From: Candidatus Lindowbacteria bacterium RIFCSPLOWO2_12_FULL_62_27
GTDB lineage: Bacteria; Lindowbacteria; 2-12-FULL-62-27
Reading direction: 5' to 3'
NCBI GenBank assembly: GCA_001784175.1
Contig: MFPR01000041.1
Coordinates: 1-64,000, forward strand
Length of the DNA stretch: 64,000 nucleotides
In this document: one piece after another, positions 1-64,000 of the stretch
How positions within the stretch are numbered: position 1 is the stretch's first letter
Layout: every line of letters begins with the position of its first letter
Translations under genes and position numbers: made by a program
Notes under the pieces: model-generated
Databases searched by the model: none
What the model saw: the letters and a program-made list of their open reading frames with translations, nothing else
What the model was told of the DNA's origin: nothing

Positions 1-1215
1 GAGTCCAAATAAGGCGTATCGGTCCGCCACATCCTGCGTTTGTTTCAGCCGCCGATACGCAACCGTGAGAAATACGGCCAGCATCGCCAGCCATCCCGAT
101 AATCCCAGAATGCCCTGCTCGCACAAAAACTGCATCGGTTCCGAATGCACATAATCGGTGATCGGCCCCATCCCCACGCGCCGGTACCGGTCAGGCCGGA
201 AAAAGGGGAAGGTGACATGCGAAGTTCCCAGGCCCTGGCCGAACCACGGGTCGTCCCAGAGCATCCGGGCCGCGCCCCACCACATGTAGAGCCGGATGAT
301 GTTCGTTCCCTTGTGAACCTGGAAAATCGATTGCAGTGTTTCCAACCGGTGCGCCGACATGACCGCCAGGCCCAGAGAAACGACGACGAGCGCCACCAGC
401 GCCGCGATCGCAACCGTCTTCCACCGCCGGCCCAACCACTCCCTGAGCCGCCCGAACCGGCACTCGAACCATGCCAGCAGGCCAAAAAACACCATCATCC
501 CAAGCCACGCCCCGCGCGTCTCGCCCACCCAGAGGTTGTACAGGCCGAGCAGGGCCGTGATCGCGTATCCGGCCGCGGCCAACGGCCGGCGCGCGCCGAT
601 CGACAGGCAGATCGCGATGGGCGTGGTATAGGTGAGAAAGGACGCGAAAAAATCCTTGTTCCCGAATGTCGCGTGTTTGACGGCATAACCCCACTTTTCC
701 ATGCCCAGACCCTGCATCTGAAGAATGGCGTAGATCGAGGTAATCGGGACCATGGCGACATAGGTGTGAAGCGCGATATCCCAGCGGCGGCGCGTGTTCA
801 CGAAGGTGATGATCAGATAAAAAAACAGGCCGGCGGCCGCGAACCGCACGGCCCACTCCACCGCGTAATACCAAAACTGCCGGGGCGCCGCCATGGCGCC
901 GCCGATCCCGAGCCAGAAAAAAACGAGGATGGCGCCGTTCAACGGCGTCGGCGCCACCCGGAACGTTTCCTTGTCGGAGAAATGTCCGAGCCAGAGAAGG
1001 AAGAGGGTGAAGTTCACGGCCTGAAAGGCGACGTCTTTGAGGATGGCAATTTGTTGGAGCGTGACGAAGACGATCTCGAACAGGATCAAGGCAAAGGAGA
1101 GCCGGGACAGCGATGCGGCGGAACGCGTCAAAAAGAACAAACCCGCAAATACGACAGATCCGGCGACGACCGAAACATGGACCGGCGGGTGGATAAGATG
1201 CTCAAGAATCGCCAT
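1..1215 (-). CDS. O-antigen ligase-like membrane protein, 3' end cut by window edge
   Basis: The frame is open for 405 codons from ATG at 1215 to the left edge. It encodes a polytopic membrane protein with the motifs of its neighbours: GNKDFFASF, GETRGAWLG, and a late periplasmic-loop region HSEPMQFL..EQGILG, all typical of the Wzy_C/O-antigen ligase superfamily. These enzymes join or polymerise lipid-linked glycans at the periplasmic face. The DNA is nearly the same as the 5' half of the gene at 3759-6239, with scattered substitutions and an 18-bp deletion near 1035-1060 that shortens an early loop by six residues. The start overlaps the last 14 nt of the upstream gene, implying coupling. 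A TPR C-terminal part probably lies outside the window. The glycan substrate cannot be told. Confidence 0.85.
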   Translation of the reverse strand, partial: MAILEHLIHPPVHVSVVAGSVVFAGLFFLTRSAASLSRLSFALILFEIVFVTLQQIAILKDVAFQAVNFTLFLLWLGHFSDKETFRVAPTPLNGAILVFFWLGIGGAMAAPRQFWYYAVEWAVRFAAAGLFFYLIITFVNTRRRWDIALHTYVAMVPITSIYAILQMQGLGMEKWGYAVKHATFGNKDFFASFLTYTTPIAICLSIGARRPLAAAGYAITALLGLYNLWVGETRGAWLGMMVFFGLLAWFECRFGRLREWLGRRWKTVAIAALVALVVVSLGLAVMSAHRLETLQSIFQVHKGTNIIRLYMWWGAARMLWDDPWFGQGLGTSHVTFPFFRPDRYRRVGMGPITDYVHSEPMQFLCEQGILGLSGWLAMLAVFLTVAYRRLKQTQDVADRYALFGL

Positions 1216-3694
1216 GGGCGCGTCTCCGGCTGTACCGTCCCTCGCGAATGATCCGATAGGATGCTTTGGCGGGCGCCGCAAACTGGAAAAAGGCGCTCGC
1301 CGACTCGGGGTCCGACAACTTGTCCGAGGCGACGCCGAGCGCGTAGGCCACAAGAAACCTGTCCAGGGCGGGGTCGCCCGCTCTTTGCATCAGCTTGGTT
1401 CGAACCTGCTGGACCATCTCCGGCGGCGCCTGGCCGCGGCGCAGGCCCACGTTCAGATGTTCGAGGATGCTGATCAGATAGAGCAGGTCCGTGTTTTGTC
1501 GCATGGTGTCGACGATCATTCCCACGGCGTGTTGAGGGATCAGCGGGTCGGCCTCCGCGAATCGGGCGGCCATTTTTGACGTGTACCGCACTTCCTCCCG
1601 GCTCGGCCCGATTTTGCGGTTGACATTGATTCTGTACAGCCAGTAATTCGTGATCGATTCGTCATGCGATTTCAGATTCTCCTCCCACAAGGTCTGATGC
1701 AGGAGGGCGCGCACGTGGGCGTAAATGTCGAATTGCGTCCAGAAGCCGTTCCAGTAACGGTAGTAGTTGCGCATGGAATCATCGAGAACCTGCCACATCA
1801 GAAACTGATTGTGATAACGTCCCCGGGACGTGTCGTTCAGGTAGGCGGTGCAGAACTGGACGACTGGAAGCTGTCCGTCGGCGCTGTTGTTCAGGATCGC
1901 GGCGTATTCCATGTCCAGAAAACTTTGATGCAGGAGGCCGGGCGATTTTGTCTCCTCAAAGAGCTTTTTGCGTGTGTCGCTGATGGCCGGATGGATCTGG
2001 GCGTAATTGGGCGCGATCTGCAGGAGGCGGTCCTGGAACTGAAGGGCCTCCCGATAGCGGCCTTCCAGGAAACAGTAATGTGCCACATTGTAGTACACCT
2101 CGTGATCGTAAGGATTGCACTTGAGAATCTTCAAGGCGCGCTTGTGGGCGGCCGCCATCGTGGACGTCTCGTTTTTCGATGGGATGCGGTTGCCGCGCAG
2201 GATGCGGATTTGTCCATACGCCAGAAGGGATACCCCGGCCAGTCCCAGAGACAGCGCGACGATTTCTTTCGGCGCGCCGAACTTCGCGGTTATCTTGCGC
2301 GCCTCTTTCAGGGCTTGCTTCCTCTCCTTTGGCTCCTCGAACCCCGTCATGTACCGGGTGATGATCGCCATCTGGAACCAGAAGACCACCATGCTGGTCG
2401 TGTATCGCAGATTGATGTTCAGGGAATCGTGAACAATGCCGGCGATGAAGGAGGCGCCAAGGCCGAAAAAGAGATAGCGGTCGGACTGTTCCCGGATCGT
2501 CCCGAGTTTCCGGCAGACCATGTACAGGAATATCACCAACATCGACATCCATGCGGAAAATCCCAGAATCCCCTGCTCGCACAGGATCTGCAATTCCTCC
2601 GAATGAACGAAATCCGTGTTATGCGACAATCCCGCCCTTTGGTAGTTGTCAACACGGAAATATGGAAAGGTCAGATGCGAGGTCCCCATCCCCTGGCCCA
2701 ACAAGGGGCTGTCCCAGACCATCCGGGCGGCGGACCACCACATATGGACGCGCACGAGATTGGTGCCCAGTTGGGTCTGAAAAATGGATTTCAACGTGTC
2801 CAAACGATGCTGGGACATGAACGCCAAAGCAAGCGAAATCCCAAGCGTCCCAGCGAGCAGGCCGATCAGCATCGCCTTCTTTAAGCCGCCCAGCCGGCGG
2901 TTCAGCCGGCCCCACCGGCACTCGAAATAGAACCAGGCGGGAAGGAAGACCATGAGGCCGACCCAGGCGCCGCGGGTTTCACCCACCCAGATGTTGTAGA
3001 GTCCAAGCACGGCGAGAATGCCGTAGAGGGCCGGGCGGACCAGGCCGGTTGATCCGACAGCCATCATGAGGGCCACCGGAGCGGTGTAGGTCAAAAACGA
3101 GGCGAAGATGTCCTTGTTGCCGAACGTCGCGCATCCACGGGCGCCTTCCCATTCAATGAAGTCGTAGCCCTGAAGCTGAAGAACGCCATAAAAGGAACTG
3201 AGACCCATCACTCCCAGAAGCGTCTTGATGGCCTGGTCCCAGCGTTTTCGCGTGTTGACGAAATTGAAGGCCAGAAAAAAGAACAAAACAACCGCCGCCT
3301 GCTTGACGCTCCACTCAAGCGCGCCATACCAAAACCGCCGGGGCGTCCATGCGGCGCACAGCACGCACACCGAGTAGAAAACGAACACGGGGATGTTCAT
3401 GGGACTTGGCGCCAGTTGGGGCGCCGGAGGCGCTGACCCGGCGGTCGCGTGGATGAGCCACATGAGAAAGAGGGTGAAAACGACGAATTGAAACACGACG
3501 GGTTTCAGGATGATTCCGTTTTCAAACATACTGGATACATGGAAGACAACGAACGCGATGAGAAACAGCACCGATGCATGAACCAGGCTGGAGAAGACTC
3601 TGGAGGAGCGCGTGAGGAAGAACAGGCAGAGAAACCCCCCACTCGCCATGAGGATCAAATAGGAAGAGGGCCAGTCCAGGAAATCAGTCCACAT
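1202..3694 (-). CDS. O-antigen ligase-like protein with C-terminal TPR region
   Basis: 830 residues. About 12 hydrophobic segments fill residues 1-460. GNKDIFASF (192-200), GETRGAW (238-244), GQGMGTSHLTFPYF (333-346) and HSEELQILCEQGILG (364-378) match the Wzy_C/WaaL-type ligase superfamily. After one more hydrophobic segment near 475, the rest is helical with TPR-like spacing (about 520-650). The architecture is ligase plus TPR, so transfer or polymerisation of a surface glycan in the inner membrane is likely. It is a clear but diverged paralogue of the genes on either side. The start is preceded by a promoter whose -10 box ends 12 nt upstream, so there is no room for a normal ribosome binding site. 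The stop overlaps the next gene's ATG by 14 nt. Confidence 0.88.
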   Translation of the reverse strand: MWTDFLDWPSSYLILMASGGFLCLFFLTRSSRVFSSLVHASVLFLIAFVVFHVSSMFENGIILKPVVFQFVVFTLFLMWLIHATAGSAPPAPQLAPSPMNIPVFVFYSVCVLCAAWTPRRFWYGALEWSVKQAAVVLFFFLAFNFVNTRKRWDQAIKTLLGVMGLSSFYGVLQLQGYDFIEWEGARGCATFGNKDIFASFLTYTAPVALMMAVGSTGLVRPALYGILAVLGLYNIWVGETRGAWVGLMVFLPAWFYFECRWGRLNRRLGGLKKAMLIGLLAGTLGISLALAFMSQHRLDTLKSIFQTQLGTNLVRVHMWWSAARMVWDSPLLGQGMGTSHLTFPYFRVDNYQRAGLSHNTDFVHSEELQILCEQGILGFSAWMSMLVIFLYMVCRKLGTIREQSDRYLFFGLGASFIAGIVHDSLNINLRYTTSMVVFWFQMAIITRYMTGFEEPKERKQALKEARKITAKFGAPKEIVALSLGLAGVSLLAYGQIRILRGNRIPSKNETSTMAAAHKRALKILKCNPYDHEVYYNVAHYCFLEGRYREALQFQDRLLQIAPNYAQIHPAISDTRKKLFEETKSPGLLHQSFLDMEYAAILNNSADGQLPVVQFCTAYLNDTSRGRYHNQFLMWQVLDDSMRNYYRYWNGFWTQFDIYAHVRALLHQTLWEENLKSHDESITNYWLYRINVNRKIGPSREEVRYTSKMAARFAEADPLIPQHAVGMIVDTMRQNTDLLYLISILEHLNVGLRRGQAPPEMVQQVRTKLMQRAGDPALDRFLVAYALGVASDKLSDPESASAFFQFAAPAKASYRIIREGRYSRRRAHGDS

Positions 3695-3706
3695 CCGATT
3701 GGTGCA

Positions 3707-3734
3707 ACTATAACAGAAATCCGGAGCATTCCAA
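3707..3734 (-). promoter_or_regulatory. Promoter of the 830-residue ligase gene
   Basis: On the minus strand TTGGAA (3729-3734), a 16-nt spacer and TATAGT (3707-3712) form a sigma70-like promoter. The same boxes and about 40 surrounding bases recur at 8726-8765 before the neighbouring unit, which supports function. Only 12 nt separate the -10 box from the ATG at 3694, so the mRNA should have almost no leader. Confidence 0.7.
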
Positions 3735-3758
3735 CAATGGGAAATGAGCGGTCAGAAC

Positions 3759-6239
3759 TCAGTATCCGTACTGGCTGATCCTCCGCAGAATCCGGGCGTG
3801 GGAATCGTCGCCGACGGCACGATTGCGCGCCGTGGCGAAGAAACGGGTGGCCATGTCCCGTTCGTCGGCGCGGTGGGACAGGACGCCCAGCGCGTAATAG
3901 AGGAGGGGCGAATCGATCCGACCCTCGGCCGCCCTGATCAGTTCCTGCCGCATGCCGCGGCAGAGGTTGGCGGGCAGATGTTCGGGGCGCAGGCCTTCGA
4001 GAATGTTGATTAAATAGAGGAGATCGGCCTCCGGATCCTTCAGCACCAAGAGGCCCCCCAGGGCATACCGGAGGACGTGCAACCTCCGGGACGCGAATGC
4101 CGCCGCCATTTTGACGGCATACTGCGCCTCCTGCCACGGCCGGCCGCTGATCCGCACAAACTCGACCCGGAGGTTCCAGTGATCCTGCATGGCCGTTTCG
4201 CCCGCTTGAAGGTAAGTGGCGTATAACGTCTGCAAGTGGAGATCTTCAGGATACCGGCCGACCCCCCATTCCCAGCCGCTCCAGAAGCGCAAGAGGTTGA
4301 AGAAGCCGTCTTCCTGAACGAGCCAGAAGATGAACTGGTTGTGATGGTGTGCGCGCGCGCCGTTCTTCAAGTACGTGCGATACCCCTCAATGACTTTCAT
4401 GTGCGGCTCATGGTCGTTGTTCATGACGGCAAATCCCTCGAATTCCAGATTCGCCGCGTGCAGATACTTCGGCTGATTCGTCGTGAAATACAGGCGCATC
4501 AAGTTTGCGGCAATGACCCGGTGCGTATAGCTGTGATTCGGCGCCAGTTGCATGACCGCTCCAAGGGCCTCCAGCGTCTTGCCCGGCTCATTTATGTCGT
4601 GGTAGGCGCTGGCCAAGGCGTAGGCTGCCGAGGGATTGTAAGGATTCGATTGCAGGGCCGTCTTTCCGAGGGGAATGGACGAAATGGATCGCCCCCGGTC
4701 GGCCATGGCTATTTTGCACGCGCAGTCGCCCTTGAGCACGCGAAACTGGCAGTAGGCCATGAATGCGAACGCGGTTATGGCCGCCGGCAGGATCACAAAG
4801 TGCCGGACGGCCTGATGATGGGCCGGCGAAACGGATTCGGCCCGGCGGCGGATGTCCTGCAGGGTCTGTTTTCGGGTCTCCGGATCGAACCCGATCGCCA
4901 AACGGGTGGCCAGCGCCATCGATCCCCAAAACGCCATCATGCTCGAGGTATAACGCAGATTGATATTCAACGAATCATGAACCACCGCACCCACGAATCC
5001 ACCCACGAGTCCAAATAAGGCGTATCGGTCCGCCACATCCTGCGTTTGTTTCAGCCGCCGATACGCAACCGTGAGAAATACGGCCAGCATCGCCAGCCAT
5101 CCCGAAAATCCCAGAATGCCCTGCTCGCACAAGAATTGCATCGGTTCCGAATGCACATAATCGGTGCTCGGCGCCATCCCGATCCGCCGGTACCGGTCGG
5201 GCCGGAAAAAGGGGAAAGTGACGAACGAGGTTCCCAGCCCTTGGCCGAACCACGGGTTGTCCCAGAGCATCCGGGACGCGCCCCACCACATGTACAGCCG
5301 GATGATGTTCGTTCCCTTGTGAACCTGAAAAATCGATTGCAGCGTTTCCAACCGATGCGCCGACATCACCGCCAGACCCAGAGAAACGACGACGAGCGAT
5401 GCCAGCGCCGCGATCGCAACCGTCTTCCACCGCCGGCCCAACCACTCCCTGAGCCGCCCGAACCGGCACTCGAACCACGCCAGCAGACCCAGAAATACCA
5501 TCATCCCGAGCCACGCCCCGCGCGTCTCGCCCACCCAGAGGTTGTACAGGCCGAGCAACGCCGAGATCGCGTATCCGGCCGCGGCCAACGGCCGGCGCGC
5601 GCCGATCGCCATGCAGAGCGCAATGGGTGTGGTATAGGTGAGAAAGGACGCGAAAAAATCCTTGTTGGCGAATGTCGCGTGTTTGACGGCATAGCCCCAC
5701 TTCTCCATGTCCAGACCCTGCATCTGAAGAATGGCATAGATCGAGGTAATCGGGACCATGGCGACATAGGTGTGAAGCGCGATCGTCCAGCGGCGGCGCG
5801 TGTTCACGAAGGTGACGATCAGATAAAAAAACAGGCCGGCCGCCGCGAACCGCACGGACCACTCCATGGCGTAATACCAAAACTGCCGGGGCGCCGCCAT
5901 GGCGCCGACGATCCCGAGCCAGAAAAAAACGAGGATGGCGCCGTTCAACGGCGTCGGCGTCACCCGGAACGTTTCCTTGTCGGAGAAATGTCCGAGCCAG
6001 AGAAGGAAGAGGGTGAAGTTCACGGCCTGAAAGGCGATGTCTTTGAGGAGGACGGTGTGGTAGAACATGCCGGAGTAGTGGAGTGTGACGAAGACGATCT
6101 CGAACAGGATCAAAGCAAAGGCGAGCCGGGACAGCGACGCGGCGGAACGCGTCAAAAAGAACAAACCCGCAAATACGACAGATCCGGCGACGACCGAAAC
6201 ATGGGACGGCTGGTGGAGAAGATGTTCAAGAATCGCCAT
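3759..6239 (-). CDS. O-antigen ligase-like protein with C-terminal TPR region
   Basis: 826 residues with the same plan as its two neighbours: a polytopic ligase-type N-terminal half, then a helical TPR-like tail (about 510-650). GETRGAWLGMMVF, GQGLGTSFVTFPFF and HSEPMQFLCEQGILG are the diagnostic ligase-superfamily stretches. Its first 1.2 kb is nearly identical to the window-edge gene (1-1215), which points to recent duplication or gene conversion. ATG at 6239 overlaps the 3' end of the upstream gene by 14 nt (ATGGCGATTCTTGA), exactly as in the sister unit. It is probably co-transcribed with the upstream membrane-methyltransferase-like gene. Substrate and polymerase-versus-ligase activity cannot be decided. 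Confidence 0.88.
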   Translation of the reverse strand: MAILEHLLHQPSHVSVVAGSVVFAGLFFLTRSAASLSRLAFALILFEIVFVTLHYSGMFYHTVLLKDIAFQAVNFTLFLLWLGHFSDKETFRVTPTPLNGAILVFFWLGIVGAMAAPRQFWYYAMEWSVRFAAAGLFFYLIVTFVNTRRRWTIALHTYVAMVPITSIYAILQMQGLDMEKWGYAVKHATFANKDFFASFLTYTTPIALCMAIGARRPLAAAGYAISALLGLYNLWVGETRGAWLGMMVFLGLLAWFECRFGRLREWLGRRWKTVAIAALASLVVVSLGLAVMSAHRLETLQSIFQVHKGTNIIRLYMWWGASRMLWDNPWFGQGLGTSFVTFPFFRPDRYRRIGMAPSTDYVHSEPMQFLCEQGILGFSGWLAMLAVFLTVAYRRLKQTQDVADRYALFGLVGGFVGAVVHDSLNINLRYTSSMMAFWGSMALATRLAIGFDPETRKQTLQDIRRRAESVSPAHHQAVRHFVILPAAITAFAFMAYCQFRVLKGDCACKIAMADRGRSISSIPLGKTALQSNPYNPSAAYALASAYHDINEPGKTLEALGAVMQLAPNHSYTHRVIAANLMRLYFTTNQPKYLHAANLEFEGFAVMNNDHEPHMKVIEGYRTYLKNGARAHHHNQFIFWLVQEDGFFNLLRFWSGWEWGVGRYPEDLHLQTLYATYLQAGETAMQDHWNLRVEFVRISGRPWQEAQYAVKMAAAFASRRLHVLRYALGGLLVLKDPEADLLYLINILEGLRPEHLPANLCRGMRQELIRAAEGRIDSPLLYYALGVLSHRADERDMATRFFATARNRAVGDDSHARILRRISQYGY
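5007..6239. repeat. Long duplicated segment, second copy at 1-1215
   Basis: This segment aligns with 1-1215 across its whole length, with only scattered mismatches and one 18-bp indel. The right boundary is the 14-nt overlap at the gene start; the left boundary lies beyond the window edge. It covers the ligase-domain half of the two paralogous genes and could mislead short-read assembly. Confidence 0.9.
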
Positions 6240-8613
6240 TGGCGGGTATCCGGGTTGAACGCTTGAAGACGCTGTTCAGGAACGCGGCGCCGTAAAAAAG
6301 GACGGCTAGAATGCTCAGGAATTTGATCCCGAACACCAGCGAACCGTATTCCGCGACGGCGCCCAGGGTGGAGCCGATCAGGTTGGATCCCATCGCGACC
6401 CCGATCAGAGGCGGGGGCACGGCTCGCAGTTTCAAGGCGAAGATGAAGGCGGCGAAGAAGAACGGCAGGCCTATGAAGAGTCCCGCCACGGCGTGCCGCC
6501 AGATACCCTCCAAGCCCATCAGTTGGTTCGCGTCCAGGAGATACCCCAGGATCAGCGCCGCGAAGATCGATGCGTAGAGCAGGTTCTCGGAAAACGCGGC
6601 GTGGCGGCGGGCGACGCCGTTGGCCAGCAGGATGACGACGAGGATCGCCGTGAACACCACCGTGTTTACGAACCAGGTACTGCCGTACAGCAGCGACATC
6701 TGGGTGACGGACTTCGTTTCCATCAGCAGAAACCCGGCGCCGAGAAACAGAAAGCCCCAGTCGATCTGCCTAATCTGGCCCATGGCCCGGTTGGCCAGCC
6801 ACAAGGCCAGGACGATCATGATGAAGGCCATGTAAAAAAAGACGCCGGGAATGTGGCGGCTCTGCAGATAAATGAAAGGCCAGTCGTCCGACGGCACCGT
6901 CTGTTCGTTCACCGTTCCGTCGCTGACGTCCGCCGGCGGCAGACGGTCCCTGTACTTGAGGAGTCCGTCGCCTGCGGCATACAGGACGCCTTTCATCCAC
7001 ACCTGGTCCTCCGGGAACGCGGATTTGAGCATCTGATCGAACCGGCCGAGGATGAACGGCGACTGGCCCCAGTAGATGATCACCAGCAGGCCGTCCGGCC
7101 TCAGTCGCGCTCGGGCGGCCTGAATCGATTCCCTGGTGTAAATGAAATTGTCGAGCCGAATGCTGGACATGCCGCTGAGGAGGGTGTGCGCGTCCAGCGA
7201 TGCGAACAGGATGTAATCGTATTGCTTTGACGTGGATTGCAGATACGTCCGGGCGTCGTTGATGTGAACGGAGACCCGCGTGTCGGCGTACGGCTGTTGG
7301 GGGTGCAGTTTCCTTCCCAGATCGACGACAACGGGATCGATGTCCACGGCGTCGACGCTTCGGGCCCCGCGCTCCAACGCCACGGCGATGTCGTTGCCCG
7401 GCCCGGACGCCACGATTAGCAGGTCCTTGTCGCGGGGGGAAAAGGTATCGAGCGCCATCAGATTGTGGGAGATCGTCCGGTCCCGGCAGGACCGGTATTC
7501 TGGAAACTGCGAAATGAATTCCGGCGACGTGTTCAACGCGTTGATGTAGTAGACTTCATTGTAGGCCAGCGCATATCCAAACGGGATTTTTCCGTCCCCA
7601 AGTTCCTTGTAGTACTTCTTCCCATAGTCCCTGCCGCAGACAACGTCCAGATACCACGGGACGACCTCGATTTTGTAATAGGGGCTCCATATCGCGCCGG
7701 CGTCGCCCCAGATCACGGCAAACACGGTCAGGATGCACAAGACCAGTTCCATCGCGAACAGCCGCAGCCGGTGAACGGAATACGAGACGAACAGGTATAT
7801 TCCAAGACCGACGGTAAACCAGAACCACGACGGCAGGGAAAGATGGGACAGCGCCGAAAACAGCCACAGGCCGGACAGGCTGCCGGCGATGTTGATGCTG
7901 TACGCCCGGAGCGTCGGCAGCGGTTCCATCCAGCGCGCAATGGCCTGGCCGAACGGGACAAACAGGATGGACTGGACGGCGATCATGCCGGTGATGAACA
8001 CGTAAAACGCCAGGGCCCGCACCGCGAGGTTGCCCGTCCAGGTTTGAAACAGAAACAGAACGGTGGAGCCGGGAATGTCAAGCCGGCCCAGCAGTTTTCC
8101 CGGCGGTGACACCCCGAGAAACGTCACGAGGGCGAAGAGGACGGAAAAATAGGGGAGGAGGGAAATGGACTTGTCTTTCATCAGCATTCCCGCGCCCATG
8201 CCCAGGAAGGCGCAGATCAGCGTCAGGTTCTTGAAATAGGCCAGCGCCCGCATTTCCGATGTCAGCCACCGGATCAGCAATATCTCGAAATACAGCGCCA
8301 GCACGCTCGCCAGAAATACGCCCCACCCCGGGCTGAACAGCGGCGTTGGCCGGTCCGAATCCGCCATGAGATCCGGGAAGCGGCGCAACAGGCACGCCAT
8401 CACCAGCGCCGATACTCCGAGAAGGAACGTTGGCCATGCAAGACGGGAGAGATAATATGGAAACAGAGCCACCCGCTGGCCGGGCGGAGAGGACGAAAAC
8501 AGCTTGTACACCGCATCCTCGGGCGCCGGGTGCAGGCGCCAGAACGCAAAGAGGATGAGACAGAAGGCGGCCATGCTGAAAAGGAGAATGGACAGCGTCT
8601 TCTGGATCTTCAC
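6226..8613 (-). CDS. Polytopic membrane protein with embedded spermidine-synthase-like domain
   Basis: About 795 residues from GTG at 8613. The N-terminal half has many membrane segments. A soluble domain (roughly residues 400-560) carries a Rossmann SAM/dcSAM-binding start, IVASGPGNDIAVALERGA, then DIDPVVVDLG and an HINDARTYL acidic loop, as in spermidine synthase-like proteins. More membrane helices follow. Such fusions are known, but their substrate is not. The start is preferred over an ATG at 8694 because the intervening frame is a displaced reading of the 5' end of a ligase gene, and because GTGA at 8610-8613 overlaps the stop of a 34-codon ORF in the same unit. It ends in a 14-nt overlap with the ligase gene downstream. 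Confidence 0.75.
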   Translation of the reverse strand: MKIQKTLSILLFSMAAFCLILFAFWRLHPAPEDAVYKLFSSSPPGQRVALFPYYLSRLAWPTFLLGVSALVMACLLRRFPDLMADSDRPTPLFSPGWGVFLASVLALYFEILLIRWLTSEMRALAYFKNLTLICAFLGMGAGMLMKDKSISLLPYFSVLFALVTFLGVSPPGKLLGRLDIPGSTVLFLFQTWTGNLAVRALAFYVFITGMIAVQSILFVPFGQAIARWMEPLPTLRAYSINIAGSLSGLWLFSALSHLSLPSWFWFTVGLGIYLFVSYSVHRLRLFAMELVLCILTVFAVIWGDAGAIWSPYYKIEVVPWYLDVVCGRDYGKKYYKELGDGKIPFGYALAYNEVYYINALNTSPEFISQFPEYRSCRDRTISHNLMALDTFSPRDKDLLIVASGPGNDIAVALERGARSVDAVDIDPVVVDLGRKLHPQQPYADTRVSVHINDARTYLQSTSKQYDYILFASLDAHTLLSGMSSIRLDNFIYTRESIQAARARLRPDGLLVIIYWGQSPFILGRFDQMLKSAFPEDQVWMKGVLYAAGDGLLKYRDRLPPADVSDGTVNEQTVPSDDWPFIYLQSRHIPGVFFYMAFIMIVLALWLANRAMGQIRQIDWGFLFLGAGFLLMETKSVTQMSLLYGSTWFVNTVVFTAILVVILLANGVARRHAAFSENLLYASIFAALILGYLLDANQLMGLEGIWRHAVAGLFIGLPFFFAAFIFALKLRAVPPPLIGVAMGSNLIGSTLGAVAEYGSLVFGIKFLSILAVLFYGAAFLNSVFKRSTRIPANGDS

Positions 8614-8714
8614 CCCTTGTACCGCTCTTCGCGGAGGACGAATAGGCAGAGAAACCCCGCCCCCGCCGTCAGGATCAAATAGGAAGACGGCCATTCCAGA
8701 AAATCAGTACTCAC
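8610..8714 (-). CDS. 34-codon ORF, remnant of a ligase gene 5' end or small membrane peptide
   Basis: GTG at 8714 opens a 34-codon frame with one hydrophobic segment. TDFLEWPSSYLIL and GFLCLF match residues 3-25 of the 830-residue ligase (TDFLDWPSSYLIL, GFLCLF). It has the same promoter at the same 12-nt distance as that gene, then stops at 8610 inside GTGA, where the next gene begins. The simplest reading is that a ligase gene was truncated after about 28 codons, leaving promoter and start to drive the membrane-methyltransferase-like gene by coupling. It could be translated as a small membrane peptide; whether that peptide has a function is unknown. Confidence 0.5.
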   Translation of the reverse strand: MSTDFLEWPSSYLILTAGAGFLCLFVLREERYKG

Positions 8715-8726
8715 GCTACTGCCGTG

Positions 8727-8754
8727 ACTATAACAGAAATCCGGAGAATTCCAA
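8727..8754 (-). promoter_or_regulatory. Promoter of the membrane-methyltransferase/ligase unit
   Basis: TTGGAA (8749-8754), a 16-nt spacer and TATAGT (8727-8732) on the minus strand, 12 nt before the GTG at 8714. Sequence and spacing duplicate the promoter at 3707-3734. Confidence 0.68.
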
Positions 8755-8787
8755 CAATGGGAAGTGCATGGTCATGGGGAAGCAGTC

Positions 8788-8815
8788 TTGCGCGACCCCC
8801 AAATCCTGCTATGAT
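8788..8815 (+). promoter_or_regulatory. Promoter of the cupin gene
   Basis: TTGCGC (8788-8793), 16-nt spacer, TATGAT (8810-8815). The ATG at 8824 begins only 8 nt after the -10 box, so the transcript should be leaderless or have one to three leader bases. It is divergent from the promoter at 8727-8754. Confidence 0.6.
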
Positions 8816-8823
8816 GCGCGCCT

Positions 8824-9285
8824 ATGACGATGATTGAGGGCGTTGAGATCAAGGACCTGGTGACGCACAGCGATGAGCGCGGGTTTTTTCGGGAGATGAT
8901 CCGCGTGACGGACGGGTTTTTTTCCGAAGGGTTCGGGCAGGCCAGCCACACGATGACGCACGTGGGGGCGGCCAAGGCATGGCATTATCACAAAAAGCAG
9001 ATCGACTGGTGGTATGTGGTGAGCGGCGTGATCAAGGCGGTCCTGCACGATCTTCGGACGCAGTCGCGCACCCATCGCGTCACCCAGGAAGTTTTCATGG
9101 GCGACGGATATCCGGCTCGCGTGATCAGGATTCCGACGATGGTCGCGCACGGATACAAGGTCCTCGCGGGGCCCATGCACCTCGTGTACGTCACGTCCGG
9201 CGTCTACGATCCCGCCGATGAACTCCGCCTGCCGCACGACGATCCGTCGATTGGATACGATTGGAAAGCTTCGGTCATCAAATAG
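8824..9285 (+). CDS. RmlC-like cupin (dTDP-4-dehydrorhamnose 3,5-epimerase-like)
   Basis: 153 residues with the fold signature of the RmlC branch of cupins: DERGFFREM near the N-terminus, AWHYHKKQIDWWYVVSG in the centre, then VIRIPTMVAHGYKVL and VYDPADELRLPHDD. RmlC epimerises dTDP-4-keto-6-deoxyglucose on the way to dTDP-rhamnose. Here the protein is shorter than classical RmlC (about 180) and the other rml genes are not adjacent, so a related sugar-nucleotide epimerase or isomerase is equally possible. Its position next to glycan ligase genes fits a surface polysaccharide role. The start follows a -10 box by 8 nt. Confidence 0.7.
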   Translation: MTMIEGVEIKDLVTHSDERGFFREMIRVTDGFFSEGFGQASHTMTHVGAAKAWHYHKKQIDWWYVVSGVIKAVLHDLRTQSRTHRVTQEVFMGDGYPARVIRIPTMVAHGYKVLAGPMHLVYVTSGVYDPADELRLPHDDPSIGYDWKASVIK

Positions 9286-10453
9286 GCGGGGGCCGGGTAT
9301 CCTGAACAGAAGAATTTTTGCGATCTGGTTCGCGCTGGCGGCTCTCTCGGCGTACGCCGGCGCCGAGCCTCGCCGGACGGACACGTCTGTCCGCCAGGCC
9401 GTGTCAGTTGTGCTGGTCGTCGATCCGCGTCTGCCAAGCGCGCCCAAGGCGGTGGTGTCGGAGGCGCTTCAGACGGCGTCGAAGTGGATCGAGACCTGGT
9501 ATCGGAAAAGGGTGCGGTTCCGGATCGACCGGACCGAATCGGTCGATTCCTATCTGGCGGAGCCGCTGCGAAAGCTTCCGGTCCTCAACGAGTGGCGCCG
9601 GTTTTCTTATTCGCTCGACGGGACGGACACGGTGATGCGGTTCCTCTCACAGCAGTCGGACGTCCTGCGCGCCCTGCCGATCGACGCGCTGCGATCCTAC
9701 GTGCCGGCTTCAATCCGAAGCCGGATCACGACGCCCGAACAGGCCGCGCTGAACCTTCTGCTGATCTATGATGAAAAATACAGGCTCTGGAAAAGCCTCC
9801 GGACGCCCGCCGGGATGCCTTTTTTCGATACAGCCCTGCCGATGAAGCACAGCTACTGGCACTGGGAGCGGGTCTTTGAAACGGTGTGGCCGGACAGCGT
9901 GACGGACCACCTGATCGTGACGAACGTGATGCTGCTGGACGACGCCCTTTCGGACGCGCCACCCCACAGTCTGTTGCGCGGGGGACTCCTCAACGGATTT
10001 TCGGAGGAGGAATGCCCGCAGGCGATCGTGTCGACGTTTCCGATCTTCACGGATTTCCCGGCGATCTCGGATTTGAGGGATTCCGGGGAATTCACGAAAA
10101 AGGACCGGCTCCTCGCGCTGTCCCACATCATCGCGCACGAGTTCGGCGCGCATGTCGTCGAGGGCCTCCGCGACGTCTACGACCACGAGGCGTGCCTTGC
10201 GGTGCCGACATCGGGCCTCGCCTATCAGACGACGATCCGGCGCCTCTTTCAGGGCAAACCGTGCCGCCGTGGCCACCCGAAGATCAACCGCGCCGTCAAC
10301 CTGGCCAACCGCTACGAGAACCTCGCGCGGCGGTACTTGGAAATCAAAGAATACGGCAAGGCCAAGGCCGCCGTCGAACGCGCCATCGCGATCGACCCAA
10401 AGCGCCCGTTGGTGAAACTCATGCTGAGGCAGATCGAGAAGAAGTTGAAGTAG
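9218..10453 (+). CDS. Secreted protein of unknown function with His-rich motif and TPR-like tail
   Basis: The longest frame is 411 codons. A hydrophobic signal segment (RRIFAIWFALAALSAYAGA) lies around residues 31-49, so export is likely. The real start is unclear: ATG 9218 overlaps the previous gene by 68 nt, TTG 9251 is in frame, and the signal segment itself begins near 9302 with no ATG. Residues near 310-330 read HIIAHEFGAHVVEGLRDVYDH, a cluster of His, Glu and Asp that resembles a metalloprotease zinc site but does not match HExxH exactly. The last 45 residues look like one TPR unit (YLEIKEYGKAKAAVERAIAI). I do not recognise the family. Confidence 0.65.
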   Translation: MNSACRTTIRRLDTIGKLRSSNRRGPGILNRRIFAIWFALAALSAYAGAEPRRTDTSVRQAVSVVLVVDPRLPSAPKAVVSEALQTASKWIETWYRKRVRFRIDRTESVDSYLAEPLRKLPVLNEWRRFSYSLDGTDTVMRFLSQQSDVLRALPIDALRSYVPASIRSRITTPEQAALNLLLIYDEKYRLWKSLRTPAGMPFFDTALPMKHSYWHWERVFETVWPDSVTDHLIVTNVMLLDDALSDAPPHSLLRGGLLNGFSEEECPQAIVSTFPIFTDFPAISDLRDSGEFTKKDRLLALSHIIAHEFGAHVVEGLRDVYDHEACLAVPTSGLAYQTTIRRLFQGKPCRRGHPKINRAVNLANRYENLARRYLEIKEYGKAKAAVERAIAIDPKRPLVKLMLRQIEKKLK

Positions 10454-10456
10454 TCG

Positions 10457-11560
10457 TTATTTTTTACCCAAGATGCCGTTCCAGCGGTCCAGATTCTCCT
10501 TTTGATCCTTGAATAATCGTTCCGTCGAGCCTTCGATCGTGACTTTCTGTATCCGGTCGCCTTGGGTGATTTTGTCGACCACGTCCTGGCCCTGGACGAC
10601 GCGGCCGAACACAGAGTGCTTGCCGTCGAGCCAGGGGGTGGCCTTGTGGGTGATGAAGAACTGGCTGCCGTTGGTGCGGGGGCCGGCGTTGGCCATGGAG
10701 AGAATCCCGCGGGTGTTGTGTTTGAGCCTCGGGTGGAATTCGTCCTGAAACTGATAGCCCGGCCCGCCCGCGCCCGTGCCGGTCGGATCGCCGCCCTGGA
10801 CCATGAAGTCCTTGATGACCCGGTGGAATGTGAGCCCGTTGTAGTATCCGCGGAGCGCGAGGTTCGTGAAATTCGTCACCGTGACCGGCGCCTCGTTCGG
10901 ATAGAGCTCCACCGTAATGTCGCCCTGCGTCGTGGACAGCACGGCGATCAAGCCTTCGTAGGGCACGGGACTGGTTTCGGACGAAGCGTCGTTCATAACC
11001 ATGGCTGTATCAATCACGATAGTTTCTTTCGGAAGCTTTTTGAACTCCCCCCCCTTATTTTCCGTCGGGCTCTCCGAAATCTGCGTGACGACATCCCAGC
11101 CCTCCACGACCCGCCCGAAGGCCGAATAACAGGCGGGATGGCCGCCCTGCCAGTTGTCGAGGTAGGCGTTGTCCGCCACGTTGATGAGGAACTGCGCGGT
11201 CGCGCCGCCGGATGATCCGGCGCAGGCCGTCGCGACCGTGCCGGCCGTGTTCTTGAGCGCCTTGCCGGTGTCGGCCGGAAGGTCCAGCCCGGCCGGTTTG
11301 ATCTTGAGGTCGCGGGTGAATCCGCCGGCCTGGATGAGGGCGCCCTTGATCACGCGGTGGAACACGGTGCCGTCGTAGTGCCCGCGCCGGACGAAATCGA
11401 GAAAATTCTTCACGGCCACCGGCATCCGGCCTTCGTCCAACTCCAACAGGATTTCGCCTTTCGACGTGACAAGCTTGACCTGCGGCGTCTCGGCGCCCGC
11501 GGTAGCCGTCAAGATCGTGATGCACAGCCATCCCATCGCAAACAGGTGTGACAGCTTCAT
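10457..11560 (-). CDS. Exported peptidyl-prolyl isomerase with two cyclophilin domains
   Basis: About 367 residues: a signal peptide ([18 protein letters not shown]) followed by two cyclophilin-type PPIase domains. The second (about 205-345) is canonical: [37 protein letters not shown]. The first (about 28-190) keeps [15 protein letters not shown] and [10 protein letters not shown] but is more diverged, of the PpiA/PpiB type seen in proteobacteria. The protein should catalyse proline isomerisation in the periplasm. ATG 11560 is chosen because a TATATT box lies 7 nt upstream; TTG 11566 is an alternative. It converges with the secreted-protein gene, only 3 nt away, so any terminator must lie within coding sequence. 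Confidence 0.88.
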
Positions 11561-11567
11561 GCCCAAA

Positions 11568-11596
11568 AATATATCACACCTTCTTCTTGACAGGAA
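11568..11596 (-). promoter_or_regulatory. Possible promoter of the cyclophilin gene
   Basis: TATATT at 11568-11573, 17-nt spacer and a weak -35 (TTCCTG, 11591-11596) on the minus strand. The -10 box ends 7 nt before the ATG, the same close spacing seen at other unit-leading genes here. The -35 is poor, so this rests mainly on the -10 box. Confidence 0.4.
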
Positions 11597-11622
11597 ACCC
11601 GCCGGCTGGGGAAAATTACCGT

Positions 11623-12291
11623 ATGGCTATTTCATCGACCTTTCTCTTTTCCCTTTCCGGCCTCCAGACCGCCGTGGACCGGCAGGCGGTGACGGCTCAC
11701 AATGTCGCGAACGTGCAGACGGCTGGATTCAAGGCGCATCGCGCGACCCAGGCGGACCTGCGGACGGGCGGGACAAGGATCAACGCGATCGATACGCTTG
11801 CGGCACAGGGGCCGATCCTCCGGACGGGCGGCGTGATGGATCTGGCGGTCGCCGGGGACGGGTTTTTTCAGGTGCGAACCGCGGCCGGCGCCGTTCAGTT
11901 GACGCGCGACGGCAGTTTCAGGCTCGACGGGCAGGGCCGGCTTGCCGACGCTCAGGGGAATCTGCTTGAGCCGCCGATGACCGTGCCCGCCGGGGCGCAG
12001 GCGTTGCAGGTGATGTCGGACGGCCGCGTCGGCGCCGTGATGCCGGACGGGTCGGTCGAGGCGATCGGGCAGATCCAACTCGCGAGGGCGGCCGTCGGCG
12101 CGCCCGCCGTGGGCGCGCCGGGGCAGGCGGGATTCGGCGCCCTGATCCCGGGCGCGCTGGAGGGATCCAATGTTGATCTCGTGAATGAAATGGTCAACCA
12201 GATCGTGGATCACCGCGCATTCGAAGCCAATCTCAAGCCCATCCAAACCGCCGACGAGATGCTCGGCACCGTACTCGATCTCAGGCAATAG
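11623..12291 (+). CDS. Flagellar basal-body rod/hook protein of the FlgF/FlgG family
   Basis: 222 residues from ATG 11623; an upstream ATG at 11548 would overlap the divergent gene and add a non-homologous leader. The N-terminus [18 protein letters not shown] followed by [16 protein letters not shown] is the conserved rod/hook N-terminal helix. VAGDGFFQV and [15 protein letters not shown] are the FlgF/FlgG core, and the C-terminus [18 protein letters not shown] is the paired coiled-coil helix. It builds the periplasmic rod of a flagellum. It is shorter than typical FlgF or FlgG (about 250-260), and no other flagellar gene lies nearby, so the exact subunit cannot be assigned. Confidence 0.85.
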
Positions 12292-12304
12292 GCTGGCGAA
12301 ACGT

Positions 12305-12360
12305 AACTATTCACCTCCTCTCCCCCCGGAGGGGGGAGAGGATTGAGGTGAGGGGGGTGG
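12305..12360. repeat. Half copy of composite palindromic dispersed repeat
   Basis: Begins AACTATTCACCTCCTC, contains a perfect CCCCCC/GGGGGG palindrome and ends GAGGTGAGGGGGGTGG. It matches the left half of fuller copies at 44471-44607 and 56277-56398 and the reverse-oriented copy at 40117-40241. It lies between two genes and contributes the start region of the TMTC-like gene. Confidence 0.85.
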
Positions 12361-14054
12361 CCGGCCGCTCTTCGGTCCTGCTCTGTCTTCTCCTTTTTCT
12401 GATTTCGGCGATCGCGTTCTGGGATGTGTCCCGCTGCGATTTCATCAACTATGACGATTACGATTACGTTATTCAGGTGCCGGAAATCCGAAACGGCCTG
12501 TCGTGGGCCGGCCTCACGTGGTCCTTTAAAACCGGCCTGACCGATTTCAGCCGGAATTTCATGTGGACGCCCGCCGTCTCCGTATCCCATCAGGTCCTGT
12601 TTCATTTCTTCGGGCTGGATCCGCAGCCGCACCATCTGGTCAATGTCGCGATACACGCGCTCAACGCGATCCTCCTGTTTCTCGCGCTCGTGCGCCTGAC
12701 CGGCGCATCCGGTCCAAGCGCCGTTGTCGCCGCCGTGTGGGCGGTCCATCCGCTGCGCGTCGAGTCGGTGGCGTGGGTGGTGGAGCGCAAGGATGTCCTG
12801 AGCGCGTTTTTCTGGAACCTCACGATTCTCGCGTACGCGCGGTATGCCGCGTCGCCCGGCGTCCAGCGGTATCTGATCACGGCGCTGGCGTTTTTCCTGT
12901 GCCTGCTCACAAAACCGGCGGTGGCGCCGTTGCCGCTCGTGCTGTGGCTTCTGGACTTCTGGCCTCTGAACAGGATTCGTTTCCGACCGTTCGACGCGGC
13001 GGCGTGGCGGAAAACATTCATGGAAAAACTGCCGATGCTCGGACTTTCCGTGGGACTCGCGCTCTGGACCGCGTCGCATCTTTCAAAGGAAATCGACAGC
13101 CGCGCCGTCCCCTTCGCGCTTCAAGCGTCGAACGCCGTGATCTCGTATGTTTCGTACATCGGAAAACTCTTTTGGCCGACCGCGCTGGCGGTTTTTTATC
13201 CCTTCCCGGAAACGACGTATCCGGCGTGGCAGATTTTGTCGACGGGGGCTGTTCTTATCGCCATCACCGTGATCTGCCTCAGGTACTCGGGCCGGTTTCC
13301 GTATCTCGCGGTCGGCTGGTTCTGGTACCTCCTCAGCCTTCTTCCGATGATCGGACTCGTCCGGTTCGCGATGGCCGACCGGTATACGTATATTTCCCAC
13401 GTTGGCCTGCTGATGGCCCTGGCGTGGGGTGCCGCCGAACTGTTGTCTCGAAGCCCCCGTATCTGCTGGATCGCGGCGGTCGTGACGGTCGGCTTGCTCC
13501 TCGCGCTGACCCGCGCACAGGTGCGGCACTGGGAAAACAGCGTCACCCTCTTTGAGCAGGCCCTCCGGGTCACGGACCGCAATTTTCTCGCGCATCAGAA
13601 CCTTGGTTCGGCCCTCGCCGAACGCGGCCGGACGGACGAGGCGATCGTTCAGTATCAGGCGTCGCTCCGTATCCGGTCCGACAACGCCGACGTCTACAAC
13701 AATCTCGGAAACGCGCTGGCCCGGACCGGAAAATTGCAGGAAGCGGTCGACCAATACAGCCAGGCGCTGCGGTATCCGACGCGGCATCTGGCGACGGTGT
13801 ACCGGAATCTCGGAACCGCCCTGTACCAACTGGGCCGGCCGGCCGACGCCATGAGGAATCTGGAAGCGGCGCTGAACCTGGAACCGCGCGACGCGCTCAC
13901 CCATTACCTCCTGGGAAACGCGCTGGCCGAACAGGGGAGACTGCGGGACGCGGCGCGCCATTTTTCCGAAGCGGTGCGCCTCAATCCGAACGACGCCGCG
14001 GCCCGGCGGAACTTGGAGCGGGCGCAGGCGATTTTGTCAGAAAAAACTCAGTAA
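12348..14054 (+). CDS. Polytopic membrane protein with C-terminal TPR repeats (TMTC-like)
   Basis: 568 residues. INYDDYDYV followed by GLSWAGLTW, then HHLVNVAIHALNAILLF and HPLRVESVAWVVERKDVLSAFFW, are the hallmarks of a bacterial membrane family resembling the eukaryotic TMTC O-mannosyltransferases, with about ten membrane segments in residues 8-385. Residues 395-565 hold four or five TPRs (AHQNLGSALAERGRTDEAI, VYNNLGNALARTGKLQEA). A glycosyltransferase role is inferred from family resemblance only. The start is GTG 12348, inside a dispersed repeat; a start a few codons downstream is possible. The 3' end overlaps ispH, on the other strand, by 18 nt. Confidence 0.85.
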   Translation: MRGVAGRSSVLLCLLLFLISAIAFWDVSRCDFINYDDYDYVIQVPEIRNGLSWAGLTWSFKTGLTDFSRNFMWTPAVSVSHQVLFHFFGLDPQPHHLVNVAIHALNAILLFLALVRLTGASGPSAVVAAVWAVHPLRVESVAWVVERKDVLSAFFWNLTILAYARYAASPGVQRYLITALAFFLCLLTKPAVAPLPLVLWLLDFWPLNRIRFRPFDAAAWRKTFMEKLPMLGLSVGLALWTASHLSKEIDSRAVPFALQASNAVISYVSYIGKLFWPTALAVFYPFPETTYPAWQILSTGAVLIAITVICLRYSGRFPYLAVGWFWYLLSLLPMIGLVRFAMADRYTYISHVGLLMALAWGAAELLSRSPRICWIAAVVTVGLLLALTRAQVRHWENSVTLFEQALRVTDRNFLAHQNLGSALAERGRTDEAIVQYQASLRIRSDNADVYNNLGNALARTGKLQEAVDQYSQALRYPTRHLATVYRNLGTALYQLGRPADAMRNLEAALNLEPRDALTHYLLGNALAEQGRLRDAARHFSEAVRLNPNDAAARRNLERAQAILSEKTQ

Positions 14055-15158
14055 CTTCTGAATGACTTCCTCCAATTCGGAGTGCGGGGTCGACGCGCCT
14101 GCGGTCAGGCCGACCGACACGGGCGGGGCGGGCAGCCAGTTTCGCTGTGTGACCGGCCGGGGCTGGTCGGTGGGCAGATAGGTGATGGCGTTGCGGTCGA
14201 AACAATCCGCGCGTTCGATGTGATACACGGGGACGCCGCAGGTCTTGTGCGCGGTGATGGCCAGATTGCGGGTATTGGAGCTGGCATGGCCTCCGACGTC
14301 GATGAAGAGGTCCATGCGTTCCTGCCGGGCCAGCCGCCCGACGGCGTCTTGGCGGTCCTGGGTGGCGGAACAGATGGTTTTCATGGCGTGGAAGTTTCGC
14401 GTGTCCCCGTCGCGGGCTGAAATGGCCTCGCGGAACATCTCGAAAATTTCGAGCGACTCGTTCATGAGCATGGTGGTCTGGTTGGCCATGCCGATCCGGC
14501 GCAGATGAAGGTCGGGGTCGAATCCGGGTGAGTGGGCCCGCGCGAAGGTGTGGAGGATCGACTCGCGTGATTCCTGCCCGCGGAGGAACCGGCAGACCTG
14601 CGCCGCCTCGACGGTGTCGCGGATGATCAGGTAGTGATCGGCGAAGGAACTCGTTGCGATTGATTCCTGATGCTCGACCTTTCCGTGGATCACCGCGGTA
14701 AAGCCGCTTCGGCTGAACTCGGTTACCTCCTCCTCGACGGTCCGCACTTCCGGGCAGGTCGTGTCGACCGAGACGAAGTGCCGGTCGCGGATTTTCTGGA
14801 AAATGTCCTTGCGCGTGCCGAAGGCGGGCACGACCACGACGGCGTCCGGCTCGATCCGGTCGATCTCGTCGGGATCCAGAAACACGGCGCCGCGCTTCTG
14901 AAGCTCCGTGTTGACATGCGGGTTGTGGATGAGGTCGCCGAGGACATAGATTTTTTTGTCCGAGTATTTCTGCAGGGTGTCGTAGACGGCTTCGATCGCG
15001 TAGAGCACGCCGTAACAGAACCCCCAGACGCCGGCCAGCCGCATCGTGAGGCCGTTTTTCTCGATAAGGTGAAACCCCATCCGCACGCCGTTCTCCTCCG
15101 TCCAGTCCCGCCGGGTGGCCTTCTTCAGGATGTCTTTCCGGAGCAGTTCCTGTTTCAT
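14037..15158 (-). CDS. ispH: 4-hydroxy-3-methylbut-2-enyl diphosphate reductase, plant/cyanobacterial type
   Basis: 373 residues. It catalyses the last step of the MEP pathway, reducing HMBPP to IPP and DMAPP with a 4Fe-4S cluster. The three cluster cysteines are visible in GFCYGV, DTTCPEV and TICSATQ. HNPHVN, IHGKVEHQESIATSSFA, GIANQTTML and TAGASTP are further family signatures. The long N-terminus and the HGKxxHxE form (instead of the HPEV form of E. coli) match the plant and cyanobacterial branch. It is the last gene of a four-gene unit, 9 nt after the HemQ-like gene. An electron donor gene is not adjacent. Confidence 0.95.
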   Translation of the reverse strand: MKQELLRKDILKKATRRDWTEENGVRMGFHLIEKNGLTMRLAGVWGFCYGVLYAIEAVYDTLQKYSDKKIYVLGDLIHNPHVNTELQKRGAVFLDPDEIDRIEPDAVVVVPAFGTRKDIFQKIRDRHFVSVDTTCPEVRTVEEEVTEFSRSGFTAVIHGKVEHQESIATSSFADHYLIIRDTVEAAQVCRFLRGQESRESILHTFARAHSPGFDPDLHLRRIGMANQTTMLMNESLEIFEMFREAISARDGDTRNFHAMKTICSATQDRQDAVGRLARQERMDLFIDVGGHASSNTRNLAITAHKTCGVPVYHIERADCFDRNAITYLPTDQPRPVTQRNWLPAPPVSVGLTAGASTPHSELEEVIQKLLSFF

Positions 15159-15167
15159 GGTTCGGAA

Positions 15168-15917
15168 CTAGAGCTCGTCGCAGAGTTCCTTGAAGGATTT
15201 CTTGATGCACGTGAAAATCGGCGTGTCCCGCTCGGTGTACGGCCGGGCCTTGCCGGTGCGCAGCTCCATGACGAGGTCGAGGAAATCGCCGGGCTGGTCG
15301 CTCTCGAAGGCCACGACGAACTCCTGATCGTCCAGGCCGTAGGAATACGTGGTGTTGATCCGGACGGTGGGGTATTTGTGCCCGACCTCGATGTGCTCGT
15401 TCATCATCTGCTGCCGGTCCGCCATCGGGAGCTGATACCAGTCATGGGTTTTGACGAAGGGATAAATGAACAGGTATTTCGCTTCGCCTGGCTCGATGGT
15501 GAGCCGCGTGCCTTCCTGGCCCGGGTGGCGATGCTTGTCGACATACATGGATTTTCTGGTCATGGCCAGATACGCGTAGGCCGAATCGAGGTAGGGGCCG
15601 ATCGAGAGTTTGTTGAGCGCGCCGGACATGGTGTTGAAATCATCCATCTGGGCTGATATCCGCCAGAGCAGAAAGTCGGTGTCAGGCCGCGTGCCGACGG
15701 TCGAATAGGTATAGAGCTTGACGCGGCTCGACCAGGTTTGGAGGTACTCCTGAAATTGCCGGATGGCCGTTTCCCGCGCGCGCGCGTCCAGTTTCCGGAA
15801 ATCGGTCTGGACCTTGTAGAACGCGTAGGAAACGAAATGCCGCATCGCCTTTTCCGGTGCGTCGGTCGCGCCGGCCGCGCGGTCAGGCGCGTTTTCGACA
15901 GAGGCCGGTCGGGTCAT
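15168..15917 (-). CDS. Chlorite dismutase-family protein, HemQ/coproheme decarboxylase-like
   Basis: 249 residues from ATG 15917. FVSYAFYKV near the start, FIYPFVKTHDWYQLP (catalytic Tyr region of ChdC) and YSYGLDDQEFVVAFES place it in the Cld/HemQ superfamily. HemQ converts coproheme to protoheme. The first 24 residues are unlike the family and overlap the upstream gene by 35 nt; ATG 15845 (MRHFVSYAFY) is a credible alternative start. The neighbour is a siroheme decarboxylase, so both belong to heme metabolism although they come from different classical routes. Enzyme versus heme-sensing role is not settled by sequence. Confidence 0.85.
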   Translation of the reverse strand: MTRPASVENAPDRAAGATDAPEKAMRHFVSYAFYKVQTDFRKLDARARETAIRQFQEYLQTWSSRVKLYTYSTVGTRPDTDFLLWRISAQMDDFNTMSGALNKLSIGPYLDSAYAYLAMTRKSMYVDKHRHPGQEGTRLTIEPGEAKYLFIYPFVKTHDWYQLPMADRQQMMNEHIEVGHKYPTVRINTTYSYGLDDQEFVVAFESDQPGDFLDLVMELRTGKARPYTERDTPIFTCIKKSFKELCDEL

Positions 15918-17025
15918 GTTTTTGAAACCAGGCGCGATGGACGCTGGGCACGGGGCAGGGCGGTTTCATGCCGAGCTCGCGTCCGGAAACCAGGACGCGG
16001 GTTGCGCGGATATCAATGCCTGCCTCCCCCGCAGCGGCGTCGATGGCCGTTTTGCGTTCCTTGATCCACTCGAAGGACGGGCCGTGAAGCATGGCGTACA
16101 AACGATATGGAATGTCTTCATAGCGCGTGCGCAGATACGCGTGGGTGACGGCGGCGAATTTGGGAATGAGGGCGCTCAGGCGGTCGACCTGCTCGTCCCG
16201 CACGTCCCACTGGCACATCCCGTTGGCGGAGATGCCGGCGTTGCGGTGGTTGAGGATGACCGAAAACCGCCGCAGGATTTTTTTATTCTGCAAGTCCCGC
16301 ATCCGTATTTCAAAATCGGCAGGGTCCATTCCCGCCGCTCGCGCCCGCAGCGCGTAGGGCTCGTCGGCGCCGCATTCCGGCGATCCTTCGGAGAAGTCGA
16401 CCGGCTCCCAGAGCAATTCGAGACAGCGCTCCTCCGCCTCGCTCAGAATCGATCCCTTTGCATCGGGCTGGACCACCTCGGCGGCTTCGTCCGCCAGATC
16501 CCCCGCTTTTTTTTCGGACGCCGCCGTATGCGCGACCTGGATTTTCAGCATCCGCTCCGCGAACAGGACCCGCACGGCGGCGCCTCCGCAGAGGTCCCGG
16601 AGCCGCTCGGCGGTCGATTCGAGCGACCATTCGGGCGGGACCGCGAGTGTGAACCACACGTTGTAGCCCTTGTCGCCGCGCAGGTAACAGTGGCTGACGC
16701 CCGGGTGGTTCGTGAGGACTTCTGCGGCGCGGTTGACCTGCGCGGAGTCGGCGGCGAGCGCGACGAGCGCGGTGTTGGTTTTCCCGACGAGCTTGCCGGT
16801 TTCAAGAATCCACCGGGAATACCGGACCTGCCCGGCCCTGGTCAAATCCCGTATGCGGTCCCGAACTTCAGCGCCACCCACCGATGTCTTGTATTTTTTT
16901 TGCGCCATGGCCGCGAGTTGGTCCCATGGCTGATGCGAGAACGGCTGGCCGGCCAGCCCGGCCTCGCCGGTTTTGAGGAGGGCGCGATTGATGGGGTCCT
17001 CCATGAGTTTCTGCGCGTCGATCAT
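15883..17025 (-). CDS. Siroheme decarboxylase, AhbA-AhbB (NirD/L-type) fusion
   Basis: About 380 residues from ATG 17025, 14 nt after the upstream stop. Two Lrp/AsnC-like modules lie in tandem. The first has an HTH-like segment followed by a RAM-like domain (SHCYLRGDKGYNVWFTL). The second contains VILNHRNAGISANGMCQWDV, the signature of the Ahb/NirDLGH family. Such proteins decarboxylate siroheme to 12,18-didecarboxysiroheme, an intermediate of the alternative heme pathway and of heme d1. AhbA and AhbB are usually separate genes; fused NirDL forms are known. The frame is open further upstream to 17130, but that part overlaps the aldo/keto reductase and is low complexity. Confidence 0.85.
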   Translation of the reverse strand: MIDAQKLMEDPINRALLKTGEAGLAGQPFSHQPWDQLAAMAQKKYKTSVGGAEVRDRIRDLTRAGQVRYSRWILETGKLVGKTNTALVALAADSAQVNRAAEVLTNHPGVSHCYLRGDKGYNVWFTLAVPPEWSLESTAERLRDLCGGAAVRVLFAERMLKIQVAHTAASEKKAGDLADEAAEVVQPDAKGSILSEAEERCLELLWEPVDFSEGSPECGADEPYALRARAAGMDPADFEIRMRDLQNKKILRRFSVILNHRNAGISANGMCQWDVRDEQVDRLSALIPKFAAVTHAYLRTRYEDIPYRLYAMLHGPSFEWIKERKTAIDAAAGEAGIDIRATRVLVSGRELGMKPPCPVPSVHRAWFQKHDPTGLCRKRA

Positions 17026-17039
17026 GCCGGTGGCGGGGC

Positions 17040-18083
17040 TCAAGAAATTTTTGCGGCCGGCGCCGGCGCCGGCTTTGTCTTGGAATCGGACAGCGGCTGA
17101 ACGAGAGAATCCCTTAGGCCTTCGTCCCACAACCGCCGGATCCGGGCCAGATCCTCCTGCGAGAGGGCCGGGAGGTCGGCGGCGGCGCAGAACTCACGGA
17201 TCTGTTCGGAGGACGTAAAATTCGGCAGAACGGTCTTGACGCTCGGCTGGGCCAGGCAGAACTGGATGGCGGCCTGGGAGAGGCGTCGGCCAGCTTCGAG
17301 AAACTCCAGTATCTGAATCGCCGCGATCCCGGCGGCCATCCATTTTTCCTTGCGGTGGCTCCGGTGATCCGATTTCGAAAAATGTTTTTCGGGCGAGTAG
17401 CTCCGGTCGAGAAGCCCGGAGGCATGGGGCACGCGGACGATCAGGCTCTTGTTCTGCTGTTCGGCGGCCGGAAAAAATCCGGAGGAGGGGTCCTGTTCCA
17501 GGAGGCTGTAAATGATTTGAATGGCGTCGATCCCTTCACGATGGAGCGATTCCATGCCCTCGTCAAACCAGCCGATGTCCGGGCCGAGGGCGACACCGCC
17601 GATCCGGATTTTTCCCTGCGCCTTCAACTGATCCAGCGCCTCCAGAACCTCGTCGCTCCGGAGGGCGTCCATGCGTGGATTATGGAGCTGGTAGATGTCG
17701 ATATAGTCGGCGCCCAGCCGGCGCAGGCTCTCCTCGCAGGCGCGGCGGATGAAGGGCGCGGAAAAATCCTGCGGCAATTCGCTGTGCCCGCCGCGCTCCC
17801 CGGCGTGGGTGTAAATGTCGTAGCCGAACTTTGTGGCGATGACGAGCCGGTCGCGCGGCACGCCGCTTTTCCAGAACGCGTCGGCCAGCATCGTCTCGCC
17901 TAAACCGTTCCCGTAGACGTCGGCGGTGTCATAAAACGTGACGCCCGCGTCCAGGGCTTCCCGCAAAAGCCGGATTCCGGTCTGCGCGTCTTTGACGCCC
18001 CACCAGGTCGTGGCAACCGACCATACGCCAAATCCGATTTCCGAAACGGCCGTGCGACCGTCACTCAAAAATCGATACCGCAT
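17040..18083 (-). CDS. Aldo/keto reductase
   Basis: 347 residues of TIM-barrel aldo/keto reductase. The catalytic tetrad residues are visible as FYDTADVYGNG (Asp, Tyr), IATKFG (Lys) and YIDIYQLHNP (His), and SVKTVLPNFTSSEQ is the NADPH-binding end. It reduces or oxidises a small carbonyl compound; substrate unknown. It is the first gene of the unit leading to the siroheme decarboxylase, HemQ-like protein and IspH. The start is firm: ATG 18083 has a consensus-like promoter with the -10 box 6 nt upstream. Confidence 0.92.
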   Translation of the reverse strand: MRYRFLSDGRTAVSEIGFGVWSVATTWWGVKDAQTGIRLLREALDAGVTFYDTADVYGNGLGETMLADAFWKSGVPRDRLVIATKFGYDIYTHAGERGGHSELPQDFSAPFIRRACEESLRRLGADYIDIYQLHNPRMDALRSDEVLEALDQLKAQGKIRIGGVALGPDIGWFDEGMESLHREGIDAIQIIYSLLEQDPSSGFFPAAEQQNKSLIVRVPHASGLLDRSYSPEKHFSKSDHRSHRKEKWMAAGIAAIQILEFLEAGRRLSQAAIQFCLAQPSVKTVLPNFTSSEQIREFCAAADLPALSQEDLARIRRLWDEGLRDSLVQPLSDSKTKPAPAPAAKIS

Positions 18084-18089
18084 AAAATC

Positions 18090-18118
18090 AGTGTATCCTT
18101 AACGGAGTCTTGCGGCAA
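18090..18118 (-). promoter_or_regulatory. Promoter of the aldo/keto reductase-heme-ispH unit
   Basis: TTGCCG (18113-18118), 17-nt spacer and TACACT (18090-18095) on the minus strand, then 6 nt to the ATG. It overlaps the 3' end of the Lon-like gene. The predicted transcript is leaderless. Confidence 0.65.
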
Positions 18119-19640
18119 GTGATTCCACCTGCGCGCAGGCAGTTTCCAGAGATTCCTCGGCTGCCTCGACAGGTTCGATGCCGCGTTTTTTGGCGTGTTT
18201 GGCCCACAGAGCGTCGAGGAGGCGCCGGACGGACCGAGGGGGTTGGTACGTCAGGAGGTGCCATCCGGCGGACAGAATCGCGATCGCGAGGATGGCGGTG
18301 ACCGCCGGGAGGATGAATTCGACCGGCAGGAAGAAGTCCGGGTCGAGGGCGACGATCAGAAGGGCCAGCGCGGTGAAGCCTGCGTACAGCAGGCCCCGCC
18401 AAAAATGCCCGGGGGAGGACGGCCGCAGCGCCGCCAGGCGGCTCAATGCCAGATCGACGCGGACGTCGCGTTCGACGGCGCGGATCTGTTTGAGGCGATC
18501 CGCCGCTTTGTCACAGGCCTCCGTCCAGTTTCGGACGAGGGCGTCGAACTCCTGTCCCGAGGAGAACCACGAGCCCTGGGTTGAGAGAATGCTTCCGACG
18601 GCTGCCATTTCCATCACCATTTTCTGGAGCGTTTCCAGATGGCCGGGCCGGCCGGCGGCCGGGAGTGAATCCTTGACTTTTCCGGCGCATTCATACGAAG
18701 CAATGCTCAACGCTCGTGAGACGCCGCCGGCCAGACGGTCCCGGCATTCACTCGAAAGCCGCGCGGCTTCCTGAAGACAGGCCCTCGCCGTCACCGTCCG
18801 GTTCCGGTCTTGGTGGTCCAGCGGCCGGTCCCATCGGACGGCGATGGGAAGCAGCGCGAGCGGCAGGTCCATTTCCGTGCACTGCGTTCTCAGGCAGGCG
18901 ACTCCCTTCAAGTACCACGCCTCGGCGTTGCGGCTGTCCAGGTTGAGAATCCGGTCGCACTTATCGATCGCGGCCGCCGGATCATTCCCGCGGAGGTCCA
19001 CCCGGGCGCGGTTCAGAAGCGAGGCGGCCAGAAGCGCGGCGTCCTGCGGATCGGACGAGAGGGCCGTGTCCGGCAAATTGATTTCGAGCGGATACGAAGC
19101 CGCGATTTGCTCGAGTGTCTGCCTGAGGGTTTTCACGCAGTGAACCTTGATGCGCGCCATGTGGATCTCCGATTCGCCGCCGTCGCCCGGGATGACCAGC
19201 TCGGAAAACGCGCCGGCCGACGGCGCGTTCAGGAATTGGAGCTTCAGTTTCATGCCGTCGCGGTCAATCGGCAGCACCCGCCCGTCCTGGGCGAGATCGC
19301 CGGTGCAAAGGACGTGGCCGAGCGGAATCTGGCAATAATAGGACGCCATGGCCAGCGCGGCCGCCAGCGTCAGCGACCGGCCTTCAATGTAGACGTTCGA
19401 TTTTGTCGTGACGCGTTGCCAATCGATAGCGTAGAAACCGCTGCGGGTGGGCAGGGGGGTTTGGAGGACCGCGGCCAGCGCGGCCCGGGCGTCATTGAAG
19501 GCGGCCATGCACGAGTCGCTCCAGGCCGTGGTTTCTCTCGCGCCCGGATCGAAACGCAGGTAAATGATATCGCCCTTATGGGTCTCCTCGTTCACCACCA
19601 GGACGCCCAGGATCCCGTGTTGTCCCGCGACTCCGCTCAT
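18099..19640 (-). CDS. Lon-type (S16) protease domain protein with TPR region and membrane anchor, no ATPase
   Basis: 513 residues. Residues about 60-155 resemble the Lon proteolytic domain: EGRSLTLAAALAMAS with the nucleophile-position Ser89, CTGDLAQDGRVLPI, and Lys133 in DGMKLKLQFL, giving a Ser-Lys dyad. There is no AAA+ module. The middle is helical with one TPR-like pair (AAIDKCDRILNLDSRNAEAW). Two hydrophobic segments near 425-470 suggest membrane attachment by the C-terminal part. It is the last gene of a unit with a sigma-like factor and an unknown protein, and the start overlaps the previous gene by 65 nt. A role in regulated proteolysis is an inference. Confidence 0.7.
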   Translation of the reverse strand: MSGVAGQHGILGVLVVNEETHKGDIIYLRFDPGARETTAWSDSCMAAFNDARAALAAVLQTPLPTRSGFYAIDWQRVTTKSNVYIEGRSLTLAAALAMASYYCQIPLGHVLCTGDLAQDGRVLPIDRDGMKLKLQFLNAPSAGAFSELVIPGDGGESEIHMARIKVHCVKTLRQTLEQIAASYPLEINLPDTALSSDPQDAALLAASLLNRARVDLRGNDPAAAIDKCDRILNLDSRNAEAWYLKGVACLRTQCTEMDLPLALLPIAVRWDRPLDHQDRNRTVTARACLQEAARLSSECRDRLAGGVSRALSIASYECAGKVKDSLPAAGRPGHLETLQKMVMEMAAVGSILSTQGSWFSSGQEFDALVRNWTEACDKAADRLKQIRAVERDVRVDLALSRLAALRPSSPGHFWRGLLYAGFTALALLIVALDPDFFLPVEFILPAVTAILAIAILSAGWHLLTYQPPRSVRRLLDALWAKHAKKRGIEPVEAAEESLETACAQVESLAARLR

Positions 19641-20784
19641 GGGCCCACCTCCTCAAAGACGGTGTGCCGAACCGGTCAATGGCACTGCGTATATTGTCCC
19701 AAGCCGGATGGTCGCTGTCGAGCCGCACGACATGTTTGAATTCCTCTTCAAGAATGACTCTGAGGATCGGGTCCCGTTCCACCGAAATCGCATTGAGGAG
19801 TTCCCCGACGCCGACGCCGGCGCGGTCGAACTGGTCGGCCATGTCGCAAAAGGCGTCGATCTCGGCCGTCGATGCAGTCCCGGGCACCGGATAAAAATCG
19901 ACTGCGACGCGGCGGGCGCCCCTCTCGAAGATGCCCTGAAATTGATGCGCGTTCTGGATGTCTGTTTCAAAGCGCCAGAGGAGAATACTCCCGTGTTGCG
20001 TCGCCTCGGCGGGGATTACATGAGACCGATCGTCATAAAACACAGCTCGCACCGGCTCCTCTTCCGACCAGGCGCCGATCGCCAGAGACCCGTCCAGATA
20101 TTCAATGGTGGCGATCCTCAATCCCTTGTCGACTTCCATCGCCCGATATCCCGCAATCCGCCCGGCCGACGTGTCCAGGGTTTTTGCGGCAAGAATCAGC
20201 ATCTGGGGATCCGCCGTCGAAGACCGGCGGACGGGCGCAACCGGAAAGGCGATCCCCTTGTCCTCGAGGTGAACCCGAATGAGATTACGGTCGTCGGCCC
20301 GGCGCACCCGGCGCTCGTCGTTCTCCTTCAACATCGACGGCCCGATCCGGTGGGGAGGCACGCGGCCGGCGTAGACGGCCTCACGGCCCTGCCGATCGAG
20401 ACACACGATCTCGTCCATCAACGCGCCGGACAATTCGAAAACGAAAACCCCCAGCCGCGTCCGGCTCAGGGAGAATTTTGCCCACAGTTGAACGGCGAAA
20501 TCCGCGCCGAGTCCTGTTTCCGCCGCGCCGACGCAGAAATCATCCGAGGCGGCGGCGGAGAGATCAAATGAAAGCGGCGCCGCGACCGCATCGACGCCCG
20601 CATCGTTGCCGCCACGCGTCTCCAGCAGGATCACATGAAGGGGCGGCAGGTCAAAGACCAGGTGCGCGGGCTTTTGAAGGCGCCAAATCTGCCCGGCGGC
20701 CGGCTGCGGTTGGAAAGGCGATGGAGCATTCGCCGGGCGTTGGCCGCGGATTCGATTGAACCAATCATGATGGATGCCGGTCAT
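19576..20784 (-). CDS. Hypothetical protein between sigma-like and Lon-like genes
   Basis: 402 residues, no recognised domain. No signal peptide or membrane segment is apparent, so it is probably cytoplasmic. The central part (about 90-260) alternates beta-rich stretches such as LGVFVFELSGALMDEIVCLD and MLILAAKTL; the end is helical and charged, with a low-complexity Arg/Gly tail produced where the frame overlaps the next gene. It starts 18 nt after the sigma-like gene and overlaps the Lon-like gene by 65 nt, so the three are likely made together. A regulatory partner of one neighbour is possible but unproven. Confidence 0.6.
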   Translation of the reverse strand: MTGIHHDWFNRIRGQRPANAPSPFQPQPAAGQIWRLQKPAHLVFDLPPLHVILLETRGGNDAGVDAVAAPLSFDLSAAASDDFCVGAAETGLGADFAVQLWAKFSLSRTRLGVFVFELSGALMDEIVCLDRQGREAVYAGRVPPHRIGPSMLKENDERRVRRADDRNLIRVHLEDKGIAFPVAPVRRSSTADPQMLILAAKTLDTSAGRIAGYRAMEVDKGLRIATIEYLDGSLAIGAWSEEEPVRAVFYDDRSHVIPAEATQHGSILLWRFETDIQNAHQFQGIFERGARRVAVDFYPVPGTASTAEIDAFCDMADQFDRAGVGVGELLNAISVERDPILRVILEEEFKHVVRLDSDHPAWDNIRSAIDRFGTPSLRRWAHERSRGTTRDPGRPGGERGDP

Positions 20785-20802
20785 GGCCGCCTCCTCTTTT
20801 TT

Positions 20803-21810
20803 CTACCTATTAGTTTCAAACGGATACTTCCCGGTGTTTTCCAATTCCACCGTGCAAATTCGGGCGAGGCGGCCGATGACCTGCTCGATCTCCCCAAGGG
20901 AGGAATTCGGCGGATGGGCGGCCCGGACGCTGATCGCGATGTGGGTCAGAACGTTCTGGGCGGATGTCGGCGATGACCATCCGGCTCGCCTTGCGATTTC
21001 GGCCAATCCAACGCCGGCGGATCGGAGGGCGAGGACCGCCCTTTCCGTCGGGGTCAGATTCTTTGCGATCTGCTCGGCCATGAGTTTTGATTCGACGTCC
21101 ATGTCCGGCAAAGCGGCCGGGTCCGTTTCCGGACTCCGCCCTCCCTCCGCGCCGGGGGCGTCGGCGCTCACGATCTTCAGGCGCGCCAGGGGCATGCACC
21201 ATTTTAGAATATGAATGACATCCCGGACGGCGAGATGGAGCGGCCCGAACGTGAGGAAGAGGTCCGACAGCCAGACCGTCAGGTCCCGCCGGTCGGGAAG
21301 GTATTCGCCGCGCCTGAGAGGGGACCGGGAGGCCGTTTCGAGCGAAATTTCTTCGAGGCGCAGATCGCCCGGATGTTCCGGCGGCGTCTCCCGCCATTTC
21401 TCATGCGTGAACATATCCGCCGCGCCCGAGCCGGCGGGCCCGCGCGCGGATCGGACGAACGGCGCGTCCGAAAGGATCTTCACCAGAATCTTGAACAATT
21501 TGTATTCCTCCTCCGACCGGCGCCGATCGATCAGAATCTGGTGGACGACGGTCTTCAGAAGGCTGACGAGCAGCCGCCCGGGCGAAGGGCTGCCGGCGAT
21601 TTCGACGTGTCCGCGCGTAAAGACCCGCTCGAGCGCCTCGGCGGTGAGATCTTCAAACTCGATCCCCTGGTAATACTCTGTCGGATATTTCCGCATGACC
21701 AATCCGCGAACGCGCTCCTGGACGATTTCCCAGAAACGCCGTTCTTCTTCCGGGGTTGCTTTTCCCTGGAAACAGCGCTCAAAGAGGGAGTCCAACGGTC
21801 CGGTCTCCAT
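20803..21810 (-). CDS. Sigma-70-like RNA polymerase factor with long linker
   Basis: 335 residues from ATG 21810. Residues 1-100 resemble sigma region 2 (FEDLTAEALERVF, LKTVVHQILIDRRR). The C-terminal part has a region 4-like helix-turn-helix (LTPTERAVLALRSAGVGLAEIARRAG). Between them lies an unusual linker of more than 150 residues with no known motif. The frame stays open to an upstream start at 21852, but ATG 21810 is preferred because a TACCGT box sits 6 nt upstream. Divergence from ECF consensus leaves its class uncertain. It leads the unit with the unknown and Lon-like genes and is divergent from the Tad pilus operon, which it could control. Confidence 0.7.
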   Translation of the reverse strand: METGPLDSLFERCFQGKATPEEERRFWEIVQERVRGLVMRKYPTEYYQGIEFEDLTAEALERVFTRGHVEIAGSPSPGRLLVSLLKTVVHQILIDRRRSEEEYKLFKILVKILSDAPFVRSARGPAGSGAADMFTHEKWRETPPEHPGDLRLEEISLETASRSPLRRGEYLPDRRDLTVWLSDLFLTFGPLHLAVRDVIHILKWCMPLARLKIVSADAPGAEGGRSPETDPAALPDMDVESKLMAEQIAKNLTPTERAVLALRSAGVGLAEIARRAGWSSPTSAQNVLTHIAISVRAAHPPNSSLGEIEQVIGRLARICTVELENTGKYPFETNR

Positions 21811-21816
21811 GCGAGC

Positions 21817-21846
21817 ACGGTAACTGGCGGAACGAGGCTTTCGCAA
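21817..21846 (-). promoter_or_regulatory. Promoter of the sigma-like gene unit
   Basis: TTGCGA (21841-21846), 18-nt spacer and TACCGT (21817-21822) on the minus strand; the ATG at 21810 follows after 6 nt. The spacing repeats the close -10-to-start pattern found at other unit-leading genes. Confidence 0.5.
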
Positions 21847-21985
21847 TCCCAAGTCATTTCAGCCGCTTGGAGGAATTCGACGGCCGGCGGACTGCAAAAT
21901 GCGGCCAACCCTGCGTTCAAGTTGGGTGAAGGGGCCGTAGTGAGGCCGAAGTTCTTTGGCAATGGAATTAAAGGAGGCAGGGGCG

Positions 21986-22171
21986 GTGAAAACACGCGGG
22001 TTGAACGCATGCCGGGGGCAGGGAATGGTGGAGTATCTGCTGGTTCTCGCGGTAGTGATCGGAACCACCGTCGCAGCCATGAGCGCCATCTCCGAATCGG
22101 CTTCCACGGTCATCCGCGCGCTGGTCACCCACATTCAACAGGTGACCGGCGTCGAAGCCCCGGCGAATTAG
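21986..22171 (+). CDS. Flp-type pilin
   Basis: 61 residues from GTG 21986, chosen because a strong AAGGAGG lies 8 nt upstream; an ATG at 21956 precedes that site. The N-terminus ends CRGQGMVEYLLVLAVVIG, a class IVb prepilin processing site: cleavage after Gly leaves Glu at +5 followed by Tyr. A hydrophobic helix and a short polar tail follow. It should be the structural subunit, or a minor subunit, of a Tad pilus. It is the first of two pilin genes at the head of the operon, and unlike many genes here it has a real leader and Shine-Dalgarno site, fitting high expression. Confidence 0.88.
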   Translation: MKTRGLNACRGQGMVEYLLVLAVVIGTTVAAMSAISESASTVIRALVTHIQQVTGVEAPAN

Positions 22172-22207
22172 ACGGCCCGAGGCGCCTGTGGAAAGGAGGA
22201 CTGTGGA

Positions 22208-22390
22208 ATGAACGCGAACAAGCAGATTTTGGAGAAAGGCCAGGGATTGGTGGAGTACCTGCTGATCGTCGCGGTGGTGGTGGCCCTCGTGGTCGCCGCC
22301 GGCAAGGTGTACTTCGACTCGACGAGCGGCGCGACGACCACCATCACGGGAAAAATCAGCAGCTCGGCGGCGAATCCGGTCGGCCCTTGA
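22208..22390 (+). CDS. Flp-type pilin, second copy
   Basis: 60 residues: EKGQGLVEYLLIVAVVVALVV contains the same G/QGxVEY processing site as the first pilin, followed by a helix and a Ser/Thr-rich tail. AAAGGAGG about 8-10 nt before the ATG is a strong ribosome site. The tail differs enough from the first pilin for distinct roles (major versus minor). A strong hairpin follows the stop codon. Confidence 0.88.
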   Translation: MNANKQILEKGQGLVEYLLIVAVVVALVVAAGKVYFDSTSGATTTITGKISSSAANPVGP

Positions 22391-22410
22391 CGGCCGGCGG
22401 ACGGATGGAT

Positions 22411-22452
22411 CCGGGTTCGGCATTCGCGCGGGATCGCGAATGCCGGACCCGG
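22411..22452 (+). terminator. 18-bp stem-loop after the pilin genes (attenuator or mRNA end)
   Basis: CCGGGTTCGGCATTCGCG (22411-22428) pairs with CGCGAATGCCGGACCCGG (22435-22452) around a 6-nt loop, with a single G-T wobble. It is followed by a weak GGTTCTTTC tract, not a clean run of T. Located between pilins and assembly genes, it may terminate part of the transcripts or protect pilin mRNA from 3' decay, giving more pilin than assembly protein. Confidence 0.65.
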
Positions 22453-22477
22453 GGTTCTTTCACAACAGAAGATTGAA

Positions 22478-22933
22478 ATGGATGTGATTCACATGATGAT
22501 TCGAAACACAATTCCATCTTCTCGCCGCCCTCCGCAGCAGGGCCAGGCATTGGCGGAGACCATGCTGATGGTGCCGTTCTTCATCCTCCTCATGATGCTC
22601 CTGGCCGAATTCGGCGTCTACTTCTACAGGAGCAATCTTCTGGAGGACACGGCCCAGCAGGTGGCCCGGATGGCGGCCCGGAACGCGACGCTGTCCGATA
22701 TCCAGAATTATTCGAATGAAAAATTGTATACCCTGCAGCCGCAACTGGCGGTCCTGAACGCGCTGAATGAGCCCGTCGATGCGTGGTCGTCCGACCAGAC
22801 GCTTCAAATCAAACTCACCGCGACGGTCCAGCCGGTCATGCCGATCTCGGCATTGAACATATTTTCGCCCGGGACCGATTTCTTTCCGGCGGCGTTTACG
22901 CTCGAATCCAAGAAACAGGTTTACGTGGAGTGA
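22478..22933 (+). CDS. tadE: TadE-like pseudopilin
   Basis: 151 residues with one N-terminal membrane helix. QQGQALAETMLMVPFFILL is the TadE-type leader (G, A/T, E, then hydrophobic), followed by FYRSNLLEDTAQQVARMAARN, typical of TadE-like proteins. It is an assembly pseudopilin processed by the Tad prepilin peptidase. Several in-frame Met codons (residues 1, 6, 7) leave the exact start open. It lies 5 nt before tadG. Confidence 0.8.
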   Translation: MDVIHMMIRNTIPSSRRPPQQGQALAETMLMVPFFILLMMLLAEFGVYFYRSNLLEDTAQQVARMAARNATLSDIQNYSNEKLYTLQPQLAVLNALNEPVDAWSSDQTLQIKLTATVQPVMPISALNIFSPGTDFFPAAFTLESKKQVYVE

Positions 22934-22938
22934 GGGGC

Positions 22939-23817
22939 ATGCGGCGCCATTACAAGCCGAACGGTGCGCAGGGCAGCATGCTGCTTTCATTTCTCCTGAG
23001 TATGGGCGCCGTCACTGTCGTCTTCGGGTCCATCATCGAGTCCTCGCTCCTCCTGCACGCCCGAACCCGCATGTTCAATGACGCGCAAAACGCGGTCGTG
23101 GCGGCCGCCGATCTCTATTTTTCCGGAGTCGAGGATCCGGAAACACTCCAGGCGGCGGTCCGGGATCAGTATTGCGTGACGACGTTTCTGGATGCCGGCG
23201 CGACCCGCCTCGATTTCAGCCGGATCGCCGACCACCTCCTGATCCTCCACTCGGCAAAACCGGTCCCCTTTCTGTTCCTGCCGGATAGGGTGGTTCTGAA
23301 CGTTTCCATGGCGGCGGTGATTCCCCAGGTCGTCTATGGCCTGAGCGGCCTCGTGCCCTTCGCGGTCGTGGCGCCGGAGGGTGGGTTCGTGTACGGCGAG
23401 CTCTACACGCTCAAATTCGGCGGAGGTGACGGCCAAACCGGAAATTATGGCGCCCTCGCGCTGGATGGCAGTGGCGCCTCGAACTATCTCGATAAATTGG
23501 AGTTCGGGTATGACCAGGTCGTCCGCGTCGGGGACGTCCTGACCACGGAACCGGGAAACATGAAAGGCCCGACGGATGAGGGGATTTCCTATCGCCTGGA
23601 TCAGGGGAACGACGTCATCTTCGTGGTCGTGACAGATCAGCTTCCCAACGGCCGGGGCGAGATCGTCGTCCGGGGATTCGCGGCATTTCGCGTCCAGTCG
23701 GCCACCGCCCGGGGCGACGTGACCGGAGACTTCATCGAGTACCGGACCTCCGGGGAGGCCGGGCCGGGCGCGAACGATTACGGGCTCTACACGCGGTCCC
23801 GACTGGTGTTCTTTTAG
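22939..23817 (+). CDS. TadG-like pilus assembly protein
   Basis: 292 residues from ATG 22939; a longer frame upstream overlaps tadE and is not coding. The N-terminal GAQGSMLLSFLLSMGAVTVVFG is a membrane anchor, followed by FNDAQNAVVAAADLYFSG, which matches TadG-type proteins. The rest is a periplasmic beta-rich domain, including TEPGNMKGPTDEG as found in TadG-associated domains. It probably anchors or caps the pilus between inner membrane and cell wall. It is followed after 1 nt by the secretin gene. Confidence 0.72.
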   Translation: MRRHYKPNGAQGSMLLSFLLSMGAVTVVFGSIIESSLLLHARTRMFNDAQNAVVAAADLYFSGVEDPETLQAAVRDQYCVTTFLDAGATRLDFSRIADHLLILHSAKPVPFLFLPDRVVLNVSMAAVIPQVVYGLSGLVPFAVVAPEGGFVYGELYTLKFGGGDGQTGNYGALALDGSGASNYLDKLEFGYDQVVRVGDVLTTEPGNMKGPTDEGISYRLDQGNDVIFVVVTDQLPNGRGEIVVRGFAAFRVQSATARGDVTGDFIEYRTSGEAGPGANDYGLYTRSRLVFF

Positions 23818-23818
23818 C

Positions 23819-25045
23819 ATGACCGCGCTCCTCTTCCTCCTGGCGTGGGCCGCCGCCGGATACGGCGAGATGTCCCAGATCAAAGTCGCCGTCGGGGAAT
23901 TCAAGACGGTCACCGCGGCCGACCGGATCGTCCGGATCGCCGTCGCGGCGCCGGACATCGCCGACTACACCGTCATCTCCAAGCGGGAGGTGCTGATCAA
24001 CGGCAAGTCGATCGGGCGGACCAGCATGAAAGTCTGGACGCCCGACGACCAGGTCACGTATCTCGTCGATGTCATCGATCTCAAGCAGGCCAGGCTGGAA
24101 AGCGTGATCGACAACCCGTCGCTGGTCGAAAAAATTCGAAAGGTCATCGGCCATCCGGACGTCCAGGTGACCAGCGCCGGCCGCGGCGTCATTTTGAGCG
24201 GAAGCGTCGGGACGGAGGCAGAGAAGCAGAGTACGGAGAAAATCCTCCGGGCCTTCCTGCCCGACCCGGACCAGGACGTCACCAACATCCTGGAAGTTCG
24301 AAGGAAACCCCGCCAGGTCCGGATGAAGGTCCGGATCATGGAGATCTCCGAAAACGCGGGCAAATCCCAGGGCATCGACTGGGGTAGTTTCAGAAACTCG
24401 GCGGACCCGACCGTGTTTCGCGACCGGGACCTGCACGATCAGTATTCGCTGACCGGCGCGTTTGCTTCGGGCCTGCCGCCCCGGGTGGCGCTGCCGTTCA
24501 AAAAGAGCCGTGCCTTTTCGATGGTCGATCCCTTCATGATGCAGATCAACTTCCTGATCGACAGCGGCGTCATCCGGATCCTGTCCGAGCCCGAAATCGT
24601 GGCGCTGTCGGGCGCCCGGTCCGACGTTCTGATCGGCGGCCAGGTTCCCGTCCCGCTGATGACATCGACGCAGATTTCCGTCAGTTGGAAGGACTACGGG
24701 ATCAAGATGTCGCTGGAGCCCAATATCGACATCGACAGCCAGGTGACCGCGAAGATCTATACGGAGGTCAGTACCCTCGACTATACCAATGCCGTGACCG
24801 TCTCCGGATTCTCCATTCCGGCCCTGAAGGTCACCCAGGCCACGAGCGAGATCCAGGTGAAACCCGGCCAGACGATCTTCTTAAGCGGTCTCAAACGCGA
24901 AATCAACACCAAATCCGAAAAGGGGTTCCCGGGTCTGTCAGGAATCCCGGTCGTGGGGAATGCCTTCGGGACCCGGAACAAAAAAACGGACAAGGTGGAG
25001 CTGGTCATCAGCGTCACGCCGTATATCGTCGATGAGGTCCCCTGA
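23819..25045 (+). CDS. cpaC: Tad pilus secretin CpaC/RcpA
   Basis: 408 residues: signal peptide, an N-terminal pilus-assembly domain (TVTAADRIVRIAVAAPDIAD, then INGKSIGRTSMKVWT), a BON-like segment (QVTSAGRGVILSGSV), then the secretin domain (LSEPEIVALSGARSDVLIGG, KPGQTIFLSGL). It is shorter than many CpaC proteins but complete. It forms the outer-membrane channel for the pilus. Translation is probably coupled to tadG and cpaE, which lie 1 nt away on either side. Confidence 0.92.
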   Translation: MTALLFLLAWAAAGYGEMSQIKVAVGEFKTVTAADRIVRIAVAAPDIADYTVISKREVLINGKSIGRTSMKVWTPDDQVTYLVDVIDLKQARLESVIDNPSLVEKIRKVIGHPDVQVTSAGRGVILSGSVGTEAEKQSTEKILRAFLPDPDQDVTNILEVRRKPRQVRMKVRIMEISENAGKSQGIDWGSFRNSADPTVFRDRDLHDQYSLTGAFASGLPPRVALPFKKSRAFSMVDPFMMQINFLIDSGVIRILSEPEIVALSGARSDVLIGGQVPVPLMTSTQISVSWKDYGIKMSLEPNIDIDSQVTAKIYTEVSTLDYTNAVTVSGFSIPALKVTQATSEIQVKPGQTIFLSGLKREINTKSEKGFPGLSGIPVVGNAFGTRNKKTDKVELVISVTPYIVDEVP

Positions 25046-25046
25046 C

Positions 25047-26252
25047 ATGACGGACAAACATACGGTTCTCTTCATCGGGCGCGGTCAGACGTACGACGAC
25101 TTGAAATTGTATCTCCAAAATTTGAAAGAGATCGAACTGCATCACGAGGACGTGGCGGCGGTGGAGGAAATGAAAAACGGCCATTCGGATATCCTGATGA
25201 TCGAATACGCCAAAAACCACGAGAACACGTGCGGCCTTCTCGAGGAACTCTGCGCGCGGTATCCCGACTGCATTCTGCTGCTCATGGCGCCTCAGAAACC
25301 GGGACCGGAGCAATTGATGCAGTACATGAAATGTGGCGTCCGCGACATCGTCACCCCGGACGACAATCTGGAGGCGTTTCTGCAAAAGGCCGTCGCGCTG
25401 ATCCACCGGCGGTCGGAGGCGGGCCGGCCCGGCGCCGGCCGGCTCGGCCGGGTCCTGTGTTTTTTCAGCTCGAAAGGCGGCGTCGGGAAGACGTTTCTGG
25501 CGGTGTCCGCCGGTCGTGTGCTGGGCCAAAGCCCCGAGCGCCGGACCGTTCTGGTGGACTTCGATCTTCAGTTCGGCGACATGGACCTTTACCTGGACGC
25601 GAACAGTCCCAGGACGATCGGAGAATTGTTCGAGGAGGTCCGGAACAACGGCGACCGGCTGTCCGATTTTATTTTGGACAGCCACGTCCATCCGGTCACG
25701 CCCACCTTGCACCTTCTGTCCGCGCCGCTGTCGCCGGAAAAGGCGGAATCTATTCAGAGCGGGTCGGTCGTCCAGTTGATCAAGGCATTGAAGAAACGGT
25801 ATGACTTCGTCGTCCTCGACGCCGGCGGCGTCCTGAACGACATCGCCCTGGCGGCCTTCGACAAGGCGGACCGCATATTTCTCGTGGTCAACGGCGAGAT
25901 CGCGTCCATCAAAAACGCCGGGCAGACCTTTCAACTGCTGAAAAAACTGAATTATGACGAAACCAGGATCGACTTTGTCGTCAATGCGGTTTCGGAAACA
26001 TTTCCGCTGGACGAGGGAACGTTGATGAAGATCCTGACGCGCAAGCCCGTCGCGCGGATCCCGGCGTCGGCGCGCGTCCGGGAGTCGATCAACCAGGGGT
26101 ACAACCTCGTCCTGAAAAAGCCGGAGGACCCGGCCGTCCGGGGCATTCGGGAATTCTGCGGAAAAATCGCCGCGGATTTCAACGTCCGGCTGGATCTCCG
26201 GGACCGGCCGTCCGGATTTTGGGGCCGGCTCTTCAAGGCCGGAGCGGCCTGA
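25047..26252 (+). CDS. cpaE: Tad pilus localisation ATPase CpaE/TadZ
   Basis: 401 residues from ATG 25047, directly after the secretin stop. Residues 1-120 form a degenerate receiver-like domain (ILMIEYAKNHENTCGLLEEL). Residues 130-390 are a MinD/ParA-type ATPase with a deviant Walker A (SSKGGVGKTFLAV), Walker A' VLVDFDLQFGDMDLYL and YDFVVLDAGG. TadZ/CpaE proteins position the pilus machine at the pole or membrane. Part of the Tad operon. Confidence 0.92.
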   Translation: MTDKHTVLFIGRGQTYDDLKLYLQNLKEIELHHEDVAAVEEMKNGHSDILMIEYAKNHENTCGLLEELCARYPDCILLLMAPQKPGPEQLMQYMKCGVRDIVTPDDNLEAFLQKAVALIHRRSEAGRPGAGRLGRVLCFFSSKGGVGKTFLAVSAGRVLGQSPERRTVLVDFDLQFGDMDLYLDANSPRTIGELFEEVRNNGDRLSDFILDSHVHPVTPTLHLLSAPLSPEKAESIQSGSVVQLIKALKKRYDFVVLDAGGVLNDIALAAFDKADRIFLVVNGEIASIKNAGQTFQLLKKLNYDETRIDFVVNAVSETFPLDEGTLMKILTRKPVARIPASARVRESINQGYNLVLKKPEDPAVRGIREFCGKIAADFNVRLDLRDRPSGFWGRLFKAGAA

Positions 26253-26267
26253 GAGGGCGGCGCGACC

Positions 26268-27602
26268 ATGTCCCTGTTGACACGCCTCGATGGGGGGCGC
26301 ACGGTGGCCGAGGAACCCGTTTCCGTATCCCCCCAACCCGAGGATCAATTCAGGACGGATCTGCATCATTGGCTCGTCGACAAATTCAAGAAAGAGCGGC
26401 CGGCGGGTGGGAGGACGAACGATCGCGAATTCATGCGGCGGAAAATCACGGCGGAAATCAAGGCCCATCTCGAACAGCATCGAAAGAATTTCACGCCCGG
26501 ACAGGTCGGCGTTCTGGTCGAGGACATGGTGAACGAAATGGCGGGCTTGAGCATCCTCGAGCCTCTCCTGAACGACGAGGAAATTTCAGAAATCATGGTG
26601 AATGGCCCTGACCGGATCTACGTCGAAAAGAGGGGCAAACTGATGAAAAGCGACTGCCGGTTCCGCGGCGAAGAACACCTCCGGCATGTCATCGACCGGA
26701 TCGTCATGCCGCTGGGCCGGCGCATTGACGAGACCTCGCCCATGGTTGACGCGCGGCTGCCGGACGGCTCCCGCGTGAACGCCGTCATTCCGCCGCTGGC
26801 GCTGAACGGGTCCTCGCTCACCATCCGGAAATTCTCAAAACGGAAACTGGATATCGAGGACTTGATACGTTTCGGCACCCTCAGCGCGAAAATCGCGAAA
26901 TTTCTCAACTACTGCGTGAAAGGCAGACTCAACATCGTGGTGTCCGGCGGCACCGGATCCGGCAAGACGACGACCCTGAACGTTCTTTCCTCCTTCATCC
27001 CGCATGACGAGCGGATCGTCACCATCGAGGACGCAGCGGAATTGAAGCTCCTTCAGGAGCACGTCGTGTCGCTCGAAACCCGCCCGGCCCCCCACGCCGA
27101 GGGCGTGCCGGTGACCATCCGGGACCTGGTGCGAAACGCCCTCCGCATGAGGCCGGACCGCATCGTGATCGGGGAATGCCGCGGCGGCGAGGCCCTCGAC
27201 ATGCTGCAGGCCATGAACACCGGGCATGACGGATCCCTCACCACGGCACACGCCAATTCGCCGCGAGACATGCTGGCCCGGCTTGAGACGATGGTCCTCA
27301 TGGCGGGCATGGATCTGCCGGTGCAGGCCATCCGGGCGCAGATCGCCGGTGCCGTCGACCTGATCATCCAGCAGAGCCGCCTTCGGGACGGGAGCCGAAA
27401 AATCACCCGGGTCACCGAGGTCCAGGGCATGGAAAACGACAAGATCATCCTGCAGGACCTCTTCGAATTTTCGCAGACAGGGGTGGACGGGAGCGGCCGG
27501 GTCCTTGGATCGTTCGAGAGCATGGAACTCATCCCCAAATTCCTCGGGAAAATCGAACGGGAAGGGGTCAAGATTGATTATGACATATTCAAGCGTGAGT
27601 AG
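26268..27602 (+). CDS. cpaF: Tad pilus secretion ATPase CpaF/TadA
   Basis: 444 residues, type II/IV secretion ATPase. Walker A GGTGSGKTTTLN lies near residue 226, with the Asp box around IVTIEDAAELKLL, Walker B-region RPDRIVIGECRGGEALDML and the His box GHDGSLTTAHANSPRD. It powers pilus polymerisation from the cytoplasm. The N-terminal domain (about 1-180) is the usual CpaF form. 15 nt from cpaE; its 3' end overlaps cpaB by 23 nt. Confidence 0.95.
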   Translation: MSLLTRLDGGRTVAEEPVSVSPQPEDQFRTDLHHWLVDKFKKERPAGGRTNDREFMRRKITAEIKAHLEQHRKNFTPGQVGVLVEDMVNEMAGLSILEPLLNDEEISEIMVNGPDRIYVEKRGKLMKSDCRFRGEEHLRHVIDRIVMPLGRRIDETSPMVDARLPDGSRVNAVIPPLALNGSSLTIRKFSKRKLDIEDLIRFGTLSAKIAKFLNYCVKGRLNIVVSGGTGSGKTTTLNVLSSFIPHDERIVTIEDAAELKLLQEHVVSLETRPAPHAEGVPVTIRDLVRNALRMRPDRIVIGECRGGEALDMLQAMNTGHDGSLTTAHANSPRDMLARLETMVLMAGMDLPVQAIRAQIAGAVDLIIQQSRLRDGSRKITRVTEVQGMENDKIILQDLFEFSQTGVDGSGRVLGSFESMELIPKFLGKIEREGVKIDYDIFKRE

Positions 27603-28428
27603 ACGTACACTTTTCGTCGCGTTCGCCATCAGCTTATTGATGGCGCTGGTGGCGTACGCCTATGTCAAAAAGAGCGGGACCGGCATCCTGGGTGGCGAGG
27701 ATTCGACCGGTCTTATGTCCGTCCTTGTGGCCGCTGAAGACATTTCGGAGCGCCGGGTTGTGTCTGGAAAAATGTTTGTCTCACGCCCGATCTCCGCCGC
27801 GCTGTTCTCGGAAGGCATGGTCGCCAGGCTCGACCCGGCGGCGACGTATTATGCCCGCCATCCGATGATCCGGGGCGAGATTCTGTACGAGAGCCGGCTT
27901 GGGAACGCCGCCGAGGAGCCGGAACTGTCGTACATGGTCGACCGGGACCAGGGGGTGATCACGCTGGGGGTCACGGACGTGACCGGCATTTCCGGCCTCC
28001 TCAAGCCCGGGGACTACGTGGACGTGTACGCGACGTATTCCAGGGATCAACTGGCGGGTCAGGAAAAGCAGGACCGGACGGAGTCGATCACGCGGCGGAT
28101 CGTCTCCGGCTGCAAGGTGGTGGCGACAGGCCGGGAGGTTCTGTCGCCGGTCAAGGGCGGATCGAGGCCGGAGGCGGATCGGTTCGACCGCAAACGCGAA
28201 ATGGACAGTCTGAAACGGGTGACCCTGGCCGTCAGCGATACGGACATGGAGAAAATCATCTACGCCTATACCAACGGCAAGATCCATCTTGCGTTGAAAT
28301 CGGATGAGGAACAAACTCCGACGGGCCGGCACGGGTACAGCAACCACGATCTCCAGAACGAACTCTTTACCACCATCGAATGCATCCGGGCGGACAGGAC
28401 GGAATGGGTCCGCGTCGATGACCGCTGA
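27580..28428 (+). CDS. cpaB: Tad pilus assembly protein CpaB/RcpC
   Basis: 282 residues with an N-terminal membrane anchor (LFVAFAISLLMALVAYAYV), a SAF-like domain (VLVAAEDISERRVVSGKMF) and the RcpC/CpaB domain (VTGISGLLKPGDYVDVYATY, TLAVSDTDMEKIIYAYTNGK). Gene order is unusual: cpaB sits after cpaF, whereas it is often before the secretin. The start may be ATG 27580 (inside cpaF) or GTG 27595. It probably supports the secretin or channel in the periplasm. Confidence 0.85.
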   Translation: MTYSSVSRRTLFVAFAISLLMALVAYAYVKKSGTGILGGEDSTGLMSVLVAAEDISERRVVSGKMFVSRPISAALFSEGMVARLDPAATYYARHPMIRGEILYESRLGNAAEEPELSYMVDRDQGVITLGVTDVTGISGLLKPGDYVDVYATYSRDQLAGQEKQDRTESITRRIVSGCKVVATGREVLSPVKGGSRPEADRFDRKREMDSLKRVTLAVSDTDMEKIIYAYTNGKIHLALKSDEEQTPTGRHGYSNHDLQNELFTTIECIRADRTEWVRVDDR

Positions 28429-29389
28429 CGCCGTGTCCGGCCTGACGTTTATCTTCGTCGAAGCGTCGCTCATTTCAGCCGGCTGGCTCCTCCTCCGGCG
28501 TCGAGGATCGCGCTCTCTGAAACGCTTGGGGAGGTATTTCGTCATTCCCTCCGGGCGCGGGGTCAGCGCCATCGGCGCCGGCAAACCAAGCGTCTATCAG
28601 GCGATGGACACCCGGATGGAGCGGGTGCCCGTCCTGAGGTCGCTCTTCAATTACATCGAACAGCAGCTTGCGATGGCCAATCTCCCGCTGAAAACGTCTG
28701 AGTTTTTGACGGCGATTCTGATCCTGATGATCGCCGCCCTCGTCCTGCAGATCTTTCTGGCCGGCGGATACACCGCCCAAAGCCCGGTTATCCTTGTGGG
28801 TGTCCCCGTGATGTCCTTCGGGTTTCTCAAATGGCGCATCCGGATCCGCATGGGCAGGATCAGAAAACAGTTGAAGCTCGCCATTTCTCTTCTGGCCAAT
28901 CACCTCAAATCCGGAAACAGCTTCGTCCAGGCCCTGCGTCAGGTGACCGACGACCTGGATGAGCCGCTGAAGGGCGAGTTTGAACTCTTGCTGAACGAAA
29001 ACCGGCTCGGCATTTCCATGGAGGACGCGCTCAACAGCATGGTCAGGCGCGTCCCCTGCAAGGAACTGCGGACGCTGGTCCAGGGCGTGATGCTCCAGCA
29101 CGAGACCGGCAGCAACCTCGTCTACATCCTGAAAACCATTCACCAGACCCTCCAGGACCGGGACGATCTTCGCAACAAAATCAGTGTCCTCACCGTCCAG
29201 GGAAAACTGTCCGGCGTGGTCTGCGTCGCCATCCCGTTTCTGCTCTTCTGGCTCATGCACAAGACCCAGCCGGGATACGCCGATGTGATGGTTCATACAG
29301 AGACCGGCCGTCGCCTTCTCATGCTCTGCGGGATGCTCATCCTGGTGGGTTCTTTTTTCATCCTCAGGGTTGTGAGGTTCAAATACTGA
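28418..29389 (+). CDS. tadB: Tad pilus inner-membrane protein TadB
   Basis: 323 residues from ATG 28418, which overlaps the cpaB stop by 11 nt. One membrane helix near the N-terminus, a second pair near 105-145, the cytoplasmic type II secretion F-like domain (ISLLANHLKSGNSFVQALRQV, LVQGVMLQHETGSNLVYIL) and C-terminal helices. It is the platform protein that works with TadC and the CpaF ATPase. A longer upstream frame overlaps cpaB and is not needed. Confidence 0.9.
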   Translation: MTADAVSGLTFIFVEASLISAGWLLLRRRGSRSLKRLGRYFVIPSGRGVSAIGAGKPSVYQAMDTRMERVPVLRSLFNYIEQQLAMANLPLKTSEFLTAILILMIAALVLQIFLAGGYTAQSPVILVGVPVMSFGFLKWRIRIRMGRIRKQLKLAISLLANHLKSGNSFVQALRQVTDDLDEPLKGEFELLLNENRLGISMEDALNSMVRRVPCKELRTLVQGVMLQHETGSNLVYILKTIHQTLQDRDDLRNKISVLTVQGKLSGVVCVAIPFLLFWLMHKTQPGYADVMVHTETGRRLLMLCGMLILVGSFFILRVVRFKY

Positions 29390-29390
29390 C

Positions 29391-30329
29391 ATGGCCTTCG
29401 CGGCGGCGTCCTGGGTTTTCGTGATCGTCTTTTTCGGCGTCACGCTCCTGAGCGTATTCGAGGACCGGCAGAGTCTCAATGTCCTCGCGCGATTCAGGCG
29501 ATACATGACCCTCCGGATGGGACCGCCGGATCGACCGCGGTTCCATCGGACATTCCACCAGAGAATGATCCGGCCGGTTCTCGACCGAGTGCGGGCGTTG
29601 ATCAATACGCAAATCTCCGAATCGCTGCGCCGGACGATCCAGATGAAACTCCTCAACGCGGGCTGCGCCCTCCGGGTCACGCCGGAGGAATACCTGATGA
29701 ACGCGGCCGGCCGGATCGCGGGCCTGGGGGCGGCGGCCGCGGCCGTTCAGTATTCTCTGGGATTCGCCGTGGAGCGGATCCTGTTCAATTCGGTTCTGGT
29801 CGCGGCCTTGGGGGCCGCGCTGACGGTCCTGCTGCTCGATTCGAAAATCCGCCGCAGGATTTTCACGATCGAGCGCGAGCTGCCCGAGCTTCTGGATTAC
29901 ATCCAGGTGGCCGTCGAGGCGGGGCTGAGCGTGGACGTCGCGGTGGAGCGCATCGTTCGGGAGCAATCGAAAAGCATCATGGCCGGTGAATTCAGGATCT
30001 ATCTGAACGCCGTCGCCATGGGCCTGCCCCGGATGGACGCCCTGCATGAGCTGAACCACCGGACCCGGTCCCGATACGTGAAGAATTTCACGGACGGCAT
30101 CGTCCAGTCCGTCAAAACAGGGATTCCGACCGGGAACATCCTCCAGATCGTCCGGCGGGACATCTATGACGACATCCGGACCAGGGCTGAAAAAAAGGCG
30201 TATCGGGCGCCCGTCCTCATGATGATCCCGATGATCCTGTTCATTTTTCCGATCGTCTTCATCATCACGCTGGCGCCCACGCTCATGAAACTGATGAGTG
30301 GCGTGGGAACGCTGGGAGTGGAGTTTTAG
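29391..30329 (+). CDS. tadC: Tad pilus inner-membrane protein TadC
   Basis: 312 residues: N-terminal membrane helix, central helices, the type II secretion F-like domain (LPELLDYIQVAVEAGLSVD, RYVKNFTDGIVQSVKTGIP) and C-terminal helices (VLMMIPMILFIFPIVFIITL). TadB and TadC form the inner-membrane platform. It is the last recognisable Tad gene; no tadV/cpaA prepilin peptidase, tadD or minor TadF was seen in the window, so these must be elsewhere. Confidence 0.92.
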   Translation: MAFAAASWVFVIVFFGVTLLSVFEDRQSLNVLARFRRYMTLRMGPPDRPRFHRTFHQRMIRPVLDRVRALINTQISESLRRTIQMKLLNAGCALRVTPEEYLMNAAGRIAGLGAAAAAVQYSLGFAVERILFNSVLVAALGAALTVLLLDSKIRRRIFTIERELPELLDYIQVAVEAGLSVDVAVERIVREQSKSIMAGEFRIYLNAVAMGLPRMDALHELNHRTRSRYVKNFTDGIVQSVKTGIPTGNILQIVRRDIYDDIRTRAEKKAYRAPVLMMIPMILFIFPIVFIITLAPTLMKLMSGVGTLGVEF

Positions 30330-30332
30330 CGC

Positions 30333-30695
30333 ATGGCCGGATTCTTTGAGCGTCTGATGGGGCTGATGTTTAAACCGTCCCTCGGGCCGAACGAAGGACT
30401 ATGGCTGAGGCGCTGCCGGGCCATTCACACATTCTTCATGCGTTTCGATATCGACGTGATCTTCCTGAACCGGGACCTGCGCGTCGTGAAGCTGTGTGAG
30501 GGTGTTCCTCCCAACCGGCTGGGCCCTTTCTGTTTCGCCGCTGACTCCGTTCTGGAATGCCGCGCCGGTTTCATCGCCCGAAACGGGATCGCTCTCGGAA
30601 ATGTGCTGGTGTTCAGGAGAGGCGGATCAGCAGTGCTGTCGCGTCGGCGACCCTCGCGCCTGTGGCTGTCCGGCAGGCGGACTCGGCGCGGATGA
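30333..30695 (+). CDS. DUF192 family protein
   Basis: 120 residues. GLMFKPSLGPNEGLWLRRC, IHTFFMRFDIDVIFLNRDLR and VLECRAGFIARNGIALGN follow the DUF192 (COG1430) pattern. Function is unknown; members often sit next to export or pilus loci. It begins 3 nt after tadC and so is probably the last gene of that unit. Its last 25 residues are Arg-rich, unlike the family, and overlap the convergent thioesterase gene by 83 nt; a frameshift or stop loss near the end could explain this. Confidence 0.75.
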   Translation: MAGFFERLMGLMFKPSLGPNEGLWLRRCRAIHTFFMRFDIDVIFLNRDLRVVKLCEGVPPNRLGPFCFAADSVLECRAGFIARNGIALGNVLVFRRGGSAVLSRRRPSRLWLSGRRTRRG

Positions 30696-31014
30696 ATTTG
30701 GATCGGACCTCAATCAGGCGGCCGGTGATGGTCAGCGGCTGGTCGGTATCGACCGGTTCGCGGTAGCGGATGGTCATTTCGCCCGTGACGGCCGGCATGT
30801 CCAGAAGATAGGCGACATTCACCATCGATTCGTCCATGATCGCCGAAAGAATTCCGCCGTGCAGCCGGTTCTTCCAGCCCTGAAACCGGCGGTCCGGCCG
30901 GAAGACGGCCGAGATTTGGCGGGTGGTCAGGTCCACGTCGAAACTGAGCTTCAGGCCGATGGGATTGGCCCGGCCGCAGACGAAACAGTGGTCGTCGTCG
31001 CGGAGGTCCGTCAT
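30613..31014 (-). CDS. Hotdog-fold thioesterase (PaaI-like)
   Basis: 133 residues. CFVCGRANPIGLKLSF and the hotdog helix LHGGILSAIMDESMVNVAY identify an acyl-CoA thioesterase of the PaaI/4HBT type. It would hydrolyse an acyl thioester; substrate unknown. The ATG overlaps the stop of waaA as ATGA (31011-31014), so it is coupled to that gene. Its 3' end is antisense to the end of the DUF192 gene. Confidence 0.85.
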   Translation of the reverse strand: MTDLRDDDHCFVCGRANPIGLKLSFDVDLTTRQISAVFRPDRRFQGWKNRLHGGILSAIMDESMVNVAYLLDMPAVTGEMTIRYREPVDTDQPLTITGRLIEVRSKFIRAESACRTATGARVADATALLIRLS

Positions 31015-32363
31015 GCGGTCATCGTCTCCAGGAGTTCCGCCGCGATCCGGCCGGCGGCGCCTTGCAGGGAATCGAACGCCTCCCTCGCCTGCCGGCCCAT
31101 TCGCTCGGCGCGATCGCGGTCGAACAGAATCGGCGCCGCGGCGCCCGCAAACGCCTCCTTCGACGTCACCCGGAGGGCGCCCCTGTCCGCCAGGGCCTCC
31201 TCCGCGTCCCGGAAGTTCTCCATGTGCGGGCCGAACAGGATCGGCCGGCCGAAGGCGGCGGGCTCGAAAATGTTGTGGCCGCCGACAGGCACGAGGCTTC
31301 CGCCGACGAAAACGACGGAGGCGCGCGGAAAAAATACGCGGGTCAATTCGCCGATCGTGTCGATCAAGAGAACATCAGACGCTCCGGCGACCGCCGGCCA
31401 GGCGGTATCCACGTCGCCGGGGGACGGCCGAATCATGCTGCGAAGGATCGGCCTGAACCCATGCGCTTCTATCCGCGCCCGGACCTCTTTGGCGCGTTCG
31501 GGATGGCGGGGCGCGAGGGCCAATCGAAACGATCGGCCCTGAGATTTCCAGGCCTTCGCCGCCTCGAGCATCACCTCCTCCTCGCCCGGATGGGTGCTCG
31601 CGGCCAGGAGGAGCGGCGGCGCGTCGGGGTCGATCCGGACCGGGCCGGACCCGGCCGCGCCGGCGCCCGCGCGCCGCTCATTCAGGACCATCGCGTCGAT
31701 TTTCAAGTTTCCGCCGACATGAACCCGGTCCGTCGGCGCGCCCAGGGCGAGGATCCGGTCGGCATCGAGTTTGGATTGCATCCAAAGCCGGGAGAATCTG
31801 GACAGAAGCGGTTTCAGAAAAAATTTCACAAGCGCGTAGCGCGGAAATGACCGGTCGGATATCCGGCCATTCGCCAAAAACAATCGCACTCCATTCCGGC
31901 TTGCGCGTTCGATCAGGCAGGGCCAAAGTTCGGTGTCGATCAAAACCAGGGCCGCCGGCCGGATCTCTCTGAGACGCCGCGCGACGGCCCATGGCAGGTC
32001 CAGCGGGAACATCAGCGGTCCCTCGACGGCGTCGTCCGGCGCCAGCGCCCGCCCGGCAAGCTCCAAGCCCGTGCGGGTGGTGACGGAGAGGGTCACGCCC
32101 CGCGACGGATCCATGGTTCGAATCGCGTGAATCAGCGGCTGGGCCGCGAGAACCTCGCCGACGGAAACGGCGTGGACCCAGATAGAACCTGAGATTTTAG
32201 ATTTTTGATTTTTGATTTTTGATTTTGGAAATTGGATTCCGGTGATGCCCAGGCGTTCCGGGATTGTGCCGAGTTCCCGTTTTTTCCACGCGCGCCAGAG
32301 CCAGTAGGGCGATGAAACCACAAGGCCCATGAGAAACAGGATGCGATAACCGAACGACAACAT
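31011..32363 (-). CDS. waaA: 3-deoxy-D-manno-octulosonic acid transferase
   Basis: 450 residues from ATG 32363. An N-terminal membrane anchor precedes the GT30 domain: WVHAVSVGEVLAAQPLI, LIDTELWPCLI, FLANGRISDRSF, AASTHPGEEEVML, LAPRHPERAKEV, VFVGGSLVPVGGHNIFEPAAFG. It adds KDO to lipid A precursor and therefore indicates lipopolysaccharide. A peptide encoded by an A/T-rich repeat (PKSKIKNQKSKI) is inserted in frame between the anchor region and the WVHAVSVGE motif. The upstream frame to 32621 overlaps the PHP gene and is rejected. Confidence 0.93.
   Translation of the reverse strand: MLSFGYRILFLMGLVVSSPYWLWRAWKKRELGTIPERLGITGIQFPKSKIKNQKSKISGSIWVHAVSVGEVLAAQPLIHAIRTMDPSRGVTLSVTTRTGLELAGRALAPDDAVEGPLMFPLDLPWAVARRLREIRPAALVLIDTELWPCLIERASRNGVRLFLANGRISDRSFPRYALVKFFLKPLLSRFSRLWMQSKLDADRILALGAPTDRVHVGGNLKIDAMVLNERRAGAGAAGSGPVRIDPDAPPLLLAASTHPGEEEVMLEAAKAWKSQGRSFRLALAPRHPERAKEVRARIEAHGFRPILRSMIRPSPGDVDTAWPAVAGASDVLLIDTIGELTRVFFPRASVVFVGGSLVPVGGHNIFEPAAFGRPILFGPHMENFRDAEEALADRGALRVTSKEAFAGAAAPILFDRDRAERMGRQAREAFDSLQGAAGRIAAELLETMTA
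32192..32235. repeat. TGATTTTT short-period repeat inside waaA
   Basis: About four to five units close to TGATTTTT. Read in frame on the minus strand it encodes a Lys/Ser/Ile/Asn-rich peptide inside the KDO transferase. Similar repeats at 46664-46706 and 51583-51618 also lie in frame within genes. Confidence 0.8.
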
Positions 32364-32389
32364 CCTCAGTTCGAAAGGCCCGGGACGGC

Positions 32390-33310
32390 TTACCGTCGAG
32401 TTCGAAAAATGTTTCGCGGGGCGTGCGCGGTGCGCGCCGCCGCCCGGCGGCGCGCCGGCGATACCGGCTGGACATTCCTCAGAATCTGCGTGAGAGACGC
32501 GCGCCCGGACCGCCGGGACGTGCCGTTGCCCTGCAGAAACCACTCGCCCAGATCGTAGGGTTCGTCGAGCGTGCCGTGCCAGTCCGAACCGCCGGTGATC
32601 AGGAGGCGCCGGCGCCGGCAAAATTCAATCAGGGAGGATTGAAGCGCCTGCGAATGCCTGGGATGAAGGACCTCGATCGCGTCCAATCCGGCGTCCACGA
32701 GTTTCTCTCTGAGCCGCGCGCCTCCCGTGGAAAAAACTGGGTGGGCCAGCGAAACGAACCCGCCGGCTTCGTGCACGACCTGCACGGCCTCGGCGGGTGT
32801 GACCGTTTCGTACGGCACGTACGCTGGCTTGCCCCGCCGCAGGTATCGCTTGAAGGCCGATTCGACGTCGGGCACAAGTCCGGCCGCGACCAGCGCCTGC
32901 GCGATATGAACCCGGCCGGGCGCCGACGTTTTTTCGGTGTGGATGAGGGCCGGCGCGATCCGGACTCCGAGGTCATGGAGCCGGCGGAGGATCGCGCGGA
33001 ACCGTTTTTCGCGAAGCTGCCGCTGGTAGTCGATGAGGTGGCGGAGCATGGGGGCGTCGGGGGAAAAATCGTAGCCGAGAAGGTGGATGTCCTGGTCTTC
33101 GTGCCGGGTGGAAATTTCGATGCCCGGCATGAGCCGCACGCCGTTCTGTTTGGCGGCGCGCTGTCCCCGCTCCCAGGAATCGACGTTGTCGTGCTCCGTC
33201 AGCGCGATGGTGGTCAGCCCCGCCAGCGCGGCGCGCGCCACCAGGACCTCGACGGGCGCCGCTCCGTCAGACGCGTCGGTGTGGAGATGGAGATCGATGC
33301 GCTGGACCAT
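32390..33310 (-). CDS. PHP-domain phosphoesterase
   Basis: 306 residues from ATG 33310. RIDLHLHTDASDG, ALTEHDNVDSW, MPGIEISTRHEDQDIHLLG, SLAHPVFSTGG and ITGGSDWHG are the ordered metal-binding motifs of a PHP domain close to the YciV/RnaAM 3',5'-nucleotide phosphatase group. It probably hydrolyses short nucleotides or nucleoside 3',5'-bisphosphates. The start overlaps the stop of the TPR gene as TAATG, so it is translationally coupled. The C-terminal 30 residues are Arg/Ala-rich. Confidence 0.88.
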   Translation of the reverse strand: MVQRIDLHLHTDASDGAAPVEVLVARAALAGLTTIALTEHDNVDSWERGQRAAKQNGVRLMPGIEISTRHEDQDIHLLGYDFSPDAPMLRHLIDYQRQLREKRFRAILRRLHDLGVRIAPALIHTEKTSAPGRVHIAQALVAAGLVPDVESAFKRYLRRGKPAYVPYETVTPAEAVQVVHEAGGFVSLAHPVFSTGGARLREKLVDAGLDAIEVLHPRHSQALQSSLIEFCRRRRLLITGGSDWHGTLDEPYDLGEWFLQGNGTSRRSGRASLTQILRNVQPVSPARRRAAARTAHAPRNIFRTRR

Positions 33311-35361
33311 TACTGGTATTTCCTCGCCACGTCCCGGTTGTAATAGGCCTCCAGATTCTCCGGATTCAGTTTCACCGCCTCCGCGAACGACTCGTAGGCC
33401 TTTTGCATGACGCCCTTCTTGAAATAGTAGGTGCCGAGAAGCGTGTAGGCTTCGCTCGATTTTGGATTGAACTCGATGCTCTTCTTGAGCGCGGCGAAAC
33501 ACTCGTCCAGGTTGCCCATCTGGAAATAGGTGCGCGCCATGTTGTAGAAAAGCGCCGAGTCCCGGAGGAGGATCCCGGCGGCCCTGTTGTAAGCTTCCAG
33601 GGCCGGCGGATAATCGCCCTTTTCGTGATAGAGGTTGCCGATTCCCTTGTGCACCGCCCCGTGGACCTCCGAGTCGGCGCTCGAGTCCAGGAGCCGGCGG
33701 TATTCGGACAGGGCCGTGGTCCAGAGTCTTTGCCGGTAGGCGGTGTGGGCCATCATGAACCGCGGGAACGGTTCGTTCGGCCGGAGTTCCGCGGCGAGTT
33801 TGTACGCCTCGAACGCCTTGCCGAGATGCTCGGCGTCGTTGAGGGTTTCCGCGAGGGACAAAACGAAGGTGTAATTGCCGGGCTCACGGTCGACGGCAAA
33901 CGATATTTCCTTGACGGCATCCTCCAGTTTTTTCGCGCGCCGGAGCGTGCGGGCGAGATTGTAATAGAGGTACGGCGCCTTGTTGAGATGGATGGCCTCG
34001 CGGAAGAGGAATTCGGCGCCGGCAAGGTTCCCCGAATCGTCAAAGACCGACGCCAGGCCCGACAGCGCGTCCGCCTTGAGCTGTCCCGGCGTTTCTTCGC
34101 GGCTGACTTCCGTGAGGACGCGGTTGAAAAATGCGTGGGCCTCCGCGAGGTTGCCGACACGATGGTAGAGATGCCCCAGCATGTAATTGAGGCGCTTGTG
34201 CCCGGGGATCCGGTCGTGCAGGGGCCGGATCAGGGTCAGGGCCTCCTGGTATTGCCCCAGGTCCGAGTGGAGCGTGACGGCGTTGAAGTACGCGTCGAGA
34301 TTGTCTGGGTCCATTTCGATGACGCGCTTGAAGGCCGCCAGGCCCTCCTCTTTTTTTCCGGATTTCTCCAGCACGACGCCCAGATTGAAGGTGGCGTCCA
34401 CGTCCTTGCTGGAAATCGCCAGGGCCGACCGGTAGTCGGCCGCCGCCTCCTCCCAGCGCGATTTCGCCTCGTGCGCCATGGCGCGGTTGAAGAGCGCGAG
34501 GTAGCGGAGGTAGGGGTCCGGCGCGGAGGCTTGAACGAGGGAGAAGTGCTCGATGGCCTGCACGTGGTTGCCGCTGTGAAGAAACGCCAATCCGAGATTG
34601 AGCCGCACTTCGGGGTCCTCCCGGAGCCTGAGCGATTCGTTGAACGACTGGATGGCCTCCGGGAATCTTCCCAACGTCGCGTGAATCTCGCCGAGTCCGG
34701 CGTGACTGGCCGCGAAATCCGGTTTCTCCCGGATGGCCATCTGAAACGACAATTGCGCCTTGTCGAACTCGCGCATGTGCAGGTACACGATGCCCAGGTT
34801 GTGATAGCCGTCCGGGAAGCTGCGATGGAAGGTGAGGGCGCGCTGCAGATAGGCGACGGCCTGTGCGTACCGGCCCTCGCCGTCCAGGATATGGGCGAGG
34901 TTGCTGTAGGCGATCGACAGAAGCTGCGTGTCGGCCGTGAGGCTGACGGCCCTTGTCAGTCTGTCCCTCGCCGCGTCGGCCTGGCCCGTCCGGAAATCGG
35001 ATTCGGCCTGGCGGATCAGCGTCTCGGCTTCGGCGCGCTGTTCGGCCACGCCCTGGCGGATTTCCGGAATGTCGGCGGATTCGACCGCCACTCTGGCCGG
35101 CTCCGGCGTCAGGATGGGCTGGGCGGGCGGAGTTTCCAGGACGAGTCCCACTTTTCGTTCCATGAGATAGGGCCGGAACTTGACGGCCCAGACGGTCATC
35201 CCCACGACCAGAAGCAGCGTCAGGCCGGCGGAAATCCATACCTGCTTTTGGCGGGCCAGAAACCCGACCATTCGCCGGAAAACTCCCGGTGCGCCCTCCG
35301 CGGGCGCCTGGCCCTCAAGAAGCGGGCTTTTTCTTTTTATAAATCGCGTCCAGAACGCCAT
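33310..35361 (-). CDS. Membrane-anchored multi-TPR protein
   Basis: 683 residues from ATG 35361 (a GGAG lies 10 nt upstream; ATG 35271 is an alternative). A single membrane segment (WISAGLTLLLVVGMTVWAV) follows a charged N-terminus, and the remaining 600 residues are about a dozen TPR units, such as PDGYHNLGIVYLHMREFDKA and YYNLARTLRRAKKLEDAV. It should act as a protein-protein scaffold on the outer face of the inner membrane. The start overlaps the end of nusB by 47 nt and the stop overlaps the PHP gene (TAATG). No enzymatic domain is visible. Confidence 0.85.
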   Translation of the reverse strand: MAFWTRFIKRKSPLLEGQAPAEGAPGVFRRMVGFLARQKQVWISAGLTLLLVVGMTVWAVKFRPYLMERKVGLVLETPPAQPILTPEPARVAVESADIPEIRQGVAEQRAEAETLIRQAESDFRTGQADAARDRLTRAVSLTADTQLLSIAYSNLAHILDGEGRYAQAVAYLQRALTFHRSFPDGYHNLGIVYLHMREFDKAQLSFQMAIREKPDFAASHAGLGEIHATLGRFPEAIQSFNESLRLREDPEVRLNLGLAFLHSGNHVQAIEHFSLVQASAPDPYLRYLALFNRAMAHEAKSRWEEAAADYRSALAISSKDVDATFNLGVVLEKSGKKEEGLAAFKRVIEMDPDNLDAYFNAVTLHSDLGQYQEALTLIRPLHDRIPGHKRLNYMLGHLYHRVGNLAEAHAFFNRVLTEVSREETPGQLKADALSGLASVFDDSGNLAGAEFLFREAIHLNKAPYLYYNLARTLRRAKKLEDAVKEISFAVDREPGNYTFVLSLAETLNDAEHLGKAFEAYKLAAELRPNEPFPRFMMAHTAYRQRLWTTALSEYRRLLDSSADSEVHGAVHKGIGNLYHEKGDYPPALEAYNRAAGILLRDSALFYNMARTYFQMGNLDECFAALKKSIEFNPKSSEAYTLLGTYYFKKGVMQKAYESFAEAVKLNPENLEAYYNRDVARKYQ

Positions 35362-35776
35362 TGACGAATTTCTCCGAATTCTTTGTCCCGAATTCCTTCG
35401 ACAGCCGGATCGCCTCGTCGATCGCAACGATCGGCGGAACGCCCAGGTTCCCCTCCAGCTCCGTCAGGCCCACCCTCAGGATGCACCGCTCCACCGGCGT
35501 GACCCGCTCCAGCGTCCAGGAAGAAAGCACCGATTGGATGGCGCTGTCGGTCGATTCGGTGGACGAGAGCGTTTCAAGCAATTTGCGCGCGTAGGATTCG
35601 ATCTCCTTGTCGGCCGGTTCGTTTTGCAGGAGGGTTTCGAGTTCGGCGGCCGCGCCGGCCTCCCCGCCTTTCAACTCCGCCGCGTAAAGGGCCTGAACCG
35701 CGAGCGCGCGGGCCGAATGCCGTTTGGGCGCGGTCGAGCCGCGCCGGTCCTCAGGCGTGTCGCCCCTCTCAGGAAT
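35315..35776 (-). CDS. nusB: Transcription antitermination protein NusB, non-canonical start
   Basis: RVTPVERCILRVGLTELEG, VPPIVAIDEAIRLSKEFG and KFVNGVLDAI are NusB signatures. The conserved first helix (RHSARALAVQALYAAEL) is encoded at 35677-35722, yet no ATG, GTG or TTG exists in this frame between it and the upstream in-frame stop at 35840. The first usual start, TTG 35674, would delete the helix. ATT at 35776 (as used by E. coli infC and pcnB), overlapping the ribH stop, gives 153 residues, a normal NusB length; ACG 35758 or ATC 35806 are alternatives. NusB binds boxA RNA with NusE during rRNA transcription. The ribH-nusB order is common. Confidence 0.82.
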   Translation of the reverse strand: MPERGDTPEDRRGSTAPKRHSARALAVQALYAAELKGGEAGAAAELETLLQNEPADKEIESYARKLLETLSSTESTDSAIQSVLSSWTLERVTPVERCILRVGLTELEGNLGVPPIVAIDEAIRLSKEFGTKNSEKFVNGVLDAIYKKKKPAS

Positions 35777-36338
35777 GGGCCGCGACGGGCTGGGCCAAGC
35801 CCGGATGGGCGGTCCGGCGGTAGGTGGCGATGAGTTTGATCAGCGCGTCCGCCGCCTCCGAACCGAGATTTCCAAGTTTCCCGCCGGCCCGGTCCTGCGC
35901 CTGCTTGCGATTGTCCACGGCGAGGATGCCGAAGGTCACGGCAACGTCTCCCGCCGCCGACAGCCGCCCGACGCCCTCCCGGACCTGCTGTACGACCAGA
36001 TCGTAGTGCTCGGTCTGGCCGCGGATGACACAGCCGATCGCCATCAGGCCGTCGTACCGGCGGCTTCTGGCCAGCCGGGTCAGAAGTCCCGAAATTTCAA
36101 ATGCGCCCGGAACGTCGAATCTCTCCATTTGCGCGCCGGCTTTTTGAAATACCGCCGCCGCTCCCTCCGACAGCTTGTCGGTGATGTCCGAGTGGAACTT
36201 GGACACGACCACCGCCACCTTGGTGCCCCAAACTTCCGCCGGCGACTTCGCGGCGGGCGGCAATGGCGCCGGCCGCTTCGCGGCGCGCGGCGTGGCAGCA
36301 GGCGCCGCCGGTTTTTTCCGAGCGTTTTCCTGTCTCAC
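35769..36338 (-). CDS. ribH: 6,7-dimethyl-8-ribityllumazine synthase
   Basis: 189 residues. VAVVVSKFHSDIT, FDVPGAFEISGLLTRLA, AIGCVIRGQTEHYDLVV and VTFGILAVDNRKQAQDRAG are lumazine synthase motifs in order. It condenses the butanone phosphate made by RibB with the pyrimidine from RibD. An Ala/Pro/Lys-rich N-terminal extension of about 36 residues precedes the domain. Located 15 nt after ribBA; its stop overlaps the likely nusB start. Confidence 0.95.
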   Translation of the reverse strand: MRQENARKKPAAPAATPRAAKRPAPLPPAAKSPAEVWGTKVAVVVSKFHSDITDKLSEGAAAVFQKAGAQMERFDVPGAFEISGLLTRLARSRRYDGLMAIGCVIRGQTEHYDLVVQQVREGVGRLSAAGDVAVTFGILAVDNRKQAQDRAGGKLGNLGSEAADALIKLIATYRRTAHPGLAQPVAAHS

Positions 36339-36353
36339 GTTGTTTTCCTCCTT

Positions 36354-37580
36354 TTAAATCTGATCGTCGAGTTGAATGAGATGCCCCAGCTTTTCCTTCT
36401 TGGTGCGCAAATAGTCCAGATTATTTTCCGTCGGCGTCGTCTGGATCGGCACCTGCTCGACGATCTCAAGACCGTAGCCTTTGAGTCCAACCACCTTCTT
36501 CGGATTGTTCGTCAACAGCCGGATGGTCGAAAGTCCGAGATCCACGAGGATCTGGGCGCCGACGCCGTAATCCCGGAGGTCCGCCGCAAATCCGAGTTTG
36601 CGGTTCGCCTCCACCGTGTCGAGTCCCTGGTCCTGCAGCGCATAGGCGCGGATCTTGTTCGCAAGGCCGATGCCACGGCCTTCCTGGCGGATGTACAGCA
36701 CGACCCCGGCGCCGGCGGCCTCGACTGCGGTCATGGCCGCGGACAACTGGTCTCCGCAGTCGCATCGCTCGGAGCCGAAGACGTCACCGGTCAGGCACTC
36801 GGAATGGACCCGCACGAGGACGTTCGATTTGCCGCGCACGTCGCCCTTCACGACCGCCAGATGCTCCTTGCCCTCGATGTCGTCTTTGTACAATTTCAGG
36901 CTGAACTGCCCGTGTCGGGTCGGAAAATTCGCCTCCGACTGAAGATGCACCAGTTTCTCCGTCCGCGCACGAAACGCGATGAGGTCCCGGATCGCGATGA
37001 TCCGCAGGTCATGTTTTTTCGCGAAGACCGCCAGGTCCGGCAGGCGCGCCATCGTGCCGTCGTCTTTCATGATCTCGCAAATGACGCCGGCCGGGGCGCT
37101 CCCGGCCAGCCGCGCCAGATCGATCGCCGCCTCCGTGTGGCCCGCACGCTTGAGGACCCCGCCCGGCTCCGCGCGCAATGGAAAAATGTGGCCCGGCCGG
37201 ATGAAATCGGATTCGCTGCTGGAAAGGTCCGCGAGTTTCCGGATGGTCCCGGCGCGGTCATGCGCCGAGATGCCGGTGGTCGTGCCGGCCCGGGCGTCAA
37301 CCGAAATCGTGAAGGCGGTCCGGAGGCGGTCCCGCTCGGGGCTGTCCTGCGGCAGAAGGTCAAGCCCGAGTTCATGGCACCGCTTGGCGGTTAACGGCGC
37401 GCAGACCAGTCCCCGGCCGTGGGTGGCCATGAACGCCACAGCTTCCGGCGTGACCTTGTCCGCCGCCATCACGAGGTCGCCCTCATTCTCCCGGTCCTCG
37501 TCGTCGACGACGATCACCATGAGTCCCGCTCGAATGTCGGCGATCGCCTTTTCGATCGTGGACAAAATATTCTGGTCCAT
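36354..37580 (-). CDS. ribBA: Bifunctional DHBP synthase / GTP cyclohydrolase II
   Basis: 408 residues. The N-terminal half has [20 protein letters not shown] and [12 protein letters not shown] (RibB, makes 3,4-dihydroxy-2-butanone 4-phosphate from ribulose 5-phosphate). The C-terminal half has [19 protein letters not shown] (zinc cysteines), [18 protein letters not shown] and [13 protein letters not shown] (RibA, opens GTP). It supplies both precursors of riboflavin. Lies 11 nt after ribE. Confidence 0.96.
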
Positions 37581-37591
37581 ATCTCTTTTCC

Positions 37592-38173
37592 TTACTTTCG
37601 TGTTGTTCGTGCACCTAGCGTATATCTAGCAAGGACATCGACTTCCAGATTTACACGAGCGCCCGGTTTCAATACCCTGAAATTCGTACGCCGAAGCGTT
37701 TCCGGAATCAGGGCAAAGGTAGCGTCTTTACCATACCGGGAGGCGATCGTCAAGCTGACGCCGTTGACGGCGATCGAGCCCTTTTCGGCGATGTATCGGC
37801 ACAGCCGGGCGGGCGCCCGGATGGTCAGAATCCCCGGAACGGGCCGGGTCACGCGAACGATCCCGACTCCGTCCACATGGCCCAGCACCGGATGGCCGTG
37901 GATCCGGTCGCTCAGGCGCATCGGCAGCTCGAGGTTCACCGGCCGGCCGGGCCGCAGCCACCGGAAGGTCGTCCGCCGGATGGTTTCGGGCGACAGGTCC
38001 ACGCTGAACGTCTGCCGGGTCCGCCGGGTGACGGTCAGGCACACGCCGTCGACGGCGATCGAGTCGCCGGGCCGAAGCCGCCATGCGAGTTGGGGCGAAA
38101 AAACCCGCAAGCGGCCGCGCGAAAGATCGAGATACACGATGACGCCCTGATGCCGGATGATCCCGCAGAACAT
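37592..38173 (-). CDS. ribE: Riboflavin synthase alpha chain
   Basis: 193 residues with two repeated lumazine-binding domains. The start [12 protein letters not shown] replaces the usual [19 protein letters not shown] and [13 protein letters not shown] are the two paired motifs. It dismutates two lumazines to riboflavin. Follows ribD by 9 nt. Confidence 0.95.
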
Positions 38174-38182
38174 GGGGCTATC

Positions 38183-39220
38183 TTACATTGGAGAAAATCT
38201 TAAAAGTATGTCTTTCCCGAATTTTTTTTCGCCGGTCAGCCGCCAGTTCTTTCCCCCCTTTACAAGGGGGGATAAAGGGGGGTCGATGTGCCTTTCACCG
38301 AACGCGCCGAGACCGCCGTGCCCGATGACTTTGGGGGATGCAAACAGGAGAATCTCATCCACAAGGCCGGCCTTGAGGAAGGACCGCGCAGTTTGGGCGC
38401 CGCCTTCGACCAGGAGATGCACGATGCCGCGCTGGGCCAGCCGCCGAACCAGCCGGTCCGGCGAGTCGGACATCACCCACGCGGGAGCGTGTCCATCACG
38501 GAATATCCGCAGATCGCGCCGAACCTGGCCCCGGCCGCTGAGCACGATGCGCGCCGCCGTCCGGCGCCGTCCGGTGGCGAAGGGGCTTCGGATGGTCAGG
38601 CGAGGGTTGTCGATTTCCGCAGTGCGCCGTCCAACAAGAATGGCATCGACGCGGCTGCGGATTCTCTGTACCTCCGCGCGCGATTCCGGGCCTGTGATCC
38701 ACGAAGGCCGGCCCCGCCGATGGGTGATTTTGCCGTCCGTGCTGACGGCAAGTTTGAGCGTCACATAACATCGGCCTGCTTGATGGAACGTCCGGTACGG
38801 CGCATAAAATGAATGCACCCGCGGATCGTCCAGCACTTGGACCCGGACGCCGGCCCGCCGGAGTCTCCGAACGCCGCGCCCGGACACGATGGCATGCGGA
38901 TCGAGCGTCCCGACCAGGACGCGTCGGAGGCCGGCCTGCAGAATCGCCCGCGTGCAGGGTGGCGTCTTGCCGAAATGATCGCACGGCTCCAGCGTGACGG
39001 CCATCGTCGCGCCTCTCAACGGCGCGCCACGCCTCTCTGCATCCCGCAACGCTTCAACCTCCGCATGCGGCCCGCCGAATCGCCGGTGATGCCCCCGCGC
39101 GACCACACGGCCCTTCCGGACAATCACCGCGCCCACGGCCGGGTTGGGTGATGTGTCTCCCAACCCTTTCGCCGCCTCCCGCAGCGCGGCGGCCATCCAC
39201 TTTGTTTCCCCTCGATTCAT
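38183..39220 (-). CDS. ribD: Riboflavin biosynthesis deaminase/reductase
   Basis: 345 residues. The deaminase half has NPAVGAVIVRKGRVV, GGPHAEVEAL and LEPCDHFGKTPPC (zinc ligands His and two Cys). The reductase half has VTLKLAVSTDGKI, DAILVGRRTAEIDNP and LLVEGGAQTARSFL. Near the C-terminus a dispersed C/G-run repeat is translated in frame as PPLSPLVKGGKN, so the last 30 residues are atypical. The ATG overlaps the ftsY stop (ATGA, 39217-39220). No FMN riboswitch was recognised upstream. Confidence 0.94.
   Translation of the reverse strand: MNRGETKWMAAALREAAKGLGDTSPNPAVGAVIVRKGRVVARGHHRRFGGPHAEVEALRDAERRGAPLRGATMAVTLEPCDHFGKTPPCTRAILQAGLRRVLVGTLDPHAIVSGRGVRRLRRAGVRVQVLDDPRVHSFYAPYRTFHQAGRCYVTLKLAVSTDGKITHRRGRPSWITGPESRAEVQRIRSRVDAILVGRRTAEIDNPRLTIRSPFATGRRRTAARIVLSGRGQVRRDLRIFRDGHAPAWVMSDSPDRLVRRLAQRGIVHLLVEGGAQTARSFLKAGLVDEILLFASPKVIGHGGLGAFGERHIDPPLSPLVKGGKNWRLTGEKKFGKDILLRFSPM
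38253..38283. repeat. C-run/G-run dispersed repeat inside ribD
   Basis: CCCCCC, a short T/A-rich loop, GGGGGG, ATAAA, GGGGGG. The same pattern occurs at 47668-47699 and 48450-48480 and, in the other orientation, at 51045-51076. Here it is part of the ribD reading frame. Confidence 0.75.
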
Positions 39221-40101
39221 CCTCCGATCAGGCCTTCAACAAACGCATCTGCGTCAAACGGCGACAGGGCGTCAAGCGTCTCGCCGGTGCCGGCCCATTT
39301 GACCGGGACGTTCGGGAGTTGCTCGCCGATGCTGACGAGAAACCCGGCCTTGGCGGACGCGTCGAGTTTGGTGACGATGAGACCGGTGAGATGGAGCGCG
39401 TCATGAAAGGCTTTGGCCTGCGCGAGCGCGTTCTGGCCCGCGGTCCCGTCCAGGACCAGGAGCCGTTCCGCCAGGGAAGACGGCGCGCATTTATCGCAGC
39501 TTTTCGACATCTTGGCCAGTTCCTCGATGAGCGAGGTTTTCGTGTGGAGCCGGCCCGCGGTGTCGACGATGACGAGGTCGGCGCCGCGGATTTCTTTGTC
39601 CGAAAGCGCGTCGAAAATGACCGCGGACGGATGCGCGCCTTCCTGCATCGCAAACACGGGGACGCCCGCGCGCCCGGCCCAGATCTGCAACTGCTCGATG
39701 GCCGCGGCGCGGAACGTGTCGGCGGCGACGAGCGCCGCGCGTTTGCCTTCGGATTTGTACCGCGCGGCCAGCTTGGCCGCGGTGGTGGTTTTGCCGGACC
39801 CGTTGGTTCCGAGGAGAAACCAGACGGTCGGCGGGACCGGCGAAAATTGCGGGAGGCCGTTCATGAGAAACCGGCTTCGGAGAATCTCCTTGAGCGCCGC
39901 CTGCACGTCTTCCGGCGAGGCCGGTTTTCGCCCGCGGATTTCTTCGATGACGGCTGCGGCGGTCGAGGGCCCGGCATCCGCGAGGATCAGCCGGTCCTCC
40001 AGCTCAACGAGAATTTCTTCGGGAACCTTGGACCGGAACGCCCCGGAGATCACATCCTTCGTCTTCGCCAGCGCCCGGCGGAAAAAGCCTTTGATGTCCA
40101 T
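39217..40101 (-). CDS. ftsY: Signal recognition particle receptor FtsY
   Basis: 294 residues from ATG 40101; the frame upstream to 40164 is only the dispersed repeat. GTNGSGKTTTAAKLA (G1), VAADTFRAAAIEQL (G2), VIVDTAGRLHTK (G3) and IVTKLDASAKAG (G4) define an SRP GTPase of the NG type. It docks ribosome-SRP complexes at the membrane. The acidic A domain of E. coli FtsY is absent, as in many lineages. It leads directly into ribD with an ATGA overlap. Confidence 0.95.
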   Translation of the reverse strand: MDIKGFFRRALAKTKDVISGAFRSKVPEEILVELEDRLILADAGPSTAAAVIEEIRGRKPASPEDVQAALKEILRSRFLMNGLPQFSPVPPTVWFLLGTNGSGKTTTAAKLAARYKSEGKRAALVAADTFRAAAIEQLQIWAGRAGVPVFAMQEGAHPSAVIFDALSDKEIRGADLVIVDTAGRLHTKTSLIEELAKMSKSCDKCAPSSLAERLLVLDGTAGQNALAQAKAFHDALHLTGLIVTKLDASAKAGFLVSIGEQLPNVPVKWAGTGETLDALSPFDADAFVEGLIGG

Positions 40102-40116
40102 CAGACGCAACTGGTG

Positions 40117-40241
40117 TCCCCCTCTCCCGCCTCTGGCGGGAGAGGGTTGGGGTGAGGGTGGCACGATGTGGTCGTCGCCGGCCGCGCCCCCCTCACCTCA
40201 ATCCTCTCCCCCCTGCGGGGGGAGAGGAGGTGAATAGTTAC
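40117..40241. repeat. Composite palindromic dispersed repeat, reverse orientation
   Basis: Contains both palindromes of the family: CCCTCTCCCGCC/GGCGGGAGAGGG at the left and CCTCTCCCCCC/GGGGGGAGAGG at the right, joined by a variable spacer, and ends GGTGAATAGTTA. It fills most of the 142-nt gap between ftsY and hisH. Confidence 0.88.
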
Positions 40242-40243
40242 CA

Positions 40244-40861
40244 TCAGACGCTTTGCAGAAAGGATGTGAGCATCGCCCGGCCGGCGGCTTGGCTTTTTTC
40301 GGGATGGAACTGCACGGCGAAAATGTTCTCCGACTGGACGGCGCACGCGAACGCCCCGCCATACTCGCAGGTCGCGACGACCGCCGAAGAATCCGCCGGC
40401 GCCGGATAGTAGCTGTGGACGAAATAAAAAAACGGCGGAACGCCCTGCCCGCCCTGCGCCTTAAGCGCGGCGTTCGGCCTGATTGGCTGAACTTCGTTCC
40501 AGCCCATGTGGGGAACGATGAGATCGCCGCGAAATCGGACGACCCGGCCCCGCAGCCAGCCAAGACCCCGGACGCCGGGCGCTTCCTCGCTTTCCTCCAT
40601 CAGAATCTGGCAGCCGATGCAGATGCCGAGGTATGGGATTTTCTCGACGAGGACTTTTTTCCGCAGCACTTCCTCAAACCCGCGCCGCCGTATCTGATCC
40701 ATCGCCTGCCCGAAGTGCCCCTGCCCCGGCACGACGATCACGTCCGGCCGGCCCAACTCCGCGCCGGCCCGCACCTGCGTCACGCGCGCGCCGGCGGCCT
40801 CGAGTGCCTTCTCGACACTGCGCAGATTGGAGGCGCCGTAGTCAATCAGGGCCGCCTGCAT
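40244..40861 (-). CDS. hisH: Imidazole glycerol phosphate synthase glutaminase subunit
   Basis: 205 residues. IDYGASNLRSVEKALEAAG, VPGQGHFGQAMDQIR, the nucleophile Cys region LGICIGCQILMEESEE and the catalytic AVQFHPEKSQ identify a class I glutamine amidotransferase of HisH type. It delivers ammonia to HisF, which is not in this window. It begins 6 nt after hisB and is the last his gene of the unit. Confidence 0.94.
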   Translation of the reverse strand: MQAALIDYGASNLRSVEKALEAAGARVTQVRAGAELGRPDVIVVPGQGHFGQAMDQIRRRGFEEVLRKKVLVEKIPYLGICIGCQILMEESEEAPGVRGLGWLRGRVVRFRGDLIVPHMGWNEVQPIRPNAALKAQGGQGVPPFFYFVHSYYPAPADSSAVVATCEYGGAFACAVQSENIFAVQFHPEKSQAAGRAMLTSFLQSV

Positions 40862-40867
40862 GAAACT

Positions 40868-41509
40868 CTAGAGAACGCCTTTGGTCGAGGGAACTCCGGA
40901 CACGCGCGGGTCGTAGGACGCGGCAAGCCGCAGCGCCCGCGCGGCGGCCTTGAACAGCGCCTCAATGCCGTGGTGGGCGTTCTGGCCCCGCCGAAGATAC
41001 AGGTGGAGCGTCGTTTCGGAGCTGGTCGAAAAGGCTTCGAAAAATTCGTGCACCAGCGACACGGGGAAATCTCCGATCCGCTCGTCCGACGCGGCGCCGC
41101 TCCGGGACGCGCCGAATTGCACTTCGTACACCAGCACCGGCCGGCCGGAAAGATCCACGACGCATTCGGCCAGCGCCTCGTCCATCGGAATGACCGCCGA
41201 CCCGAATCGCGTGATGCCCGCCTTGTCGCCCAGGGCCTGCTTGAAGGCCTGGCCCATCACGAGGCCGATGTCCTCGACCGTGTGGTGAAAGTCGACGCGC
41301 AGGTCGCCGGCGGCGTGAATCTTGAGATTGAAGAGGCCGTGCTTGGTAAACGTTTCCAGCATGTGATCGAGAAATCCCATGCCGGTGTCGACGGCGTAGT
41401 TTCCCGTCCCATCGATCGCCAGGGCGACCTTGATCGACGTCTCCTTGGTTTTGCGCTCCAGCGCAGCCTGCCGGACGGGCCGTCGCACGATTTTGATCAC
41501 GGGTGGCAT
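40868..41509 (-). CDS. hisB: Imidazoleglycerol-phosphate dehydratase
   Basis: 213 residues. GFLDHMLETFTKHGLFNL, GDLRVDFHHTVEDIGLVMG and the C-terminal AHHGIEALFKAAARAL motifs give the paired manganese-binding histidines of HisB. It is monofunctional, with no histidinol phosphatase domain. The start overlaps the end of hisC by 13 nt. Confidence 0.95.
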   Translation of the reverse strand: MPPVIKIVRRPVRQAALERKTKETSIKVALAIDGTGNYAVDTGMGFLDHMLETFTKHGLFNLKIHAAGDLRVDFHHTVEDIGLVMGQAFKQALGDKAGITRFGSAVIPMDEALAECVVDLSGRPVLVYEVQFGASRSGAASDERIGDFPVSLVHEFFEAFSTSSETTLHLYLRRGQNAHHGIEALFKAAARALRLAASYDPRVSGVPSTKGVL

Positions 41510-42549
41510 CCACGTTCCTCCAATTCGCCGAGGGCTTTGGCCAGCCGCCGCATTTCGGCCGGCCGGCCGACGGTGATCCGGACAAACGACCGTAACTTGG
41601 TCTCCGAAAACGTCTTGATCAGTATACCGCGCGCGCGGAGAAATTCAAAAAGTTTTTTGGCGGCCGAACAGCGCACCAGAACAAAATTGGCGTCCGTCCG
41701 GCAGGCCGCGAGGCTCGGGGCGTCGGAACACCATCCGGCCAGCCGCCGCAGGAGGGCTTGGCGCTCAGACAGGATCGTCCGGATGTTTTTCCGGATCGCG
41801 CCGGATTCCGACAGCGTCGTCAGCGCCAGTGCCTGGCCCAGGCCCGACAGATTGTAGGGCAGCCGGACGACGTGCAGAAACCGCGTGAGGCGCGGGCACG
41901 CGATCGCCAGGCCCACGCGACCGAGCGCGATGCCGAGGGCTTTGGAAAACGTGCGAAGGATCACGAGATTGGGAAAGCGGCGGAGGAGCGGGAGAAAAGT
42001 TTTCCCGGAAAAATCGACGTAGGCCTCGTCCACCACCACGACGCCTTGTGCCCGGCGGCAGATGTCGATCAGAATTTCCCTGGAAAAACAATTGGCCGTC
42101 GGGTTGTTCGGATAGGCGAAAAACCACAGCGCCGCCCCGCGAAGCAGTTTGGGATTCCGGAAAGCGTCTGTCAGGTCGAAGGATTCGTTCAACGGCAGTT
42201 GGACGACCCGCGCGCCGCGGATTCGGGCCAGCCGCTCGTACATGACGAACGTCGGGTCCGGAACGACCACCTGGCCGCCGCGCGGTACGAATGCGTCGAT
42301 CAGACAGCCGATCAGCTCGTCCGAGCCGCTGCCCGCCACGATCCAGTCCGCCGGCACGCCCAGCCGCCGCCCCACGGCCCGCCGAAGCTCCGTGGAGGGG
42401 CCGTCGGGATAGCGGTTGAAGACGAGGCGCCGGATCCGGCCCAGAAATTTTTGCCGCACGCGCTCCGGCAGGTCGAAGGGGCTTTCGTTGGCGTCCAGTG
42501 AAATGACGCGCCCGCCGCCCAACCGGGGCGGCGGCAGGTAAGGCGCCAT
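41497..42549 (-). CDS. hisC: Histidinol-phosphate aminotransferase
   Basis: About 350 residues from ATG 42549. SLDANESPFDLPERV, IVAGSGSDELIGCLIDAF, FFAYPNNPTANCF, VVVDEAYVDFSGKTFLPL and LRTFSKALGIALGRVG (PLP lysine) define a class I/II aminotransferase of HisC type. The codons just upstream read IDIRINPNVRG, which looks like the normal HisC N-terminus, but no ATG, GTG or TTG precedes them after the hisD stop at 42579. A non-canonical start is therefore possible, as for nusB. Confidence 0.92.
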   Translation of the reverse strand: MAPYLPPPRLGGGRVISLDANESPFDLPERVRQKFLGRIRRLVFNRYPDGPSTELRRAVGRRLGVPADWIVAGSGSDELIGCLIDAFVPRGGQVVVPDPTFVMYERLARIRGARVVQLPLNESFDLTDAFRNPKLLRGAALWFFAYPNNPTANCFSREILIDICRRAQGVVVVDEAYVDFSGKTFLPLLRRFPNLVILRTFSKALGIALGRVGLAIACPRLTRFLHVVRLPYNLSGLGQALALTTLSESGAIRKNIRTILSERQALLRRLAGWCSDAPSLAACRTDANFVLVRCSAAKKLFEFLRARGILIKTFSETKLRSFVRITVGRPAEMRRLAKALGELEERGCHP

Positions 42550-42578
42550 GCCGCGGACGTTCGGGTTGATTCGGATGT

Positions 42579-43805
42579 CTATTTCTCCGCCCTCAGCCGC
42601 AGCGACCGCGAGTGGTGCGGAAGGCCCTCCCACTCGGCCAGGATCGAGCCGAGGCGCGCCAGTTCCCCGTCCGGGTCCCGCACCTGCAGGATGGAGCTGC
42701 GGCGGCAAAAGGATTCGATCGACAGCGGCGAAAAAAACCGCGCGGTGCCGGCGGTCGGAAGCGTGTGGTTTGGGCCTGCGATGTAGTCGCCGTAGGCGAC
42801 GCAGGAGGTCCCGAGGAAAATCGCGCCGGCCGGGCCGACCGCGGACAGAAGTTTTTCAGGCTCGGACACGCAGAGCGCGAGGTGTTCCGGCGCCAGTTCC
42901 GCGGCGACGGCGGCGCAGGATTCGAGGGATTTCATGATGACGATGTAAATCTGCCGGCGGATTTCCTCGTCCGACTTGTCGATCCGTTTCTTGACCTGCC
43001 CGCCGAGTTTGGGGCTGGTCGTGAGCAGAAGCGACAGGCTGTCCGGGCCGTGCTCGGCCTGGGCCAGGAGGTCCTCCGTGACGAAGTCCGCCGAGACGGA
43101 ATTGTCCGCGATCACCGCCAGCTCCGACGGTCCCGCCAGCATGTCGATCCCGACGTCTCCGTAGAGCAGCCGTTTGGCCGCCGTGACATATACGTTGCCG
43201 GGGCCGAAAATCTTGTCGACCTGCGGGACACTGCGCGTGCCGTAGGCGAAGGCCGCCATCGACTGGGCGCCGCCCATTTTGAAGACGGCCGTCACGCCCG
43301 TCAGCCGCGCGGCCTCGGCTAGGATCGCCGGGATCCGGCCGTCCGGCCTCGGCGGCGTGGCGACGTACCGTTCCGGAACGCCGGCAACCTTGGCGGGCAC
43401 GGCCAGCATGAGGAGCGTTGACAAAAGCGGCGCTTTTCCGCCCGGCACGTACAACCCCACGCGCTCGATGGGCGCGACGCGCTCGGCGTAGAGGCCGGTG
43501 GCGTCCACGCGTGGGGCGGCGCGCATTTTTTGGGATTCGTAGAATTTCTGCAGGCGGTCGATCACCGTTTCCAGGATCAGCCGTTCCTGCGTGCTGATCG
43601 AGGCTCGCGCGGATTCGAATTCGTCGTCCGTCACCCGCAGCGTCTTCAAACTCGCAATGTCCCACCGCTCCGTGTAGCGCAGCACGGCCGCGTCGCCCTC
43701 CTTGCGCACGCGGCTCAGGATGATCCGCACGGCCCGCTCGGCCAGCCGGGCCCGGCGGCGGAATTCTTCGCGGCGGCGGAAAAACGCGCCGAGCGTCACG
43801 TTCAT
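42579..43805 (-). CDS. hisD: Histidinol dehydrogenase
   Basis: 408 residues from ATG 43805, which overlaps the hisG stop (ATGA). RVGLYVPGGKAPLLSTLLML, KIFGPGNVYVTAAKR, DMLAGPSELAVIADN, DLLAQAEHGPDS and GPNHTLPTAGTARFFSPLS are HisD signatures, including the zinc-site residues. It performs the last two oxidations to histidine. A longer upstream frame lies inside hisG and is not coding. Confidence 0.96.
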   Translation of the reverse strand: MNVTLGAFFRRREEFRRRARLAERAVRIILSRVRKEGDAAVLRYTERWDIASLKTLRVTDDEFESARASISTQERLILETVIDRLQKFYESQKMRAAPRVDATGLYAERVAPIERVGLYVPGGKAPLLSTLLMLAVPAKVAGVPERYVATPPRPDGRIPAILAEAARLTGVTAVFKMGGAQSMAAFAYGTRSVPQVDKIFGPGNVYVTAAKRLLYGDVGIDMLAGPSELAVIADNSVSADFVTEDLLAQAEHGPDSLSLLLTTSPKLGGQVKKRIDKSDEEIRRQIYIVIMKSLESCAAVAAELAPEHLALCVSEPEKLLSAVGPAGAIFLGTSCVAYGDYIAGPNHTLPTAGTARFFSPLSIESFCRRSSILQVRDPDGELARLGSILAEWEGLPHHSRSLRLRAEK

Positions 43806-44431
43806 GGGGCGGGGGGAAGAACCGATTGGAGCGACGAGATCATGCCCTCGATGGCGGACTTGTTCATCTTCAAGCTCACCCGGTTCACGACCAGAAGTCC
43901 CGTCGACTGCAGAATCTCCTCCAGAATGACCAGGCCGTTCGCGCGCAGCGTCTCGCCCGTCGATACGAGGTCGACCACGGCGTCCGCAAGCATCGCCTGC
44001 GGCGCCAGCTCCACCGAGCCGTAGAGCTTGATGACCGAACAGGCGCGGCCCTTGCCCATGAAAAAGGAGCGGGTGACGTTCGGATATTTCGTCGCCACCC
44101 GGATCGTGCCGTTTTTGGCCATGACCGACGCGTCCTTCGCGGCGAGCACCAGCCGGCAAAATCCGATGCGGAGGTCCAGAAGCTGGTACAGGTCCGAGCC
44201 CTGCTCCAGCAGAACATCCCGGCCGACGATGCCTACGTCGGCGGCGCCCTGCGAGACGTACGTCGGCACGTCCTGCGCGCGCACGGCCAGAAACGCCCGA
44301 CTGTGCTTCTCGTCCGACACGTGCAGCTTGCGGGACTGCCGGATCTCCTCGGGCACGGGGAGGCCCGCGCGGTCGTAGAGACCGATGGCTTCGTCAAAGA
44401 GTTTCCCTTTCGCCAGCGCAATCCGAATCAT
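43802..44431 (-). CDS. hisG: ATP phosphoribosyltransferase, short form
   Basis: 209 residues. IRIALAKGKLFDEAIGLYD, AADVGIVGRDVLLEQGSDLYQLLDL and DAVVDLVSTGETLRANGL identify HisG without the C-terminal regulatory domain. Short HisG needs HisZ, which is not in this window. First enzyme of histidine synthesis and first gene of the his unit. The ATG is 6 nt after a TAGGGT -10 box. Confidence 0.95.
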   Translation of the reverse strand: MIRIALAKGKLFDEAIGLYDRAGLPVPEEIRQSRKLHVSDEKHSRAFLAVRAQDVPTYVSQGAADVGIVGRDVLLEQGSDLYQLLDLRIGFCRLVLAAKDASVMAKNGTIRVATKYPNVTRSFFMGKGRACSVIKLYGSVELAPQAMLADAVVDLVSTGETLRANGLVILEEILQSTGLLVVNRVSLKMNKSAIEGMISSLQSVLPPAP

Positions 44432-44437
44432 GGGTCG

Positions 44438-44466
44438 ACCCTAGCTTATCCGGGACAAAGGCTCAA
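44438..44466 (-). promoter_or_regulatory. Promoter of the his unit
   Basis: TTGAGC (44461-44466), 17-nt spacer and TAGGGT (44438-44443) on the minus strand, followed after 6 nt by the hisG ATG. A leaderless transcript is predicted, which leaves no space for a classical his leader-peptide attenuator. Confidence 0.6.
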
Positions 44467-44470
44467 TTCG

Positions 44471-44607
44471 CAACTGTTCACCTCCAACTGTTCACCTCCT
44501 CTCCCCCCGCAGGGGGGAGAGGATTGAGGTGAGGGGGGTGGATTGGCGGCGTCAGGGGCCTGCCACCCTCACCCCAACCCTCTCCCGCCTCTGGCGGGAG
44601 AGGGGGA
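44471..44607. repeat. Composite palindromic dispersed repeat
   Basis: A full copy of about 135 nt with a duplicated beginning (AACTGTTCACCTCC twice), the CCCCCC-GC-GGGGGG palindrome, GAGGTGAGGGGGGTGG, a spacer and CCCTCACCCCAACCCTCTCCC with its palindromic partner. The right end forms the last codons and stop of the agmatinase gene. Confidence 0.9.
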
Positions 44608-45453
44608 GTTCCTGGAGGAGGCTTCCGACAACGCCACCAGTCGGACCAGCGCGCGGGCGGCGGTGGCGGCGGCGCAGGACGGGCCGGCCGGCGGGCAGAG
44701 CTCAACCACGTCGCCGGCCAGGACGGTCCGGCTGCGGGCCAGGTGCGTCAGGATGTCCGAAAATTCTCCCCACGAGATTCCGCCGGGCTCCGGGTTCGTG
44801 GCGGCCGGCATGAGGCCGAGGTCGAAGACGTCGACATCGATGGAGAGGTAGATGTTTTTTCGAATCCCGGCCAGCATCCGCTTCCACCGGCCCTTTCGGA
44901 CATCGTCCGCGAAAATCAACCGGGCGCCGGCCCGGCGGTGCTCCGGCAGAAGGCTACGGAGGCCGATGACGGTCGTGTCGATGCCCATTTCGACGACCCG
45001 GCGGGTGGAGCAGGCGTGACTCCAGAGGCTGCCGTTGTGGACTTTTCTCAGATCGCTGTGCGCGTCAAATACGACGACTGAAAAATCTTTTTTCCCGCGC
45101 GCCCCGGCCAGCGCCTCCACGAGCGGTGCCAGCACGCTGTGTTCGCCGCCGATGCCGATCGGCACGGCGCCCTGCCGGTGGGCGAGTGCGGCCGCCGCGC
45201 GGACCCGGTCCAGGTATGCGCGCTGCCTTTCGCCACGTTTCGGGACGAGCGGCGGCGCCGTGCGATATCGCAGCCGCTGCAGGTCGACGTCCAGAAGCTC
45301 ATCGTATGATTCAACACACTGCGATGCATCCAGGATGGCCTTCGGCGCAAGCCGGCTGCCGGGCCGGGTCGATCCGGCGTCGTAGGGCAGAGGGATCAGG
45401 ACATAGCGGGGACGATGTGAGGGCCGGATATCCAGAAAATGAGGAAGGCTCAA
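44569..45453 (-). CDS. speB: Agmatinase/arginase-family ureohydrolase
   Basis: 294 residues. GGEHS (102-106), DAHSDLR (130-136) and SIDVDVFD (204-211) carry the manganese ligands of the ureohydrolase superfamily. With the arginine decarboxylase 4 nt upstream, agmatinase (agmatine to putrescine and urea) is the best call. The last 13 residues are encoded by the dispersed repeat, replacing the natural C-terminus. The gene symbol rests on context. Confidence 0.88.
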   Translation of the reverse strand: MSLPHFLDIRPSHRPRYVLIPLPYDAGSTRPGSRLAPKAILDASQCVESYDELLDVDLQRLRYRTAPPLVPKRGERQRAYLDRVRAAAALAHRQGAVPIGIGGEHSVLAPLVEALAGARGKKDFSVVVFDAHSDLRKVHNGSLWSHACSTRRVVEMGIDTTVIGLRSLLPEHRRAGARLIFADDVRKGRWKRMLAGIRKNIYLSIDVDVFDLGLMPAATNPEPGGISWGEFSDILTHLARSRTVLAGDVVELCPPAGPSCAAATAARALVRLVALSEASSRNSPSPARGGRGLG

Positions 45454-45457
45454 CTAC

Positions 45458-46021
45458 TCACGGAATCAAAATGGCGGCGGCCAGGACCGTGGTCCACCAG
45501 CCCTGCCGGTCGCCCTCGGCGGCGGCGGCGATGCTCATGGTCCGGACCATTTTGGGGCTCCGGTCTTTCGGGCTGATCCTCCAGGCGAATCCGTCGCCCG
45601 TTCGGGGCTTTCTGTACTGGATCTCCTTCTCGCCCAGGACCGTCGCGAGCATGTTCGCCGCCAGAACCTCGGCATAGTGCCCGGCCTCCTTGGCGGTCTG
45701 TCCGAAGGAGTGGTGCTCGGACAGATACCCGTACTGGGTCGGGTCCTTGGGGATGGCCAGCCCGTTGGCGGCGGCGATGAGCCGGCCGGGCTCCTGGGTC
45801 TCGCTCTTGCTGAGCACTACATGGATGATCTGGCCCTCCCGCAGCATCGGCAGGCCCTTTTCCCGGGTGAGCAGATGACAGTGCGGGGGAAAGATGCTGG
45901 ACACACAGATGATGTTGAATGGCCCGATCCCGGCGTTGCGCAGGGCGCCTTCGAAACTGGCGAGTTTCTCGCGGTGAACGCCGACGCCCTTGGTCAGAAA
46001 TATTTTCGTGGGTACGTACAT
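45458..46021 (-). CDS. Pyruvoyl-dependent arginine decarboxylase
   Basis: 187 residues. PFNIICVSSIFPP contains the Ser41-Ser42 self-cleavage site that generates the pyruvoyl group; SKSETQEPGRLIAAANGLA and YLSEHHSFGQTAKEAG are further family motifs. It converts arginine to agmatine without PLP. The family is typical of archaea and found in some bacteria. AAGGAGA lies just before the ATG. It pairs with the agmatinase 4 nt downstream for putrescine synthesis. Confidence 0.93.
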   Translation of the reverse strand: MYVPTKIFLTKGVGVHREKLASFEGALRNAGIGPFNIICVSSIFPPHCHLLTREKGLPMLREGQIIHVVLSKSETQEPGRLIAAANGLAIPKDPTQYGYLSEHHSFGQTAKEAGHYAEVLAANMLATVLGEKEIQYRKPRTGDGFAWRISPKDRSPKMVRTMSIAAAAEGDRQGWWTTVLAAAILIP

Positions 46022-46037
46022 GTTCGTCTCCTTGATT

Positions 46038-46439
46038 CTACATCAATTCGGATAGCGGCACATTGATCCGCTCCACGGTGAACTTCAACGTGTGCCTCGT
46101 GGTTTTGGGCTTGAATACTTTGTCGGACAGCCCCATGTCAATGACTTCCTGCTTGGTGATCCCGGGCAGGCCCGATTCGGGCCGGGCCACGACTGTGATG
46201 AGGGACTCGTCGAAATAGTCGATCAACAGGACGGGGACCTTTTTTGCGCCAAGACGCATCAGCGTATTGTACCGGTGATGCCCGTCGAGGATCACGCGCG
46301 TTTTTTCGTCCACGACGACCGGAATGTCGACGCATTGCTCGCGGGTGATGATCTCGGTCACGCGCGCCAGCCGCTCAGGGATCACCTGCTCGTGCTCGTG
46401 GAGGCTGCCGAGGGGGACGATCTCTATTCTGTATGTCAA
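46038..46439 (-). CDS. ParB/sulfiredoxin-fold protein
   Basis: 133 residues from TTG 46439, whose TTGA overlaps the stop of the preceding gene. IPVVVDEKTRVILDGHHRYNTL resembles the ParB N-terminal and SerK (ADP-dependent serine kinase) fold, in which DGHHR is part of the nucleotide site. No HTH follows, so a partition function is unlikely; a small-molecule kinase or a nucleotidase is more plausible. It lies 16 nt before the arginine decarboxylase gene. Function uncertain. Confidence 0.7.
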   Translation of the reverse strand: MTYRIEIVPLGSLHEHEQVIPERLARVTEIITREQCVDIPVVVDEKTRVILDGHHRYNTLMRLGAKKVPVLLIDYFDESLITVVARPESGLPGITKQEVIDMGLSDKVFKPKTTRHTLKFTVERINVPLSELM

Positions 46440-47611
46440 TCGATGGCTTTGGTGGCGAGCCGGTAGTAGGCGAGGGCGGTTTCGAGGTCGCCCGATTCCT
46501 CCCAGTATTCGCCGAGCCGGAAATAGAATTCGTACAGATGGGGACTGCCGCTCTTTTCGATCGCCGCTTTCAGGCCCGTCAGATAGTCCATCGCTGCCTT
46601 CACGCCCTTCATCCGCCGCATGTCGGCGGCCCGGCCGAGCGCCGATTTCACCGCATCGTTTTCGGATTGGAGATTTTGGATTTTGGATTTTGGATTTTGG
46701 ATTTCAGGCTGAACCTTAGAGTGAACTTCGGAGGAAACATGGCCGGAGGACTGGGCGGACAGGAAATCCTGCACGGACCGGCGGCCGATGACGTTGCCGT
46801 TCGACGGATCGATCTGATAGGCGTATTCGTCGGAAAGAACATGGAACCCGTTCGGCGACAGGTAGGGCGTGCCCGCGATCGGGAAGGTCGTCTTCACCTT
46901 GCCGGCGGGGTCGATCACCGCCGCCTCGCGCCTCAAGGCGTCATAGCCCATCCGAAGACCACCGGGGAGTTCGTAGTAGAAGGTGTAGGAGGGCGGGACA
47001 TTGGGGACGTTGGTCGACGGAGGCTCGATGCGGGGCGCGGGCTGCGGGATGCTTGAGACCGGAGGCTCGATCCTCTGCGGGGCCGCCTCCGGCCGGGGGC
47101 CTGTGGCCTCCCGGGCCGTAACGCCGGACATGTTCGACAACGCGGAAAACACAGCCTGGAATTCGGAGTCGACGACTTCGAATCGCGATTCGGGCGAACT
47201 CATGACCAGAACGTAAATGTCGCCGTCGAGGACGAAGTCGTAGGAACGGATTTTGAAGGGCAGTTCGCCGTAGGCGCCCAGTTTTGTGTAGAGTCCGCCG
47301 CTCGTGGGCCCGAAGCGGGGATCATAGCGGGTATCGGCGGTGATGGGCATCCAGCCGAGGTCGGCGCGCAGGCCGGAGAGGAATTGGTCGGCCGACATCG
47401 CGCCGGGCTTGTATCGCCACATCGACAGGGTGGCCGTCCGGTCTTGGGCCAGATTGGCCTTGATCAGCTCCGGCCCCGGCTCCTCCACCACGGTCCACCT
47501 GTCGGACAGATTGACGACCAGCGGCCCGCGCACGAAGTCCCGCGCGTCCGCATCTCCACCGGCCATGAGCAACAGGCAACAGGCCATTCCCGCCAACACC
47601 CTGCTAAACAT
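46436..47611 (-). CDS. Secreted protein of unknown function with helical C-terminus
   Basis: 391 residues from ATG 47611 (ATG 47629 is an alternative). The signal peptide FSRVLAGMACCLLLMAG is clear. The N-terminal domain (to about residue 165) resembles small exported proteins that read VVNLSDRWTVVEEPGPELIK; a Pro-rich linker follows (PPVSSIPQPAPRIEPPS), then a beta segment and a C-terminal helical pair resembling a TPR (YEFYFRLGEYWEESGDLETALAYYRLA). An in-frame repeat peptide (QNPKSKIQNLQSEN) sits just before that. The frame upstream of 47629 is the C/G-run repeat. I do not recognise the family. Confidence 0.68.
   Translation of the reverse strand: MFSRVLAGMACCLLLMAGGDADARDFVRGPLVVNLSDRWTVVEEPGPELIKANLAQDRTATLSMWRYKPGAMSADQFLSGLRADLGWMPITADTRYDPRFGPTSGGLYTKLGAYGELPFKIRSYDFVLDGDIYVLVMSSPESRFEVVDSEFQAVFSALSNMSGVTAREATGPRPEAAPQRIEPPVSSIPQPAPRIEPPSTNVPNVPPSYTFYYELPGGLRMGYDALRREAAVIDPAGKVKTTFPIAGTPYLSPNGFHVLSDEYAYQIDPSNGNVIGRRSVQDFLSAQSSGHVSSEVHSKVQPEIQNPKSKIQNLQSENDAVKSALGRAADMRRMKGVKAAMDYLTGLKAAIEKSGSPHLYEFYFRLGEYWEESGDLETALAYYRLATKAID
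46664..46706. repeat. GGATTTT short-period repeat inside a secreted-protein gene
   Basis: Five to six units near GGATTTT. On the minus strand it is read in frame as a Lys/Ser/Ile/Gln/Asn-rich peptide between two domains. Confidence 0.8.
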
Positions 47612-47667
47612 TGATTGTGATATAAACATAGAGGCCAGCCCGTGAAAAGAGGAAACTATCCCTTCCT

Positions 47668-47699
47668 CCCCCCTTGAAAAGGGGGGATTGAGGGGGGTC
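47668..47699. repeat. C-run/G-run dispersed repeat downstream of Uma2 copy 1
   Basis: CCCCCCTTGAAAAGGGGGG followed by ATTGAGGGGGGT. An almost identical copy lies at the same distance after the second Uma2 gene (48450-48480), so repeat and gene were duplicated together. Confidence 0.85.
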
Positions 47700-47726
47700 A
47701 CCGTCTTTCACTGACCTCTTTCCGAC

Positions 47727-48284
47727 TCAGCGTTTGAAGAAATCCGAAGTATCCGGGGAAAAATCCGGCAAGAGCGGGGACTTCAGTTTTTCGCCGGGAG
47801 TGAAAATCTTGTGTGTGTCGAAGGCGGATTTGCCGACGACGCAGACCTCGGCCGTTTTGGCGAAAGGATCGACGATCCAGTATTCCCGGACGCCGTATTT
47901 GTAATATACCCGGCGTTTGATGACGCGGTCCTTTTCGCCGCTCGATGGCGAAATCACCTCGACGACGAGGTCGGGCGGGCCGACAATGCCGCGGTCTTCG
48001 ATCACGGCCTCTCGTTCCTGTGCCACAAATAGAATGTCGGGCACAAGGACGTTGATATTTGACAGGATCACATCCGTGGGACCGAACAGGACACGCCCCA
48101 GGCGCCTTTCTTGAACATACGGATCGAGCAATCTGAAGACGTTTGAGCATACGATCTGATGCAACGTTCTTGGAGAGGGTGTCATTTCCAGATCTCCTTC
48201 GATGAGCTCATACCGCTGGTCTTCGGGGGTGAGCAGATAATCCTCGTAGGTCAAATCCATCGGACGTCTGATGGCCTGTTCCAT
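47727..48284 (-). CDS. Uma2-family (DUF820, PD-(D/E)XK-like) protein, copy 1
   Basis: 185 residues from ATG 48284 with AGGAGG 8 nt upstream. YELIEGDLEMTPSP, VLVPDILFVA, GPPDLVVEVISPSSGEKDR and KYGVREYWIVDP are Uma2 motifs with the nuclease-fold acidic residues (E, D, E) and Lys. Function is unsettled; the family is common in cyanobacteria and other multicopy contexts. It is a near twin of the gene at 48518-49075, differing mainly in residues 45-60 and in the tail. Confidence 0.85.
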   Translation of the reverse strand: MEQAIRRPMDLTYEDYLLTPEDQRYELIEGDLEMTPSPRTLHQIVCSNVFRLLDPYVQERRLGRVLFGPTDVILSNINVLVPDILFVAQEREAVIEDRGIVGPPDLVVEVISPSSGEKDRVIKRRVYYKYGVREYWIVDPFAKTAEVCVVGKSAFDTHKIFTPGEKLKSPLLPDFSPDTSDFFKR

Positions 48285-48291
48285 GCGTCTT

Positions 48292-48347
48292 CCTCCTGAC
48301 AATCAGATTACCACATTCGCATCCCTCTCTCCAGAACAGGCATTATA
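48292..48347 (-). promoter_or_regulatory. -10 box and ribosome site of Uma2 copy 1
   Basis: TATAAT at 48342-48347 and AGGAGG at 48292-48297 on the minus strand, giving a leader of about 50 nt. No good -35 at 16-18 nt was found. This contrasts with the leaderless arrangement of other genes in the window. Confidence 0.4.
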
Positions 48348-48396
48348 TCCTGCTGGTTTCAAAATAGATAGAGAACAACTTAACAACTTACGGTCT

Positions 48397-48430
48397 GGCG
48401 CCGGCGAGGCGCCGGCGAGGCGGCGCCGGT
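48397..48430. repeat. GC-rich tandem repeat
   Basis: Three imperfect units of GGCGCCGGCGA in the gap between the two Uma2 genes. The unit is itself palindromic (GGCGCC). Confidence 0.75.
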
Positions 48431-48449
48431 GAGTCTATTATCCCTTCAT

Positions 48450-48480
48450 CCCCCCTTGAAAAGGGGGGATTGAGGGGGGT
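48450..48480. repeat. C-run/G-run dispersed repeat downstream of Uma2 copy 2
   Basis: Same sequence as 47668-47699 apart from flanks; flanking bases TATCCCTTC and ACCGTCTTTCACT are also shared, marking the extent of the local duplication. Confidence 0.85.
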
Positions 48481-48517
48481 TACCGTCTTTCACTTCTTTC
48501 ACTGCCCCCTTTCCAAC

Positions 48518-49075
48518 TCATCGTTTGAAGAAATCCGAGACGGCGGGCGAAAAATCCGGCAGGAGCGGTGACCGGAGGCGTTCGTCGGCCGCGAAGATTT
48601 TGTGGGTGTCGAATCCCTGCGGGCCGACGACGCAGACCTCGGCCGTTTTGGCGAAAGGATCGACGATCCAGTATTCCCGGACGCCATATTTGTAATATAC
48701 CCGGCGTTTGATGACGCGGTCCTTTTCGCCGCTCGATGGCGAAATCACTTCGACGACGAGGTCCGGCGGCCCGACGATCCCGCGGTCTTCGACGATACCC
48801 TCCCGATCGCGAGCCACGAACAGGATGTCGGGGACAAGAACGTTGATGTTCGAGAGGATGACGTCCGTCGGGCCGAGATAGACGCGGCCGAGGTTTTTGG
48901 TTTTGATGTGACTCAGCAGCAATTCGTTGATGTTTTGAATCGTTTCCTGATGTCTGGTCCTTGGGGACGGGGTCATTTCCAGATCTCCTTCGATGAGCTC
49001 ATACCGCTGGTCTTCGGGGGTGAGCAGATAATCCTCGTAGGTTAAATCCATAGGACGTCTGATGGCCTGTTCCAT
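48518..49075 (-). CDS. Uma2-family (DUF820, PD-(D/E)XK-like) protein, copy 2
   Basis: 185 residues from ATG 49075, preceded by AAAGGAGG. It carries the same motifs as copy 1 (IEGDLEMTPSPRT, VPDILFVARDRE, GVREYWIVDPFAKTAEV). Divergence is concentrated in residues 45-60 and in the C-terminal third, which may affect partner or substrate choice. Tandem duplication with downstream repeat is evident. It lies downstream of the porin terminator. Confidence 0.85.
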   Translation of the reverse strand: MEQAIRRPMDLTYEDYLLTPEDQRYELIEGDLEMTPSPRTRHQETIQNINELLLSHIKTKNLGRVYLGPTDVILSNINVLVPDILFVARDREGIVEDRGIVGPPDLVVEVISPSSGEKDRVIKRRVYYKYGVREYWIVDPFAKTAEVCVVGPQGFDTHKIFAADERLRSPLLPDFSPAVSDFFKR

Positions 49076-49082
49076 GATCTCG

Positions 49083-49103
49083 CCTCCTTTGAATGAAATT
49101 ATA
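49083..49103 (-). promoter_or_regulatory. -10 box and ribosome site of Uma2 copy 2
   Basis: TATAAT (49098-49103) and AAAGGAGG (49083-49090) on the minus strand. The -35 position falls in the sequence just after the porin terminator and has no good match. Confidence 0.4.
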
Positions 49104-49126
49104 TCACACTCCGACCCCTCCGGGAC

Positions 49127-49159
49127 AAAAAAAACCCGTCCGCCGGAGAGGCGGACGGG
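49127..49159 (-). terminator. Rho-independent terminator of the porin gene
   Basis: CCCGTCCGCC and GGCGGACGGG form a 10-bp GC stem with a 5-nt loop (49135-49159), followed on the minus strand by eight T (49127-49134). It lies about 30 nt after the porin stop. This is the cleanest terminator in the window. Confidence 0.93.
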
Positions 49160-49189
49160 TGTTAAGTGCGAATCTAAGCTCGGATCAGA

Positions 49190-50482
49190 TTAGAACGACA
49201 CGCCGACGGACACGGTCAGTGCATCCGCGTCGCCGTTGACGGTGTCGACCGTGTTGGTCCCCTGCGAGAGGGCTGAACCATCCTCGTCGAAGGACGACCA
49301 CTCGGCCTTGACCATCGCGTTGTCCGCCAGCTTGTAACCGGCTGCGATCGTCCACAAGCTGGGCTCGCCCAGATTGTTGGAGTTCACGTAGTCCGGATCG
49401 ATCTGATTATAGCGGACCGCCACGTAGGAATTGTCGTCGAAGTTGTACCGACCCTGGGCGCCGAAGTAATCATACTCGCGGTTGTTGTTCCCGTTCGAGG
49501 TATCGGCATCGATGTTGCCCCAGAAGGCCAAGACATAACCCTGGCCGTAGTCGTACTTGCCGGCAAACTCCCAGACGTCGCGGTTGTAGCCGCCGGTCGC
49601 CCTGTTATTGTAGACCAGACCCGACAGGTTGCCGTTCATCGTGCCGCCAGGCGCCGTTCTGTTAATGTTGTTCTCCAAGAAGGCGCTTCCGATGTTCAGC
49701 GGATCCATATCGCCGTCCTGCCGCTGATCGCTGGTGTACCAGCTCGCCTGCAGCGTCAGGTTCTCCTGCAGACCGACCTCGGCGCGAATGGCCCACGCTA
49801 GATCGTCGTTGCTCTTGTTGTACTGGTGGGGCCCTGCAACTCCATCATTGGCCACACCCGCACCCGCGGGGTTACCATCGGTAACATCGCCGCCATTCAG
49901 GAGCGCAACCTCCCACGACAGCGGTGTGCTGGTCTGGCCCATGTCGAATGAACCCGACAGAGCAATTCCTTCGTCACCGCCGTTAATGTCCAGCAGGCTG
50001 TTGGTAACGAAGTCGTTCTTCATGTCATCCCCGTTGTTGGTGCGCATGCCGTACTCGTATCCGAAGGGGATGTCAATCGTTCCTACCTTGAGATCAAAGC
50101 CGCTTCCGAGCACATCCTTGACCGTCAGATAGGCGCGGAGCATTTCGACCGATTCACCCAAGCTGCCGTTGGTGCCGGCGCCGGGAAGGGCTGCACCGGT
50201 ACCGCCACGACCACCGCGCTGATTCTCGCTCGACCAGTCGTTGGCCGCCCAGAATTTGGCGGTCACGGAGATTTTGTCCGAGACGTCGCCGTTGACATAG
50301 AGATTGACCCGAGGGTCATTGAAATTGAGATCCTCATCTTGTGCGCCCGAGGTCGAGTCAAAATCGACGTCCTGCGCGCTGACGAGGGCTGCACCCGTAA
50401 TTTCGATCTTCGCTTCCGACAGTGTCGGGAGGGCGAAGACAAAAGCCACGAGAGCTGTGAATACAAGAAGACCTTTGTTCAT
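49190..50482 (-). CDS. Outer-membrane beta-barrel porin
   Basis: 430 residues from ATG 50482 with GGGGGAG about 9 nt upstream. The signal peptide LLVFTALVAFVFALPTLSEA is followed by an Asn/Asp/Gly-rich, alternating beta-strand sequence that ends in Phe (LTVSVGVSF), the outer-membrane barrel sorting signature. GSGFDLKVGTIDIPFGYEYG and SWEVALLNG are typical of porins that read as phosphate- or alginate-type barrels. Substrate unknown. It has its own promoter with a very long leader and its own terminator, so it is a monocistronic, probably highly expressed gene. Confidence 0.85.
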   Translation of the reverse strand: MNKGLLVFTALVAFVFALPTLSEAKIEITGAALVSAQDVDFDSTSGAQDEDLNFNDPRVNLYVNGDVSDKISVTAKFWAANDWSSENQRGGRGGTGAALPGAGTNGSLGESVEMLRAYLTVKDVLGSGFDLKVGTIDIPFGYEYGMRTNNGDDMKNDFVTNSLLDINGGDEGIALSGSFDMGQTSTPLSWEVALLNGGDVTDGNPAGAGVANDGVAGPHQYNKSNDDLAWAIRAEVGLQENLTLQASWYTSDQRQDGDMDPLNIGSAFLENNINRTAPGGTMNGNLSGLVYNNRATGGYNRDVWEFAGKYDYGQGYVLAFWGNIDADTSNGNNNREYDYFGAQGRYNFDDNSYVAVRYNQIDPDYVNSNNLGEPSLWTIAAGYKLADNAMVKAEWSSFDEDGSALSQGTNTVDTVNGDADALTVSVGVSF

Positions 50483-50835
50483 GGAGTGAACTCCCCCTTT
50501 GCCGTTAAGGTCCAAAGTTTTCTAGCTTTCGAATCCGTGTCTATCACCAGTTTCGCGTTTGCTGCTACACTTGTGAGTCCTGTGCCGCCAAGCGGCGCCG
50601 AACCCCCTAAGGCCCTACTTCCGGGTTCATCCCAACCCCGGACCCATACCTCCCACCCCTCCCACCACAGCGCCTCGGGTCCGGCCCAATGGTTGTCTTG
50701 GACCGCCTGAAACGCTTCCACACACAGTAAAACAAGTTCACATGCTCACATCTATTCACCTGAGAAACAGCTCTCCAAACCGCCTCCACCCCGTGGCCGT
50801 ACTTATCCACAGCGTTTTAGGCCGCTTGAAGATAT
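50483..50835 (-). promoter_or_regulatory. Long 5' leader of the porin mRNA
   Basis: About 350 nt lie between the predicted transcription start and the porin ATG, and no plausible gene is present. On the minus strand the leader contains a GCCGCTTGGCGGC hairpin (50582-50594), a C/G-rich folded centre (about 50600-50690) and an A/G-rich ribosome site region. I could not match a known riboswitch. A small-RNA or protein-regulated leader, as in enterobacterial porin mRNAs, is possible. Confidence 0.5.
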
Positions 50836-50841
50836 TAGGGT

Positions 50842-50869
50842 AGTGTACCAAGATAAAAACGAATGTCAA
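50842..50869 (-). promoter_or_regulatory. Promoter of the porin gene
   Basis: Consensus TTGACA (50864-50869), 16-nt spacer and TACACT (50842-50847) on the minus strand. It overlaps the last codon of the aminotransferase gene. Confidence 0.68.
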
Positions 50870-52083
50870 GCAAAATTTTTAAAATATTTGACCAGGCGGT
50901 CCAAGCCCCTTTCGATGTCCTTTTCGGACACGGCGTAGGAGAGGCGCAGGCAGGTGGGGGCGCCGAAGCCCACGCCGGAGACGACGGCGACCAGGCAGTC
51001 GGACAACAACGACAGGGACAGGTCGTCGGAGTTGCGGAAGGGAACCCCCCCCTGCCCCCCCTTGGTAAGGGGGGGTGTGGAGAGATAGGCGGACAAATCA
51101 GGGAAAACATAGAAGGCGCCCTCCGGTTTGGGGCAAACTACACCCCGGATGCCGGACAATAGAGATAAAATCAGGTCCCGGCGCTTTCGGAAGGCTTCCA
51201 CCATCGGCGTGACGTCCTGATCGCCCCGCCGGAGGGCCTCCAAGGCGGCCGCCTGGGCGATGGAGGTCGGGTTGGAGGTTTCGTGGCTCTGGATGCGGCC
51301 CATGGCGTCGATGATCTCTTTGGGGCCGGCCGCGTAGCCTATCCGCCAGCCGGTCATGGCGTAGGATTTGGATACACCGTTTACGGTGACGGTCCTATTA
51401 TATATGGAGAGGCCGAAGGCTGCGGGGCTGGCATGGGGAAGGCCGTAGATCAGTTTTTCGTAGATTTCGTCGGAAACGATCAGCATCCCGGCCTTGTCGG
51501 CGATCTCGGCCAGCTTCCGGAGATGGTCGGGCGGGTAGACGGCGCCGGTTGGGTTGGAAGGAGAGTTCAGGACCAAAACCTTTGTGAATTGTGAATTGTG
51601 ATTTGTGATTTGCGATTGCAACTTTTCCGGTGAAAGCAGAAACCCTTCCTGAGGAGTCGTTTCGATAAAGGCCGGGATGCCGCCCGCCAGTTTGACCTGT
51701 TCCGGGTAGCTCACCCAGTAGGGCGTCGGGATCAAGACCCGGTCGCCCGGGTCGAGGACGGCCTGGAAGAAGGTGTAGAGGACGTGTTTGGCGCCGCAGC
51801 CGATGATGACCTGGTCGGGGGCGTAGTCGAGGCCGTTGTCGCGCTTTAATTTTTCGCAGACGGCCTTGCGAAGCTCGACCGTGCCGGAGGCAGGCGTGTA
51901 TTTCGTCTGTCCCTTGCGGATGGCCGCGATCCCGGCCTCCTTGATGGGATCCGGCGTGTCAAAGTCAGGCTCGCCGGCCGTAAAAGAAACGAGGTCCTTG
52001 CCCTCGGCCTTGAGCGCCTTGGCGCGTGCGTCCATCGCAAGCGTTGGGGAGCCGGCGCAGGAACGGGCGCGCGCGGAAATCAC
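50866..52083 (-). CDS. Class I PLP aminotransferase (aspartate aminotransferase-like)
   Basis: 405 residues from GTG 52083, 1 nt after mlaD. SFTAGEPDFDTP, TKYTPASGTVELRKA, VLNSPSNPTGAVY, VSDEIYEKLIYG and VNGVSKSYAMTGWRIGYAAG (PLP lysine in SKSYAMTGWR) match the AspC/AspB type I gamma group. Two dispersed repeats are translated within it: SQITNHNSQFT before the conserved NSPSNPTG loop, and STPPLTKGGQGG near residue 340. Neither removes a catalytic motif. It is the last gene of the Mla unit. Confidence 0.92.
   Translation of the reverse strand: MISARARSCAGSPTLAMDARAKALKAEGKDLVSFTAGEPDFDTPDPIKEAGIAAIRKGQTKYTPASGTVELRKAVCEKLKRDNGLDYAPDQVIIGCGAKHVLYTFFQAVLDPGDRVLIPTPYWVSYPEQVKLAGGIPAFIETTPQEGFLLSPEKLQSQITNHNSQFTKVLVLNSPSNPTGAVYPPDHLRKLAEIADKAGMLIVSDEIYEKLIYGLPHASPAAFGLSIYNRTVTVNGVSKSYAMTGWRIGYAAGPKEIIDAMGRIQSHETSNPTSIAQAAALEALRRGDQDVTPMVEAFRKRRDLILSLLSGIRGVVCPKPEGAFYVFPDLSAYLSTPPLTKGGQGGVPFRNSDDLSLSLLSDCLVAVVSGVGFGAPTCLRLSYAVSEKDIERGLDRLVKYFKNFA
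51045..51076. repeat. C-run/G-run dispersed repeat inside the aminotransferase gene
   Basis: CCCCCCC-TG-CCCCCCC, TTGGTAA, GGGGGGG, opposite in orientation to the copies by the Uma2 genes; read in frame in a surface-loop region of the enzyme. Confidence 0.75.
51583..51618. repeat. TGTGAATT-type short-period repeat inside the aminotransferase gene
   Basis: Four to five units near GTGAATT or GTGATTT. In frame it encodes a Gln/Ile/Thr/Asn/Ser-rich insertion. Confidence 0.78.
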
Positions 52084-52084
52084 A

Positions 52085-53059
52085 TCAAAATCCGGTGAGC
52101 AGAATTCCGGCGAAGGACCCCACGGTGGAGTTGTCCTTGAACTGGTCGACGGCCGAGCCGACTTTCTGGACGACGCGTTTGGTTTCGACGTAGAGCGCGT
52201 CGTCGTTGACGAGCTTGCCGAGCGTTCCCTGGCCCTTGTCGATCTTGGTGACGATGCTTTTGAGACCGGCCGTCGTTTCCTTCAAGCTGGTGCCGAGGTC
52301 GGCCCAGCCCTGGATGGCGTCGCCGATTTTGGTTTCGTTCTGCGCGACGATGGCGTCGAAGCGCTTGGAGGCCGCGTTCATATTTTTGGCGAAGTCCAGC
52401 GCCTGATTGTAGAGCTGGTCGTCCTTGAAGAGTTTCCCGACGGTCCCGCGGCCGGCGGCGGCCTCATCGGAGATTTTTTTCAGGTTGCCGAACGTTCCCT
52501 TCATGGCCGGGCCCATTTCGCCGAAGGTGTTGATGAAATCGGATATTCCATCCTTGTTTTTTTCCATGATGTCGCCGAGGTTGCCGAGGACGCGCTCCTG
52601 GTTCTTGTTGAGGTTGCGCACGAGAACCTGGACGTCGTCGGCGATGAGGTTGGCCTTGTGGACGATCTCGTCGAAATCGGACGTGCCGATGGACCGGATC
52701 TCGCCGCCGGATTTGACAGGCGTCGCGCCCGGGCTGCCAAACTCGATCGAGACGTACCGCCCCCCCATCAGGCTGTCCATGCGGACGGCCGCCCGGGCGT
52801 CCTCCTTGATGGATACGCCGCGCTCGATGCCCATCGCGACCACGACGTCCTGGTCCGCGACCTGAATAGATTTCACCTGGCCGACCTTGACCCCGCCGAC
52901 GGTGACGGGATCGCCGACAGAGAGGCCGTTGACGGCCGGGAACCGGCACAGGACCTCGGATTTTCCGCCGAGCGTGATGTGTTCCGCCTGGAGGGTCAGA
53001 ACGAGGAGGACAACGAGAGCGAGAATGAAAAACAGGCCGACTTTTTGTTCTGCAGTCAT
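52085..53059 (-). CDS. mlaD: MCE/MlaD-type lipid-binding protein
   Basis: 324 residues: one N-terminal membrane helix (VGLFFILALVVLLVLTL), then the MCE domain (VNGLSVGDPVTVGGVKVGQV, DSLMGGRYVSIEFGS), then a long helical C-terminal part (about 120-320). It anchors in the inner membrane and binds phospholipid in the periplasm, with MlaE and MlaF. It is longer than E. coli MlaD (183), as in deltaproteobacterial and other MCE proteins whose helical tails may form a needle. 13 nt after mlaF. Confidence 0.9.
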   Translation of the reverse strand: MTAEQKVGLFFILALVVLLVLTLQAEHITLGGKSEVLCRFPAVNGLSVGDPVTVGGVKVGQVKSIQVADQDVVVAMGIERGVSIKEDARAAVRMDSLMGGRYVSIEFGSPGATPVKSGGEIRSIGTSDFDEIVHKANLIADDVQVLVRNLNKNQERVLGNLGDIMEKNKDGISDFINTFGEMGPAMKGTFGNLKKISDEAAAGRGTVGKLFKDDQLYNQALDFAKNMNAASKRFDAIVAQNETKIGDAIQGWADLGTSLKETTAGLKSIVTKIDKGQGTLGKLVNDDALYVETKRVVQKVGSAVDQFKDNSTVGSFAGILLTGF

Positions 53060-53072
53060 GGCACGACTCCTA

Positions 53073-53813
53073 TCATTTTTTCCCGCGCTGTGTAAAGCGC
53101 CGGACGACCGGATTGTCGCTGCGGCGGCACTCGTCGGGCGTGCCGACGAAATGGAAGCGGCCTTCGTGGAGCATCGCGACGCGGTCGGCGAGCAGGAAGG
53201 CGCTGTCGAGGTCGTGGGTGACGATGAGGGAGGTGACGCCGATGTTACGCTTGAGTTCGAGGATGAGTCCGTCGACGCCCTCGGCGAGGATCGGGTCGAG
53301 GCCGACGGTCGGCTCGTCGTACAGGATGAGCTTCGGCTCGATCGCCAGCACGCGCGCGATCGCGACGCGTTTTTTCATTCCACCGGAAAGTTCGGCCGGC
53401 AGTTTCGACTCGGCGCCGTCAAGCCCGACGAGCGCGAGTTTTTCCTTGCAGCGCCGGACGATCTGGTCTTCCGGCATTTTGTGGCGCTCGCGAAGCGGGA
53501 GGGCGACGTTGTCGAGCGCGCTCAGCGAATTGAGGAGCGCGGATCCCTGGAAGACCATGCCGACATTTTCGCGGAGCACGTTGAGGTCGCGTTCGGCCAT
53601 GGCCGTGACTTCCGCGTCGCCCAGAAAAATCCGCCCGGAGGCCGGCCGCAGAAGGCCGATGAGATTTTTGAGCAGAACGCTCTTGCCGACGCCCGACGGC
53701 CCGATGATCACGAAGATTTCGCCTTCACGGACCTCCATGTCCAGCCCGTTGAGGACGCGCAGTCCGTTGAAATGGACGTGGAGGGCTTCGACGCGGATGA
53801 GGGGGGGCTTCAT
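53073..53813 (-). CDS. mlaF: Phospholipid transport ATPase MlaF
   Basis: 246 residues. Walker A GPSGVGKSVLLK, signature LSGGMKKRVAIARVLA, Walker B LILYDEPTVGLDP and the His switch VTHDL are intact. It powers lipid transfer by MlaE-MlaD. It follows mlaE without an intergenic base. Confidence 0.94.
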   Translation of the reverse strand: MKPPLIRVEALHVHFNGLRVLNGLDMEVREGEIFVIIGPSGVGKSVLLKNLIGLLRPASGRIFLGDAEVTAMAERDLNVLRENVGMVFQGSALLNSLSALDNVALPLRERHKMPEDQIVRRCKEKLALVGLDGAESKLPAELSGGMKKRVAIARVLAIEPKLILYDEPTVGLDPILAEGVDGLILELKRNIGVTSLIVTHDLDSAFLLADRVAMLHEGRFHFVGTPDECRRSDNPVVRRFTQRGKK

Positions 53814-54584
53814 TCAATCAAAGTAGATGAGGAATCGCGTGATGAAATAGTCGCAGATCAGAATCGCGATCAGGGACGCCACCACCGCTCGCGTGGTGGC
53901 GCGGCCGACGCCGTCGGCGCCGCCGGAGGACGAAAGGCCCGCGCGGCAGGAGATCGCGCCGATCAGAAACCCGAACACGGTGCCTTTGACCACGCCGTTG
54001 AAGATTTCCTTGAAATTGACATTGGCGTACAGATTGTCCCAGTACGCGTGATACGAAATGCCGATGTAGGATTTGGCGATCAGCGCGCCGCCGCACATGC
54101 CGACCGCGTCGGCCAAGATCACGAGGAGCGGCAGGGCGATCAGGCACGCGAGAACCCGGGGGACCGCCAGAAACTCGACGGGATTGATGCCGAAGGACCG
54201 CAGGGCGTCGACTTCCTCGGACACGACCATCGTGCCGAGCGCGGTGGCCATCGCGGCGCCGGCGCGGGCGGCGAGGATGATGGCGGTGATGACCGGCCCG
54301 AGTTCCTTGACGATGGACAGGCCGACGAGCGCTCCGACCTTTTCCTCGATGCCGTATTTTTGGAGCTGATAGCCGGACTGGAGCGCGAGGACCATGCCGA
54401 CGAAAAACGAGAGGACCACGGTGATCGGGACGGTTTCGGCGCCGACAAACGAGACCTGGTCGACAAGCTGCCGCGGATGGCGCCGGAGTTTCGGCAGGAG
54501 GGCCACCGACTGGCCTCCGAGTTTGAGAATCTCGCCGGTCTGGCCGAACAACCCGAGCGCGAACCGGCCGGTGGCGGTCAGCAT
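53814..54584 (-). CDS. mlaE: Phospholipid transport permease MlaE
   Basis: 256 residues, five to six membrane helices. VVLSFFVGMVLALQSGYQLQ, GPVITAIILAARAGAAMATALG, SEEVDALRSFGINPVEFLAVPR and FGFLIGAISCRAGLSS are MlaE signatures. It forms the membrane core of the ABC lipid transporter. 19 nt downstream of the WPxY-repeat gene. Confidence 0.94.
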   Translation of the reverse strand: MLTATGRFALGLFGQTGEILKLGGQSVALLPKLRRHPRQLVDQVSFVGAETVPITVVLSFFVGMVLALQSGYQLQKYGIEEKVGALVGLSIVKELGPVITAIILAARAGAAMATALGTMVVSEEVDALRSFGINPVEFLAVPRVLACLIALPLLVILADAVGMCGGALIAKSYIGISYHAYWDNLYANVNFKEIFNGVVKGTVFGFLIGAISCRAGLSSSGGADGVGRATTRAVVASLIAILICDYFITRFLIYFD

Positions 54585-54603
54585 GGGTGCGGGATACGGC
54601 GGC

Positions 54604-56220
54604 TCATCTGGCGGGATGCTGGATGCTGGATAAAACCGTCCCGGAAGACGATTCCTTCGGCAGGGTGCCGCGGTTGAGGATGTGGATGGCCGACAGGACC
54701 GTGTATTTCTGCACGCCGGAGGCGTCGCGGTGGAGCGTGAAGACCGGGCCGATGGTCAGTGCCACTTCCTCACCGTCTTTTCGCCAGTCGACCAGATTCC
54801 ACAAAAGCGACAGCCGGCTTTCCTCGCCCTGGCGCGCGTAATCGACCACGCGCCACAGGGGGCTGTAGACCTCCTGGATCGCCGGAAACTGCGCCTCAAA
54901 GGCCCCGAGAAGATTGGGAAACGAGACGGCCTTGACGCCGGTCAGAGAGTCCTCCTGGAATGAAACGATCGGCCACACGAAAACCTGGCGCTGCCGGTAG
55001 CCGTGGCGGTCCTCGTGGCGGCCGTATACCCAGAGCGGAAAGAACCTGTGATAGAGCCGGCGGCTGTCCGGCCGCGTCGACCGTTCGTACTTGCCCAAGG
55101 TCCAGAGATAGAAAGACGAAATATCCTCCGAGACGGCGCCGGCGGGGCTGACCTGGGTTTTCTTTCGAAAGCCGGCGATCGGCCAGACCTTGAACCCGGT
55201 TTGACTGCCGGTGGTCCGGGAAAAAACCGGCCAGAGGTAATCCCTGGTTTCAAACTGCTCCTTTATATATTTGGTGTTTATATAAAGAGGCCACATTTTG
55301 AACGATCGTTCCAAGTCCGGCGTGACGCGTTTTCCGTAAAATGGAAAGAGGGACTGCGCGTGCCTGCGGCCCTCCAGGATGTCCCAGTACACCGGCAGGC
55401 CCGCGACGATGTCTTTGCCCAAGGCGGTGTCGGCGCTGAGATTCTTCGTGAAATTGAAAACGGGCCACGCCAGAAACCGCGACACATACTGGCCCTCCTT
55501 GACGGTCTGGCCGTAGATGGGCCACAGCTTGACGGTGCGGTATCCGCCGCCGGACCCGACGGTGAAGATGGGCCAGAGGAACTGGTGTTTGACGAACCCG
55601 CCTTTTTCGATCCGCGTGTACAGCGGCCAGAACGCGAAGGACACGCGGTCGTTGCCGAATGCGCCGTAGAGATTGCCGTAGATCGGGAACACGGCCGAAT
55701 AGTCGCGCGTGCTTTTGAACGGGATCGGATAGGACACGTTTCCGGCGGTGCCGGACATATAAATTGGAAACAGCGCCATGTGATGTTGCGGGCCATCCTC
55801 TTTGCGATGATAGACCGGATAAAACGACGTGAACTTGCGCCGCATGCCGTCCTCCGCGGTCCACTCCCGATGGGTCACGATGGGAAAGATGTTGAAGGAC
55901 CGCTCGGTGGGCGTGCGGGTGGCGCGGCCGATCGGCGGGAGGAAATCGACGGTGGTGATCTCGCCATCGGTTTTTTCGGTGACCGACGTGATCAGCGGCC
56001 GGATCGTGCGCCGTTCGCTTTCCGGGCGGAGGGCGCGCGTAAACAGCGGCGCGGCCGCGTGATTGTACTGCCGGCCGCCCGACAGGCTTTCGATGACGCT
56101 GAGCGGCCAGAGATTCGTAATGCGCATGGTCGGCGCCACTTCGGCAAACGCGTAGATCACGCCGCACGCGAGTGAGAACCCCGCCAGGATGTAAACCGCC
56201 AGCCGCGCCCGCAGCTTCAT
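54604..56220 (-). CDS. WPxY/F-repeat envelope protein linked to Mla genes
   Basis: 538 residues. A single N-terminal hydrophobic segment (AVYILAGFSLACGVIYAFA) is followed by about 15 repeats of 25-40 residues, each with an aromatic/Pro core: FYPVYH, LFPIYM, VFPIYG, FWPLYT, LWPIFT, LWPIYG, AWPVFN, LFPFYG, MWPLYI, LWPVFS, VWPIAG, FFPLWV, VWPIVS. Similar repeats occur in uncharacterised proteins of several environmental phyla. The pattern suggests repeated beta hairpins, perhaps an outer-membrane barrel or beta-helix. As the first gene of the mlaE-F-D unit it may be a partner in lipid movement. ATG 56220 is 8 nt after a -10 box. Confidence 0.75.
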   Translation of the reverse strand: MKLRARLAVYILAGFSLACGVIYAFAEVAPTMRITNLWPLSVIESLSGGRQYNHAAAPLFTRALRPESERRTIRPLITSVTEKTDGEITTVDFLPPIGRATRTPTERSFNIFPIVTHREWTAEDGMRRKFTSFYPVYHRKEDGPQHHMALFPIYMSGTAGNVSYPIPFKSTRDYSAVFPIYGNLYGAFGNDRVSFAFWPLYTRIEKGGFVKHQFLWPIFTVGSGGGYRTVKLWPIYGQTVKEGQYVSRFLAWPVFNFTKNLSADTALGKDIVAGLPVYWDILEGRRHAQSLFPFYGKRVTPDLERSFKMWPLYINTKYIKEQFETRDYLWPVFSRTTGSQTGFKVWPIAGFRKKTQVSPAGAVSEDISSFYLWTLGKYERSTRPDSRRLYHRFFPLWVYGRHEDRHGYRQRQVFVWPIVSFQEDSLTGVKAVSFPNLLGAFEAQFPAIQEVYSPLWRVVDYARQGEESRLSLLWNLVDWRKDGEEVALTIGPVFTLHRDASGVQKYTVLSAIHILNRGTLPKESSSGTVLSSIQHPAR

Positions 56221-56228
56221 AGAATCAA

Positions 56229-56257
56229 ATAGTAGCGAATGCGGGGCGGGTCGTCAA
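56229..56257 (-). promoter_or_regulatory. Promoter of the WPxY-Mla-aminotransferase unit
   Basis: TTGACG (56252-56257), 17-nt spacer and TACTAT (56229-56234) on the minus strand, 8 nt before the ATG. Near-consensus, and leaderless by position. Confidence 0.68.
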
Positions 56258-56276
56258 GGATTGGGCGGAAAACATA

Positions 56277-56398
56277 TAACTATTCACCTCCTCTCCCCCC
56301 GCAGGGGGGAGAGGATTGAGGTGAGGGGGGTGGATGGCGGCGACAGGGGACTGCCACCCTCACCCCAACCCTCTCCCGCCACGGGCGGGAGAGGGGGA
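56277..56398. repeat. Composite palindromic dispersed repeat
   Basis: Full copy of about 122 nt: TAACTATTCACCTCCTC, first palindrome, GAGGTGAGGGGGGTGG, a short spacer, CCCTCACCCCAACCC and second palindrome (CTCTCCCGCC-AC-GGGCGGGAGAG). It fills the gap between the AEC transporter gene and the Mla unit. Confidence 0.9.
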
Positions 56399-56417
56399 TA
56401 CAGTTTCGAATAGTTTC

Positions 56418-57314
56418 TCATTCGAGGCGCAACAGGAACGGCAATAGCGGCAGCGATACCGCGGTCGAAATCACGACGGCGGCGGCCGCCTGATCGGGTT
56501 CCGCGCCGTATCGTTCCGCGAGGACATAACTGAAAACGGCGGCCGGAAGCGCGGAGGCGATCAGAACCACCTGGCGGGGCAGGCCGGTGAGAGACAGGAG
56601 GGTGACGGCCGCATATCCGCAGGCGATCCCGCCGGCGAAACGCAGGATCAGGATCAGCGCCAGATTTTTCAGCGAGCGGGGGTCGGTCACGAGCCGCGTC
56701 GGAGTTTCGGCCAGCCGAAGACCGAGCGCCACCAGCGCGAGCGGCGGGGTGGCGGACCCGAGGAAATGGATGGGACGGAGGACGGATTCGGGGACGGACA
56801 CATGGGCGAGTTTCAGAGCGCCGGCGGCCAGGATGGCGCACACGAGGGGCTCGCGAATGACGAGCTTGAATGTTCCCTGGGCCGAGAGGCCGCGTTCGCC
56901 GGCGATCCAGATTCCGAGCGTGAACATGAAGAGCGACTGGACCTGGTCGTAGACCACCACATGGCCGACGGCCTCCGGGCCGAAGGCGAGGTCCATAAGG
57001 GGAATGCCGAGAAAGCCGGAGTTCATGAAGATGACGGGCAGCGCGAACACGCGGACCGGCGCGCCGAACGCGGGCCGCGCGATGAAGCAAAGCGCGGTGA
57101 GGAGCAGGATGACGACCGCCGCGGCCGCGCTCGTGACCGCCATGTCGGCCAGCGAGATGCCTGCGGTCAGGAGCGCGTCGAACACGAGCGCGGGCATGAA
57201 GAGGTCGCAGACGGCCGCCACCCAAAGGTCGGGTTTCCAGTTCCGCCACCGGCCGAAGACGAATCCGGCCAGGATGCAGGCGAAGATCGGCGCGAGGATG
57301 TGCGACAGATTCAT
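56418..57314 (-). CDS. AEC-family transporter (auxin efflux carrier-like)
   Basis: 298 residues with ten predicted membrane segments in two inverted halves. VFMNSGFLGIPLMDLAFG is the conserved AEC motif at the crossover helix. Members move malonate, malate or other organic acids across the inner membrane; substrate unknown here. It is divergent from the citrate synthase operon (about 100 nt between starts), which would fit an organic acid substrate but does not prove it. Confidence 0.85.
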   Translation of the reverse strand: MNLSHILAPIFACILAGFVFGRWRNWKPDLWVAAVCDLFMPALVFDALLTAGISLADMAVTSAAAAVVILLLTALCFIARPAFGAPVRVFALPVIFMNSGFLGIPLMDLAFGPEAVGHVVVYDQVQSLFMFTLGIWIAGERGLSAQGTFKLVIREPLVCAILAAGALKLAHVSVPESVLRPIHFLGSATPPLALVALGLRLAETPTRLVTDPRSLKNLALILILRFAGGIACGYAAVTLLSLTGLPRQVVLIASALPAAVFSYVLAERYGAEPDQAAAAVVISTAVSLPLLPFLLRLE

Positions 57315-57415
57315 GAAGCGGTATGTATCACGGAACGCGGGATTTGACAGCGAAGCCCGGAAATTTTTCCAACCCTTGCGGACGCGCCGGCCGTGTGCTA
57401 GGAAAAAGGAGATCG

Positions 57416-58702
57416 ATGGCGACGCTTCATGAGCGGTTGGCGGAAAACATCCCGGGGCTTCGCAAGGAACTCCAGGGGATCATCAAACAGCACGGAGCGA
57501 GAAAACTTTCGGAGGTCACGGTCGAGCAGGCCTGTGCGGGCCTCCGGAGCGTCCATAGCCTGTTGTGCGACACGTCCGAAGTGGACCCGAACCGCGGCCT
57601 GCTCGTCCGGGGCACGCCGATCTCGGAGCTGACCAATCGCCTTCCCGAAGAAATTTTCTATTTCCTTCTGACTGGCGACATCCCGGACGCCGACGCGCTC
57701 AAGTCTCTTCAGAACGATCTCCGCAAGCGCGCCGACGTGCCGGACCGTGTCTGGACCGTGGTCAACGCGGTGGCCGAGGAGGCGCACCCGATGCGGATGA
57801 CGAGCATCGCGACGCTGAGCCTCGGAACAGAATCGGTGTTCCGGCGGCGATACGATGAGGGGATGAAGAAGGAGGAGTACTGGGAAGCCGCCTTGGAGGA
57901 CGCGCTGACGCTTCTGGCGCGCCTGCCGCAGATTGCGGCGGCCATCTACCGGCGCCGGTACAAGCTGGGCCGGCGCATCCCCTCGGACCCTAAACTGGAC
58001 TGGGCCGCCGACTATGCGCAGATGCTGGGCGTGCCGGACCCGAAAGGCGAGTTCGCCCGGCTCATGCGGCTCTACATGACCCTGCACTGCGACCACGAAG
58101 GCGGCAACGCGAGCGCGTTCACGAGCCATGTGGTTTCCTCGACGCTGTCCGATCCCTACTACGCCGTGAGCGCCGGCTTCAACGCGCTGGCGGGGCCGCT
58201 GCACGGGCTGGCGAACCAGGAATGTCTGGAATTCGTGCTTGGGATTCATAAAAAATTCAAAGGCGCGCCGACGGAGGACGAATACCGGGACTACTGCTGG
58301 GATGTTCTGAACAGCGGCCGCGTGATTCCTGGCTACGGCCATGCCGTCCTGCGCGTGACCGACCCGCGGTTCACGGCGTTTCATCAATTCGGCAAGCTGG
58401 TCTGCCCGAACGACGAGGTGTTCCGGATCGTGGACATGGGCTACAAGGTCATTCCGGAGGTTCTGAAGAAACAGGGCAAGGCGAAGAACACCTGGCCGAA
58501 CGTTGACGCCGGGTCGGGCGCGCTCTTGTATCATTTTGGCGTGACCCAGGCGACGTACTACACGGTATTCTTCGCCGTGTCCCGCGCCCTCGGGCTTCTG
58601 GCGCAGCTCGTGTTGGACCGCGCGATGCTCATCCCGCTGACGCGCCCGAAATCGTTCCCGACCGCGTGGCTCAAGACCTTCATCAATCAATCCGATGTAT
58701 GA
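57416..58702 (+). CDS. gltA: Citrate synthase
   Basis: 428 residues from ATG 57416, with AAGGAG 4 nt upstream; the frame extends upstream to 57323 but lacks homology. The catalytic His and Asp regions are [32 protein letters not shown] and [16 protein letters not shown]. These forms are closer to mitochondrial-type citrate synthases (as reported for Geobacter) than to hexameric GltA of enterobacteria. It makes citrate from acetyl-CoA and oxaloacetate. A possible promoter is TTGCGG (57376-57381), 17 nt, TAGGAA (57399-57404). First of three TCA genes. Confidence 0.93.
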
Positions 58703-59945
58703 CAAACTGACACCGCCGGCCGACGGCACACCGATCACCATCGGCCGCGGCGGAAAATTGCACGTGCCCGACCGGCCGGTCATTCCGATGATCGACGGCG
58801 ACGGGATCGGCCCCGACATTTCCCGGGCCACGCGCCGCGTGATCGACGCGGCGGTGGAGAAGTATTCGGGCGGGGCGAAAAAAATCGTCTGGTTTCCCGT
58901 CTTTGCCGGCGAAACCGCGATCGCGAAGTACAACGACTTCCTTCCGAAAGACACGCTGACCGCGATCAAGACCTACATCGTGGCCCTGAAAGGCCCCCTG
59001 ACCACGCCGATCGGCGGCGGGTTTCGCAGCCTGAACGTGGCGCTTCGGCAGGAACTCGATCTCTACGCATGCGTCCGGCCCGTCCGGTATTTCCGGGGGG
59101 TCGGCTCGCCGGTGAAAAAGCCTCAACTGATGGACATGGTGATTTACCGGGAGAACACGGAGGATGTCTACGCCGGCGTCGAGTGGGAGAAGGGGACGCC
59201 GGAGGCGGCCAAGATCATCGAATTTCTGAAAACACACATGGGCGTCGGCAAAAAGGTCCGGGACGACGCCGGGATCGGGATCAAGCCCATCAGCGAAACC
59301 GGCACCAAGCGGCTGGTCCGGCACGCCATCCGGTATGCGATCAAGCACAAGCGCCGGCGCGTCACGCTGGTGCACAAGGGCAACATCATGAAATACACCG
59401 AGGGCGCCTTCCGGCTGTGGGGCTACGAGGTGGCGAAGGATGAATTCGGAGAAGCGGTGGTGACGGAGGAGGAAGTGCAGAAAAATTTCGGCGGGACGCC
59501 GCCGAAGGGGAAGATCGTCATCAATGACCGGATCGCCGACAGCATGTTCCAGCAGATCCTCCTTCGGCCGGACGAATATGACATCCTTGCCACGCCCAAC
59601 CTGAACGGCGATTACCTCTCGGACGCCTGCGCCGCCACCGTCGGAGGATTGGGGATGGCGCCGGGCGCCAACATGGGCGACGTCTTCGCGGTCTTCGAAG
59701 CGACGCACGGCACGGCGCCAAAATACGCGAACCTCGACAAGGTCAACCCCGGATCGCTCCTCTTGTCCGGCGTGATGATGCTGGAGTATCTGGGCTGGCT
59801 GAAACCGGCGAAGGCGATCGTGAAGGGCCTGCAGGGCGCGATCAAGTCGAAGCGCGTGACCTACGATCTGGCGCGCCAGATGAAGCGCGCGACGGAAGTG
59901 AAGACATCGGAATTCGCCGAAGAAATCGTGAGGCATCTTCCATGA
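58695..59945 (+). CDS. icd: Isocitrate dehydrogenase (NADP-type)
   Basis: 416 residues. [70 protein letters not shown] and [19 protein letters not shown] match bacterial NADP-dependent Icd, including the substrate-binding region. It converts isocitrate to 2-oxoglutarate. The start overlaps the end of gltA by 8 nt; the stop overlaps mdh by ATGA. Confidence 0.95.
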
Positions 59946-60886
59946 CATTGCGCCGGCGAAAAATCACAGTGGTGGGCGCGGGAAACGTGGGGGCGTCGGC
60001 CGCGCTGTATCTGGCCGAGCGGGAACTCGGGGATGTCGCGCTGGTCGACGTGGTCGAGGGGATTCCGGAGGGCAAAGGCCTTGACCTTTTGCAATACGGG
60101 CCGGTCGGCCGCTTCGACAGCCGGGTGACCGGCTCGCAGGACAGCCGGTTGATGGAAGGCTCGGACGTCGTGGTCGTGACGGCGGGCGTGGCGCGCAAGC
60201 CGGGCATGACGCGGCTCGATCTTCTCCAGACCAACGCGCGGATCATCCAGTCAGTGGCGAAAAACATCCAGGCGCATGCGCCGGACGCGATCGTGATCGT
60301 GATCACGAATCCGCTCGACGTCATGACTTATCTTCTTTGGAAACTTACCGGATTTCCCGCCCATCGCGTCGTCGGCCAGGCGGGCGTTCTGGACGGCGCG
60401 CGGTTTTCGGCCTTCATCGCGCAGGAACTCGACGTGTCGGTCGAGGACATCTCGACGCTGGTTTTGGGCGGACACGGGGACGACATGGTCCCGCTGGTCC
60501 GCTACACGACGGTGTCCGGCATTCCGCTGGCGGACCTTCTGCCGGCCGACCGGATCACCGCGCTGGTCGACCGCGCGCGAAACGGCGGCGCGGAGATCGT
60601 GAAATTGCTGAAGACCGGCAGCGCCTACTACGCGCCGGCCGCTTCGGGCGTGCAGATGGTCGAAGCGGTGGTGAAGGACAAGAAGCGCATCCTGGCCTGT
60701 TCGGCGCACCTGAGCGGCCAGTACGGCCTGTCGGACGTCTACATCGGCGTGCCGGTCGTGCTGGGCGGCGGGGGCGTCGAGAAGATCATCGAACTCAAGC
60801 TGACCGACGCCGAGCGGGCGGCGCTGCACAATTCCGCCAAAATCTACAAAGAGGCCATCGCGGACGCGCTCAAAGTGGTTGCATGA
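59942..60886 (+). CDS. mdh: Malate dehydrogenase
   Basis: 314 residues. [17 protein letters not shown] (NAD site), [51 protein letters not shown] and [18 protein letters not shown] (catalytic His) identify the LDH-like MalDH group. It oxidises malate to oxaloacetate. Coupled to icd and to the next gene by ATGA overlaps. Confidence 0.94.
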
Positions 60887-61881
60887 GACTCGGCCGCGAT
60901 TTCACCAATCTCCTCGAGTACGAGTATCTCTCGCCGGAGGACCGCGAGGCGTTTCTGGCCGGGAAGCTCACCGTGTCGGATATGGACGCGACGGTTCAGA
61001 TCAAGGTCAAGGCGGACATCGCGCGCCAGTGCCAAGTCGCGGCCGAAACCGGGCTTCAGCACGTCGAACTCGACGGCGGCATCCCCAACCCGTATCTGTC
61101 CCTGACGCGGGAGGACCTCCGAAAAGCGCGTGTGGCCGCGGAGAAACACGAGATCACGCTCTCGATGCACCTGCCCTACACGTTCGTCTCCGCCGCCACG
61201 TGCGGATTTCAGGAGGAGGACCGTCGAACGGCCGTGGACTATCTGAAACGCTATCTGGACGTCGCCGCGGAGTTGGGATGCCGGTTCACCGTCATGCATC
61301 CGGGACAGATTCCATTCTATCAGGCGGTCGGCCGCTATCTGGAAATATCCAACCGCGCGCTCGTCGCGACCTTGACGGAACTGGGTGAGCACTCCGACAA
61401 AAAAAACATGCCGCTTCACATGGAAAACAACACCTTCTGGGACGGCCGGCTCTACACGGCGGACGAGTGCCTGCCGATCTTCGAGGAGGTGCGGCGCCGC
61501 GGAGTGAACCTGAAATTCTGTTTCGACCTGGCGCACGAATTCACCGGATTCAAGACGCTGGCTGAGATTCCCGAAACTCCGGAGGAACGGTACCGGATCG
61601 TTCCGAACGATCTGTACCTTGGAATCCAGATCGGAGATTTCATTCCGGAAGGCCGCCTGTTTCACCCGCCGATGCACCGGCTTTGCGGCCGGCTCAAACG
61701 CGAGCATCTCGTGCGCATGTTCCGGATCTTTCGCGAGAAAGGCGTGCAGTACGTGGTGATCGAGAGCGCCGTGCGCGAACGGGAGGACCTGATCCATGCG
61801 TTCGAGCTTCAGGCCGAGGAGGCGCGGTTCGTGCGGGACGTGTTCAATGAAGCGATGGCGCCTCAAGCCACCCTTCGGTAA
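60883..61881 (+). CDS. TIM-barrel protein, sugar-phosphate isomerase/endonuclease IV superfamily
   Basis: 332 residues from ATG 60883 (ATGA overlap with mdh). LQHVELDGGIPNPY, LSMHLPYTFVSAATCG, RFTVMHPGQ, MPLHMENNTFWDG and LKFCFDLAHEF supply the His, Glu and Asp metal ligands expected of the AP-endonuclease family 2 fold. It probably isomerises or epimerises a small sugar or polyol; substrate unknown. Operon position with TCA genes gives no clear pathway. A longer upstream frame lies in mdh and is discarded. Confidence 0.78.
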   Translation: MRLGRDFTNLLEYEYLSPEDREAFLAGKLTVSDMDATVQIKVKADIARQCQVAAETGLQHVELDGGIPNPYLSLTREDLRKARVAAEKHEITLSMHLPYTFVSAATCGFQEEDRRTAVDYLKRYLDVAAELGCRFTVMHPGQIPFYQAVGRYLEISNRALVATLTELGEHSDKKNMPLHMENNTFWDGRLYTADECLPIFEEVRRRGVNLKFCFDLAHEFTGFKTLAEIPETPEERYRIVPNDLYLGIQIGDFIPEGRLFHPPMHRLCGRLKREHLVRMFRIFREKGVQYVVIESAVREREDLIHAFELQAEEARFVRDVFNEAMAPQATLR

Positions 61882-61890
61882 TTTCAAATC

Positions 61891-62265
61891 ATGATTCGCA
61901 AGGTTCTCAAATGGTCGTGTGTGGGTCTTTTGGCCATCCTCGCGGCCGGGATCGCCTATCTGGCCGTCCAGCCCGACCCCGGACCGTACCTGGTGGCGCT
62001 GCGGTCCGACACGCCGGAGCAGGCGGGGCGGGCGCTGGATGCGATTTTGGCCGCCGAAGTCGACACGCCGTCCGGGTCGATCCAGTATGACGGCGCGACC
62101 TTCCCGCCCGTCTCGACGGAGGACCTCGCGATGCTGGGCCTGAGGTTCTACCGGAAGGCGACCGGCCAGGCGCGGGAGCCGATGAAGGGGGACACGTCGA
62201 CATGGATGGATTATTCCGAGCGTGTTCGGCGCGCCGTGATCGTGCGGAGGCGGCCATCACGGTAG
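61891..62265 (+). CDS. Small membrane-anchored hypothetical protein
   Basis: 124 residues. An N-terminal membrane helix (WSCVGLLAILAAGIAYLAV) is followed by a short soluble domain (ALRSDTPEQAGRALDAILAA) and an Arg-rich tail. No family is recognised. It begins 9 nt after the TIM-barrel gene and precedes the GH57 gene by 16 nt, so it is part of the same unit. Confidence 0.65.
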   Translation: MIRKVLKWSCVGLLAILAAGIAYLAVQPDPGPYLVALRSDTPEQAGRALDAILAAEVDTPSGSIQYDGATFPPVSTEDLAMLGLRFYRKATGQAREPMKGDTSTWMDYSERVRRAVIVRRRPSR

Positions 62266-62281
62266 GCGGGGCGGTTCAACC

Positions 62282-64000
62282 GTGTCCATTCTGATTTTTC
62301 TCTGGCACATGCACCAGCCGGAATATGCGGACCCCAACACGGGCGAATTCGTTCTTCCGTGGACCCGGCTTCACGCGGTGAAGGACTACGACGAGTTCGC
62401 CGACGTTCTGGCGGACCACCCCGGTATCCGGTCGACCGTCAACCTGACGCCGGTTCTCTGCGGGCAGATCGAGTCGATCGCGGCCGGCGTGAAGGACGTG
62501 TACCAGATTTTGTCCGAGAAGCCGGCCTCGTATCTGACGCAGATCGAGCGCGAGTTCATCCTGTCGAATTTTTTCAAGGCGAATTTCGAAACGATGATCC
62601 GGCCCTACGAGCGGTACTCGGAACTCTATTTCGAACGAGGCCGCAACGCCACGCCCGCGCATATCCACGAGGCCGCAAAGACGTTCGGCGTCCAGAAACT
62701 GCGGGACCTGCAAGTCTGGGCGAACCTGGCATGGAGCGGCGTGAGGAACCGGCAGAAAGAGCCGGTGATCCGGGAGCTGATCGCCAAGGGCCGGCATTAC
62801 ACGGACGAGGAAAAAGAGACGCTCATGGACGTTCACCGGCGCATCTGCTCCGGCGTGCTGGCCAAGTACCGGCGGCTCCAGGAGGCGGGGATCATCGAAA
62901 TTTCCACCACGCCCTACTATCACCCGATCCTGCCGATCCTCCTCGACATGAAAGATGCGCAGATCGCGCATCCGGGCCTGGCGCTTCCCCGTCAGACGCG
63001 GCCCTTCGCCGACGACGCGCGGTGGCAGGTCGAGTCGGCACTCGCGTACGCCGAACGGACCTTCGGCCGGCGGCCCGCGGGCATGTGGCCGTCGGAAGGA
63101 TCGGTTTCTGAAAAGACGTGTGATCTTCTGGCCTCGTGCGGTGTGCGGTGGTCGGCGACGGACGAACGGATTCTGGAAAAGAGTCTCAACGGAGCGGCGG
63201 TCTCCTCCTCGCCGCCGGCGCTCGCGCGTCCCTATGTGTTCGAAACGGCGCACGGCCCGATCCGGCTGTTTTTCCGGAACCACGATCTTTCGGATCGGAT
63301 CGGGTTCACGTACGGCGCCATGCCGGTGGAGGACGCGGTCTCCGATTTTGTCGCGCGCGTCGAGTCGGCCGGCGGCGGCGCGGGCGCGGACACGGCGGTC
63401 AGCGTGATCCTGGACGGCGAGAACGCCTGGGAATATTTCCGGGGCGGCAGTTGCCAGCCTTTTTTGAGCGCGCTATTCACCCGGCTGAAACAATCGGGCA
63501 TCGTCACCCGGACGTGCGGCGACTGCGCGTCTTCCGATCAGCCGGCGGCCGAGCCTCTGCCGCGTCTTTCGCCGGGTTCGTGGATCAACGGGAATTTCAA
63601 CATCTGGATCGGCCATCCGGAGGACAACGCCGGCTGGGACGCGGTACAGACCGTGCGAATCGCGGTCGACCGCATGCCGGCGGGCGCCGCGAGGGACCGC
63701 GCGATGAAACTTCTGAGGATCGCGGAAGGCAGCGACTGGTACTGGTGGTTCGGAGACGATCACAGTTCGGAGGACGATCCGATGTTCGACCGGCTCTTTC
63801 GGGACAACCTGATCGCCGCGTGCCGCCTGGCGGGCGCCACCGTCCCTCCGGAACTGATGGCGCCGATCAAGCGGGCGCAGATGGTAACGGAAGCCAAACC
63901 GGCGACGGAACCGTTCACGCCGGCCATCGACGGAATGATCCGTCCCTTCTACGAATGGCTCGGCGCGGGCCGCGTGGATATCAGTTACATCGCCGGCGCG
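62282..64000 (+). CDS. Glycoside hydrolase family 57 protein, 3' end cut by window edge
   Basis: Open from GTG 62282 to the right edge (573 codons). HMHQPEY at residues 9-15 is GH57 region 1. GMWPSEGSVSEKT (about 265) is the nucleophile-Glu region, and LDGENAWEYF (about 376) carries the acid-region Asp. GH57 enzymes act on alpha-glucans (alpha-amylase, 4-alpha-glucanotransferase, branching enzyme, amylopullulanase). The activity cannot be fixed without the C-terminus. GTG is the first in-frame start after the previous gene and gives a start close to the motif, as usual in the family. Confidence 0.88.
   Translation, partial: MSILIFLWHMHQPEYADPNTGEFVLPWTRLHAVKDYDEFADVLADHPGIRSTVNLTPVLCGQIESIAAGVKDVYQILSEKPASYLTQIEREFILSNFFKANFETMIRPYERYSELYFERGRNATPAHIHEAAKTFGVQKLRDLQVWANLAWSGVRNRQKEPVIRELIAKGRHYTDEEKETLMDVHRRICSGVLAKYRRLQEAGIIEISTTPYYHPILPILLDMKDAQIAHPGLALPRQTRPFADDARWQVESALAYAERTFGRRPAGMWPSEGSVSEKTCDLLASCGVRWSATDERILEKSLNGAAVSSSPPALARPYVFETAHGPIRLFFRNHDLSDRIGFTYGAMPVEDAVSDFVARVESAGGGAGADTAVSVILDGENAWEYFRGGSCQPFLSALFTRLKQSGIVTRTCGDCASSDQPAAEPLPRLSPGSWINGNFNIWIGHPEDNAGWDAVQTVRIAVDRMPAGAARDRAMKLLRIAEGSDWYWWFGDDHSSEDDPMFDRLFRDNLIAACRLAGATVPPELMAPIKRAQMVTEAKPATEPFTPAIDGMIRPFYEWLGAGRVDISYIAGA

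What the first reader, a model, noticed from the sequence alone, without database searches (positions are those of the whole stretch)
8788..57416. Many unit-leading genes appear leaderless: -10 box 6-12 nt before the start codon
Independently at 3694, 8714, 8824, 11560, 18083, 21810, 44431 and 56220, a TANNNT -10 box, in most cases with a -35 at 16-18 nt, ends 6 to 12 nt before ATG or GTG (TATAGT, TATAGT, TATGAT, TATATT, TACACT, TACCGT, TAGGGT, TACTAT). This leaves no room for a Shine-Dalgarno site. The pilin and Uma2 genes, by contrast, have leaders with strong AAAGGAGG-type sites. Two initiation modes seem to coexist, with leadered genes being candidates for high expression or horizontal origin. 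Leaderless initiation is well known in actinobacteria, Deinococcus and archaea but would be unusual for a Gram-negative of this kind.
Basis: partly seen in the sequence, partly recalled or inferred. Interest (0 to 1): 0.72.

Follow-up and report, generated by a model that had tools for sequence, protein, structure and literature searches.

The report
Promoters sitting right at start codons
In this bacterium, which belongs to a barely sampled phylum, many genes have their promoter pressed against the start codon, so their messages should begin at the start codon with no ribosome-binding site; this is real across the sampled genome and its two relatives, but the same arrangement is already known from several other bacterial phyla.

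Summary
Seven of the eight listed TANNNT boxes lie 6 to 12 nt before a real start codon. The eighth (8714) precedes only a 34-codon ORF and is a copy of the 3694 promoter. In an 809-kb sample of the genome, unit-leading genes show a sharp TANNNT peak 6-10 nt before the start. It is absent from a GC-matched alphaproteobacterial control, nearly absent from operon-internal genes, and present in both other held genomes of the phylum. Two thirds of these boxes carry a TTG -35 at 16-18 nt, about 13 times the shuffled expectation. A test that uses no gene calls agrees. In hisG, promoter and start stay together in three genera; in an aldo/keto reductase the promoter persists but both relatives have a leader with a Shine-Dalgarno site. 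Leaderless expression from sigma70-type promoters at start codons is the best explanation; no TSS data exist. It is a known kind: "TA-led" genes were reported at 13% in Acidobacteria and 16% in deltaproteobacteria, so it is not exceptional for a Gram-negative. The idea that leadered genes are horizontal or highly expressed found no support. Novelty lies mainly in the lineage.

The parts
44438..44443 (-). -10 box TAGGGT, 6 nt before ATG44431 of hisG; -35 TTGAGC at 44461-44466 (17-nt spacer)
   Evidence: box and start conserved in G001 (TAGGTT, 7 nt) and G002 (TAAGGT, 7 nt)
56229..56234 (-). -10 box TACTAT, 8 nt before ATG56220; -35 TTGACG at 56252-56257 (17-nt spacer)
8810..8815 (+). -10 box TATGAT, 8 nt before ATG8824 (dTDP-sugar epimerase family); -35 TTGCGC at 8788-8793 (16-nt spacer)
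   Evidence: protein start matches the G001 homologue's start
21817..21822 (-). -10 box TACCGT, 6 nt before ATG21810; -35 TTGCGA at 21841-21846 (18-nt spacer)
18090..18095 (-). -10 box TACACT, 6 nt before ATG18083 (aldo/keto reductase); -35 TTGCCG at 18113-18118 (17-nt spacer). The upstream same-strand gene ends 15 nt away, so not unit-leading
   Evidence: in G001 and G002 the same gene has the promoter 23 and 68 nt upstream plus an SD site
11568..11573 (-). -10 box TATATT, 7 nt before ATG11560 (cyclophilin-type isomerase); weak -35 TTCCTG at 11591-11596
3707..3712 (-). -10 box TATAGT, 12 nt before ATG3694 (Wzy_C protein); -35 TTGGAA at 3729-3734 (16-nt spacer); predicted leader about 5 nt
8727..8732 (-). 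-10 box TATAGT, a copy of the 3694 promoter; 12 nt before GTG8714, which opens only a 34-codon ORF overlapping the 5' end of 6226-8694

Best explanation
The boxes are -10 elements of sigma70-type promoters (TTGA, 16-18 nt, often TGnTAnnnT) placed so that RNA polymerase starts at or within a few nucleotides of the start codon. The mRNAs are therefore leaderless or nearly so and must be translated without SD pairing, presumably by 70S or IF2/fMet-tRNA-primed ribosomes recognising a 5'-terminal AUG. This mode coexists with SD-led initiation in the same genome and in the other two held genomes of its phylum. Shown here: promoter sequence, position, enrichment, conservation. Inferred: the TSS at +1 and translation of the leaderless message.
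For: (a) A start-position peak in unit-leading genes, with starts chosen without any upstream motif: own 26/234 vs 8.1 expected, G002 22/128 vs 3.9, G001 10/52 vs 2.8; near-absent in operon-internal genes. D. radiodurans MP1 (positive control) 8/73 vs 2.4; S. meliloti pSymB (negative control, 62.7% GC) 3/200 vs 5.7. (b) 43 of 64 of these boxes have TTG at a 16-18 spacer (27 at exactly 17); shuffles give mean 3.2, max 9; coding TANNNT 65/2343; an extended -10 G is present in 55%. (c) Complete promoters are 5 or more times denser at -18..-11 than elsewhere upstream, and none was found at -30..-18 in the own genome. (d) Gene-caller-free: from 272 promoter-like sites anywhere in 809 kb, 55 ATG matches lie 12-16 nt after the first T (20 expected); G002 41 vs 8; pSymB 4 vs 6. 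(e) These genes use ATG in 37/42 against 214/372 of other unit-leading genes, P 8e-5, as expected for leaderless starts. (f) hisG conserves box and distance in three genera; the AKR shows exchange between leaderless and SD-led forms.
Against: No TSS or proteomic data exist for this uncultured lineage. SD-like tetramers are not significantly rarer upstream of these genes than of other unit-leading genes (5/42 vs 82/372, P 0.16), and the called starts are imperfect. Boxes at -15 and -18 imply leaders of about 3-6 nt, so some messages are short-leadered rather than strictly leaderless. Some genes may also be read from a distal promoter.
Confidence: 0.88

Rival explanations
1. The start codons are wrongly placed: the promoters are ordinary and the true starts lie downstream, behind normal leaders with SD sites.
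For: Gene starts in high-GC genomes are often miscalled, and miscalled starts were documented for -10-adjacent genes in Deinococcus (PMC12340547).
Against: The peak is as strong or stronger in genes whose called start is the 5'-most possible one. hisG and AKR proteins align with relatives from residue 1. Downstream in-frame starts with an SD are no commoner in this class (7/42) than in SD-led genes (19/82). ATG lies at a fixed distance from promoters in a caller-free test.
Confidence: 0.06
2. The near-start promoter is only a secondary promoter, and the main transcripts start further upstream with leaders.
For: 18083 lies 15 nt behind a same-strand gene and could also be read from it; a few operon-internal genes also carry boxes.
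Against: In the own sample genes with a recognisable complete promoter at the start (18) nearly equal all those with one at -120..-18 only (24). A secondary start would still give leaderless mRNA.
Confidence: 0.1
3. Chance: TANNNT is frequent near genes, and the reader picked examples.
For: Several operon-internal window starts also have nearby TANNNT boxes, without a good -35.
Against: Shuffles, flanking positions, a GC-matched control genome and -35 spacing all reject it, also with the window excluded.
Confidence: 0.01

Closest known systems
TA-led (leaderless) genes of bacteria, Zheng et al. 2011 (PMC3160421)
   Same: TANNNT about 12 bp before the start codon, coexisting with SD-led genes in one genome; reported in Acidobacteria, deltaproteobacteria, Actinobacteria and Deinococcus-Thermus.
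   Different: This lineage (three genomes, phylum not named here) does not appear among that survey's groups as far as could be checked. The boxes here carry a well-kept -35 near 17 nt in about two thirds of cases.
-10 region adjacent to ORFs in Deinococcus-Thermus (PMC12340547)
   Same: -10 motif a few bp before the ORF driving leaderless mRNA, with experimental support there.
   Different: In the D. radiodurans MP1 sample none of the near-start boxes had a TTG -35 at 16-18 nt, whereas most have one here.
Leaderless transcripts of mycobacteria and other actinobacteria (PMC3898074)
   Same: SD-led and leaderless genes coexist, with TANNNT -10 boxes; bS21 is absent in both (PMC5876184 for M. 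smegmatis; here).
   Different: Unrelated lineage; no TSS data here.

Membership tests
TA-led leaderless genes (Zheng 2011) | TANNNT located about 12 bp upstream of the start, enriched over background | tested here: met
   modal first-T position -12
TA-led leaderless genes (Zheng 2011) | Box is a real promoter -10 element | tested here: met
   TTG -35 with 16-18 spacer in 43/64 vs 3.2 in shuffles; extended -10. By sequence only
TA-led leaderless genes (Zheng 2011) | Signal belongs to first genes of transcription units, not operon-internal genes | tested here: met
   26/234 leading vs 7/205 internal in the own sample
TA-led leaderless genes (Zheng 2011) | No SD site upstream | tested here: inconclusive
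   5/42 vs 82/372 of other unit-leading genes, P 0.16; none in the listed window genes except a weak AGGA at 18083
Leaderless mRNA | Transcript 5' end at the start codon | not testable with these tools
   needs 5'-end mapping
Leaderless mRNA | Translated from the 5'-terminal AUG | not testable with these tools
   needs reporter or proteomic data; ATG preference 37/42 is indirect

The most novel reading that the evidence does not exclude
A phylum-level lineage with an intact anti-SD but no bS21 uses complete -35/-10 promoters fused to start codons as a standard alternative to SD leaders, and individual genes move between the two modes by gaining or losing a leader between a fixed promoter and the start codon. 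Leaderlessness would then be an evolvable setting of each gene, permitted by a ribosome without bS21.
Probability: 0.25. Interest if true: 0.6.

Novelty: new member of a known kind. Interest (0 to 1): 0.42.

Why it matters
It adds a barely sampled phylum (three held genomes) to those with substantial leaderless expression, with cleaner promoter evidence than a -10 motif alone. It warns that gene callers and SD-based start prediction will misplace starts in such genomes. Orthologues that keep one promoter but differ in having no leader or an SD leader offer a direct way to study how leaders are gained and lost.

Tried and rejected
Leadered = horizontal or highly expressed: no difference in codon score or GC3. 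bS21 absence as predictor: of seven bS21-lacking families sampled, two (G018, G021) showed the peak, while none of six bS21-bearing families did so clearly (G006 marginal, P 0.04); too few to conclude, and absence is clearly not sufficient. Footprinting of 11560, 21810 and 56220 failed: no true orthologue with a usable 5' end in G001/G002. Naming the phylum failed: one named relative is only 'bacterium NC_groundwater_1274_Ag', no paper was found, and 16S probe signatures gave no assignment.

Full report
What was claimed. Eight TANNNT boxes 6-12 nt before start codons were taken as signs of leaderless genes coexisting with SD-led ones.

Check in the window. All eight boxes are present. Seven precede real gene starts; six of these have a gap of 6-8 nt, and 3694 has 12 nt. 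GTG8714 is not a gene start: it opens a 34-codon frame. The promoter and first codons there are a 78%-identical copy of the stretch at 3694, although the genes behind them, a Wzy_C protein and a spermine-synthase-domain protein, are unrelated. 18083 has a same-strand gene ending 15 nt upstream, so it is not unit-leading.

Sample and method. The genome is 4.39 Mb in 44 contigs; one 16S gene was found and it ends in an intact CCTCC anti-SD. Its phylum holds only three genomes here, all of one family. I took 40 stretches plus the window (809 kb), and samples of the two relatives (359 and 199 kb). Genes and starts were called from coding hexamers and start-codon type only, never from upstream motifs, so motif position is an independent readout. 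Controls were D. radiodurans MP1 (positive) and S. meliloti pSymB (negative, 62.7% GC).

Result. In unit-leading genes TANNNT with first T at -16..-12 occurs 26 times in 234 (8.1 expected from flanking positions; shuffles mean 8.8, max 18), with modal position -12. The figures are 22/128 (3.9) and 10/52 (2.8) in the relatives, 8/73 (2.4) in Deinococcus and 3/200 (5.7) in S. meliloti. Excluding the window leaves the result intact: 21/214 vs 8.0. Among 64 such boxes pooled over the three genomes, 43 have TTG at 16-18 nt, 27 of them at exactly 17, against 3.2 in shuffles. Complete promoters peak sharply at -18..-11, and in the own sample the zone -30..-18 is empty. A test without gene calls agrees: 55 ATG matches at 12-16 nt after the first T from 272 promoter-like sites, against 20 expected; 41 vs 8 in G002; 4 vs 6 in S. 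meliloti. These genes start with ATG in 37/42, against 214/372 of the others.

Comparative evidence. hisG keeps a box 6-7 nt before ATG in three genera (TAGGGT, TAGGTT, TAAGGT) while the upstream DNA differs. The aldo/keto reductase has the same kind of promoter in all three (TTGCCG-17-TACACT, TTGAAG-18-TAGACT, TTGAAG-17-TACACT). In the window genome it lies 6 nt before ATG; in G001 and G002 it lies 23 and 68 nt before ATG with AAGGAGG or AAAGGAG leaders. The gene thus appears to have changed mode by gain or loss of a leader behind a fixed promoter; direction unknown. Two further orthologue pairs (L010/L093, L008/L096) look leaderless in both genomes by inspection.

Interpretation. Leaderless or near-leaderless mRNAs from sigma70-type promoters are the best explanation. 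The complete-promoter class is about 8% of unit-leading genes in the own sample and 13% in each relative; strict motif matching and start-call errors make these low estimates. The TSS and the translation step are inferred.

What is known. Leaderless TA-led genes were surveyed in 2011, with 13.3% in Acidobacteria and 15.8% in deltaproteobacteria (PMC3160421). GeneMarkS-2 predicts leaderless transcription in 21.6% of bacterial species (quoted in PMC9581028). The finding is a new member of a known kind in a poorly known lineage.

Ribosome. bS21 was not found in any of the three genomes (the search rings in E. coli and five other controls). Its absence was linked to leaderless translation in M. 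smegmatis by PMC5876184. My small cross-phylum check shows absence is not sufficient and is too small to show association. An S1-domain protein below the rpsA cut-off is present in all three.

Horizontal origin or high expression of leadered genes: no support.

Noticed in passing
window 3620-3760 and 8640-8780 (minus strand): A promoter plus about the first 20 codons duplicated (78% identical) in front of an unrelated gene; the copy's GTG gives a 34-codon leaderless-looking upstream ORF.
   Followed up: partly
G000, G001, G002 whole genomes: Ribosomal protein bS21 (PF01165) not found in any genome of the phylum, although the 16S anti-SD of G000 is intact.
   Followed up: partly
L010 1447-1833 minus strand, and L093 16899-17291 minus strand: Orthologous leaderless-type promoters share a conserved palindrome TACACAACATTGTAGTGTA overlapping the spacer and -10: a likely repressor operator.
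   Followed up: no
window 11560-11623: Divergent gene pair 62 nt apart; the + strand gene at 11623 has TTGACA with an 18-nt spacer to GAAAAT ending about 6 nt before ATG, so it may also be leaderless with a weak -10.
   Followed up: no
G018 and G021 (unnamed, GC 64-68%, bS21 not found): TANNNT peak at -13..-11 before unit-leading starts, but without TTG -35 boxes at 16-18 nt: a leaderless signal of a different promoter type.
   Followed up: no

Follow-up and report, generated by a model that had tools for sequence, protein, structure and literature searches.

What do three genes do together when they follow one another on the same strand, one encoding a protease of Lon type that lacks an AAA+ module and another resembling a sigma factor? 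Within the window, by which we mean the whole 64,000-nt stretch of DNA that was analyzed, three co-directional minus-strand ORFs (18099–21852) encode the sigma-like gene 1, the middle gene 2 and the Lon-like gene 3. Genes 1 and 2 are separated by 18 nt, while genes 2 and 3 overlap by 65 nt, and a strong Shine–Dalgarno sequence precedes both gene 2 and gene 3 (AGAGGAGG and GAGGAGGTGG). No clear Shine–Dalgarno sequence was found for gene 1, for which the candidate starts are TTG at 21852, TTG at 21846 and ATG at 21810, giving 349 aa from TTG or 335 aa if the ATG is used. The best explanation of the three genes, to which we assign a probability of about 0.6, is a CRISPR-independent sigma switch triggered by a protease, for which we infer binding, cleavage, release, signal and regulon. 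The features on which this reading draws are collected in Table 1.

Table 1. Features of the three-gene unit and its neighbor, in window coordinates
Feature	Position	Strand	Basis
Gene 1, sigma-70/ECF-like factor	20803..21852	-	TIGR02937 match; homologues at six further loci
Sigma region-2-like segment, residues 37-115, EDLTAEALERVF...LLKTVVHQILIDRRR	21508..21744	-	E 0.0028 for this half alone
Small conserved module within the long linker, residues 187-228, LTVWLSDLFLTFGPLHLAVRDVIHILKWCMPL	21169..21294	-	Family alignments
Sigma region-4-like helix-turn-helix, residues 262-308	20929..21069	-	Weak HTH_38/HTH_IclR matches; inside the TIGR02937 match
Gene 2, middle protein of 402 aa; candidate anti-sigma factor and substrate of the protease	19576..20784	-	Family kept at seven loci, always directly after the sigma-like gene
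MazF/PemK-like N-terminal domain, residues 30-135, 'AGQIW...'	20380..20697	-	hhalign against MazF profile
Gene 2 C-terminal domain, residues 208-395	19600..20163	-	Alignment; shared with the middle proteins of G002 and C30 only
Gene 3, Lon-type protease of 513 aa that lacks an AAA+ module	18099..19640	-	ORF, Pfam/NCBIfam scans and LonB alignment
S16 (Lon) proteolytic domain, residues 1-182	19095..19640	-	Family profile against LonB/Lon catalytic domains, best 1xhk, E 9.2e-8
Ser89, catalytic nucleophile (EGRS) by alignment	19374..19376	-	Matches LonB Ser; invariant in 6/6 homologues
Lys133, catalytic general base by alignment	19242..19244	-	Matches LonB Lys; invariant in 5/5 complete homologues
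TPR-like segment, residues 198-253	18882..19049	-	TPR_16 E 0.0064, below cut-off
Membrane hairpin, residues 412-463	18252..18407	-	Kyte-Doolittle 19-residue windows up to 2.3
Two Flp-type pilin genes, start of divergent Tad operon	21986..22390	+	Translation; RBS AAAGGAGG

The first-pass annotation of this DNA had described gene 3 as an ATPase-free Lon-type protease with TPR-like helices and two membrane segments, and that description holds. In the alignment with LonB (1xhk), Ser89 falls on GDS and Lys133 on NEK, so that the Lon dyad is intact, and neither the Pfam nor the NCBIfam scan found an AAA+ domain in the protein. Gene 3 has one TPR-like unit and two hydrophobic segments at about 412–463; the G002 orthologue has its own TPR_16 match, also below cut-off (E 1.4e-4), and a membrane hairpin at the same place. 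A Pfam scan of gene 3 found no SAVED domain, a search of the genome with PF18145 (SAVED) gave no match, with control searches equally silent, and PADLOC returned only a weak CRISPR-Lon match (E 0.037). Since a full-length homologue in another genus shares 41% identity with gene 3 and the gene order recurs, neither the Lon-like gene nor the operon is a product of chance. Outside the family, the Lon-like profile recovered mainly ordinary Lon/LonB-sized frames from 386 genomes, and a search for related loci among genome contigs recovered mainly TPR matches. AlphaFold2 models built from single sequences were of too low confidence to use, with a pLDDT of 39 for gene 3 and 31 for the N-terminal domain of gene 2.

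Gene 1 had been read as a sigma-like factor with a long linker. It matches NCBIfam TIGR02937 over residues 37–300 with an E of 4.8e-6 and 26.3 bits, below the curated cut-off of 42.9, and both halves, region 2 and region 4, are recognized weakly. When a profile of the sigma-like family was compared with an ECF profile from the same genome, the region-2-like block and the region-4-like helix-turn-helix again aligned weakly, and of the six sigma homologues, five (C30, C28, C35, G001 and G002) had no match in the NCBIfam scan. Judged from these profiles, the assignment of gene 1 as a putative sigma factor is modest but real. The small module within its linker is also present in the relatives from G002, C30, G001 and G197, and long-linker sigma factors located beside a partner gene occur in other genomes (TIGR02937 E 8e-33).

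Gene 2 has no Pfam, NCBIfam or PADLOC match. One candidate identity, DUF1822 (PF08852), was ruled out by hhalign E values of 0.45–0.93 together with the absence of a Pfam match. The profile of the gene 2 family matches the MazF profile in hhalign with a score of 32.2 (P 9e-5), compared to at most 17.1 for 40 shuffled or reversed controls and at most 20.9 for 72 real families, and the score ranged from 27.7 to 37.0 under jackknife. MazF also made up most of the matches when the PDB was searched with the gene 2 profile, each of them non-significant alone. The MazF-like character suggested for the N-terminal half is robust to the controls and is a profile-level likeness only. By inspection of the alignment, the seven family sequences do not conserve the arginine motif RRP that MazF RNases carry in strand 2, and the Ser/Thr position of MazF is partly kept. 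This last comparison bears on whether the unit could be of toxin type, with the protease releasing a latent MazF-like RNase and the sigma-like gene serving as regulator or antitoxin. The profile match itself would suit such a unit, as would conflict-type partners such as CHAT, the patchy occurrence of the module and its decay in G001, but the seven sequences lack a conserved RRP motif, the MazF-like protein always has a sigma-like gene as its partner and never an antitoxin-like one, and we consider a toxin-type unit quite improbable.

Among the 386 genomes sampled, the module was detected in one small family and one distant genome only. A sigma-like gene sits next to a MazF-like gene at all seven loci, namely the window, C30, C28 and C35 from the same genome, and G001, G002 and G197, which together represent four genomes and two phyla. 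All three genes co-occur in G002 and at C30, and G001 encodes the MazF-like and Lon domains as one polypeptide, in accordance with the earlier proposal that the three genes are one unit. What accompanies the constant pair is exchanged for other proteolytic machines: the partner is Lon-like in the window, twice in C30, in G002 and, fused, in G001; it is a CHAT caspase-like protease in G197 (Pfam CHAT, E 5e-15), and at C35 it consists of a ClpX-like AAA+ protein (E 1.6e-45) with a BPH-type proteasome homologue (E 1.3e-12). At least three unrelated types of proteolytic machine occur in the third position, and no protease was recognized beside the pair at C28. Occurrence of the module is patchy, with decay in G001, and no related loci were found in viral contigs and plasmids.

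The recurrence bears on two further readings. That the three genes are mere neighbors without joint function would be in keeping with evidence made up of homology and position, but an order that recurs at paralogous and orthologous loci, the gene overlap and the gene fusion make this very improbable. Alternatively, the target of the protease could be the sigma factor itself or something else, with the middle protein being a substrate-presenting adaptor as opposed to a cut anti-sigma factor. Regulators are commonly degraded by Lon-family proteases, the second, unrelated C-terminal domain of gene 2 could be the adaptor, and in the G001 fusion the MazF-like domain would be permanently built into the protease. 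We nevertheless find this unlikely: the sigma and MazF-like pair is constant while the protease varies, and since the pair is able to exist without Lon, as at C28, where it has no recognized protease, it is more easily read as sigma and anti-sigma factor. In the characterized analogues, moreover, the protein that is cut is the anti-sigma factor (CalpT or Csx30).

A protease-triggered sigma switch, close to the membrane protease acting on a sigma factor by way of the middle protein that was first proposed, would work as follows. The product of gene 2, whose N-terminal half is MazF-like at profile level, would bind and block the sigma-like product of gene 1. Gene 3 would sit in the membrane, its S16 domain and TPR-like part being predicted to lie in the cytoplasm, and would be a Ser89/Lys133 protease that works without an ATPase because its substrate would arrive as a bound partner. 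A stimulus received through the TPR or membrane part may switch the protease on, upon which it would make a specific cut in gene 2, the remnants of which housekeeping proteases would clear. The freed sigma factor would then alter transcription, possibly including that of its own operon.

One candidate target lies next door. The Flp-type pilin genes begin about 130–175 bp from gene 1, depending on the start of gene 1, and are followed by TadE, the secretin, CpaE and CpaF at 22478–27602. The first-pass annotation was correct that this Tad operon is divergent from the unit; its suggestion that the unit could control the operon fares less well. A dedicated regulator of the adjoining Tad pilus operon, which concerns the choice of target and leaves the mechanism the same, is favored in that both intact orthologues (window and G002) adjoin a Tad operon, albeit in different orientations, divergent in the window and upstream and co-directional in G002. 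However, the module flanks only two of the four Tad operons of the family, being absent from that of G001 (C39) and from the second of G002 (C104), and the paralogous units at C30, C28 and C35 sit away from Tad operons. Because half of the family's Tad operons lack the module, we downgrade dedicated control to doubtful; some control of the pilus by the module is possible, if weakly supported, and we treat the Tad operon as a neighbor of the three-gene unit.

Three-gene sigma switches released by proteases have so far been characterized chiefly as effectors of CRISPR systems. If the proposed switch is real, a CRISPR-free version, whose protease and sensor differ from locus to locus within one genome, would be the likely ancestral form. 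It would also offer a modular system in which the signal sensed by each protease could be tested, as well as new, compact pairs of protease and substrate that work without an ATPase.

The unit resembles CalpL/CalpT/CalpS in its ATPase-free Lon-type protease, its MazF-like middle protein (at profile level) and its sigma-like gene (below cut-off). CalpT is itself said, in a 2023 Nature report on that system, to have MazF homology. In the type III CRISPR system of Sulfurihydrogenibium, Lon protease, anti-sigma and ECF sigma factor form one complex (PMC11417357), and CalpL cleaves the anti-sigma factor CalpT, which releases CalpS (PMC11417357, PMC12751052). The sensor differs, being a SAVED domain that binds cA4 in CalpL and a TPR-like part with a membrane hairpin, without SAVED, in the window protease; the CalpL/CalpT/CalpS locus is CRISPR-linked, whereas no CRISPR-like array was found in the 64,000-nt window; and the long linker of the window sigma-like factor is unlike the CalpS system. 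In type III-E CRISPR (Craspase), Csx29 cleaves Csx30, the inhibitor of CASP-sigma (PMC10028731). Here too a protease, which has TPR, accompanies a sigma inhibitor and an ECF sigma factor, the likeness of gene 2 to Csx30 being one of proposed role, but Csx29 belongs to the CHAT proteases and depends on Cas7-11 and RNA for its activation, unlike the Lon-type window protease. The earlier statement that no described system has this composition was mistaken in kind, because the logic matches both of these systems. Operons of ECF sigma factor, DUF1822 and CHAT/caspase, discussed in PMC8195603 and seen here in G048, G192 and G323, share the order sigma factor, middle protein, protease, and the G197 relative also has a CHAT gene; their middle protein is DUF1822, to which gene 2 has no detectable relation, and their protease is CHAT where that of the window is Lon-type. 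Gene 3 has in common with archaeal and bacterial LonB and other S16 proteases a proteolytic domain with a Ser-Lys dyad, but in contrast to LonB and complete ATP-dependent Lon it has no AAA+ unfoldase and carries its protease domain N-terminally, with the TPR and membrane part C-terminal. Regulated proteolysis frees a sigma factor in the RseA/DegS and RsiW cascades as proposed here, although in those the membrane protein is the anti-sigma factor and in the window it is the protease. The window unit is a version of a known switch logic, without a SAVED domain and without a nearby CRISPR array. More tentatively, a core of sigma factor and MazF-like anti-sigma factor may exist apart from CRISPR and plug into unrelated proteolytic machines, each with its own sensor, in which case CalpL/CalpT/CalpS and Csx29/Csx30/CASP-sigma would be CRISPR-recruited versions of an older plug-in switch.

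The constant part of the module is a pair of genes encoding a sigma-like factor and a MazF-like protein, and the variable part is the proteolytic machine encoded beside it, which is of at least three unrelated types. In the window the pair is formed by gene 1, a sigma-70/ECF-like gene, and gene 2, the middle gene, and is completed by gene 3, a Lon-like protease gene. The sigma stop and the start of the middle gene are spaced by 18 nt, and the middle and Lon-like genes overlap by 65 nt, with strong ribosome-binding sites for both. The start of gene 1 is ambiguous (TTG at 21852 or 21846, or ATG at 21810), and a clear ribosome-binding site is absent there. Upstream of the unit, in divergent orientation, lies a Tad operon that opens with two Flp pilin genes (see table).

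As a whole, gene 2 gave no match in any library searched. Its N-terminal domain (AGQIW...) defines a family of seven sequences, and when this family was compared profile to profile with the MazF/PemK proteins of related genomes the score was 32.2 (P 9e-5), against at most 17.1 for 40 shuffled or reversed MazF profiles and at most 20.9 for 72 unrelated real families. With any one sequence left out, the score stayed between 27.7 and 37.0. A profile search of the PDB with the same domain returned few matches, most of which were MazF chains aligned in register, each non-significant alone. Judged from these profile comparisons, the N-terminal domain of gene 2 likely has a MazF-like fold. We also considered DUF1822 as an identity for gene 2, and rejected it by direct comparison.

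Residues 37–300 of gene 1 match TIGR02937 with an E value of 4.8e-6, under the curated cut-off, and sigma families are also matched by its relative in the distant genome G197. The linker of gene 1 spans approximately 140–150 residues and holds a small conserved module that is common to several relatives. A long linker is not peculiar to this gene, as a 433-aa sigma factor encoded beside a DUF1822 gene in another genome has one too and matches TIGR02937 at 8e-33.

For gene 3, the first-pass annotation had proposed a Lon-type domain that carries a Ser89/Lys133 dyad and lacks an AAA+ module, and the profile comparisons bear this out. The Lon domain is scarcely detected by the single sequence (LonB TIGR00764, E 0.07; PDB Lon 2, E 0.016); the profile of the gene 3 family, built from six members, matches Lon and LonB catalytic domains across the PDB, the best being M. 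jannaschii LonB 1xhk (E 9.2e-8), whose catalytic Ser and Lys align with Ser89 and Lys133, respectively. All six relatives keep the catalytic Ser, and the five complete ones all keep the Lys; no AAA+ module was found in gene 3. The remainder of the protein is helical. It includes a single TPR-like unit and, around residues 412–463, a membrane hairpin, and the orthologue in G002, a genome of the same family, has the same layout. Domain make-up otherwise differs across the Lon-like family.

Homologues were sampled across 386 genomes; the named collections returned none apart from TPR matches. The sigma and MazF-like pair occurs four times in the window's own genome, in the window and at three further loci, C30, C28 and C35. 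At C30 the pair is accompanied by two tandem Lon-like genes, one encoding a Lon domain alone (234 aa) and the other a Lon domain joined to a single membrane segment; at C28 a TPR region is fused to the MazF-like domain. At C35 (locus L040) the sigma-like gene is followed by a MazF-like/TPR fusion, a ClpX-like AAA+ domain fused to an FlhA cytoplasmic domain, a protein combining an FlhB C-domain, an FlhA domain and DUF6745, and a BPH-like proteasome homologue. Outside this genome, the three genes also co-occur in G002, complete and in the order sigma, middle, Lon, co-directional with a Tad operon. In G001, of the same family, the gene after the sigma gene encodes MazF-like and Lon domains fused in one protein, and a second Lon gene is present in decayed form. 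In G197, a member of another phylum, a CHAT protease gene lies downstream of the pair, separated from it by one gene of unassigned function.

At C35, the fusion of flagellar export domains to an unfoldase, adjoining a proteasome homologue, is very unusual. The decayed Lon-like copy in G001 is 77% identical to the window gene across the first 128 residues, after which there is a frameshift and the central part is gone; the sigma and middle genes are absent there. Region 4 goes unrecognised in the sigma-like genes of C30 and G001, and each of these genes has a small ORF nearby that carries a sigma region-4 helix-turn-helix alone.

Coordinates of the module, related loci and neighbouring features
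Locus	Positions	Strand	Feature
Window	18099–21852	minus	Sigma-like, middle and Lon-like genes, in that order
Window	21986–22390		Two tandem Flp-type prepilin genes opening the divergent Tad operon
L040 (own genome, C35)	103–10425	minus	Co-directional run from sigma-like gene to BPH-like proteasome homologue
L019 (G001)	5893–7449	plus	One 519-aa protein with MazF-like and Lon-like domains and C-terminal DUF7664
L018 (G001)	8258–8934		Decayed counterpart of the Lon-like gene in the window
L071 (near C30 sigma-like gene)	1483–1734	plus	Small ORF, sigma region-4 helix-turn-helix alone
L019 (near G001 sigma-like gene)	2949–3317	minus	Small ORF, sigma region-4 helix-turn-helix alone
L004 (flanks C30 unit)	3142–5584		RKRVLI... 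protein and two LPP20-like proteins
L026 (flanks C28 unit)	10959–13343		Similar three-gene set

Both intact orthologues, in the window and in G002, adjoin a Tad operon, in differing orientations. The Tad operon of G001 is without the module, as is the second Tad operon of G002.

In two experimentally characterised systems, CalpL cleaves the anti-sigma factor CalpT to free the sigma factor CalpS (PMC11417357; PMC12751052), and Csx29 cleaves Csx30, which inhibits CASP-sigma (PMC10028731). By analogy, the window module appears to share the logic of both. We class it as probably working like CalpL/CalpT/CalpS but not as belonging to that system, since two of the defining features were looked for and are missing: CalpL/T/S has a SAVED domain, whereas a domain scan of gene 3 finds none (the genome-wide search had silent controls), and CalpL/T/S is CRISPR-linked, whereas the window holds no CRISPR array. 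The membrane and TPR part of the module sets it further apart. An analogous arrangement is seen in three other sampled genomes (G048, G192 and G323; loci L054–L059), where a sigma factor, a DUF1822 protein and a CHAT protease stand in tandem, several times per genome, but the middle protein there is unrelated to gene 2. CalpT, for its part, was reportedly described as related to MazF in the original report, and this relation would make the parallel between the window module and CalpL/T/S stronger.
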